A DNA stretch of 35,851 nt, taken from assembly GCA_026706445.1 (NCBI GenBank), contig JAPOYT010000179.1, positions 1 through 35,851 on the forward strand, read 5' to 3'. Below, one piece after another: positions 1-35,851 of the stretch. The notes beneath the pieces are model-generated. The model had not been told where the DNA came from. It did not search any database and saw only the letters and a list, made by a program, of their open reading frames with translations. Within the stretch, counting starts at the first letter, position 1, and every line of letters starts with the position of its first letter. Source of the DNA: Chloroflexota bacterium (lineage in GTDB: Bacteria > Chloroflexota > Anaerolineae > Aggregatilineales > Phototrophicaceae). A program made the position numbers and the translations under genes.

Positions 1-54
1 ACCCGTGACCTTCTGCTTGGGAAGCAGGCGCTCTACCAACTGAGCTATACCCGC
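1..54 (-). tRNA. tRNA-Gly (anticodon CCC), 3' part cut by the window start
   Basis: Read on the minus strand, the sequence begins GCGGGTA (acceptor 5' arm), followed by a D arm with GCTC/GAGC stem and AGTTGGTA loop. The anticodon stem is CCTGC/GCAGA with loop TTCCCAA, which gives anticodon CCC for the glycine codon GGG. The variable region and the first bases of the T stem are present; the rest of the T arm and the acceptor 3' half lie outside the window. The outermost anticodon-stem pair would be C-A, a mismatch. Confidence 0.9.
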
Positions 55-65
55 AAACTGCGATA

Positions 66-94
66 ATTGTAGAGTGGCGCAGCGCCGCTGTCAA
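66..94 (-). promoter_or_regulatory. Sigma-70 type promoter of tRNA-Gly
   Basis: On the minus strand TTGACA (94-89) is followed after exactly 17 bp by TACAAT (71-66). The tRNA 5' end at 54 lies 11 nt past the -10 box, so the precursor leader would be only about 5 nt. The -35 is a perfect consensus and the -10 differs at one position. Confidence 0.85.
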
Positions 95-397
95 GTTTCT
101 GGCAAGCCGATCGTGACTTCGTCCACTGGATGTATTCGCAGCTGCATTGGTCCTGTTCCGTAAATTCCGCTACCCCACAATTATGATATACGTCGGCGTC
201 ACTAATCTACTTTTATCGAATTTCGGTGGTTTGCTATTCCCAAACAGTATATCTTTGCTGCCATTCGCGATTACGGTGAGCGGCCGAAAACCGTTGTCGT
301 GAAGCTGGCAATGTTCAGCATTTGGAAGCAGAATGAGACTGCAAGCACCAGATCGACGTCTGAGTTGGCAACAAATCTTGGAGTTATCTAGCGGGCA
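95..397. other. Intergenic stretch without a supported gene
   Basis: No reading frame with a recognisable protein is seen on either strand. The long minus-strand frame that crosses this stretch also runs antisense through the start of the glycosyltransferase gene and has no family features. The stretch looks more AT-rich than its neighbours, and TATGAT at 182-187 resembles a -10 box, but no matching -35 lies at 16-18 bp. The promoter of the downstream gene cannot be placed with confidence. Confidence 0.5.
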
Positions 398-1573
398 ATG
401 ACAGTAACCGTCGCCGAGCCTAATCGGAAACTCAGAATCCTCATCGTTCTTCTCTACTACCATCCGCATTCCACGGGCTTGACCCACTACGTTCGGATGC
501 TGGCGGAGGCGCTTGTGAGCCGCGGACACGCAGTTACCGTGGTCGCTTCCGCTCATGATCGAGAACTTCCACCCGGCGAATCCACACTCAATGGCGTCCG
601 CGTTGTGCGGCTGTGGGCGCCTATCGCGCTCAGCCGGGGTCGGATCATGCCAAGCTATCCTTGGGCAATCAACAAACTGCTTCGTGAGCACGATATTGTA
701 AACATTCACATTCCACTGCTGGAAACGGCGCTGGTTGCTTTTCTGGCGGGCATCGCCGGCGTTCAGGTAATTCCAACGCATCACGGTGATCTGATCTTGC
801 CCAAGAGTCCCATCAACGACATCATCACGAGAATCATGTTCGCCTTCTACAAATACATGGCAAAACGAGCGCCCTGCATCATTGGCTTAAGCGACGACTA
901 TGCCGACAACTCGTACTATTTGCTGCCCTTTCGCGACAAAGTCAGCATCATCTATCCACCGATGGTGATTCCAGAACCCGACCCGGCCGGCGCCCAAAAG
1001 CTGCGCGAACAACTTCAAATCGACGGCGGTCCTCTCATTGGGTACGTTGGCCGATTTGTGCAAGAGAAGCGACCAGACCTTTTGATACGATCGTTGGACG
1101 TGATCAATGAACGCTACCCGAGCGCTCGGATCGTTTTCGCTGGTGACTACGAAATCAGCTATGAGGGAACGTGGCAGCGCCATCAGGATCTTGTCGCAAA
1201 TTACAAGTCGCAGCTCCTCTTCCTCGGTCTCATCCGAGACAAGCAAGAACTGGCGAACTTTTACGCCGCCTGCGATGTGATCGTCATGCCAAGCGACAGC
1301 GACTGTTTCCCGCTGGTGCAAGGCGAAGCCATGCTATGCGGCACCCCTGTTGTGATGACAGATATCGCTGGAGGACGCGTGGCCGTGACCGTCACCGGCA
1401 TGGGCAAGCTGGCCAGACCGGGCGACTCTCGCTCGATCGGAGAAACAACGCTGGCAGTCTTGGACGATCCCGAACGGTACACGAAGCCGCGTGAATACAT
1501 CCGCAGCATCTTCTCGTTTGAAGAAACTGTAAACCGTTACGAGTCGATTCTCCACGAACACGCCAAGAAGTGA
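398..1573 (+). CDS. GT4-family (GT-B fold) glycosyltransferase
   Basis: This 391-aa protein is a retaining glycosyltransferase of the GT4 type that would move a sugar from a nucleotide-sugar to a lipid-linked or glycan acceptor on the cytoplasmic side. The N-terminal Rossmann half starts with RILIVLLYYHPHSTGLTHYV (about residues 13-32). The C-terminal half starts with IGYVGRFVQEKRPDLLI (about 214-230) and ends with the donor-binding block MPSDSDCFPLVQGEAMLCG. The first acidic residue of the usual E-x7-E motif is Asp302, with Glu310 second, so the protein has D-x7-E. No strong Shine-Dalgarno precedes the ATG, but the next in-frame Met would remove the N-terminal glycine/histidine region. It is followed 49 nt later by a methyltransferase in the same direction and is probably the first gene of the surface-glycan cluster. 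The sugar and acceptor cannot be told from sequence. Confidence 0.9.
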   Translation: MTVTVAEPNRKLRILIVLLYYHPHSTGLTHYVRMLAEALVSRGHAVTVVASAHDRELPPGESTLNGVRVVRLWAPIALSRGRIMPSYPWAINKLLREHDIVNIHIPLLETALVAFLAGIAGVQVIPTHHGDLILPKSPINDIITRIMFAFYKYMAKRAPCIIGLSDDYADNSYYLLPFRDKVSIIYPPMVIPEPDPAGAQKLREQLQIDGGPLIGYVGRFVQEKRPDLLIRSLDVINERYPSARIVFAGDYEISYEGTWQRHQDLVANYKSQLLFLGLIRDKQELANFYAACDVIVMPSDSDCFPLVQGEAMLCGTPVVMTDIAGGRVAVTVTGMGKLARPGDSRSIGETTLAVLDDPERYTKPREYIRSIFSFEETVNRYESILHEHAKK

Positions 1574-1622
1574 CGACCGCGGGAAGCGGCGCGAATCGCA
1601 GCCGAGCCAACCGGGAGCAGCA

Positions 1623-2471
1623 ATGGTCGATCCGGACTCAATCGAATACATGACCCGCAACGAAGCAGACATGGCTTTCAAACGGCGGGTCAAGACCATC
1701 TTCGACTTCGTAAATCCCCACGGGGAGATGCGCATCCTTGATCTTCCTTGCGGGCGCGGCTTTTATCTCAACATGTTTCAATATGTTAGCAATTGCGAGC
1801 TGGTTGGCGCCGACCTGGATTGGCGCGTGGTCAAGACCGCCCGTCAGGTCTTGGGCCATCTGGCCAAGGTACACATTCATCATGCCAGCATCTATTCAAT
1901 GCCCTATCCGCGCGATTGTTTTGACGCCGTCATACTCTCGGAGATTATCGAACATATCGACGATGATATCCGCGGACTCAAGGAAGCCTATCGCGTACTG
2001 AAGCCGGGCGGCGTACTGGTGGTTACTGTACCCAACGCAAATTACCCCTTTTGGTGGGATCCTATCAACAAGACCCTGGAAAGGCTGCTCAATCGGCACA
2101 TTCAGCGCGGTCCGCTCGCCGGCATTTGGGCGAACCATGTCCGGCTTTATACACCTGGAGAATTGCGCGCCTCGGTGGAAGAAGCCGGATTCGAGGTTGA
2201 AGAGGAGCGAGCCATGACGCGCCACTGTTTCCCATTTAGCCATAACCTGGTATATGGATTTGGCAAACCACTCCTCGAATCCGGAATCCTGTCCAAATCA
2301 ATGCAATCAGTTGCCGATAGGCATGACTTCGACACGAACGGCGCAAGGTTAAATCCAATTAAGTTAGGCGTTGCGCTTTTCAACGCGTTTGACCGCAAGA
2401 ATGGCGCCAGTGAGCCGCCGGAAATAGCGACGGTGAACCTCGCTCTAAAGGGGCGAAAACCTAATGCCTAG
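1623..2471 (+). CDS. Class I SAM-dependent methyltransferase
   Basis: This 282-aa protein has the Rossmann-type methyltransferase fold of the Methyltransf_11 group. Motif I is ILDLPCGRGFYLNMF (about residues 38-52), an acidic residue follows in VGADLDWRV, motif post-I is MPYPRDCFDAVILSEIIEHI, and LKPGGVLVVTVPN is the motif III strand. It would transfer a methyl group from S-adenosylmethionine. The aromatic-rich stretch after motif III (NYPFWWDPINKTLERLL) is common in methyltransferases found beside glycosyltransferases, where the substrate is a sugar or lipid carrier; that substrate is an inference. GGGAG at 1613-1617 lies 5 nt before the ATG. The last 8 nt overlap the start of the next gene, which implies translational coupling. 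Confidence 0.88.
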   Translation: MVDPDSIEYMTRNEADMAFKRRVKTIFDFVNPHGEMRILDLPCGRGFYLNMFQYVSNCELVGADLDWRVVKTARQVLGHLAKVHIHHASIYSMPYPRDCFDAVILSEIIEHIDDDIRGLKEAYRVLKPGGVLVVTVPNANYPFWWDPINKTLERLLNRHIQRGPLAGIWANHVRLYTPGELRASVEEAGFEVEEERAMTRHCFPFSHNLVYGFGKPLLESGILSKSMQSVADRHDFDTNGARLNPIKLGVALFNAFDRKNGASEPPEIATVNLALKGRKPNA

Positions 2472-5235
2472 CAACCAGTCCGAAGACCAGCCTGACCCGC
2501 AAGATGCCGGAGACTTCGTCGTTGGCGGCGCATCTTCACCTGCGCCTTCCGCCCCTGAGACGGATGTAGATGCAGCTGGCATGGAAGCCGCCAGCCAGCA
2601 CGGCGAGGGCGCGAATTCCAGTATGTCGCGGCCGATCGACGATCTGTTGCTGAGCGAACTTATCAGCCGCTGGCTCATTGCGCCCCGCACAACCTGGCGC
2701 AGCCTGCGGATGCTGGCGAGGCGATATCCGGCCCGGAACAGGACCAGTGATCGCGCGTCGTATTCAACGCTATCGCTGGCCTTAGCCGAATCGCGGACGT
2801 CCAATGGCGGCGCCTTGGCATCGCTTAGCGCCTTGCCGAATAAGCTGCGACAGCTCGGCGCCATGCAATTGCTGCTTTGTGGCATAGCGGTCGTTTGCGC
2901 CATAAGTGGCAGCGTCATCGCGCGCGGGACCGATACTGTGTCTCGCGCTGGCGGTTACTCGCTGAGTGTTGCCGCGCCATATCTGTGGTTGGGCTTTCTC
3001 ATTTGGCTCGGCGCGGAAACATTGGGAAACTGGACGCAACTGCGCGGCCGTTGGCGAAGGCTTAATCCAGTCGCGCGCTTGCGCTGGGCGGCACGAGCTA
3101 TATGCGTCGCAATCTGGCTCGTCGCCTTGTTCACTTTAACCGCGTCAATGACGGCGCCGCGTGAACGCGCTACCGAGCTTGCGCTATCGGCATTGGGCTA
3201 TTTCGCGGCCGGCAGTCTCGCCTGGATAGTAATTGAAATTGTTTATTGGCGGGCGCGAAAACAGGCCGGTACGCTCAACGGCGCGGCGTCGAATGTTTTG
3301 GAGCGTCAGCCCATACGCCTTCCCATTGCTGCGGACATCAGTCCACTGCGAAAACTAATGGTTGCGTTTGCGGGCTTGTGCAGCCTCGTCGTATGGATGA
3401 ATACAACCGGCAATCGCATTGAGCCGCCCATTGTTCTGTTGTGGTTGGCGAGCGCCGCGCTCTGGGGCTTTGTCTTCGCTCCGCTGCGCTGGAATGTTTT
3501 CGATTGGGCGAGCGGCCGCCTAGACGCCATGCGGCGACTTCGCTGGCGCGACCATCGCTCGGCGATCATTGCCTTCGCGCTGATTATGATGCTCGGCGCA
3601 GCCTTCCGCTTCAACATGCTGGACGCTTATCCGCCACAGATGTACAGCGATCTGGTCGAAAAGATCCAAGATGCCTACAAGATCTACTCCTTCGACGACT
3701 ATCGCATCTTTTTCGAAAACATCGGCGGCCGAGAACCCCTTCACTTTTACCTCCTTTCCATTTTGGCGAGCCAGCCGGGTATGGAATTCAATCACTTTGC
3801 GCTCAAGCTGATGTCGGCGCTTGAGAGCATGATCACATTGCCAATTGTCTTCTGGCTGGGCGTCGAGGTCGCGGGAAAACGCCGCCGCGAGATCGGCCTG
3901 CTCCTGGGATTGCTGGCCGCCGGATTTGTAGCCGTGAGCTTCTGGCATGCGGCAATTGGCCGGCAAGGTATGCGCATTAGCCTCGCGCCTTTGTTCTCCG
4001 CGCTGACTGCGGTCTACCTCGTACGCGCGCTGCGCGGTAATCAGCGGCCCGATTACGTAAAAGCTGGATTAGCCCTTGGCTTCGGTTTGCTCGGGTATCA
4101 AGCCGTTCGCATGCTGCCGCTCGCGGCTGTCGGCGGCGTGCTAATCGCGGGCGCGCTCGCGGGCAAAACAATGCGCGCGCGGCTAAGTTATCTGCTAAAT
4201 CTGGCCGTTCTGGCTTTTGTCGCGTTTATGGTTTTTCTGCCCTTGTTTCACTACTGGATGGAAGAACCGGAAAATTATATGCGCCGTACCAATACGCGCA
4301 TATTTGGCGATCTGCCAACCACGGACGCAGAACGCGCGTCTTTTGTCATGGAGAGCGTTCCTGTCCTGCTCAACAATATCAGAAAGACCGCTCTTGTCTT
4401 TCACTTTTTCGGCGACAGCAGTTGGGTCAGCGGCCTCAGTAGCGAGCCGGCGATGGATCCGGTGACCGCCGGCTTCATGACGCTCGGCATTGCCGCTTGG
4501 CTGGCGCTTATCTTAAAGACTCGCGATCCAACCATTGTCTTCGTGCCCGTTTACCTAATTGCCACGCTATTGCCGACGGCGCTTGCGCTCTCGTTTCCGA
4601 TTGAAGTGCCCAGCTTTATCCGCGCGAGCGGCGCTATTCCGCCGAGTTATCTGATTGCGGCGCTTCCCGTTGCGGTATTTTGCTTGCGTCTGTGTAAGAC
4701 AACCTCGGGGCGTTTCGGGCACGCGCTCGCCGCCCTGTTTGCGGCAGCTGTGCTTCTCGCGGCCAATCACTACAATACAAGCTTGTACTTTGGCGAATTC
4801 ACCGACAATTACAGACGCGCGTCACATCCGCAAGCGCAAGCTGGCAAGCTGCTGAAAGGGTTCGCCGAGAGCGATGGCGCCTTCGGCAATGCCTTTATTC
4901 TGGCGTCTCCTCACTGGTGGGACATCCGCGCTATCGGTATCGAGGCGGGCCTGATGTATTGGGACAGCGGCGGAGATGTTGCAATCGTGCCACAATTGCT
5001 GAGCCGCGGCTTGCGGAGAGACGGGCGGTTTCGCCTCGATCCTGAGCGGGACTTGCTGTTCTTTTACGCTCGGGACGATATGGATGCGCTGCCGCTACTT
5101 AGCGAGTGGTTCCCCGCCGGGAGGCAAATGGAGATCAGGGTGCAGCCGGCGCACAAGTCATTTTATATTTTCCGCGCGCCCGGCTTGGGAGCGGATGGTT
5201 TGCAGCGATTTCTTGAAGAGAATGCGCCGGCATAA
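2464..5235 (+). CDS. Polytopic GT-C (PMT/ArnT-like, GT39/GT83-type) glycosyltransferase
   Basis: This 923-aa membrane protein resembles enzymes that transfer a sugar from a polyprenyl-phosphate donor on the outer face of the membrane. Residues 1 to about 130 are a hydrophilic, Ser/Pro/acid-rich cytoplasmic tail. Several predicted membrane helices follow (about 138-360), then the ArnT-like core from about residue 370. In the core, the first outer loop has YPPQMYSDLVEKIQDAYKIY, with Asp396 and Glu399 as candidate catalytic or metal-binding acids, followed by GREPLHFYLLSILAS and an HAAIGRQGMRI segment. The last 130 residues form a soluble extracytoplasmic tail. It overlaps the methyltransferase by 8 nt. 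The N-terminal extra helices and tail are longer than in plain ArnT (about 550 aa). The substrate is unknown. Confidence 0.8.
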   Translation: MPSNQSEDQPDPQDAGDFVVGGASSPAPSAPETDVDAAGMEAASQHGEGANSSMSRPIDDLLLSELISRWLIAPRTTWRSLRMLARRYPARNRTSDRASYSTLSLALAESRTSNGGALASLSALPNKLRQLGAMQLLLCGIAVVCAISGSVIARGTDTVSRAGGYSLSVAAPYLWLGFLIWLGAETLGNWTQLRGRWRRLNPVARLRWAARAICVAIWLVALFTLTASMTAPRERATELALSALGYFAAGSLAWIVIEIVYWRARKQAGTLNGAASNVLERQPIRLPIAADISPLRKLMVAFAGLCSLVVWMNTTGNRIEPPIVLLWLASAALWGFVFAPLRWNVFDWASGRLDAMRRLRWRDHRSAIIAFALIMMLGAAFRFNMLDAYPPQMYSDLVEKIQDAYKIYSFDDYRIFFENIGGREPLHFYLLSILASQPGMEFNHFALKLMSALESMITLPIVFWLGVEVAGKRRREIGLLLGLLAAGFVAVSFWHAAIGRQGMRISLAPLFSALTAVYLVRALRGNQRPDYVKAGLALGFGLLGYQAVRMLPLAAVGGVLIAGALAGKTMRARLSYLLNLAVLAFVAFMVFLPLFHYWMEEPENYMRRTNTRIFGDLPTTDAERASFVMESVPVLLNNIRKTALVFHFFGDSSWVSGLSSEPAMDPVTAGFMTLGIAAWLALILKTRDPTIVFVPVYLIATLLPTALALSFPIEVPSFIRASGAIPPSYLIAALPVAVFCLRLCKTTSGRFGHALAALFAAAVLLAANHYNTSLYFGEFTDNYRRASHPQAQAGKLLKGFAESDGAFGNAFILASPHWWDIRAIGIEAGLMYWDSGGDVAIVPQLLSRGLRRDGRFRLDPERDLLFFYARDDMDALPLLSEWFPAGRQMEIRVQPAHKSFYIFRAPGLGADGLQRFLEENAPA

Positions 5236-5305
5236 GCGTCTGTTCTGTAATAGAGACTGCCAAAGTATGAGCATATTGTCGTATAGAAAAACGGGACGCG
5301 GGTAA

Positions 5306-8300
5306 ATGCGGAAGAAGGTTTTGGCTGCATTTCTTCTCGTCTCCATTCTCATCTACGGCGGAGCTCTGCGCTTCGTCGGTCAAAACTGGGACGACTTTTC
5401 CCATACGCATCCCGACGAGCTGTTTCTGACGCTGCTCGTCCTGCCGAATCTCGGCGGCCGCAATACATTTACCGCGGACGAAGCGCGCTTTCCCGAACAG
5501 TTAATTCTGGTTCCGCGCGATTCGACCGGCGCGCGCAGCCTTGACGACATTCTCAACCAGCCAGTAATTCAGTTGGGCGCCGTCCGCGATACCTTAGCGG
5601 CGGAAGCCAGCCGCTGGCTTGTACAGGAGGAGCGCATCCATGTCTTTGACGATTCCGGATCGGCGATCGACGCTTTGCTTGCGCGCCACATTGACGCCTT
5701 GCTAGTTGGCCGATTTCTGGTTCCCGACTTGGACACAGTCTCGGTCGTGGAATCGCTGTCTTCTGCGGATCTTCAGGACTTGCGCTGCCGCCATTACCAT
5801 CCCGCTTCTGCCGGCGTCGGCGGATACTTTGACACGCGCTGCTCGCCTCTGAATCCCCATAACGCCGGGCACGGCCTCTACGTTTACGGTACGTTTCCGC
5901 TGCTATTGGCGCGCTTCGGCAGCGAATTTGTCCGCAGCGCAGTCGAAGCGGAATTGCCGTTCTTTGATTATCAGGGCGGCCATTTGGTCTGGCGCGGATT
6001 CTCGACGATATTCGACATCCTAAGCATTCTTGTTGTTTTCGCTATCGGCGCGCGCATCCAAAATCGGTGGGTGGGTCTGATGGCGGCCGCCTTCTACGCC
6101 GCCGCCCCGCTTGCCATTCAGAAGGCGCACTTCGGCACCGTCAACGCAATCGCGTCTTTCTTCGTCATTCTGGCGCTTTATTGTGCCGTGAGGGCGCAGC
6201 AACGCGGACGGCTGCCGCTCTACTTCTTTTTCGGAATCGCTTGCGGAACGGCGGTCGCCTGCCGCATCAACCTCGCTCCGCTGGCCGGCGTGATCGTCGT
6301 ATCCGCAGCATTTCAGGCTATGCCGGCCTTTGACTCGCATCTCAGCCGAAGTCAGCGCCAGTCTATTCTCGTCCATCAGCTGGCGGGCTTGCTCTTGGCC
6401 GGCATTGGCGCCTTTCTCGCTTTTCGCATCTTTAATCCTTATGCCTTTAACGGGCCAGGTGTATTCGGATTGTTGCCGAACGAACGCTGGATCGCCAACC
6501 TGGCTGCGGCCGGTCGCGGCGCGACCGGTCTTCCGGATTCCCCGCCAAACTGGCAATGGGTGGCGCGCTCGCCTTTTGTCTATATCTCGCGGGATCTGCT
6601 CTTTTGGGGCATGGGCTTGAGCTTCGGCGTACTCGGCTGGTTTGGCTGGGCTTGGTCGGCTTATCGTATTTTGCGCAATCGACCGCGAGCGACCGAAAAT
6701 CTGGCGCTGATCGTCTGGATCGGCGGCTACATGCTATGGATGGGTCGTCTCTGGCCCATGACCATGCGTTATTTTTTGCCCCTTTATGGCGCTTTGGCGG
6801 TGATGGCGGGCTGGGGCCTTTTTGAATTGTACCGTTGCGCCCGAAACAACAGGGCTAGCTATTCGATGGCATCCTGGCTGCTAGTCAGTTTTGGATTGGC
6901 ATTCGCCGCAATAGGCGGTTATCAGGTCGTCAATGGCCTTGGCGACGCTACGGCGATTAGCGCGCTGGTCTTGGCGATTGCGCTATTTCTAAGCGCAATT
7001 CTGCCGCAGACGCGGAAGTATCGGCCGACGATTCTGGCGGCCTTCGCCTTGGGATTCGCGCTGCTATGGGGATTAATGTTCTCCAATATCTATCGCCACC
7101 AAACGACGCTTGTCCAGTCATCGCGATACATTTTCGAACGCATTCCGGGCGACTTCGCGCTGGAGATTGAAGGCGCCGATGACCGGGCGCCTCTGATCAA
7201 TATCGCCTTCACTGATACTGGAGTCCCCTATCCCAACCTTGAGGGCTCGCCTTATGACCAGGCAACGGTTTACCAGGAAGAGTCGGCTCAGCGCGTTAGC
7301 TTTGTCGCGCCCGCAAGCGGCAAAGTCAATTCGGTATTGGCGCCGCATCTTGGCGATCCCTTGGATGACGACCAACTGGAAGAAGTCATCATCCGAATAT
7401 ACAAGACGGGCGAAAACGCACCGCTTGCCGAAGCGAAATTGAACAGCAATCTAACGCGTGAGAAGCATCCGCTGGGCTCGTCTTATCGCATTCCCTTCAC
7501 CGCGCCGCTTCTGGTAGAAGAGGGAGCCGGCTACGAGATTGAAGTATTCGTTGCGGCGGGCAGCGGTGATGTAATTGGTTCCGGATCCGTTGTGCTGACC
7601 GAAGGCAACTGGGACAACCGCGTCACCGGCATCAGAACCTGTAAGTTGCCGGATGGGTTGACCTTGGCCGACGATTCGCCATCCGGGCTGGTCCGTTCTG
7701 AAGATTGCGGCGGGGCGCAGGCTTTCTACCGCCTCGTCAACGCGCAAGACCAGATTATGTCCTATCCGGTGGACAATCAGGTCAAATACGATGACATTTT
7801 GCGCACGCTCGATATTGGCGACTACCTGACGATCGCCAGCAATCGCTTCTACGATTCGGAGCCACGCAATCTTATGCGCTGGCCACTGACAACGCTCTAT
7901 TACGACAAGCTCTTCGCCGGTGAGTTGGGCTACGAGTTGATCGCCGTCTTTGATGAAAGTTTCGAATTCGGTCCCTGGCGCGTCTCCGATCAGCATTTGC
8001 CCATCTATGATTCGCCGGGCTGGCTGAACGAGCTGGAAGCCGATGAAGCCTTCCACGTTTATGACCATCCCGCGGTATTCATCTTCCGCAAATCGGCGGA
8101 TTATTCGCGCGCGCTGGTGGAAGCGACGCTTGCCAAAGCCTCGTTCAAACAGGTCCACGAACTGGAGAACCGGGAAGACGAAGCGCAGTTGCTCGGCGTA
8201 TTCTACTGGACTTCACTCGACGCGGATCCGGCGCCAACGGCGCTGACCTTCCCGCCCGAGGACTATGAAAGGCAGACGGCTGGCGGAACCTGGTCAGAGC

Positions 8301-11143
8301 GCTTTTTCAGCGACAGCATCATCAACAAGAATCAGTTCGCCGGTGTGATTGCCTGGTACGCGACAATCTTCATTTTCGGCGCCCTCGCCTTCCCCTTGGT
8401 ATTCTCGCTGTTTCCAAACATGGCTGATGGCGGCTACAGCATATCCAAACTGGTCGGCATGTTGCTGGTCGCCTGGTTCGCCTGGGCTGTTTCCAGCCTG
8501 AAGATCCCCATCTGGTCACAAGGCGGCATTCTGTTTTCGCTGGCGCTCCTCGCTGTACTAAGCGCGCTCTTGGGCTTCCGCAACCGAATTCCTTTGCTGG
8601 CCTTCCTGCGCAAATATTGGAGGCGGCTCGCCTGGATTGAGCTAATCGGCGTCATCGCCTTCGCCTTCATGATTATTGTGCGTTTGACCAACCCTGATCT
8701 TTGGCATCCATTTAAGGGTGGCGAGAAACCAATGGACTTCGCCTATCTGAACGGTGTCTTGCGCAGCACAACATTCCCGCCAATCGATCCCTGGTTCGCC
8801 GGCGGCTTCATCAATTATTACTACTTTGGCTATGTGCTGCTCGGGGCGCCTGCGCTCTTGCTCGGTGTGATGCCCGCCTTCGCCTACAATCTTATGATCC
8901 CGACGATTTTCAGTCTGACGGGCTTAGGCGCATTCGCAGCCGCGTACAACGTTCTTGCGCATTGGCGCGATAGGCAGGACCGTGAACCAATGCCTGAACG
9001 CGCTGTCAGGCGCAAGCTCGGCAACCCTTGGGTCGCCGGGATCATGGCGGTAATTCTCTGCATCGTTCTAGGCAATCTCGATACCGTTCGCGTGTTAGGA
9101 AACGGCGTCGCAACCTTGGGCGGTTACACAACCCCGCTGGGCTTGGAGCAATTCCTGATCAGCGAATATGCCGGCGCAAATGGATTTGATGCGCCGGCAG
9201 ACGTTCGCGCCGAAATAGCGCAACGGGCGGAAGCCTGGCATCCTTGGGACAGCCTGCGTTACGAGATCCACAATTCATTATCGCTGGTCGGCGGTCTGGC
9301 GCGCGGCATCGGACGGGCGCTGCAGGGCGAATCCCTTCCAATTCGCAGCGATCGCTGGTACTGGGGACCTTCGCGCGTGATAGCGGAGACGCCGGGCGTT
9401 GGCGGCGGCGCCATCACCGAAATGCCTTTCTTCACATTCCTCTATGGCGACTTGCACGCCCACATGATCAGCATGCCTTTGATCATACTGGCGGTGCTGT
9501 TTGTCTTCAATGAACTGGCGCAAGCCGAGCATGATCCACGTCGGCGCCTGGAGCGAATTCTGGCCTTGTCGCTAGGCGCGCTGACAGTCGGCGTGCTGCG
9601 CGCGACCAATACCTGGGACTGGCCCACGATGACGCTCTTCGCCATCGCGGGCCTCGGATACGCCTGGTGGCTGCGCTGGCGCGAGACATTCGAGCCAGTC
9701 GCCGATCAGCGCTATCATGCGCGAGTCTTCGGTGTCCTCATCGCTTTGGCCGCGCTAGTCTCATTCCTGATTCCTGTGCTTGGCGCGAGCTTCGGCAGCG
9801 CGTCACCCTCGCTTGCTCGCCTTGTTCAACTATTGCCCTTCGCCGGCGCGGCGCTTTACGCCATTTACATTGCCGCGCGATTCTGGCTCACGCGCCTTTC
9901 CGCGCTGGAGTTGCTGGCGCAAATTGGCGGTTTCGCGCTAATGAATTTCGCCTTCGCCCTGCCCTATACATCCTGGTACGCCGCCACATACAACAGCGTC
10001 AGACTTTGGGACGGGGGCAAGACTCCGCTTTGGGCGTATTTCGATATTCACGGGCTGTTTCTATTTCTGATTGTATCGCTATTGCTTTGGGATTCGGCAT
10101 ATTGGCTGCGCAAGACGCGCGTCCGCGAACTCCTCGAAAACCAGCAGCTAGCGAAAACCGCCGCGCTCGCCGGCTTTCTGTCGTGCATGCTTGCGGTCGT
10201 CATGACGCTCGCGGGCTACCAGGTCGCGCTGATTGTCATCCCATTGATAACGTGGATCGCCCTGCTGTTCTTCCGCCCGTTCCAGTCGCTCGCAATGCGC
10301 TTTACGCTGGTGCTGATCGGCTTGGCGCTCTCGCTGACGCTCGGTGTGGAAATCATCGTCATCGGCGGCGATATCGGCCGGCAAAACACCGTATTCAAAT
10401 TCTATATGCAGGTGTGGCTGCTCCTGAGCATTGCCGGCGGCATCGCCTTCGCCTGCCTGCTGCGAGCGTCCAAGGAATTCAGCAGTGGCATGCGTATTAT
10501 ATGGTATACGCCATGCGTCACGCTGCTATGCATCGCCGCTTTGTTTCCCATAATGGGAACGCGGGCGCGCTCATTCGACCGCATGGCGCCGGACTTGCCG
10601 CTGACCCTGGACGGCCTGGCATATATGACACTGTCGAGCCATTATGAAAACTCGCCACAAACGGGAAAGGCCGCCTGGATCGACTTGTCAGTAGATCACA
10701 AGCTAATACGCTGGCTGCAGGAAAACGTCAAAGGTTCGCCGGTGATCATTGAAGGCCGGCGCCGGCCGAGCGAATATCACTGGAATGGTCGCATATCCAT
10801 CGGCACGGGGCTGCCATCGGCGCTCGGCTGGAATTTCCATCAACGCCAGCAGCGCACCTTTCATCCTATGCCGCGCTGGGTGGAACAGCGCGAAGCGAAT
10901 ATCCAGCAGTTTTACAATACAGCGGACATCGACATCGCTGTCGACATCATTCACCACTTCGATATAAGATTTATCATTAGAAGCGGGCTGGAAGAAGTGC
11001 AATCAACAGAAGAAGGCTTGGAGAAATTCGACCGCATGCTGGACACCGGCTTGCTAAAGGTCGCATTTATGACCGAAGGCGGCATGATTTACGAAGTTGA
11101 TGAGACGGCGGTTTTCGAGTACCTCGTGGATCGACACCGATGA
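5306..11143 (+). CDS. Giant fusion: GT-C glycosyltransferase + extracytoplasmic domain + YYY (DUF2298) membrane domain
   Basis: This 1945-aa protein has three parts. Residues 1 to about 620 are a GT-C enzyme-like domain: an N-terminal helix, HTHPDELFL (35-43) giving the acidic outer-loop motif, and YFDTRCSPLNPHNAGHGLYV (174-193). Residues about 630-1000 are a soluble, probably beta-rich extracytoplasmic region. Residues about 1010-1945 are a complete Chlor_Arch_YYY/DUF2298 domain with FPPIDPWFAGGFINYYYFGY (the YYY at 1171-1173), GDLHAHMISMP (Asp1382, His1384, His1386), NTVFKFYMQVW and a final soluble tail. A segment resembling a solute-binding protein interrupts the first outer loop (listed separately). 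It starts 70 nt after the previous gene, and its ATGA stop/start overlaps the next gene, a second YYY protein. YYY proteins have no established biochemical activity. A role in surface glycan synthesis is inferred from the fusion and neighbours. Confidence 0.85.
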   Translation: MRKKVLAAFLLVSILIYGGALRFVGQNWDDFSHTHPDELFLTLLVLPNLGGRNTFTADEARFPEQLILVPRDSTGARSLDDILNQPVIQLGAVRDTLAAEASRWLVQEERIHVFDDSGSAIDALLARHIDALLVGRFLVPDLDTVSVVESLSSADLQDLRCRHYHPASAGVGGYFDTRCSPLNPHNAGHGLYVYGTFPLLLARFGSEFVRSAVEAELPFFDYQGGHLVWRGFSTIFDILSILVVFAIGARIQNRWVGLMAAAFYAAAPLAIQKAHFGTVNAIASFFVILALYCAVRAQQRGRLPLYFFFGIACGTAVACRINLAPLAGVIVVSAAFQAMPAFDSHLSRSQRQSILVHQLAGLLLAGIGAFLAFRIFNPYAFNGPGVFGLLPNERWIANLAAAGRGATGLPDSPPNWQWVARSPFVYISRDLLFWGMGLSFGVLGWFGWAWSAYRILRNRPRATENLALIVWIGGYMLWMGRLWPMTMRYFLPLYGALAVMAGWGLFELYRCARNNRASYSMASWLLVSFGLAFAAIGGYQVVNGLGDATAISALVLAIALFLSAILPQTRKYRPTILAAFALGFALLWGLMFSNIYRHQTTLVQSSRYIFERIPGDFALEIEGADDRAPLINIAFTDTGVPYPNLEGSPYDQATVYQEESAQRVSFVAPASGKVNSVLAPHLGDPLDDDQLEEVIIRIYKTGENAPLAEAKLNSNLTREKHPLGSSYRIPFTAPLLVEEGAGYEIEVFVAAGSGDVIGSGSVVLTEGNWDNRVTGIRTCKLPDGLTLADDSPSGLVRSEDCGGAQAFYRLVNAQDQIMSYPVDNQVKYDDILRTLDIGDYLTIASNRFYDSEPRNLMRWPLTTLYYDKLFAGELGYELIAVFDESFEFGPWRVSDQHLPIYDSPGWLNELEADEAFHVYDHPAVFIFRKSADYSRALVEATLAKASFKQVHELENREDEAQLLGVFYWTSLDADPAPTALTFPPEDYERQTAGGTWSERFFSDSIINKNQFAGVIAWYATIFIFGALAFPLVFSLFPNMADGGYSISKLVGMLLVAWFAWAVSSLKIPIWSQGGILFSLALLAVLSALLGFRNRIPLLAFLRKYWRRLAWIELIGVIAFAFMIIVRLTNPDLWHPFKGGEKPMDFAYLNGVLRSTTFPPIDPWFAGGFINYYYFGYVLLGAPALLLGVMPAFAYNLMIPTIFSLTGLGAFAAAYNVLAHWRDRQDREPMPERAVRRKLGNPWVAGIMAVILCIVLGNLDTVRVLGNGVATLGGYTTPLGLEQFLISEYAGANGFDAPADVRAEIAQRAEAWHPWDSLRYEIHNSLSLVGGLARGIGRALQGESLPIRSDRWYWGPSRVIAETPGVGGGAITEMPFFTFLYGDLHAHMISMPLIILAVLFVFNELAQAEHDPRRRLERILALSLGALTVGVLRATNTWDWPTMTLFAIAGLGYAWWLRWRETFEPVADQRYHARVFGVLIALAALVSFLIPVLGASFGSASPSLARLVQLLPFAGAALYAIYIAARFWLTRLSALELLAQIGGFALMNFAFALPYTSWYAATYNSVRLWDGGKTPLWAYFDIHGLFLFLIVSLLLWDSAYWLRKTRVRELLENQQLAKTAALAGFLSCMLAVVMTLAGYQVALIVIPLITWIALLFFRPFQSLAMRFTLVLIGLALSLTLGVEIIVIGGDIGRQNTVFKFYMQVWLLLSIAGGIAFACLLRASKEFSSGMRIIWYTPCVTLLCIAALFPIMGTRARSFDRMAPDLPLTLDGLAYMTLSSHYENSPQTGKAAWIDLSVDHKLIRWLQENVKGSPVIIEGRRRPSEYHWNGRISIGTGLPSALGWNFHQRQQRTFHPMPRWVEQREANIQQFYNTADIDIAVDIIHHFDIRFIIRSGLEEVQSTEEGLEKFDRMLDTGLLKVAFMTEGGMIYEVDETAVFEYLVDRHR
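5513..5725 (+). other. Solute-binding-protein-like insert in the first outer loop of the GT-C domain
   Basis: Residues about 70-140 of the 1945-aa protein read like the second lobe of a family-3 periplasmic binding protein. A SLDDILNQPVIQLG start is followed by a helix, RIHVFDDSGSAIDALLARHI, and DALLVGR. The pattern is hydrophobic strand, helix, strand, helix, then an acidic 'DA-hydrophobic' turn. The insert sits between the HPDE motif (36-39) and the SPLNPHN motif (180-186), which in relatives are much closer. This is pattern recognition by eye, not a database hit. Confidence 0.45.
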
Positions 11144-13881
11144 CACTGCTGCTGGACTGGCTTTCGCGCGAGGGTCATATTGTCTTCAGCTGGTGGCTTT
11201 GGATCTCGCTGGCGGGCGCCGCGGCATTTCCGCTCTGTTTAGGCCTGCTGCGCGGATTGCCGGACAAGGGCTACACGCTGGCGCGCGCGCTGGGCTTGCT
11301 GCTGGCGACATTTATCTTTTGGCTTCTCGCCAGTTTTGGCTTTCTCGACAATTCAGCCGGCAGCATCATTCTGTCTTGGCTGCTGCTTTTAATCTTTTCG
11401 CTATTGGCGTATCAGCGCTTCGCTGATGGAAACGAAATTGCAGCATGGTGGCGGGAGAACCGCGCGCTTGTCCTGGCGGCTGAATTGCTATTTGTCGTTC
11501 TGTTCTTCGGCTGGGCGTTTTTCCGCGCCCACCAAAACGGCCTCAGCGCCACCGAGAAACCGATGGAGCTGGCTTTCTTCAGCGCGGCCCAGCGAAGCGT
11601 CGCCTTTCCGCCAAATGACCCCTGGATGTCGGGATACGCCATCAGCTACTACTACATGGGTTACGTCATGTGGTCGGCGCTGGCCACACTCAGCGGCATT
11701 GGCAGCACTATCGGATTTAACTTGACAGTCGCCTCGCTCTTCGCCCTCGCCGGTTTGACGGCATTCGGCGTCGCCTACAATCTGGTTCGCTCCCGGATGC
11801 GCGCCAACGCTGATCGCGGTCCTGCGGCGGCATCAAGCCCGGCGGCCATCGCGTCTGGCTTGTTGGCTATGGCGCTGCTGGTTTTGGTCGGCAATTTCCA
11901 AATGATTTTCATCGAGGCGCCGATTCAAGCGCGCGCGGCGTCACTAGAAGATCTCGTGTTTTGGGGGCCGCAAGCCCAACCGAAGTTCAATGAGGGCGCC
12001 TATCAACAGAGGGCGGATGCCCGCGTGACACTGCATTCCTCAACCTGGGGAAATTGGTGGTGGTTCCGCTCCAGCCGCGTCATAACCGATTACGATTTGG
12101 ACGGCAAGCCGATCGGCACGCAACCCATTGATGAGTTCCCCGCCTTTAGTTTCATCCTTGGGGACAATCATCCGCATGTGCTAGCCCTTCCCTTCGCCAT
12201 GATGGGAATCGGCATGATGCTGAATTTGACGCTCAACCGACGAAGACCGACGCGAGATGAGATTCTGCTATACGGCTTGGCGGTTGGCGGCTTAACCTTC
12301 CTCAACGCCTGGGACGGCCCCATCTATCTCTGTGGCTTCGTCGGCGCCGAAGCGCTGCGGCGACTCATGAGGAGCGAATGCGGTCGGCTTGCCGGCGGAG
12401 ACTGGATTGCCCTCGCCCGCTTTAGCGCGACGCTGGCATTGATCGCGCTCATCGCTTACCTGCCGCATTTCGTCGGCTTTCGATCGCAGGCTGGCGGCCT
12501 GCTGCCGAACTTGCTGCACCCGACGCAGTTTCGCCACTTTTTTATCATGTTTGGCCCGCTGATTGCCCCGCTCGGCGCATATCTGCTGATCGAAACTTGG
12601 CGCGGGCGGCTGGCTCACCGGCTAAATTGGCGATTCGCGTTAACGGCGGCGGGGATGCTGCTGCTGACTTTGGCGGGAATCATGATTCTGCTGGGCGCTC
12701 TGATCGCCCTAAGCAATCCGAATTTGGCGGTCATAGGTAACACGGCTATTGCGGCCGAAGAATTTGGCGAGACGGCCAGCCGAATCATTCAGCGCAGGAT
12801 CGACTTTGGACTGACCTCGATCATCCTGCTCTTGGGGATCGTTATTGTATTAGCGCGGGTTTTCCCCGCGCGCGCTCAGGCGCAGGCTGGCGGGGAAGTA
12901 GCAATCACCTGGATCAAGTATCCCGGCGCCAGCGGTTTCGCGCTGCTGCTGATTGGCATGGGCCTCTTTCTTACCCTTTTCCCGGATTTTCTGTATTTGA
13001 AAGACAACTTCGGCGTTCGCATCAACACCGTCTTCAAGTTTTATTATCAGGCATGGGCTTTGTGGAGCATTGCGGCTGCATACGCTGCCTACAGCATCAT
13101 GGCCGACAGCGGCCTGCCGCGGCCGCATCCCCTGCTCCGTCTAGGATTCGCTCTTATTGTCGCGCTGAGCATGGCGGCTGGCTTGGTTTACACGGCTGAA
13201 AGCCTTTACCACAGGTCGCAAGTCGAAACGGGACGTCATCGTTTTGTCGATACACGATACTACGCCGCGCCAGCCGAATGGGAGAAGGCCGTTCGGCGCG
13301 TCGCCGAGGGACAATGGGTGGAGCCGGGCACTATACTCTTTTCAAGAGCCAGCCTGATTGAGGCGACCGAAGCGGACCTGATTCGGGCACAGCACGAGGG
13401 TATCGCGGTCTTTCAGGACGATGCGCTGACCATCGAGGAAAGGCTAAGCCTTGACGGCGCTCATGGCTTGCTGAACCCCGATGACCAAATCGCAATAGAG
13501 TGCCTGAGCGAGTTGGTCGGGCGCGCCGATGCCGTTGTCGCCGAGGCGGTTGGCGATCCCTATCGCATTGAATTCGGGCGCGTCGGCACGCTCGCGGGAA
13601 TCCCTATCGTGCTCGGCTGGGAGAATCACGAGAGGCAATGGCGTGGCAATACTTACGCGTCCATCGCCGGAACGCGCAATGCGGACATGAGGCGGCTTTA
13701 CACCGCCGCCGACATGAACGAAGTCGGTGACATCATCAAGCGATATGGCATAGACTATATCATGTACGGCGCTTCCGAGCGTCAGCGATACGGCGAGCTT
13801 GGCGAAGACAAGTTTCTCGATCAACTGCCCGTCGTCTGTCAATCCGGGCGTTCGCGCGTTTATTTCGCCCGAAATCACTAA
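11140..13881 (+). CDS. YYY-type (DUF2298) polytopic membrane protein
   Basis: This 913-aa protein is a second, free-standing copy of the YYY domain. It aligns by eye with residues 1010-1945 of the preceding protein: EKPMELAFFSAAQRS against EKPMDFAYLNGVLRS, FPPNDPWMSGYAISYYYMGY (Tyr170-172), EFPAFSFILGDNHPHVLALP (Asp342, His344, His346), FLNAWDGP, and INTVFKFYYQAW. About 16-18 membrane helices are followed from about residue 690 by a soluble tail with IPIVLGWENHERQWRG, the counterpart of the LGWNFHQRQQR segment in its neighbour. It overlaps the upstream gene by 4 nt (ATGA), so the two are likely made together. The GD-x-H-x-H motif in both copies is a candidate functional site. The activity is unknown; involvement in lipid-linked or surface glycan work is inferred from context. 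Confidence 0.85.
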   Translation: MTLLLDWLSREGHIVFSWWLWISLAGAAAFPLCLGLLRGLPDKGYTLARALGLLLATFIFWLLASFGFLDNSAGSIILSWLLLLIFSLLAYQRFADGNEIAAWWRENRALVLAAELLFVVLFFGWAFFRAHQNGLSATEKPMELAFFSAAQRSVAFPPNDPWMSGYAISYYYMGYVMWSALATLSGIGSTIGFNLTVASLFALAGLTAFGVAYNLVRSRMRANADRGPAAASSPAAIASGLLAMALLVLVGNFQMIFIEAPIQARAASLEDLVFWGPQAQPKFNEGAYQQRADARVTLHSSTWGNWWWFRSSRVITDYDLDGKPIGTQPIDEFPAFSFILGDNHPHVLALPFAMMGIGMMLNLTLNRRRPTRDEILLYGLAVGGLTFLNAWDGPIYLCGFVGAEALRRLMRSECGRLAGGDWIALARFSATLALIALIAYLPHFVGFRSQAGGLLPNLLHPTQFRHFFIMFGPLIAPLGAYLLIETWRGRLAHRLNWRFALTAAGMLLLTLAGIMILLGALIALSNPNLAVIGNTAIAAEEFGETASRIIQRRIDFGLTSIILLLGIVIVLARVFPARAQAQAGGEVAITWIKYPGASGFALLLIGMGLFLTLFPDFLYLKDNFGVRINTVFKFYYQAWALWSIAAAYAAYSIMADSGLPRPHPLLRLGFALIVALSMAAGLVYTAESLYHRSQVETGRHRFVDTRYYAAPAEWEKAVRRVAEGQWVEPGTILFSRASLIEATEADLIRAQHEGIAVFQDDALTIEERLSLDGAHGLLNPDDQIAIECLSELVGRADAVVAEAVGDPYRIEFGRVGTLAGIPIVLGWENHERQWRGNTYASIAGTRNADMRRLYTAADMNEVGDIIKRYGIDYIMYGASERQRYGELGEDKFLDQLPVVCQSGRSRVYFARNH

Positions 13882-13933
13882 GCGATTAAGACGACCGATC
13901 AACTCACGAATTGTTTAGGGAATACCAGACCGC

Positions 13934-15934
13934 GTGGAAGCAAACGGCGCCCTGACGCAAGCCATCCTGGAGCGAACTGATTCTCGCGACCGCGCTGCCG
14001 GCGAAGAAATCGAGGGAACTGTCTCCGTCGAAGCGCTTGCTTATATAGCCTTGGCGCTGCTGGCGCTGGCGCTCCGCATAGGCGAGCTGGACACAGTGTC
14101 ATTTACAGATTTCGAGGCGGAAGGCGCGCTGCAGGCCTGGCACACTATCGAAGACGATGCGCCCGGCGCATTTAAGGCGTCGAGCAGCCCACTGACCCAT
14201 GTGTCACAGTTGATACTGTTTTCGCTGTTGGGCGCAAGCGAATTTTCAGCGCGTCTAGGCGCGGCAATGGCCGGCGTCGCTCTCTCCCTAAGTCCACTCT
14301 TGTTCCGCGAGAGCCTGGGGCGGACGCGAACCTTTGTCTGGGCAGCATTGCTTGCGCTGCTGACGGTCCCCATCGTGTCGTCGCGCACCGCCGACGGCAC
14401 AGTATTTATGATGCTCAATACGATTCTGGCCATTTGGATGATACGGCGCTACTGGTACTCGCGGCGGTTTAGCGACGCATCTTGGGCAGTTGCCTTCCTC
14501 ACCTGCATGTTTCTTTTATCCAGTCCGTCCGGCATTCTCTTATTGGTGGTCTTGATGGGGGCTGGCTGGCTGGCTGTTTGGCGGACGGCAATAAGCGCGC
14601 CGCAACGCCTCGATCTGCCGGGCGACGATATCTTGCAACTGGCGGTGAAGCGTTTGCGTGACTTTCCAATTGCCGGCGCCGCCTTCGCGCCTGTTCTCCT
14701 GGTCGTTCTCACATCGACCGTTTTCATGCTGAATCCCGCCGGATTGAGTACGGTAAGCGAGCTTATCAACAGGGCGCTTGCCGGCATCACGCAGAGCAGC
14801 AACATTGACGGGACAAGACTCGGCTTCGTCGCCATATTTACCTATGAGCCGCTTCTGATCATCTATGCGCTGGGTGGCGCCTGGCTGCTGTGGAAGAAAG
14901 GCGATATTACCTATATCGATCGCTTCGCCGCGGCCTGGGCCGCTATCGGCGCGCTCGGCTTGCTGCTATACCCTGGCGCCCGAGCGACCGATGCGATGTG
15001 GGTCGTCGTCCCGCTTACGATGCTTGCGAGTTATGGCATCACGCAGCTGATGATAAATCGACGGGTTGTCCTGCTCTGGTCCCGGAATGACGACGACGAA
15101 AACGACAGCGCGCTCTATGCGCCGCGCTACCGCTGGGTGAAATGGGCGATATCCGCCGGCGTGTTGATGTTTTTGCTGATCCTCTCGGTGCAATTCATGC
15201 AAGTCGCCCGGCTGATGCTGCAACTTCCGACCGACACAAAATTCACTGAGTTGTTTCCACTCTTGCTCGAACCGTCACAGACGCGCCTGCTGCAAGGAAT
15301 CGCTTTGCTGATGATTACGGCTTTGGTCGCCTTTGTGGTATTTCTGCTCACCGCCAATTTCTGGGGATTGGGCACCTGCCTGCAAGGCGTCGGACTGGGC
15401 TTTCTCTGGATGATGCTACTTTCCGGCATTGGCGGCGCCTGGAACGGCTCTGTTACTTTCGCCGAGAATCGGGGCGATCTGTGGCGGCAGCGCGCAATTG
15501 CGGAAGACGCGCGCCTTTTGCGCGAAACGCTATTTGAATTGGCTGATCGCGATACTTCCGGCTTTCCCACGCTTGATGTGATCATCGTGATCGACGCGGA
15601 AGGCATCATTCGCGATGACGGGGTGGTCGCCTGGCTTATGCGTGACTTTCCCAATGCTCGCTTCGTAAAGAAAGCGGAAGCGGCGGCGCGCGCGCCAATC
15701 GTATTGACCGCGCAGAATGACGAATTGGCGATGGCTTTGGATGGCGATTATGTCGGGCAGCGATTTCTGCTGCGCCGGAATTGGTCGCTCGCCCAGTTGA
15801 ACGTCCGGAACTTGCCCGCCTGGTGGACCCTGGGCCGGTTTGAGGAAGAGAGCTTGAAGGAAGAGCGCATCGCGCTCTGGCTGCGGCAAGATGTCTATGA
15901 CGGGATTCCTATCGACCAGCGCCCTAATTATTGA
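13934..15934 (+). CDS. Polytopic GT-C (PMT_2-like) glycosyltransferase-like protein
   Basis: This 666-aa membrane protein begins with a 35-residue hydrophilic segment, then a first helix (about 36-53) and an outer-loop SFTDFEAEGALQAW, which supplies the acidic pair expected of GT-C enzymes. STTVFML-type helices and a long central hydrophobic region follow. The soluble C-terminal part (about 520-666) probably lies outside the membrane. The start is GTG; a weak TTTAGGGA lies 12 nt upstream, and no better in-frame start precedes the first helix. It is 52 nt behind the YYY gene and 66 nt ahead of the sigma-factor gene. The acidic motif is less typical than in its neighbours, so it could be a non-catalytic relative. 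Donor and acceptor are unknown. Confidence 0.7.
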   Translation: MEANGALTQAILERTDSRDRAAGEEIEGTVSVEALAYIALALLALALRIGELDTVSFTDFEAEGALQAWHTIEDDAPGAFKASSSPLTHVSQLILFSLLGASEFSARLGAAMAGVALSLSPLLFRESLGRTRTFVWAALLALLTVPIVSSRTADGTVFMMLNTILAIWMIRRYWYSRRFSDASWAVAFLTCMFLLSSPSGILLLVVLMGAGWLAVWRTAISAPQRLDLPGDDILQLAVKRLRDFPIAGAAFAPVLLVVLTSTVFMLNPAGLSTVSELINRALAGITQSSNIDGTRLGFVAIFTYEPLLIIYALGGAWLLWKKGDITYIDRFAAAWAAIGALGLLLYPGARATDAMWVVVPLTMLASYGITQLMINRRVVLLWSRNDDDENDSALYAPRYRWVKWAISAGVLMFLLILSVQFMQVARLMLQLPTDTKFTELFPLLLEPSQTRLLQGIALLMITALVAFVVFLLTANFWGLGTCLQGVGLGFLWMMLLSGIGGAWNGSVTFAENRGDLWRQRAIAEDARLLRETLFELADRDTSGFPTLDVIIVIDAEGIIRDDGVVAWLMRDFPNARFVKKAEAAARAPIVLTAQNDELAMALDGDYVGQRFLLRRNWSLAQLNVRNLPAWWTLGRFEEESLKEERIALWLRQDVYDGIPIDQRPNY

Positions 15935-15946
15935 GGATGTTCGCGG

Positions 15947-15952
15947 TACAAT
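15947..15952 (+). promoter_or_regulatory. Possible -10 element of the sigma/anti-sigma operon
   Basis: TACAAT, identical to the -10 of the tRNA-Gly promoter, lies just after the stop of the GT-C gene. No good -35 is found at 16-18 bp (the best there is CTAATT at 15924-15929). If used, transcription would begin near 15959, about 40 nt before the favoured sigma-factor start. Confidence 0.35.
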
Positions 15953-16000
15953 GTGTAGATGAGAGAGTGTCCATGGAGCGTCCGCCACAGGAATGCAAAC

Positions 16001-16606
16001 ATGATTGAGGACCGAAGGCAAAGCCACGCGGAAATAGACGCGATTATTGCTCGCGCCATCGCCGGTGACCAGGTAGGTTATGCCGAACTGTATGACCGAT
16101 ACGCCGCGGCGCTATACCGGCTCTGTTACAGCCTGCTGATGAATGAACAAGACGCCGAAGATATATTGCAGGAATCTTTTCTTTATGCCTTCAAGAACTT
16201 GCATCGCTTTGATTCGGGCAAGGCTTCATTGAAGACCTGGCTCTACACCATTGCAGTGAGCCGCTGCCGAAACACCTATCGGCGCAAGCAATTTTTCACG
16301 GTTGATATTTCCCAATGGCTGGGCTTGGAACTCAAAGCGCCGCCGGCTGAAGCGCCAGAGGCGGCATTGATGCGCCGCGACGCCGAGGAGTCCATCTCGC
16401 GCGCGCTGCTGGATTTGTCGCCGCGACTGCGCGAAGCGATCGTGCTTCGCTATGGACAGGGCATGACTTATCGTGAAATCTCCGAAGTGATGGGCTGTCC
16501 GCAGAAGACAGCGGAAAGCCGCGTACGTCTCGGTCATCAGCGCCTCAAGCAGTCATTGCAGCCTGTGGGCGCTGGTTTGTTGGAAGAACTCTTGCGAGTG
16601 CGCTAG
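16001..16606 (+). CDS. ECF-type RNA polymerase sigma factor
   Basis: This 201-aa protein is a group 4 (ECF) sigma factor. Region 2 spans about residues 24-95: YAELYDRYAAALYRLCYSLL, then DAEDILQESFLYAFKNLHRF for core binding and -10 recognition, then LKTWLYTIAVSRCRNTYRRK. A linker (about 100-125) leads to region 4: LLDLSPRLREAIVLRYGQG, then the helix-turn-helix MTYREISEVMGCPQKTAESRV. I chose ATG 16001 because AGGA at 15989-15992 sits 8 nt before it and because it gives the normal ECF length. An in-frame ATG at 15959 would add 14 residues and would be almost leaderless from the nearby TACAAT. The anti-sigma-like gene begins 27 nt downstream. It probably directs a small envelope-related regulon that may include the glycosyltransferase genes around it. 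Confidence 0.93.
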   Translation: MIEDRRQSHAEIDAIIARAIAGDQVGYAELYDRYAAALYRLCYSLLMNEQDAEDILQESFLYAFKNLHRFDSGKASLKTWLYTIAVSRCRNTYRRKQFFTVDISQWLGLELKAPPAEAPEAALMRRDAEESISRALLDLSPRLREAIVLRYGQGMTYREISEVMGCPQKTAESRVRLGHQRLKQSLQPVGAGLLEELLRVR

Positions 16607-16633
16607 ACGTCGCATTGAGGCGCGAACGGTAGA

Positions 16634-17164
16634 ATGATTGGATTCAAGTATCGTTATTGTAAAGTGCATATGGCGCGCTATATTGGCGGCGACCTTTCGG
16701 AGGCCGCGCGCCGGCGCGTCGGACGATACATTGACGAATGCGAGGACTGCCATCGGGAGTACAGGCGCCATCGGGAATTCGCGCTGAAGCTGGAGCGCAG
16801 CCTGCCGACATTGGGGCGCCCCAATCAGCAGCGGCTGGATCAATTATGGTCATCACTTGAAAGGGAGCTTCAAAGGCCGGCTCGGAATTCAATGTGGCTC
16901 CGCGATTTCGCTTCGCCGCACAGCCTGCAATTCAGCTATGGATTGGTCATGCTGGCGATATCCATTGCCTTGCTGCTGCCAATGTTAATCGGCTTCCATT
17001 CCTCGCTGGCGCCGGTAGACTTGCCGCGCCTGCCGCATTCCATCAGCGTGGACAGGACGCCGCGTACGCGAGCCGAAAACCGACAAATCATATTTGCGAC
17101 CGCGGAGCCCAATTGTTGCGGACGCGGACCCATGTTGCAAAATACACCGGCGCCCGACCTCTGA
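16634..17164 (+). CDS. Putative zinc-finger anti-sigma factor, single membrane span
   Basis: This 176-aa protein has the layout of a ZAS-type anti-sigma factor: an N-terminal domain with Cys9, His12, GGDLSEAARRRVGRYIDECEDC (Cys36, Cys39), an amphipathic stretch to about residue 95, one membrane helix (about 101-121) and a short outer tail with a Cys161-Cys162 pair. In the family the zinc ligands are usually C...H-x3-C-x2-C. Here the expected histidine is Tyr32, so His12 may serve instead or zinc may not be bound. Its position directly after an ECF sigma gene supports the role of holding that sigma at the membrane. The ATG at 16634 is kept because a start at Met13 would remove Cys9 and His12. 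Only a distant GAGG (16617-16620) precedes it. Confidence 0.72.
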   Translation: MIGFKYRYCKVHMARYIGGDLSEAARRRVGRYIDECEDCHREYRRHREFALKLERSLPTLGRPNQQRLDQLWSSLERELQRPARNSMWLRDFASPHSLQFSYGLVMLAISIALLLPMLIGFHSSLAPVDLPRLPHSISVDRTPRTRAENRQIIFATAEPNCCGRGPMLQNTPAPDL

Positions 17165-17213
17165 GTCCACTGCGATTTCCGCGCCTGAACCGACGAAAAC
17201 TGGTCCTTGAAGC

Positions 17214-20200
17214 ATGATAACGACGCCAAATCAGCAGGAAGATAACGTCTTGGGTCGCGCGCTGTCGCTGCGCCTGCCGCTAAACCGGGAGGTAGCCGCC
17301 TACCTGGCAATTCTCCTGCTTGCGGTTTTCACGCGCTTCTACATGCTCGAAGACCGCGTCATGAGCCACGACGAAAGCTTGCACACACGGTTTTCCTACA
17401 ACTTGTATAACGAAGGAAACTTTCAGCACACGCCGTTGATGCATGGTCCGGTCCTGTTTCATGCCACCGCCCTATCATTCTACCTATTTGGCGACAGCGA
17501 TTTTTCGGGCCGCATCTACACCGCTCTCCTCGGCCTCGTCATGGTGATGTTTCCCTTGCTGCTGCGCAAATGGCTAGGACGCTGGGGCGCGCTGCTCGCC
17601 TCAGTCATGCTGCTGATCTCCCCGCTGCTGCTCTATTACAACCGTTACATTCGCCATGATACGCCGTCGATTCTTTTCGGCATGATCATGGCTTATTGCA
17701 TCCTGATGTATCTCGACGGATCGCCACGATTCCGCCGACGAGCCTGCTGGCTCTACCTGTTCTCGGCCGCCATGATTCTAAATCTGGGCTCAAAAGAGAC
17801 GGCGTTCATCTACATTGCGATATTCGGCAGCTTCCTGCTCATCTACTTTCTGGTTCGCTTGGCGCAGCGCCAGTATCGATTGCGAGGCAAGCCGATCTTC
17901 CATGCCTTCATTCTCGGAATCCTGCTCGGCGGGGTCATGACCCTGAGCATGTATATTGTCGTCGATGTCATACCGGCCGAGATCATACCCGGGCGCGGCG
18001 TCAGCTGGGGCGAGCTGTCCGACCTGGATCGCGCCAGTTGGATCAACTGGATGGCGCTTTCAGTTCTGAGCGCGGTCTTCGTGTTGGTCTCGACTGCCCT
18101 TTACGCTTTTCGCGACCGTTGGCGCCGCGTTCCTTGGCGTGAAGTCGCCCTTATTTTGCTCGTTTCATTGGTGACCGCTGGCGCTCTTCTCTTCATTGAA
18201 GAGTTGTCTCACTTCCAAACGCCGACGGAAACGGCCGAACCCGCTTTGCCCGATGCGGACACCGGCGAAAACGTGGAAGAAAACATGGGCGCGGCGATAA
18301 GATCTTCGCCCGGGCTGGCGCTCTGGCTGATTGCAATCGCGGCGGTCGCATTCCTCGTGCGCGACTGGCGGCGATCCCGCTTATCGACCGATAAGACCGC
18401 TGAAGACAAGTCTGAACCGGGCGGACTATGGCGCTACTTATATCAGTTTCCCGAAGTTGACTTAATTGTATTGATCGTCACGCTAATCTTGCCTTGGACG
18501 ACGGCGCTTTTCGTACGGCTCATGGGCGGCTCTAGCGCCGCGTATACGGGCTTGGCGAATTCGCTGCCGGAGGCGCTCTACAACCTGTTTGCCAATCTGC
18601 CAAATTTGAGCTCGCCATCGCAGATCGGACAATTCCTTGTCGGCGCCTTCGTATTTTGCCCGCTCGTTATGCTGTCTCTGGCAATCGGCTTGAGTTGGAA
18701 TTGGAAGCGCTGGCTTATTTCGGCCGCCATTTTTCATGTACTCTTCGCCTTCTTCTTCACCAGCGTGTTCACCAATATCGCCGGCTTGGGCACCGGCATG
18801 ATTTACAGCCTCGGTTATTGGCTCGAACAGCAAGGCGTGCGGCGCGGCAGTCAGCCGCAGTATTATTATCTGCTCATCATCATGCCGACTTATGAGTTCC
18901 TGCCCGTAATCGGCAGCGTTAGCGCAATGTTTGCCGGCGTAACATGCTTTTGGAAATCTCGCCGGGAACGCATCATCGCTGGCGAAGATGCAGGCCGCGA
19001 CATTGAAAGCGCCGAACTGGAAACAACCGAAGCGGTAGCGGATACGAGCGCAGAACAAGATTCAGATTCAGAATTTGACCTTGCATCGCCAAGAAACAAG
19101 GCCGAAGACAGCGGCGACGCCGAATCCATCGTTGCCGAGGAAGACAAGCTCTCTCGTCTGCCATTTGTTCTCCTGCTGGCTTGGTGGGCGATATTGAACC
19201 TCGTCGGCTATTCGCTCGCCGGGGAAAAAATGCCCTGGCTCGGCACACATTTGACCACGCCGATGATCCTCATCGCTGCCTGGTATTTTGGCGGCGTATT
19301 CTCACGCGTCAGCAAGTCGCAATTTTTGTCGCGCGGATGGCTGGCGCTGCTGCTGATGCCCGCATTCGTCATCTGTCTGGCGCAGGTCGTCGGCGCATTC
19401 ATCGCTGGCGACCCGCCCTTCGCCGGTCTGGAACAGTTTCAATTGGCGCGCGCCTACGCCTGGCTGGCTTCGCTTTTCGTCGCCGTCGGATTGGGCTACT
19501 TGCTTGCGCGCTTGGCGGGCCAGACGACCTGGATGCATATTCGCAGAATTGGCGCCGTGGCGGTCTTCAGCATTCTAAGCGTCATTACCTTCCGCGCCGC
19601 GTGGATGGCCTCGTTCGTCAACTACGATCTGGCGACCGAGTTTTTGGTTTACGCGCACGCTGCCCCGGCCGTTAAGTGGGTGCTGGACGACATTGAAGAG
19701 ATGAGCCTGCGCATGACCGACGGCAAAGATATGAGGTTCGCTTTCGACGATGAGGTCTCCTGGCCTTATAGCTGGTACTTCCGCGACTTCAACGACGCCG
19801 TGTTTGTGGGTGGCAATCCTACGGTGCAGAACATGGAAGACGCCATTTTCGTCGTGGTCGGTTCGGTGCATCGCGGCGATGTCGAACCGATCCTGGAAGA
19901 TCATTACTTGCGGCGCGACTATATACGCATGTGGTGGCCCATGCAGGAATACTTCGATTTGACGCCGCAGCGGATCTTGAACGCGCTGGACTTTTCACCC
20001 GCAAACCAGAACGCCACCGCGCTGCGTCGGGGCATCTTCGATATTTGGTGGTGGCGCGATTACGACCGATATGGCGAAGCGACTGGCAAGGACTTCTCGT
20101 TGACCAATTGGCCCGTATCCGACATCATGCATGTATACATCCGCAAGGATTTCGCCGCCAAAATCTGGGAATACGGCCTGGGCGATGGCGAAGTGCCGAG

Positions 20201-21125
20201 CAATATACCAGCCGAGATCAATCAATGCGCCGCCAATTGGCAGCCGATCAGCCCAATCCTGGAATTTGGCGCCAGCGCGCAAACGCTCACGAATCCGCTG
20301 GCGCTTTCGGCATCGGCTGGCGCGCTCTTCATCGCTGACGAACAGGCCAATTTGGCGCATGTTTATAGCTATGACGGAGAGCATGTCCGTACCCTTGGCG
20401 CTACCAGAGCCGTCGCGCTCAATCGACCGAACAGTGTGATCGCGCTTCCCGGCGGCGACCTGATGATCGTAGACACCTGGAATTACCGAATCCTTCGCAT
20501 CGACGCGGACGATAATATAGTGTCCTCATGGGGCAGCGTGGGCGAATTCGGCTTTGACGCGCCGGTCGACCCCGCTGACGGCTTCTGGGGTCCGCGCGAT
20601 GTGGCCGTTTACGATGACAATCAGGTCTTTGTCGCCGACACCGGCAACAAGCGTATTCGCGTTTATTCTCTCGATGGCGCGCAAGCAGTCCATCGCTACG
20701 ATATCGGCAGCGGCGGCAGCGGACCTGGCGAACTGGACGAGCCGAGCGGACTGGCGATTCACAGCGACGGGCGGCTATACGTCGCTGACACCTGGAATCG
20801 CCGGGTGGCCGTTTTTGACGTTAGCGGCGCGCATTTGATGAACTTCCGCGTGCGTGGCTGGTACAACACGACCTTCAACCGTCCCTATCTGGCGCTTGAT
20901 GAGGCGAGAGACGCCTTGTACATAACTGACCCGGATGGCAAGCGGATTCTGGTTTATACAACCAGTGGCGAATGTATCGGCTCTTTTGGCGAAGCGGGCG
21001 AAAGCGGCGCGAATGGGCAATTCGCCGACATCGGCGGGATCGCCGTCGACGAGGACGGATTCGTATACCTCAGCGACTCGACCGCGGGCAAGATATTCAA
21101 GTTCCCGCCCTTCCCGCTGGAGTAG
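17214..21125 (+). CDS. Agl23-like (TIGR03663-type) GT-C membrane protein fused to a C-terminal NHL beta-propeller
   Basis: This 1303-aa protein starts with an Agl23-type GT-C domain. After the first helix (about 27-43) comes VMSHDESLHTRFSYNLYNEG (49-68), with the His52-Asp53-Glu54 motif, then TPLMHGPVLFHATALSFYLF and YYNRYIRHDTPS. Further on are YWLEQQGVRRGSQPQYYYLL and the family signature LAGEKMPWLGTHLTTPMIL. Two acidic, low-complexity loops interrupt the helices (about 335-365 and 590-645). Residues about 1011-1303 form six NHL-type repeats with ADTGNKRIRVYS-like units, expected to fold as a beta-propeller outside the membrane. TIGR03663 is named after a haloarchaeal protein linked to lipid-glycan flipping in N-glycosylation; a similar role here is inference. 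It follows the anti-sigma gene by 49 nt and closes the glycan cluster. Confidence 0.87.
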   Translation: MITTPNQQEDNVLGRALSLRLPLNREVAAYLAILLLAVFTRFYMLEDRVMSHDESLHTRFSYNLYNEGNFQHTPLMHGPVLFHATALSFYLFGDSDFSGRIYTALLGLVMVMFPLLLRKWLGRWGALLASVMLLISPLLLYYNRYIRHDTPSILFGMIMAYCILMYLDGSPRFRRRACWLYLFSAAMILNLGSKETAFIYIAIFGSFLLIYFLVRLAQRQYRLRGKPIFHAFILGILLGGVMTLSMYIVVDVIPAEIIPGRGVSWGELSDLDRASWINWMALSVLSAVFVLVSTALYAFRDRWRRVPWREVALILLVSLVTAGALLFIEELSHFQTPTETAEPALPDADTGENVEENMGAAIRSSPGLALWLIAIAAVAFLVRDWRRSRLSTDKTAEDKSEPGGLWRYLYQFPEVDLIVLIVTLILPWTTALFVRLMGGSSAAYTGLANSLPEALYNLFANLPNLSSPSQIGQFLVGAFVFCPLVMLSLAIGLSWNWKRWLISAAIFHVLFAFFFTSVFTNIAGLGTGMIYSLGYWLEQQGVRRGSQPQYYYLLIIMPTYEFLPVIGSVSAMFAGVTCFWKSRRERIIAGEDAGRDIESAELETTEAVADTSAEQDSDSEFDLASPRNKAEDSGDAESIVAEEDKLSRLPFVLLLAWWAILNLVGYSLAGEKMPWLGTHLTTPMILIAAWYFGGVFSRVSKSQFLSRGWLALLLMPAFVICLAQVVGAFIAGDPPFAGLEQFQLARAYAWLASLFVAVGLGYLLARLAGQTTWMHIRRIGAVAVFSILSVITFRAAWMASFVNYDLATEFLVYAHAAPAVKWVLDDIEEMSLRMTDGKDMRFAFDDEVSWPYSWYFRDFNDAVFVGGNPTVQNMEDAIFVVVGSVHRGDVEPILEDHYLRRDYIRMWWPMQEYFDLTPQRILNALDFSPANQNATALRRGIFDIWWWRDYDRYGEATGKDFSLTNWPVSDIMHVYIRKDFAAKIWEYGLGDGEVPSNIPAEINQCAANWQPISPILEFGASAQTLTNPLALSASAGALFIADEQANLAHVYSYDGEHVRTLGATRAVALNRPNSVIALPGGDLMIVDTWNYRILRIDADDNIVSSWGSVGEFGFDAPVDPADGFWGPRDVAVYDDNQVFVADTGNKRIRVYSLDGAQAVHRYDIGSGGSGPGELDEPSGLAIHSDGRLYVADTWNRRVAVFDVSGAHLMNFRVRGWYNTTFNRPYLALDEARDALYITDPDGKRILVYTTSGECIGSFGEAGESGANGQFADIGGIAVDEDGFVYLSDSTAGKIFKFPPFPLE
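20243..21122 (+). other. Six NHL repeats (beta-propeller) within the Agl23-like protein
   Basis: I count six units of roughly 38-48 residues, each with a 'P-x-G/S-[IVL]-A' start, a strand ending in VAD or VDT, an R-[IV]-x-[VI]-[YF] strand and a GxxxxxxG-type end. Clear examples are IVDTWNYRILRID, VADTGNKRIRVYS and VADTWNRRVAVFD. A six-blade NHL propeller normally binds proteins, RNA or glycans. Confidence 0.8.
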
Positions 21126-21133
21126 CGCAATTC

Positions 21134-21150
21134 TCGCGCCGGCGCCGCGA
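21134..21150. other. Short GC-rich hairpin after the Agl23-like gene
   Basis: TCGCG (21134-21138) and CGCGA (21146-21150) can pair around a 7-nt loop, 8 nt after the stop codon. No T-tract follows, so it is at best a weak 3'-end structure rather than an intrinsic terminator. Confidence 0.3.
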
Positions 21151-21182
21151 ATAGGCGGGAGCCAATCGCCATTGAAGCGCAA

Positions 21183-21196
21183 GACCGCCGGCGGTC
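21183..21196. promoter_or_regulatory. Perfect 14-bp palindrome upstream of the nusA promoter
   Basis: GACCGCCGGCGGTC is its own reverse complement. It ends 8 bp before the -35 box of the nusA promoter, a usual position for a dimeric DNA-binding regulator. It could instead be a chance GC-rich dyad or part of the upstream gene's 3' end. No candidate regulator is encoded next to it. Confidence 0.4.
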
Positions 21197-21204
21197 GTCT
21201 CGCC

Positions 21205-21233
21205 TTGACGCGTTTGAAATCCCGTGTTATATT
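21205..21233 (+). promoter_or_regulatory. Sigma-70 promoter with extended -10 for the nusA operon
   Basis: TTGACG (21205-21210) and TATATT (21228-21233) are separated by exactly 17 bp, and TGT directly before the -10 provides an extended -10 TGn. Transcription should start near 21240, giving a leader of about 100 nt before nusA. Confidence 0.85.
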
Positions 21234-21255
21234 CGGCGTATAGGCAAGTGTTCGC

Positions 21256-21284
21256 AGAAGTGGGAGTCCCCCACTTTTCGTTTT
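21256..21284 (+). terminator. Terminator-like hairpin (possible attenuator) in the nusA leader
   Basis: AGAAGTGGG (21256-21264) pairs with CCCACTTTT (21270-21278) as 9 bp, including one G-T pair, around a 5-nt loop. TTTTCGTTTT follows, an interrupted T-tract. The hairpin starts about 16 nt after the expected transcription start and lies 60 nt before the nusA start codon, so it would work as a leader attenuator. In Bacillus subtilis NusA is known to stimulate such weak leader terminators of its own operon. Confidence 0.65.
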
Positions 21285-21343
21285 ATATGGCGGTAATGCG
21301 AACGCGAAAAGGTCAAGCGGCTCGTCATTTGGAGTGAGGCGAC

Positions 21344-23347
21344 ATGTCGAACGAATTGAAAACGGTATTCAAAGAAATAGAAGACTACCGCGCGTTAGAT
21401 AAGGACATCATTCTGGATGCGCTGGAGAGCGCGCTGGTTTCGGCCTATCGCAAGGACACTGGCGCCAGCGCCGCACAGGCGATTAAGGCGAAAATCGATA
21501 TCGAGACCGGACGCAACAAGCTGTTCGTCGAAAAAGAAGTCGTCGAAGACGTGATGTTCGATGCCACCGAAGTCACCTTGGAACGCGCCCGCTTTTTCGA
21601 ACCCGAGGCGCAACTGCACGATACCGTGGAAGTGCAGGTGGAGCACACCACCAATAACTTTGGGCGCATCGCTGCGCAAACGGCGAAACAAGTCATCCTT
21701 CAAAAGATTCGCGAGGCGGAGCGCAATGCGCTGTACGACGAGTTCATCAATCGTGAAGGCGATCTGATAACGGGCACCGTGCAAAGCACCAACGCGCGAA
21801 AAGTAACCCTCAGTTTGGGGCGGGCGGAGGCTGATCTGCTGCGGCAGCATCAGATCCCGGGCGAGCGGTATCGCACGCATGAGAAAATCCGTGTTTTTGT
21901 TGTCGAAGTCAGCAAAAGCAATCGGGGACCGCAGATTCTCGTAAGCCGCGCCCATCGCAGCATGCTGCGACGGCTGCTGGAATATGAAGTGCCCGAGATT
22001 TATAACGGACAAGTCGAAATCAAGAATATCGCGCGCGAGGCTGGTCATCGCTCCAAAGTGGCGGTCGCCGCGCTGCAAGATGGAATCGACCCGGTCGGCG
22101 CTTGCGTTGGCATGCGCGGCATTCGTATTCAGAATATCGTTAAGGAACTGCATAACGAAAAAATAGACGTTATCGAATGGAACAGCGACGCCGTTGCCTT
22201 TATTTCCAAAGCCTTGAGCCCGGCGCGCGTCACCGGTGTCTTCCTTGATGACGACCCAATTGATGGGAAGACCGCGGCCGTATTGGTGCCCGATGATCAA
22301 CTTTCGCTCGCGATCGGAAGAGAGGGGCAGAACGCGCGCCTGGCGGCCAAACTCACTGGCTGGCGAATCGACATCAAGAGCGTGACTGAGACAGTGCAAG
22401 GCGCGCTTGACAATCTCGAGATTCCGCCGCTCGATACCTTGCCCGAGCGCCACGCCGATTTGATCGCCGAGTCGCTGCGCATCATGGAAAAGAAGCGGCT
22501 TGAACTCGCCGTAATGCCGGAAGAATACAAGACCTTGGCCCGCTTTGCCGGGATCGTCGAGCAGCTGCTGCAAGAACAGCGCGACGAGGAGCACAAGCTC
22601 TATATCGAACAGCGCGAGGCAGTCCGGTCTACGATGGCTTCACAGCTGTTTGAACTGCCCATGGATGTCCTTGCGGTTTCCCAAGAGGCGCTGGACATCC
22701 TCGAACCTTTCGAGAACATCGGCGAGGTTATGTTAACCTGTCTGGTCGATGAAGAGCGAATCATGAGTCGCTTTACCGACATTGAAGGCGATCCAAAGTC
22801 GGAACTGCGTACGGCGCTGGATATCATCAACGCGGCCGACTTGGATCAGCTGCTGGCCGAAGCTTTCTCGATCGAAGAAGACGACGAGCTTGAAGAGGAA
22901 GGTCAAGAGTCTGTGGAGACTCAAGCGGAGGCGGACGCGACCGACGATACCGCAGCAGCGGAAACGGACGCCGCTACGGACCAGCCAGAGGTCATGTTGG
23001 ACGCCTTTGGTCAGCCCATAGTACAGGAGCGCGCGGAAGAGGGCGCCGAGGCGGCTGAAGATGTGGGAGAACCGGTAGCCGAGGCGCCAGTTGTTGTCGA
23101 CGCGCCGGCGCAGGAAAAAACTGAGCGTCGGGAAGAGCTGATCGTGGAAGTCGAGATAGGCGAAGATGAAGGCGAACGAGAGTTTGAGCTTGAGCGTCAA
23201 AAGGGAAAGCAGCAGCGGCGTAAAGACCGGCAGCGGCGCCGGCAGTTGGTGCTGGATGAGGAAAGCGGCGAGGTTATCGCCAAGCGGCGGCGCAAGGGCA
23301 GCCGCGGCAGCTGGGATGAAGAAACTTGGGAAGATTACGACTACTAG
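21344..23347 (+). CDS. nusA: Transcription termination/antitermination factor NusA
   Basis: This 667-aa NusA binds RNA polymerase and nascent RNA, controlling pausing, termination and antitermination. The N-terminal polymerase-binding domain is about residues 1-125, S1 about 134-200 (starting [20 protein letters not shown]), KH1 about 208-275 ([19 protein letters not shown]) and KH2 about 280-350 ([20 protein letters not shown]). A long extension follows that is not the E. coli type: a helical part to about 495, an acidic stretch (about 500-620) and a basic patch ([19 protein letters not shown]) before the acidic end. GGAG and GAGG at 21331-21339 precede the ATG. It is first in the operon nusA-rnpM-infB-rbfA-nrnA-truB-ribF. 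RimP, the usual neighbour upstream, is not present. Confidence 0.97.
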
Positions 23348-23367
23348 CCGAGATGTAGAGACGCGGC

Positions 23368-23628
23368 ATGAGAAGCAAGCAGCGACCACAGCGCAGTTGC
23401 GTCGTGTGTCGAACCAAGCAGGACAAGCGGGCGCTAACACGATTCGTCTTCGCCGAAGACAAACTGAAGGTGGATGAATCGGGCAAAATGCATGGCCGAG
23501 GCGCGTATTTGTGCGCCGCGCCCAATTGTTGGAGGCCGGCAGCCGCGCGTTCCCCGCTTAGCAAAGCGCTGCGTCGAGAACTGAGCGATGATGACCGTGA
23601 GTATTTGCGGCAGATGACCCCATCATGA
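23368..23628 (+). CDS. rnpM: RNase P modulator RnpM (YlxR, DUF448)
   Basis: This 86-aa protein has the YlxR signatures RSCVVCRTKQDKRALTRFVF (residues 9-28) and HGRGAYLCAAPNC (about 42-54). In Bacillus subtilis YlxR binds the RNA subunit of RNase P and modulates its activity; the family is otherwise described as a small RNA-binding protein of the nusA-infB operon. It starts 20 nt after nusA and ends 71 nt before infB. The L7Ae-like gene (ylxQ) that follows it in many Firmicutes is absent. No good Shine-Dalgarno is seen, so translation may be coupled to nusA. Confidence 0.92.
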   Translation: MRSKQRPQRSCVVCRTKQDKRALTRFVFAEDKLKVDESGKMHGRGAYLCAAPNCWRPAAARSPLSKALRRELSDDDREYLRQMTPS

Positions 23629-23645
23629 TGCGACACAGCTGACGA

Positions 23646-23699
23646 AGGCGGGATGGCCTGTCCTGCCTCAAACGGTCATCAAAACTGAAGGAGGCAGGA
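23646..23699 (+). promoter_or_regulatory. Mutually exclusive leader hairpins that can hide the infB Shine-Dalgarno
   Basis: TCCTGCCTC (23661-23669) pairs perfectly over 9 bp with GAGGCAGGA (23691-23699), which contains most of the infB Shine-Dalgarno AAGGAGG (23688-23694). The same segment (23661-23668) can instead pair over 8 bp, one G-T, with AGGCGGGA (23646-23653) around a 7-nt loop, which would free the Shine-Dalgarno. The two structures cannot coexist. No known riboswitch class is recognised, and the stretch is short. Confidence 0.55.
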
Positions 23700-25511
23700 A
23701 TGGCAGAAGCAAGCAAGATTATCCTCGTACCGGATTATCTCACCGTTCGCGAATTGGCCGAACTGATTGACAGCAGCCCCATAGATGTCATGAAGACGCT
23801 GATCTCCAATGGCATCATGGCGTCGATCAACCAGCAAATTGATTTTGACACAGCGGCAATTGTCGTGGAGGAGTTGGGCTTCAGCGCCCAATCCGCCAGC
23901 GCCGTTGCCGCCGCCCATGAAGAAGAAAAACGCGCCGAGCAGCGAGAAGAAAAATGGAGCGTGATGTATGAGGGCGAGTCCCCCGCAGACTTTACGCAAC
24001 GCCCGCCAATTATCTCAATTCTTGGACATGTTGATCACGGCAAGACCACACTTCTCGATACTATTCGAAAGACCGCCGTCGCCGAAGGGGAAGCGGGTGG
24101 GATCACCCAACATATCGGCGCCTATCAGGCGCAGCACGGCGGGCATACGCTAACTTTCCTCGATACGCCGGGACACGAAGCATTCACGGCGATGCGAGCC
24201 CGTGGCGCGCACGGCGCCGATATTGCCATCCTCGTCGTTGCGGCGGACGACGGCGTTATGCCAACCACGCGCGAAGCCCTTGATCACGCGCGCGCCGCGA
24301 ATGTTCCGCTGGTCGTAGCAATCACCAAAGTCGATCGAAACAATGCCAACCCAGATATGGTGAAGCAACAGCTGGCGGATCTGGATTTGGTGCCGGATGA
24401 ATGGGACGGCGCCACGATAATGGTTCCGGTCAATTCGCTGGCGGGCGACGGAGTGGAAGACCTGCTTGAGGCGCTCGTTCTGGTCGCCGATGAGAATTCG
24501 ATTGTCGCGAACCCCGCGGGCAAGCTGCGCGGCACGGTAGTCGAAGCGGAGGTCGATAGAAGCCGGGGCACAATGGCGACGCTCCTGGTCATGAACGGGA
24601 CAATGAAACGCGGAGACGCCATTGTCGCCGGCATGTCGTACGGCAAAATAAAAGCGATGTTCGATTCGGCCGGCAATCCGGTGGCGCGCGCCACGCCGTC
24701 GATGCCAGTGGCGGTTCTCGGACTGAACTCGCCGCCAGCGCCGGGCGCCATGTTCGAAGTGGCGGTGAACGACAAGACTGCGCGCGGCATCGCGGAAGAC
24801 CGCCGCGATGAAGAACGAGCGCGGGAATTCGGCGGGCAACTTCCGCCATCGATGACCCTGGAAGATTTCTTGCAGCAATTCCAAGCCGGCGCGGCCAAAG
24901 AGCTATCGATCATCTTGAAAGCGGATGTGCAGGGGTCAATCCAGCCGATTACGGACGAATTGGTGAACATCTCTGAACGTAATGAGGAAGGTATTGCGGT
25001 ACGCGTCTTGCGACAGGAGGTCGGCAGGATAACCGAATCTGATGTCATGCTGGCTAGCGCATCCAATGCCATCATCTTTGGCTTCAATGTCGGCGTGGAT
25101 AACCCCGCCTTGGCTTCGGCGGAGGTGCAAGGCGTCGAGATCCGGCGCTACAATATCATCTACAAGCTGTTTGAAGACATTGAATTAGCCTTGCATGGCA
25201 TGCTTGAGCCCAAGTTTGTCAATCGTGTCATCGGCGAGTCCGAGGTGCTGCAAACCTTCAGGATACCACGCGGCGGCATTATCGCTGGCAGCGTCATTCG
25301 CAAGGGCGAGGCGCGGCGCAACGCGAAAGCGCGGCTGAAACGCGGCAACGCGATCGTTCACGACAATGTCGCGGTAGCTTCGCTAAAACGTTTCCAGGAT
25401 GATGTCCGCGAAGTGCGTACTGGTTTTGAGTGCGGCATCGGGTTGGACGGCGTTAGCGACTTTGAAGAAGGCGATATCATCGAATTCTTCGTGCGCGAAC
25501 GAGTCAGCTAA
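23700..25511 (+). CDS. infB: Translation initiation factor IF-2
   Basis: This 603-aa GTPase brings initiator fMet-tRNA to the 30S subunit and promotes subunit joining. It is a short form with only one IF2_N domain (about residues 1-65, [20 protein letters not shown]). The G domain has G1 [13 protein letters not shown]2 [11 protein letters not shown]3 DTPGHEAF and G4 TKVD (Thr209 in place of the usual Asn). Domains II, III and IV follow, ending [27 protein letters not shown] at 23688-23694 sits 5 nt before the ATG and is partly within a leader hairpin. rbfA starts 9 nt downstream. Length and motifs are otherwise typical of Chloroflexota IF-2. Confidence 0.97.
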
Positions 25512-25520
25512 GGCGAGCCA

Positions 25521-25904
25521 ATGTCGATCAAGCGGGAACGAATGAGCGAGCGGATTCACCAGATTCTAAGCCAGTTGCTGCTGCGCGAGATTTCCGACCC
25601 GCGTTTGCAAGATATCACGGTGACCGATGTTGCGCTTGACCCCGAGTTGATGTACGCCAAAGTTTACGTTAGCGCCATGGGCGACGAGGATCGCGAATCC
25701 GAAGTAATGCATGGATTGCGGCGGGCGGCTGGCTTCCTGCGGCGCGAAGTTGGCAAACGAATACGCCTTCGCAATACGCCCGAGCTCCACTTCTACTGGG
25801 ACAGCACGCTTGCCCATGCCGATCGCATCAACGCGATTATCTCCAGCCTCGATATCCCGGCCGAAGTCACAGACGATGAGCGCAAAGACGGCGCGGCACA
25901 CTGA
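25521..25904 (+). CDS. rbfA: 30S ribosome-binding factor RbfA
   Basis: This 127-aa KH-like protein acts in late maturation of the 30S subunit and the 5' end of 16S rRNA. Signatures are RMSERIHQILSQLLLREISD (about residues 7-26), DPRLQDITVTDVALDPELMYAKVYVS, and the C-terminal RIRLRNTPELHFYWDSTLAH with the DRINAIISSL helix. AGGCGAG precedes the ATG. Its last 29 nt overlap the start of the nrnA-like gene in another frame. Confidence 0.95.
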   Translation: MSIKRERMSERIHQILSQLLLREISDPRLQDITVTDVALDPELMYAKVYVSAMGDEDRESEVMHGLRRAAGFLRREVGKRIRLRNTPELHFYWDSTLAHADRINAIISSLDIPAEVTDDERKDGAAH

Positions 25905-26880
25905 GCCGCAGTGGCAGCAAGCCGCTGATGCCATCGCCGCTGCCACGTCGATTCTGCTGGTCTCTCATATTGCGCCCGACGGAGACGCCGTCGGCTCTCT
26001 CTTGGGAATGGCCGGTCCCCTGCGCGACCGGGGCAAGGTTGTGACCGCGGCGATCGACGACGGTGTTCCGCCCGAGCTGCAATTCATCCCCCGCAGCGAC
26101 ATCGTAGCGTCGACGGTCGCTGCTGGCGAATTTGACCTAATGATTTCGCTGGATTCGAGCGACCTTGAACGCATCGGGCAAGCCGGCGCCTATGGCATGG
26201 CGCATTGTCGGCGGGTCATCAATCTCGACCATCACCCGACAAACACGCGCTTCGGCGATATTCATCTCATCGTTCCCGAAGCGGTCGCTGCTGTCGAAAT
26301 CGTCTATGATTTTCTCGCGCATCTTGGCTGGCGCATTTCGGCAACGGCGGCGCATGCGCTGCTGACCGGTCTGGTCACCGATACACAAGGATTTCGCATC
26401 AGCGCCACCAACAGTCGCACGCTTGAGATAGCGCAAGACCTCATGAGCAAAGGCGCCCCCCTATCGCAAATCATGGCGCAGACGCTCAATCGCCGATCAT
26501 TCAAAGAAGTTGAACTCTGGAAACTAGCGCTCCCGTCAGTTCGCCTGAAAGACGGATTGATCTACGCCGCAATTAGACAGTGCGATTTGAGACAGGTCGG
26601 CTTGCGAAAGGCCGGCGATGGCGGGCTGGTAAGCTACCTGGTAACGGTAGATCAAGCCAAAATCTCAATTGTCTTCAAGGAGTTGCCGGAAGGCAAAGTT
26701 GAGGTCGGCTTCCGCGCCAAGCCCGGCTACGATGTCGCCAGCCTCGCTTTCCAACTCGGTGGCGGCGGTCATACACTCGCTTCGGGTTGCACCATCGACG
26801 GCGACTTGCAGCAAGTTGAGGCGAAGGTGCTGCCGCTGGCGCATCAAGCGATTGCGGAAGGGGCTGGCTCGCTTGAGTGA
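25876..26880 (+). CDS. nrnA: DHH/DHHA1 phosphoesterase, NrnA-like (nanoRNase / pAp phosphatase)
   Basis: This 334-aa cytoplasmic enzyme of the NrnA group degrades very short RNA oligomers and dephosphorylates 3'-phosphoadenosine 5'-phosphate. Metal-binding motifs are SHIAPDGDAVGS (His31, Asp35, Asp37), DSSDLERIG, and the DHH triad at Asp118-His119-His120 (NLDHHPTN). GLVTDTQGFR follows. The C-terminal DHHA1 domain has GGGGHTLASGC. I start it at ATG 25876, inside the end of rbfA: the frame stays open further upstream, but those residues lie in the rbfA frame shadow and match nothing in the family. This gives the usual NrnA length. The end overlaps truB by 8 nt. Confidence 0.92.
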   Translation: MSAKTARHTEPQWQQAADAIAAATSILLVSHIAPDGDAVGSLLGMAGPLRDRGKVVTAAIDDGVPPELQFIPRSDIVASTVAAGEFDLMISLDSSDLERIGQAGAYGMAHCRRVINLDHHPTNTRFGDIHLIVPEAVAAVEIVYDFLAHLGWRISATAAHALLTGLVTDTQGFRISATNSRTLEIAQDLMSKGAPLSQIMAQTLNRRSFKEVELWKLALPSVRLKDGLIYAAIRQCDLRQVGLRKAGDGGLVSYLVTVDQAKISIVFKELPEGKVEVGFRAKPGYDVASLAFQLGGGGHTLASGCTIDGDLQQVEAKVLPLAHQAIAEGAGSLE

Positions 26881-27775
26881 ATTCCCGGCTGCCGGCTTTC
26901 TCAACCATAACAAGCCACTGCATCTAACCAGCCATGATGTCGTTGCGCATGTGCGGCGTCACTTCCGCACATTGACCGGATCGCGAAAGGTGGGGCATGC
27001 CGGCACGCTGGACCCCTTGGCGGAAGGCGTGCTGGTCATCTGCCTCGGCGCGGCGACGCGCCTAAGCGAATACATCATGCGCGGACGCAAGATCTATCGC
27101 GCAAAGATTACCCTTGGCGCAGCCACATCGACCTATGACGCAGCAGGCGAATTCGTGGAAGGCAAGCCCGCCGAGCGCCTAAGTCTGTCCGATATTCAGC
27201 GCGTCCTGCCCCAGTTCATTGGCGAAATTGAACAGGCGCCGCCGATGTACAGCGCCATCAAAGTGGGCGGCAAGAAACTTTACGAGTTGGCGAGGCAGGG
27301 GAAAACCATCGAGCGAAATCCGCGCGCGGTCACGATTCACGCGATAGCAGCGCACTCCTGGCGCAATCCGGTCCTTGAGCTCGAGATCGAATGCGGCTCT
27401 GGTGTCTATATCCGCAGCCTGGCGCATGACCTGGGCGCGGCGCTTGGCGTCGGCGGCTACCTGTCGGGCTTGATACGGACTGCCAGTGGCGCATTCAAAA
27501 TCGGCGACAGTCTGAGTCTTGATTCGATCACTGCCGACGGTGAATGGCTGCATCACATCATCTCGCCTTACGACGCGCTTGGGGATTACACTCGAGTGCG
27601 TCTCAAGACAGAAGAGATCGAAAATCTGCGATACGGCAGATTCATCCGCCGGCCGCCGGATATGGCTGATCACACTGTTTTCGCTTTTGACGCGACCAAT
27701 CGGCTTGCGGCCGTGCTCGAGCCTCGCGCCGAATTTTGGAAACCGCGCAAGGTTTTCTTAAGCGAAGCGATATAG
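26873..27775 (+). CDS. truB: tRNA pseudouridine(55) synthase TruB
   Basis: This 300-aa enzyme converts uridine 55 in the T loop of tRNAs to pseudouridine. Signatures are GFLNHNKPLHLTSHDVVAHV (residues 8-27), RKVGHAGTLDPLAEGVLVIC with the catalytic Asp47, YRAKITLGAATSTYDAAGE, QAPPMYSAIKVGGKKLYELA and CGSGVYIRSLAHDLG. The C-terminal part (about 235-300) is a short PUA-like tail. The start is TTG 26873: it sits 9 nt after GGAAGGGG (26856-26863), overlaps the nrnA stop, and no in-frame ATG precedes the conserved N-terminus. The frame is open further upstream, but that part is only the nrnA shadow. Confidence 0.94.
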   Translation: MSEFPAAGFLNHNKPLHLTSHDVVAHVRRHFRTLTGSRKVGHAGTLDPLAEGVLVICLGAATRLSEYIMRGRKIYRAKITLGAATSTYDAAGEFVEGKPAERLSLSDIQRVLPQFIGEIEQAPPMYSAIKVGGKKLYELARQGKTIERNPRAVTIHAIAAHSWRNPVLELEIECGSGVYIRSLAHDLGAALGVGGYLSGLIRTASGAFKIGDSLSLDSITADGEWLHHIISPYDALGDYTRVRLKTEEIENLRYGRFIRRPPDMADHTVFAFDATNRLAAVLEPRAEFWKPRKVFLSEAI

Positions 27776-27808
27776 AATGACAGCGAGCAGAACAAACGAG
27801 ACCTTACG

Positions 27809-28747
27809 ATGACCCACTTGCGCCGCCTGCAGGACGCGAATCCGGATGCTGATTCGCTTCTGAGCATTGGCGTATTTGATGGCGTGCACCTGGGGCACCG
27901 GCAGTTGATTCAGCGGCTGGTAGAACATGCGCGCGCCTCCGGGCGGTTGGCGATTGTGCTAAGTTTTCACCCGCATCCGGACAAGGTACTGGACCAAGTT
28001 AAAACTCGCTACTATTTGACGACCCCGGATCAACGCGCCGAGCTTCTGCTGCAACTTGGCGTCGACATCGTCATTACCCATCCATTTGACGACGAAACCC
28101 AACATCTGCCGGCGATCGAGTTCATTGATCGACTGGTCAAGCATTTGCGGCTTAAAGAATTGTGGGTAGGCGCCGATTTCGCCTTGGGTTTCCAACGCGA
28201 AGGCGATGTCGACTATCTGCGCGCGCAAGGCGAAAAACGCGGTTTCACGGTGAATGCGATGGACTTGATAGCGGCGCAAGCGAGCGACGAGTTTATCCGC
28301 AGTTCGACCGCGCGCGACCAGGTCCGCAACGGCAATATGCGGGCGGCGAAAGCCATGTTGGGGCGCGCCTACAGTCTCGAAGGCACAGTAATTGCCGGGC
28401 AGCAGCGTGGCCGCGCGATCGGCGTGCCGACAGCCAATCTCGCCGTTTGGTCGGAGCAGATCATCCCGGCGAATGGCGTCTACGCTACCTGGGCGCGCCT
28501 CGGCAGCGAGACTTTTCCAGCGGCGACCAATATCGGCCAGCGACCCACTTTCGCCGGCGACGATGTGACGATCGAAGCGCACTTGCTCGACTTTGATCGC
28601 GACATCTATGGCGAAAAACTGGAGTTAAGCTTTGTGAGACGTCTGCGGCCCGAACGGAAGTTTGGCGGCTTTGAGGAGCTGGTGAGGCAGATTCAAGCCG
28701 ATATCGCCGCCACAAGACGCAGCCTGCGGATCGACCAGCCTGGCTAG
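27809..28747 (+). CDS. ribF: Bifunctional riboflavin kinase / FAD synthetase RibF
   Basis: This 312-aa enzyme makes FMN from riboflavin and ATP, then FAD from FMN and ATP. The N-terminal nucleotidyltransferase has SIGVFDGVHLGHRQLIQRL (residues about 18-36) and LSFHPHPDKVL, and RSSTARDQVRNGNM closes it. The C-terminal kinase domain has GQQRGRAIGVPTANLAVW, NGVYATWARL, ATNIGQRPTF and EAHLLDFDRDIYGEKLEL. It begins 33 nt after truB with little sign of a Shine-Dalgarno. Its stop overlaps the era stop by 4 nt, tail to tail, so there is no room for a terminator between the two. Confidence 0.95.
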   Translation: MTHLRRLQDANPDADSLLSIGVFDGVHLGHRQLIQRLVEHARASGRLAIVLSFHPHPDKVLDQVKTRYYLTTPDQRAELLLQLGVDIVITHPFDDETQHLPAIEFIDRLVKHLRLKELWVGADFALGFQREGDVDYLRAQGEKRGFTVNAMDLIAAQASDEFIRSSTARDQVRNGNMRAAKAMLGRAYSLEGTVIAGQQRGRAIGVPTANLAVWSEQIIPANGVYATWARLGSETFPAATNIGQRPTFAGDDVTIEAHLLDFDRDIYGEKLELSFVRRLRPERKFGGFEELVRQIQADIAATRRSLRIDQPG

Positions 28748-29682
28748 CGGCGTCCTCGCTTCGGCATTCGATAGCCGGCCCGCCGCATAAATTCTTCATT
28801 GCTGCGCCAGTTTTTCTGGACTTTGACACGCGTTTCCAGACGAACGCGCGTTTCAAGCAAGGCTTCCAATTCGGCGCGAGACTCGACGCCGATCCGCTTG
28901 ATCATGGCGCCGCGCTTGCCAATGACGATGCCCTTCTGCGATCCGCGCTCGACATAAATGACAGCCTCGATATGCGTGATATCGCGCTTTTCGCGAAAGC
29001 GATCAATCACCACCGCAGTCGCATGAGGAATCTCGTCACTGGTCAGCTCGATGATCCGCTCGCGGATGATTTCAGCCGCGATGAAACGCAGATTGGAATC
29101 GCTCGCATGCTCAGCCGGATAAAAGCGCGGGCCCAATGGCAGCAGCGGAATCAGGCGCTCGATCAGGTCGGCGATTCCGCGCTTTTCCTTGGCGCTTGTC
29201 GGCAGTGCGCGCTCATGCTCGCATAGGGCAAGATATTCGGCGAAATCAGCTTCCGGGGAAACCAGGTCGACTTTGTTCAGGGCGAGTATTCGCGGCGTTT
29301 TAGGCGCGATCTTCGCCAGCAGCGCCGCGATATTCCGATCCTCCTGATTAGGCGGCTCGGACGCGTCCAAGATCCAGAGCGCGACATCGCAGTCCTTCAA
29401 GGCATCATGGGCGACCCCGATCATGTATTTGCCCATCAGTGTCTTCGGTTTGTGGATGCCCGGCGTATCGATAAAGAGGATCTGCGCCTCAGCCTTCGTG
29501 TAGATGCCCAGCTGCCGTTGGCGAGTCGTCTGCGGCTTGGCGGCGACGATTGCGATCTTTTGCTCGAGGATGGCGTTGATCAGTGTTGACTTGCCGACGT
29601 TGGGTCGCCCGACGACTGCAACCAGACCCGATCGATGATTCTCGCCCCAATCATCACTGAAAATCGAATCCAGCTCAGGCAT
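28744..29682 (-). CDS. era: GTPase Era, 16S rRNA-binding ribosome assembly factor
   Basis: This 312-aa GTPase binds the 3' end of 16S rRNA during 30S maturation. The G domain has G1 GRPNVGKST, G2 KPQTTRQRQLGIYT, G3 DTPGIHKP, G4 NKVD and G5 TSAKEKRGI. The C-terminal KH domain has YVERGSQKGIVIGKRGAMIK and ends in VKVQKNWRSNEEFMRRAGY. I start it at ATG 29682 (MPELDSIFSDDW), which overlaps the stop of the upstream gene by 8 nt, because the longer reading frame would run 27 residues into that gene and carry no Era features. Translation is probably coupled to the upstream gene. Confidence 0.95.
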   Translation of the reverse strand: MPELDSIFSDDWGENHRSGLVAVVGRPNVGKSTLINAILEQKIAIVAAKPQTTRQRQLGIYTKAEAQILFIDTPGIHKPKTLMGKYMIGVAHDALKDCDVALWILDASEPPNQEDRNIAALLAKIAPKTPRILALNKVDLVSPEADFAEYLALCEHERALPTSAKEKRGIADLIERLIPLLPLGPRFYPAEHASDSNLRFIAAEIIRERIIELTSDEIPHATAVVIDRFREKRDITHIEAVIYVERGSQKGIVIGKRGAMIKRIGVESRAELEALLETRVRLETRVKVQKNWRSNEEFMRRAGYRMPKRGRR

Positions 29683-30178
29683 TCTGGCGCCAAGAGCTAA
29701 GGCTGTCGAATCGAGGAAGGCGCCGCAAAATACGTTCGGGATATGATGCCGAATCCGCATCAATCAGAGCGGACAAAGCTGCGAAGGGCCGCTCATCCTC
29801 TGGTTGACCGTAAACGAAGACATCATAGGGATAATCAATGTCCAGCTGCTTGACAGCGACCATGTCTTCCACTCCATCATTTCGCAAGCCGCAGACATCG
29901 GCGCGCGGGTAGAGATGCGCGCTCTCCATTAGAAACGTCCAAGCCGCCTCGCCAATGAGCAATTCGCCATAATCGGCCACGACCAGATCCGGCACAATCG
30001 ATATATGAGGTTTGCCAAGATAAGTGATTCCGTACCGAATGGTCAACTCGCCTCGCGCGATTGCGGCGCCATCAGCCAATTCGGCCGACGATAGCAATGC
30101 CTTACCGTCGACCTCAGTCACCACCCCGGTCAACTGATCAGCGATGGGCTGACGCTGCATTGCGGATTTTCGCTTCAT
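29675..30178 (-). CDS. Conserved-looking hypothetical protein encoded just before era
   Basis: I do not recognise this 167-aa soluble protein. It is mixed alpha/beta in appearance with no signal peptide or membrane helix. Noticeable stretches are RYGITYLGKPHISIVPDLVV, a helix in LLIGEAAWTFLMESAHLYPR, a lone Cys in RADVCGLRND and the acidic VKQLDIDYPYDVFVYGQPED. It lies 8 nt after a small two-TM protein gene and overlaps era by 8 nt, so the three form one transcription unit. A second in-frame ATG (30160) could be the true start; neither has a clear Shine-Dalgarno. Coupling to era suggests a link with ribosome assembly, but that is inference only. Confidence 0.7.
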   Translation of the reverse strand: MKRKSAMQRQPIADQLTGVVTEVDGKALLSSAELADGAAIARGELTIRYGITYLGKPHISIVPDLVVADYGELLIGEAAWTFLMESAHLYPRADVCGLRNDGVEDMVAVKQLDIDYPYDVFVYGQPEDERPFAALSALIDADSASYPERILRRLPRFDSLSSWRQNA

Positions 30179-30186
30179 TGCTGGGG

Positions 30187-30513
30187 CTAATGGCGCTCAG
30201 GCTCCGCCGGCATGTTGATGTCGTCAAAGCGCTCAAATGGGCGCACCCAAGCCAGCCAGAACCCGATGGCGAGGATAAGCAAGAAGAAACCGACAACCAG
30301 CATCAAGCCCAGCGAATGCGTAGATTCCGCGTCCAAATTGGCGCCGTAAATTACGCCGATGCTGGCGCCCAAGATCAGCAGCGTCATGCCGGCGCCGCCC
30401 ACCATCGCCAAACCGTATTGTGTCAATTTGCTCGGCTGTTTTGCGCCACCGTTCTGATCGTCTGTCACTCGATAGCTGCTTTCAATAATGATACACTCTT
30501 GCGCTGGCGTCAT
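30187..30513 (-). CDS. Small membrane protein with two predicted TM helices
   Basis: I do not recognise this 108-aa protein. After a hydrophilic start (about 1-33) it has two membrane helices, LAMVGGAGMTLLILGASIGV and LGLMLVVGFFLLILAIGFWL, and a short charged tail (RPFERFDDINMPAEPERH). I chose ATG 30513 because AAGG lies 5 nt upstream; a TTG at 30546 would add 11 residues but has no Shine-Dalgarno. It is the first gene of the era unit and diverges from the phosphatase gene with about 40 nt between starts. Confidence 0.68.
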   Translation of the reverse strand: MTPAQECIIIESSYRVTDDQNGGAKQPSKLTQYGLAMVGGAGMTLLILGASIGVIYGANLDAESTHSLGLMLVVGFFLLILAIGFWLAWVRPFERFDDINMPAEPERH

Positions 30514-30555
30514 TTTGCCTTCGGCTAGCCAATCCGTCAAGTCCAAGGGGAGCTA

Positions 30556-31158
30556 ATGAGCGTAAGAAGGGTTCTCTTCATCCGTCACGGTCAGACAGAT
30601 TTTAATCGCGAGCGTCGGCTGCAAGGGGCGATGCCCGTTCCCCTGAACGAATGCGGCCGCTCGCAATCGCGGTCTCTGGCGGAGTATCTCAACGCGGTTC
30701 CAATCGATGCCATCTACAGCAGTCCGCGGTCGCGCGCGTTGGAAACAGCGCAGATTATCGGCGAGATCTTAGGACAGACTGTACGCCAGGACGAGCGTTT
30801 GGCGGAGATCGCATTCGGCGACTTTGAAGGGCATACCTTCGCCGAAGTCGAGGCGCGCTTTCCCGTCGCCTTCCGCAAGTGGCAGTCGGGATTTCGACCG
30901 TATCGAGTTCCGGGCGGCGAATCGCGGCTTGACGCGCAACGGCGGATGCAGGCAGCTTGGGATGATATCACTAGCAAAAGTGAATTAGAGACGGTTGCCT
31001 TGGTTGGGCACAGCTCGGCCATGATGATTCTGCTCGCATCGATGTTCGCCCAATTGCCCGATAAGCCGATGAAAAATACGTCAATAACGACTCTCGAACG
31101 ATTCGAGGACATTTGGCAGATCAGCGCCTTCGCCGAGGTGCCGCACGACGTGAAGTAG
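30556..31158 (+). CDS. Histidine phosphatase (phosphoglycerate-mutase-like) family protein
   Basis: This 200-aa enzyme has the catalytic RHG motif FIRHGQTDFNRERRLQG (residues about 7-23), where the histidine is phosphorylated. It also has YSSPRSRALETAQIIGEI, the acidic EIAFGDFEGHTFAEVEARF and the second histidine in ALVGHSSAMMILL. The family includes GpmB-like, CobC and other phosphatases, and the substrate cannot be assigned here; cobalamin or sugar-phosphate substrates are possible. AAGGGGAG at 30545-30552 precedes the ATG by 3 nt. Confidence 0.92.
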   Translation: MSVRRVLFIRHGQTDFNRERRLQGAMPVPLNECGRSQSRSLAEYLNAVPIDAIYSSPRSRALETAQIIGEILGQTVRQDERLAEIAFGDFEGHTFAEVEARFPVAFRKWQSGFRPYRVPGGESRLDAQRRMQAAWDDITSKSELETVALVGHSSAMMILLASMFAQLPDKPMKNTSITTLERFEDIWQISAFAEVPHDVK

Positions 31159-31194
31159 ACGAGATCGTCACTGAAAAATGACCTTGATTTCCAG

Positions 31195-31200
31195 TACAAT
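31195..31200 (+). promoter_or_regulatory. Possible -10 element of the mdh promoter
   Basis: TACAAT lies 43 nt before mdh and matches the -10 of the tRNA-Gly promoter. The -35 at 17-18 bp is weak (TGAAAA or CTGAAA around 31171-31177), so this is a moderate call resting on the -10 and the position after the phosphatase gene. Confidence 0.4.
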
Positions 31201-31242
31201 CTCGGCGGCTGTACAGATCTGAAACAGGAGAGGAACCAGGGA

Positions 31243-32229
31243 ATGACTCAACCTATACGGGTAGCGATTACCGGTGGCGCGGGCCAGATCGCCTATAACC
31301 TGCTATTCCGCATCGGCAATGGCGAAGTATTCGGCGCCGACCAGCCAGTTGCGCTGCAGATTCTGGAGATTCCACCGGCAATGGATGCGCTGCGCGGCGT
31401 GGTGATGGAACTCGAAGATAGCGCACAGCCGCTGCTGCAAGACATTCTGATTTCTGATGATCCGAACATGGCTTTCAAAGACGCCAATTGGGCAATCCTG
31501 GTAGGTGGCATGCCGCGCGGACCGGGCATGGAGCGCAGCGACTTGATCGCCGCCAATGGACCCATCTTTGTTGAACAGGGGCGCGCCCTGAACTCAAATG
31601 CAGCGGGCGACATTCGCGTACTGGTAGTGGTCAATCCCTGTAATTCCAACTGCCTCGTTGCCAAAGCCAACGCGCCTGATATTCCCGACGATCGCTTTTT
31701 CGCCATGACCCGGCTTGACGAGAACCGGGCAAAAGCCCAACTGGCGCTGAAGGCGCGCGCGCAAGTCTGCGAGGTCAGTAGAATCGCGATATGGGGCAAC
31801 CACAGCACGACTCAATTCCCTAACTTTGAGCACGCGCGTATCCGCGGGCAATCGGCCGAATCGATAATCGCCGACCGCGGCTGGCTGGAAGGCGAATTCA
31901 TGACGACCGTGCAGGATCGCGGCGCCGCCATCATCAAGGCGCGCGGCAAGAGCTCGGCTGCCAGCGCCGCCAACGCCGCCCTTGATACCATCCGCAGTCT
32001 TATCAATCCGACGCCTGCTGGCGACTGGTTCAGCGCCGCCATTCCCAGTGAGGGCAATCCCTATTGCGTGGCTGACGGGCTGATCTACTCATTCCCGCTG
32101 CGCAGGAGCGAAGACGGAAGAATTGCAGTTGTCGAGGGTCTTGAACTTAGCGCATACGCCTCGGCGAAAATCAAGGCTTCGGAAGCGGAACTGCTGTCCG
32201 AGCGCGAGGCGATTCAGCACTTGCTATAG
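31243..32229 (+). CDS. mdh: Malate dehydrogenase (NAD-dependent, type 2 / cytosolic-like)
   Basis: This 328-aa enzyme interconverts malate and oxaloacetate with NAD in the citric acid cycle. The Rossmann motif is [16 protein letters not shown] (residues 9-24), followed by LEIPPAM with the acidic residue that favours NAD. Substrate arginines are in [12 protein letters not shown] (Arg92, Arg98) and TRLDENRA (Arg162), with Asp159. The catalytic His187 is in WGNHSTTQ. The [10 protein letters not shown] segment and length fit the type 2 group shared by Proteobacteria and eukaryotic cytosol. AGGAGAGGA at 31226-31234 gives a strong Shine-Dalgarno. Confidence 0.96.
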
Positions 32230-32280
32230 GCGCGTTTAGAAGTGAAAAATCGGAGAATAATGCGCGCGCGGCCGCTGCAT

Positions 32281-32321
32281 TGAGACTTGGATATCGCGCG
32301 CCTAGGCCGAGCAAAGTCTCA
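32281..32321. repeat. Inverted repeat between the convergent mdh and pspC-like genes
   Basis: TGAGACTT (32281-32288) and AAGTCTCA (32314-32321) are perfect 8-bp complements with a 25-nt GC-rich loop. The right arm covers the stop codon of the pspC-like gene. Neither direction shows a T-tract, so it may be a bidirectional 3' mRNA hairpin rather than an intrinsic terminator. Confidence 0.4.
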
Positions 32322-32564
32322 GGCGATGTCCTCGTTCTTGGCTTTGTTCGACGTGGTTTGAACGAACTCAGGTTCTTCCGGCACAATCGCCCACATGATC
32401 ACATATAGCAGCAAACCGGGGCCGCCTGCGATGGCGAAGATCACCCACAGCAGCCGCACCAGCGTCGGATCAACTCCGAGGTAGTCGGCAACGCCGCCGC
32501 AGACGCCGGCAATCTGCTGGTCTTTGCGCGAGCGGTAGAGTCGCTTGTTGAGCTTGATCTTCAT
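32319..32564 (-). CDS. PspC-domain membrane protein
   Basis: This 81-aa protein is a stand-alone PspC domain: KRLYRSRKDQQIAGVCGGVA (residues 7-26), DYLGVDPTLVRLLWVIFAIA, then GPGLLLYVIMWAIVPEE with one or two short membrane helices. PspC proteins act in the phage-shock or envelope-stress response, sensing membrane damage. AAGGAG (32575-32580) lies 10 nt before the ATG. The leader contains two GC-rich hairpins. It converges with mdh. Confidence 0.92.
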   Translation of the reverse strand: MKIKLNKRLYRSRKDQQIAGVCGGVADYLGVDPTLVRLLWVIFAIAGGPGLLLYVIMWAIVPEEPEFVQTTSNKAKNEDIA

Positions 32565-32591
32565 CTGACCCTGTCTCCTTCTGGCAAGGGA

Positions 32592-32631
32592 CCCGAAATC
32601 GGGCTCGCCTCGTCCTGGGGTTGCGCCCAGG
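32592..32631 (-). promoter_or_regulatory. Two hairpins in the leader of the pspC-like gene
   Basis: On the minus strand, CCTGGG/CCCAGG pair over 6 bp with a 6-nt loop (32631-32614), and CCCG/CGGG pair with a 4-nt loop in CCCGATTTCGGG (32603-32592). They lie 12 nt upstream of the AAGGAG Shine-Dalgarno. They are short and GC-rich, so a chance origin is possible. Confidence 0.4.
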
Positions 32632-32717
32632 GGAATCTTATTCGCTGGTATTGTTATAGATGAATACGCTGAACAAGCCGCGTAGTTGCGCCGCGATGCG
32701 CGCTAATCCGCCATGAA

Positions 32718-34073
32718 TTAGTCAGCAGCGCCCGTCTTAAACGGGCTGGCTCCGATTCCCGGATAGAGACGAACTAGGCCCCAGAAGGCTCGAATGCTGA
32801 TCCAAAGCGCCGTCATCAGCCAGACGCCGCTGAACGCGTCGGGCTTATCGCTCGCGATCAACTGCAGCCCGAGCAAGCCGCAGACCGTCGCCAAGATCAT
32901 AGCATTTCGCAAGAAACGATAATCGCCAGTTCCCCAATGAATGCCGTCTGTCACGAAGGCGAGCGCGCTGAGCGGCTGCGAGAGCAAAGCGATGACCCAG
33001 GCGGCGTAGAATACGGCGGCGGCGCCTGCCGGAACAAATGCCGCCAGCACAATCGGCGTCGCCGCAAGCATAATAACAAGCATGGCAAAGCCAGATGCCA
33101 GGCTCCATCGCGCCGTAGATATCGCTACGCGCCTGGCGTATGCCTTGTTGCCCGATCCGAAGAAATAACCCACCAAACTTTGCGCTGTGGTCGCGAAGGC
33201 TTCGGAGATCAAAGCTGTGAAGAACCAGACTTGCCGTATCACTTGATGCGCCGCGCCCGCCTCCGCGCCCATCTGTGTGGCGACGCGCGTGGCGAAGAGC
33301 ACAAATATCGTCAGCGAAGCCGAGCGAAGGATAAGATCCCGCCCGACCCGCATGAGCTTGCGTCCATCGCGCAGACTGATGTCGCCACTAAGTCCTATCC
33401 GCCGCCGCAGCTCCCGCAGCATCCAAATTGCGCCAAGCCACTGGCTTGCGGAACTTGCCAGCCCGGCGCCGGCGACGCCCAAGGCTGGAAACGCGCCCCA
33501 GCCAAAGATCAACACATAATCCAACAGAACATTAGCCAAGTTGATTCCCAGCGCGATCCAGAGTGGGGTCCTCATATCTTGCAGGCCGCGAAGCGCTCCA
33601 AATCCAATGATGACGACGATCACCGCCGGCGCGCCGAGCAGCCGCAGCCGAATGTACTGCGTCGCCAGGTCGTGAACCGCGCCTTGCGCGCCCAAAGCCG
33701 TCGACGCAAGGTCGACGCCGGCGTACAGCAGGCCGCTGAGCAGCAGACTTATGACCGCGCCGACCAGAAGCGCCAAACTCAGCGATTTGCTCGCGTCCGC
33801 GAGATCGCCGCGGCCGGAGGTCTGCGCGATTTCGGTCTGAGTCGCGATGCCAAGAAAGTAGAAGATCCAGAACGCGGATGACAGCGCGCCTGCGCCAACG
33901 CCCAAAGCCGCCAGCGGCGCCGCGCCCAGCCGTGAAACGAAGGCGGTGTCGACCAGCCCGGTAACCGGCTCGGCGATAAGCGACAAGAGAATCGGCAGCG
34001 AAAGGGCTAGGATCGTTCGGTTGGGACGATGCAGAAAAGGATGGCTTTCAGAACCCGAATTCGCTTGTTTCAT
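32718..34073 (-). CDS. MATE family efflux transporter (DinF-like)
   Basis: This 451-aa protein has the twelve-helix MATE layout. The first helix region is ILALSLPILLSLIAEPVTGL with VDTAFVSRLGAAPLAALGVG, typical of the DinF subgroup, and the second half repeats the pattern from about residue 240 (DLILRSASLTIFVLFATRVA, AAHQVIRQVWFFTALISEAF). MATE proteins export drugs, dyes or lipid-like compounds using Na+ or H+ gradients; the substrate is not predictable. The ATG at 34073 has no clear Shine-Dalgarno. fmt ends 85 nt upstream on the same strand. Confidence 0.93.
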   Translation of the reverse strand: MKQANSGSESHPFLHRPNRTILALSLPILLSLIAEPVTGLVDTAFVSRLGAAPLAALGVGAGALSSAFWIFYFLGIATQTEIAQTSGRGDLADASKSLSLALLVGAVISLLLSGLLYAGVDLASTALGAQGAVHDLATQYIRLRLLGAPAVIVVIIGFGALRGLQDMRTPLWIALGINLANVLLDYVLIFGWGAFPALGVAGAGLASSASQWLGAIWMLRELRRRIGLSGDISLRDGRKLMRVGRDLILRSASLTIFVLFATRVATQMGAEAGAAHQVIRQVWFFTALISEAFATTAQSLVGYFFGSGNKAYARRVAISTARWSLASGFAMLVIMLAATPIVLAAFVPAGAAAVFYAAWVIALLSQPLSALAFVTDGIHWGTGDYRFLRNAMILATVCGLLGLQLIASDKPDAFSGVWLMTALWISIRAFWGLVRLYPGIGASPFKTGAAD

Positions 34074-34158
34074 GGTTCATGCGTCATAGTTTCGAAAGCG
34101 CTATATAGCCAGTTGATTGAATCAGCGCTAGTGGTCTGAGGAAGTCGCAAACAGCTGT

Positions 34159-35082
34159 TCAAGCGCCAAGACGCGCGCCGGCGAATTCTCTGTAGCCGTT
34201 GAGAAAATCCGACACCGGAAGCCGTCGCTTGCCAGCCAACTGCAAAGTCGTTGGAAAATAGAGACCCTGCCCCGCTCCAATTGCGAGGCTTCCGCCGATA
34301 AGGACCACGCGCCCGGCCTCGGCGACCCCCTCGCCCGAGCGACCTGCCAGTATGCGCAATTGCGCGCCTTTCCAATACGTGTAGGTTCCGGGCCAGGGCG
34401 TGAAAGCCCGTACCAGGCGATCAATGGCGCTAGCGGAACAGGTCCAGTCTATTTCGCCTTCCCCTTTCTTCAATTGGGGCGCGTAGCTCGCCAGCGAATC
34501 ATCCTGCGCCTGCGGCTCGATATCGCCGTTGAGGTAGCGCGGCAGGGCCTCGCCTAGCATCTCGGCGCCGAGCAAGGACAGCTTGTCATGCAGGCTCTGA
34601 CCGGTCTCGTCAATCGCCAGCGGCAGCGAGCGCTTCGCCAGTGTGGGACCGGTATCCAGCCCGGCGTCTACCAGCATAATCGTGACGCCGCTTTCGCGAT
34701 CGCCCGCCAGAATGGCCGCCTGTATCGGCGCCGCCCCCCGCCAGCGCGGCAGCAGCGACGCATGCACATTGATCGTTCCCTGTTTTGGAATGTTCAGGAC
34801 GGATTGTGGCAGAATCTGTCCATAGGCGGCGACGACATGGAGGTCGGCATCCCAAGCGCGGAGCGCCTGAATCGCCGCCTCCTCGCGAATTCTCCGCGGC
34901 TGAATTATGGGGATGCCAGCCGAGCGCGCGAGACGCTTGACAGGCGACTCTCGCAGCCGTTTGTTCCGCCCCGCCGGGCGATCGGGCTGCGTGACGACGC
35001 CGACCAGATCCTGCGACTTCATCAGCGCAGTCAAGCATGGCGCGGCAAAGTCCGGCGTGCCCATGAAGACAATCTTTCCCAT
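34159..35082 (-). CDS. fmt: Methionyl-tRNA formyltransferase
   Basis: This 307-aa enzyme formylates the methionine on initiator tRNA using 10-formyl-tetrahydrofolate. The N-terminus is GKIVFMGTPDFAAPCLTAL (residues 2-20). The catalytic core has INVHASLLPRWRGAAPIQAA with Asn105 and His107, and VDAGLDTGP with Asp143. The C-terminal tRNA-binding domain follows a GEGEIDW stretch (about 205-307). AGG lies 4 nt before the ATG. It diverges from recJ with 65 nt between the starts, a region that must hold both promoters. Confidence 0.96.
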   Translation of the reverse strand: MGKIVFMGTPDFAAPCLTALMKSQDLVGVVTQPDRPAGRNKRLRESPVKRLARSAGIPIIQPRRIREEAAIQALRAWDADLHVVAAYGQILPQSVLNIPKQGTINVHASLLPRWRGAAPIQAAILAGDRESGVTIMLVDAGLDTGPTLAKRSLPLAIDETGQSLHDKLSLLGAEMLGEALPRYLNGDIEPQAQDDSLASYAPQLKKGEGEIDWTCSASAIDRLVRAFTPWPGTYTYWKGAQLRILAGRSGEGVAEAGRVVLIGGSLAIGAGQGLYFPTTLQLAGKRRLPVSDFLNGYREFAGARLGA

Positions 35083-35147
35083 AGCACCTCATCGGGCGAA
35101 ATGGTAGTATCGAGTCATCATTCTATGAGATTATTCTGGCGCAGTCT

Positions 35148-35851
35148 ATGATACAGAAGGAATGGGCATTGGCGTTGCCAGCGCCCGCCCAGCACCTGCA
35201 ACGTTATCAGGGATGCAGCCCGACTCTCGCTCAATTGCTTTACAACCGGGGCTTTGAAGACCCGCGCGCCGCCCACGATTTCCTCAATGGTCAACACTTC
35301 AGCGACGACCCCTATCAGATGAAAGACATGGATGCAGCGGTTGCGCGGATCAATATCGCCATCGGCGAGCGCGAGCCGATCGCCGTCTATGGCGATTTTG
35401 ACGCTGACGGCGTCTGCGCGACGGCGCTAATGGTTCAGACGCTGCGGGCGCTTGGCGCCGTGGTCATGCCCTATATTCCCATGCGCGCCGAAGAGGGCTA
35501 CGGGTTGAACAGGCCGGCGCTGGAAAGTCTGGCGCGTCGCGGCGCAAGACTGGTCGTCACCGTTGATTGCGGCATCCGCGCGATTTCGGAAGTCGCCGCT
35601 GGCATGCGCGCGGGACTCGACATTATTGTCACCGATCACCACTCTATTGGATTGGAACTGCCGCCGGCGCTGGCGGTTGTCAATCCTCGGCAAGAAGATT
35701 GCCCCGGCGAAGCGCGCTTAGCCGGAGTAGGCGTGGCCTTCATGCTTGCTAAAGCGCTGCTTCATCACCGCTGGGCGACAGATCGCGACAGTTACCCAGC
35801 CGGATTGAGACTATCGAACCTGTTGGATCTGGTCGCGCTGGGTACCGTCGC
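35148..35851 (+). CDS. recJ: Single-stranded-DNA-specific exonuclease RecJ, 5' part (runs off the window)
   Basis: The first 234 residues of a RecJ protein are present, in one open frame to the window end. RecJ is the 5'-3' single-strand exonuclease of recombination and mismatch repair. DHH-family motifs are VYGDFDADGVCATALM (about residues 83-98), VVTVDCGIRAISE, IIVTDHHSIG and VVNPRQEDCP. LAGVGVAFMLAKAL and LLDLVALGTVA follow. An in-frame ATG at 35148 gives a normal RecJ N-terminus; only weak upstream AGAAGG-like sequence is seen. The C-terminal part (DHHA1 and OB domains) is outside the window. Confidence 0.93.
   Translation, partial: MIQKEWALALPAPAQHLQRYQGCSPTLAQLLYNRGFEDPRAAHDFLNGQHFSDDPYQMKDMDAAVARINIAIGEREPIAVYGDFDADGVCATALMVQTLRALGAVVMPYIPMRAEEGYGLNRPALESLARRGARLVVTVDCGIRAISEVAAGMRAGLDIIVTDHHSIGLELPPALAVVNPRQEDCPGEARLAGVGVAFMLAKALLHHRWATDRDSYPAGLRLSNLLDLVALGTV

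Follow-up and report, generated by a model that had tools for sequence, protein, structure and literature searches.

A conserved Chloroflexota gene cluster with six GT-C-like modules, including the YYY (DUF2298) family, as a probable extracytoplasmic glycan assembly or transfer machine

The main finding of this study is that a conserved run of genes between positions 398 and 21125 of a 35,851-nucleotide stretch of Chloroflexota DNA, hereafter the window, probably encodes an extracytoplasmic machine that uses polyprenyl-phosphate sugars to assemble or transfer a glycan. The run includes the YYY (DUF2298) domain, for which a structural model and the pattern of conserved residues make membership of the GT-C glycosyltransferases very probable. 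If true, this assignment offers a first mechanistic handle on how the Chloroflexota, a large and poorly studied phylum, build their envelope glycans.

The predicted genes are all present and, as the original prediction had it, point in one direction. They lie on the + strand in the order GT4, methyltransferase, GT-C1, YYY fusion, YYY, Agl23-like, ECF sigma, anti-sigma-like and Agl23-NHL, with gaps of 24-70 bp or with short overlaps (8 bp between methyltransferase and GT-C1, 4 bp between YYY fusion and YYY). The features are as follows.

398..1573, +, GT4 cytoplasmic glycosyltransferase, 391 aa (Pfam Glycos_transf_1, 9e-25; Glyco_transf_4, 7e-20)
1623..2471, +, SAM methyltransferase, 282 aa, a variable member (Methyltransf_11, 4e-18)
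2464..5235, +, GT-C1, polytopic GT-C protein, 923 aa (PMT_2, 28.3 bits, above cut-off)
5306..11143, +, YYY fusion, whole protein, 1945 aa
5306..8305, +, N-terminal GT-C module of the YYY fusion, aa 1-1000 (PMT_2, 38 bits, above cut-off)
5408..5419, +, HPDE motif (EL1 acidic motif) of this N-module, aa 35-38
8333..11098, +, YYY (TIGR03662/DUF2298) domain of the fusion (TIGR03662, 9e-134, above cut-off; DUF2298, 2e-102)
11140..13881, +, YYY single protein, 913 aa (TIGR03662, 3e-123)
13934..15934, +, Agl23 paralogue (GT-C2), 666 aa (TIGR03663, 51.4 bits, below cut-off; hhalign to Agl23)
15959..16606, +, ECF sigma factor (TIGR02937, 104 bits, above cut-off)
16634..17164, +, anti-sigma-like protein, one TM, adjoining the ECF gene (NF052375, 1e-8, below cut-off)
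17214..21125, +, Agl23 protein with NHL, whole, 1303 aa
17214..20213, +, GT-C part of Agl23, aa 1-1000 (TIGR03663, 1e-72; PMT_2 and PMT above cut-off)
20214..21122, +, NHL beta-propeller, C-terminal on Agl23 (NHL, 8e-23; ScyF-like, 2e-33, below cut-off)
21344..23347, +, nusA, which borders the cluster, is not part of the system and opens a nusA-infB-rbfA-nrnA-truB-ribF run

The five giant proteins that had been singled out (666-1945 aa) are indeed all polytopic. Three proteins had been called GT-C-like, a number that needs correction: because the YYY fusion has its own N-terminal GT-C module and YYY itself looks GT-C, the run appears to hold six GT-C modules, namely GT-C1, the YYY-fusion N-module, the two YYY domains, Agl23 and the Agl23 paralogue. 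GT-C1 and the YYY-fusion N-module are homologous at the profile level (2.9e-11); D396, E399, D403 and a GGRE(P) motif are invariant in GT-C1, and the HPDE motif of the N-module is found in 95/102 homologues.

With its gene order retained in dozens of related genomes, the arrangement is far beyond chance. In 11/11 same-genus loci the genes follow one another as in the window, save for the methyltransferase, which is present in 5 of the 11, while the GT4 and anti-sigma-like genes are present in every one; the core set of YYY fusion, YYY and Agl23-like genes recurs across Chloroflexota. The GT4 gene, whose co-conservation had been proposed as a check, behaves as expected mainly inside the class, as does GT-C1; outside the class, both are unlinked to YYY in most sampled loci. 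Of 251 Chloroflexota genomes sampled, 165 have strong YYY matches, and the co-occurrence of YYY and Agl23 in this phylum is confirmed by strong matches to both in 159 of the 251 (YYY only in 6, Agl23 only in 2, neither in 84). Because the names of the curated families already point to this link, the set is new only in part. We found no description of the gene cluster in the literature searched on TIGR03662/TIGR03663, Agl23 and Chloroflexota glycosylation.

The assignment of YYY to the GT-C glycosyltransferases is new here, although a prior GT-C annotation under a Pfam clan or in CAZy is possible. Both YYY units are full members of Chlor_Arch_YYY (TIGR03662; DUF2298, PF10060), scoring 447.7 and 412.9 bits against a curated cut-off of 300.25, and, beyond what that family describes, one of them carries a GT-C module at its N-terminus, the other is a separate paralogue, and both belong to a larger conserved cluster. 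No activity or function of DUF2298 is reported in the literature searched, as had been anticipated. The confident AlphaFold (AF2) model of the YYY single protein (pLDDT 90.8, pTM 0.93) has, among solved structures in the PDB, significant Foldseek matches (E<=1e-3) only to the tryptophan C-mannosyltransferase DPY19 (7zlh, 7zlg and 7zli, probability 1.00), followed by AftA, Pmt1/2, Pmt4 and ArnT (probability 0.66-0.96). The TM-scores to DPY19 are low, at 0.25-0.34 by query and 0.32-0.43 by target, and the rmsd is 13-20 A; the predicted match is therefore one of topology rather than of close superposition. CeDPY19 has a 13-TM core and a catalytic Glu71. Features of GT-C enzymes include acidic residues in outer loops and the conserved EL6 Arg of STT3/DPY19 (PMC6801728). 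The topology assigned to YYY from the model shares with DPY19 a 13-TM core, an acidic residue in EL1, a long EL5, an arginine in EL6 and a C-terminal outer domain; three N-terminal helices precede the core. By the loop sides of the model, E139, invariant in 71 sequences, lies in EL1 and may be compared with Glu71, and the invariant R627 lies in EL6 and may be compared with the EL6 Arg of STT3/DPY19; E332 and D342 (EL2), D392 (EL3 edge) and D622 (EL6) are also conserved. With the same loop sides, residues at least 90% conserved make up 73/447 positions in outer loops and 2/67 in inner loops. YYY differs from DPY19 in its three extra helices, its prokaryotic origin and the lack of any detectable sequence relation: a search of PDB sequences with the YYY profile gave no credible relative and no DPY19 chain among the matches, and with hhalign neither Agl23 nor the YYY-fusion N-module could be linked to YYY (6% and 2%). 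Matches of the YYY and Agl23 profiles to LMBD1, rhodopsin and triosephosphate isomerase were weak and were taken as chance.

The predicted Agl23-like protein, the last of the run, proved to be a genuine member of its family (TIGR03663, 245.6 bits against a curated cut-off of 126.25), with the correction that Agl23 here carries an NHL beta-propeller at its C-terminus. By hhalign, the protein of 666 aa is homologous to Agl23 (2.7e-27), but it falls under the same cut-off, which is why we call it an Agl23 paralogue. The AF2 model of the GT-C part of Agl23 (pLDDT 79) gives Foldseek matches at a probability of ~1.00 to Pmt4, AglB, ArnT, OST and Pmt1-2, and about 216 residues align with the Pmt1-Pmt2 chain 6p25_B at 3.1 A. 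In its modeled fold and its Asp-Glu motif in EL1, this part thus resembles Pmt1/Pmt2/Pmt4, AglB/STT3 and ArnT and has the hallmarks of a GT-C protein; it differs from the PMTs, which have a MIR domain where Agl23 carries the NHL propeller. The Agl23 profile found nothing credible among PDB sequences, and a plasmid search for Agl23 returned no archaeal sequence.

A common theme in the cluster appears to be paralogous pairs, in both of which the sequences show an extra EL1 aspartate in one partner only. The YYY fusion has D1131 and E1140 in EL1, with the Asp nine residues before the Glu in 92/92 sequences, whereas the YYY single protein has E139 and lacks the partner Asp in 93/93. The two groups are reciprocally monophyletic (92 versus 107 sequences, 0 mismatches, support 1.0), and the split is ancient. 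The second pair follows the same pattern: the EL1 motif S-H-D53-E54-S-L-H of Agl23 is invariant in 32 sequences (Asp-Glu in 65/71 by regex), while the window copy of the paralogue has the Asp replaced and E61 kept, and a DE is found in the EL1 region of only 10/83 paralogues (regex). The YYY fusion and YYY, and Agl23 and its paralogue, are probably paired subunits, with the second EL1 acid kept by one partner only; Pmt1-Pmt2, a heterodimer of paralogues, offers a precedent for the pairing that we propose for Agl23 and its neighbor. Together, the GT-C assignment of YYY, its candidate catalytic residues, the pair with and without the Asp and the conserved gene set make the function of this domain directly testable.

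How might such a machine work? On the cytoplasmic side, GT4, joined by the methyltransferase in those loci that have it, would make or modify a lipid-linked glycan. A flippase would then move this glycan, and the six GT-C modules would extend it on the outer face or hand it to a protein or lipid acceptor, with polyprenyl-phosphate sugars from ArnC/PgfS-like GT2 enzymes encoded elsewhere as candidate donors. Such GT2 genes do lie elsewhere in the source genome, which is only permissive for this donor. A flippase-like gene (PF03706/TIGR00374) directly precedes GT4 in many relatives; none is in view in the window, and three PF03706 genes lie on other contigs of the source genome. A decayed flippase gene at positions 1-397 was considered and discarded, as this fragment has no Pfam match. 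No STT3/AglB oligosaccharyltransferase was found in the source genome, where the best PF02516 match, outside the window, scores 22.4 bits against a cut-off of 24.5. The predicted single pathway for assembly and transfer of a lipid-linked glycan is the best reading of the synteny, co-occurrence and GT-C folds, which support it in part.

The nature of the acceptor divides the readings of this machine. It is quite possible, although we do not favor it, that the product of the cluster is an arabinogalactan- or lipoglycan-like polysaccharide, in the cell wall or anchored to a lipid, with the GT-C modules polymerizing or branching it, a sub-case that differs from the general machine in its acceptor. 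Many GT-C modules at one locus recall the Emb/Aft set, the mycobacterial arabinosyltransferase AftA ranks directly after DPY19 among the Foldseek matches of YYY (probability 0.93), although with no sequence relation and a different gene neighborhood, ArnT and AftD are among the matches of Agl23, and a Pseudobutyrivibrio plasmid has a distant DUF2298 gene with genes for an O-antigen ligase, GT2 and a sugar epimerase around it. However, the cluster has no polymerase, ligase or attachment gene, and the top fold matches of YYY and Agl23 are protein glycosyltransferases (DPY19, Pmt4 and AglB). We regard as rather unlikely the broadest proposal, that YYY is a new GT-C family in a fused/free pair, with the second EL1 acid in one partner only, and that this pair and the Agl23/GT-C2 pair together serve the Chloroflexota as the general machine for glycosylating surface proteins, with ECF control where the gene order is that of the window and its neighbors.

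Other readings take the polytopic proteins away from glycosyl transfer. The cluster is relevant to the question of whether Agl23 in archaea acts as a flippase or as a glycosyltransferase: purified Agl23 from Haloarcula hispanica, to which the 1303 aa protein is related through the above-cut-off family model, is reported to have carried M5GN2-PP-Dol across the membranes of liposomes and to have rescued a yeast rft1 deletion (PMC11182771), and NCBI names the family "flippase activity-associated protein." That Agl23 and its relatives here are mainly flippases for lipid-linked sugars, making the cluster partly a translocation machine, is nevertheless improbable given the PMT/OST/ArnT-like fold of the Chloroflexota model, the conserved D53-E54 pair and the separate flippase-like gene in many relatives' clusters. 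A transporter or scaffold role for the polytopic proteins, with no part in glycan synthesis, is highly improbable. This reading draws on their many helices and the lack of a reported DUF2298 activity in the literature searched, and we rejected it on fold, with the PMT_2/PMT domains, EL1 acidic motifs, outer-loop concentration of invariant residues and GT4 neighbor also against it. Unrelated transporters or absent co-conservation would have spoken against the original prediction; what we found is strong synteny, co-occurrence of YYY and Agl23, and folds of these two families that match GT-C glycosyltransferases.

The sigma/anti-sigma pair predicted inside the run is conserved, and its ECF member is clear (TIGR02937, 104 bits against a cut-off of 42.9; regions 2 and 4 present as Sigma70_r2 and r4_2), but its partner scores below family cut-offs (NF052375, 35.5 bits against 100). 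The latter has a C-x2-H ... C-x2-C pattern in its N-terminal part and one TM, which fits an anti-sigma factor. Presence was counted by tblastn, since longer antisense ORFs mask both genes in several relatives under greedy ORF calling. The pair probably tunes expression of the cluster. It is possible that it is a passenger without such control: an alignment of the regions upstream of GT4, in itself a weak test, has no visible shared promoter motif, the 20 phylum-level loci yielded no such pair, and a few class-member loci with GTC2 and Agl23 lack it (L128, L149, L151 and L155). Against this, and in line with the co-conservation proposed for ECF genes, the ECF gene is present in 50/54 loci with both Agl23 paralogues, and the pair is kept between them, where the gap mostly measures about 1.25-1.3 kb.

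The window is one entire contig of a Chloroflexota genome, and the gene list of the original prediction for 398-21125 is correct: nine + strand genes are present, with intergenic gaps of 24-70 bp by their coordinates, and overlaps of 8 bp between the genes for the methyltransferase and GT-C1 (a 923 aa polytopic GT-C protein) and of 4 bp between those for the YYY-fusion and its 913 aa single-YYY neighbour. At its N terminus the 1945 aa YYY-fusion carries a GT-C module of PMT_2 type that includes an HPDE motif, and GT-C2 (666 aa) is an Agl23 paralogue scoring below the family cut-off. Agl23 itself (1303 aa, TIGR03663) ends in a propeller retained in many Chloroflexota Agl23 proteins:

20214-21122, + strand: NHL beta-propeller, C-terminal end of Agl23 (ScyF model score below its cut-off)

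Among the matches listed, the closest YYY (83% identity) lies on a contig named 'Anaerolineae bacterium'. Next after the run comes nusA, opening a nusA-infB-rbfA-nrnA-truB-ribF series; the NrnA-like DHH ORF as called (25711-26880) overlaps the end of rbfA by ~190 bp, and since its match begins at aa 67 the true start is probably further in.

The YYY domain (TIGR03662/DUF2298) is, judging from its predicted fold, very probably a GT-C enzyme. Its AlphaFold2 model, built from 71 sequences (pLDDT 90.8, pTM 0.93), has three Foldseek matches in the PDB at E<=1e-3, all CeDPY19 (7zlh, 7zlg and 7zli; probability 1.00), followed by AftA (0.93), Pmt1/2 (0.96 and 0.72), Pmt4 (0.69) and ArnT (0.66). TM-scores are low (<=0.34 by query, <=0.46 by target), which limits the claim to shared topology, not close similarity. 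Reading the model with the GT-C pattern as a guide, we assigned 13 helices to the core, as many as CeDPY19 has, preceded by three further helices at the N terminus. In this topology the predicted outer loop EL1 (residues 132-188) contains the DPW and YYY motifs as well as E139, which is invariant; EL5 spans 526-557, EL6 holds D622 and R627, and the C-terminal residues 697-913 make up a domain on the outer side. Glu71 of CeDPY19 is essential and likely the catalytic base (PMC10154233), and an acidic EL1 motif together with an EL6 arginine has been described for GT-C enzymes (PMC6801728). The conserved loop residues of YYY lie almost entirely on one face: positions at least 90% conserved number 73/447 in outer loops, 2/67 in inner loops and 34/399 in helices, a pattern that agrees with a GT-C fold but does not prove it independently, since the GT-C model guided which side each loop was placed on.

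Agl23 is likewise a GT-C protein by its predicted structure. The model of aa 1-1000 (pLDDT 78.9, pTM 0.82) matches Pmt4, AglB, ArnT, OST and Pmt1-2, aligning with 6p25_B over ~216 residues at 3.1 A, and the motif S-H-D53-E54-S-L-H is invariant in 32 sequences. Agl23 from the archaeon Haloarcula hispanica reportedly flips M5GN2-PP-Dol in liposomes and complements a yeast strain lacking Rft1 (PMC11182771), an activity that could be compatible with a GT-C nature of the Chloroflexota protein.

Both families come as paired paralogues. YYY domains from fusions (92 sequences) and from single proteins (107) form two clades with no exception (support 1.0); they therefore stem from an old duplication, and the two copies have stayed next to each other. 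Nine positions ahead of the EL1 Glu, an Asp is present in 92/92 fusions and 0/93 single YYY proteins. Agl23 and GT-C2 are homologous (2.7e-27), and Asp-Glu is found in the EL1 region of 65/71 Agl23-group and 10/83 GT-C2-group sequences, counts that are approximate because they come from a regular expression and some sequences are mis-sorted where the groups blur in distant genomes. By analogy with Pmt1-Pmt2, YYY-fusion/YYY and Agl23/GT-C2 may form heteromeric pairs.

The best-supported model is that the GT-C modules would assemble or transfer a glycan on the outer face, presumably using lipid-linked sugars as donors. Likeness to DPY19, Pmt and AglB favours protein as the acceptor, whereas likeness to AftA and ArnT favours a lipid or polysaccharide. 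The genome of the window contains ArnC/PgfS-like GT2 genes, whose products would be expected to supply polyprenyl-phosphate sugars, and no STT3 over the cut-off. Many relatives have a flippase-like PF03706/TIGR00374 gene immediately upstream of GT4 (e.g., L123:3-887, L149:1-1170 and L160:3-785). None is in view within the window, where stops interrupt every forward frame of the 397 bp preceding GT4 and this stretch is bounded by the contig edge; three PF03706 genes lie on other contigs of this genome. While the YYY-Agl23 association is already implied by curated families, we found no description in the literature of DUF2298 function or of a conserved GT-C/YYY/Agl23 cluster. Relative to that literature, this analysis adds a GT-C assignment for YYY based on predicted fold, the pairing of paralogues with and without Asp, the GT-C module fused to YYY and the extent to which the cluster is conserved.

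That extent was mapped in 40 loci, each 15-20 kb long and drawn from within the window's genus, order and phylum, and in 80 named contigs, mostly Anaerolineae, chosen by YYY similarity. YYY-fusion, YYY, GT-C2, GT-C1, GT4, ECF, the anti-sigma-like gene and Agl23 are all present in 11/11 same-genus loci, the methyltransferase in 5/11. Among named contigs with enough flank, the YYY-fusion is upstream of YYY in 53/56, an Agl23-type gene is within the next two genes in 54/61 and GT-C1 is upstream in 42/52; the corresponding counts in the phylum sample are 16/16, 13/17 and 5/15. The core YYY-fusion/YYY/Agl23-type set is therefore phylum-wide, and the GT4/GT-C1 portion mainly class-level. A manual tally at E<=1e-20 puts both TIGR03662 and TIGR03663 in 159 of the 251 genomes sampled from the phylum, YYY without Agl23 in 6, Agl23 without YYY in 2 and neither in 84, although these are not independent events because the genomes are related. 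The family extends beyond Chloroflexota and archaea: a Pseudobutyrivibrio plasmid (NZ_CP043029.1, 70272-72527) encodes a distant DUF2298 member beside genes for GT2, O-antigen ligase and sugar epimerase.

Individual loci vary. One from another Anaerolineales lineage (L163:14978-21542) has a cytidylate kinase, three PlsC-type acyltransferases and a large histidine kinase after the cluster, replacing Agl23-NHL. Very long YYY proteins (2498-2681 aa) occur in L086, L087 and L088 (genomes G158, G262 and G206), with two YYY domains per chain and, counting a separate YYY copy, three YYY units per locus. In several same-genus loci (L068, L072, L074 and L110), the stretch upstream of GT4 resembles part of a tRNA gene.

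The ECF gene was detected by tblastn in 50/54 loci with both GT-C2 and Agl23, where the gap holding it is mostly ~1.25-1.3 kb, and was not found by the same search in the 20 phylum-level loci, so any control of the cluster genes by this ECF would be lineage-specific. In L108:15824-16516 and similar cases, long antisense ORFs cover the ECF/anti-sigma-like genes, which hides the pair from longest-ORF gene calling.
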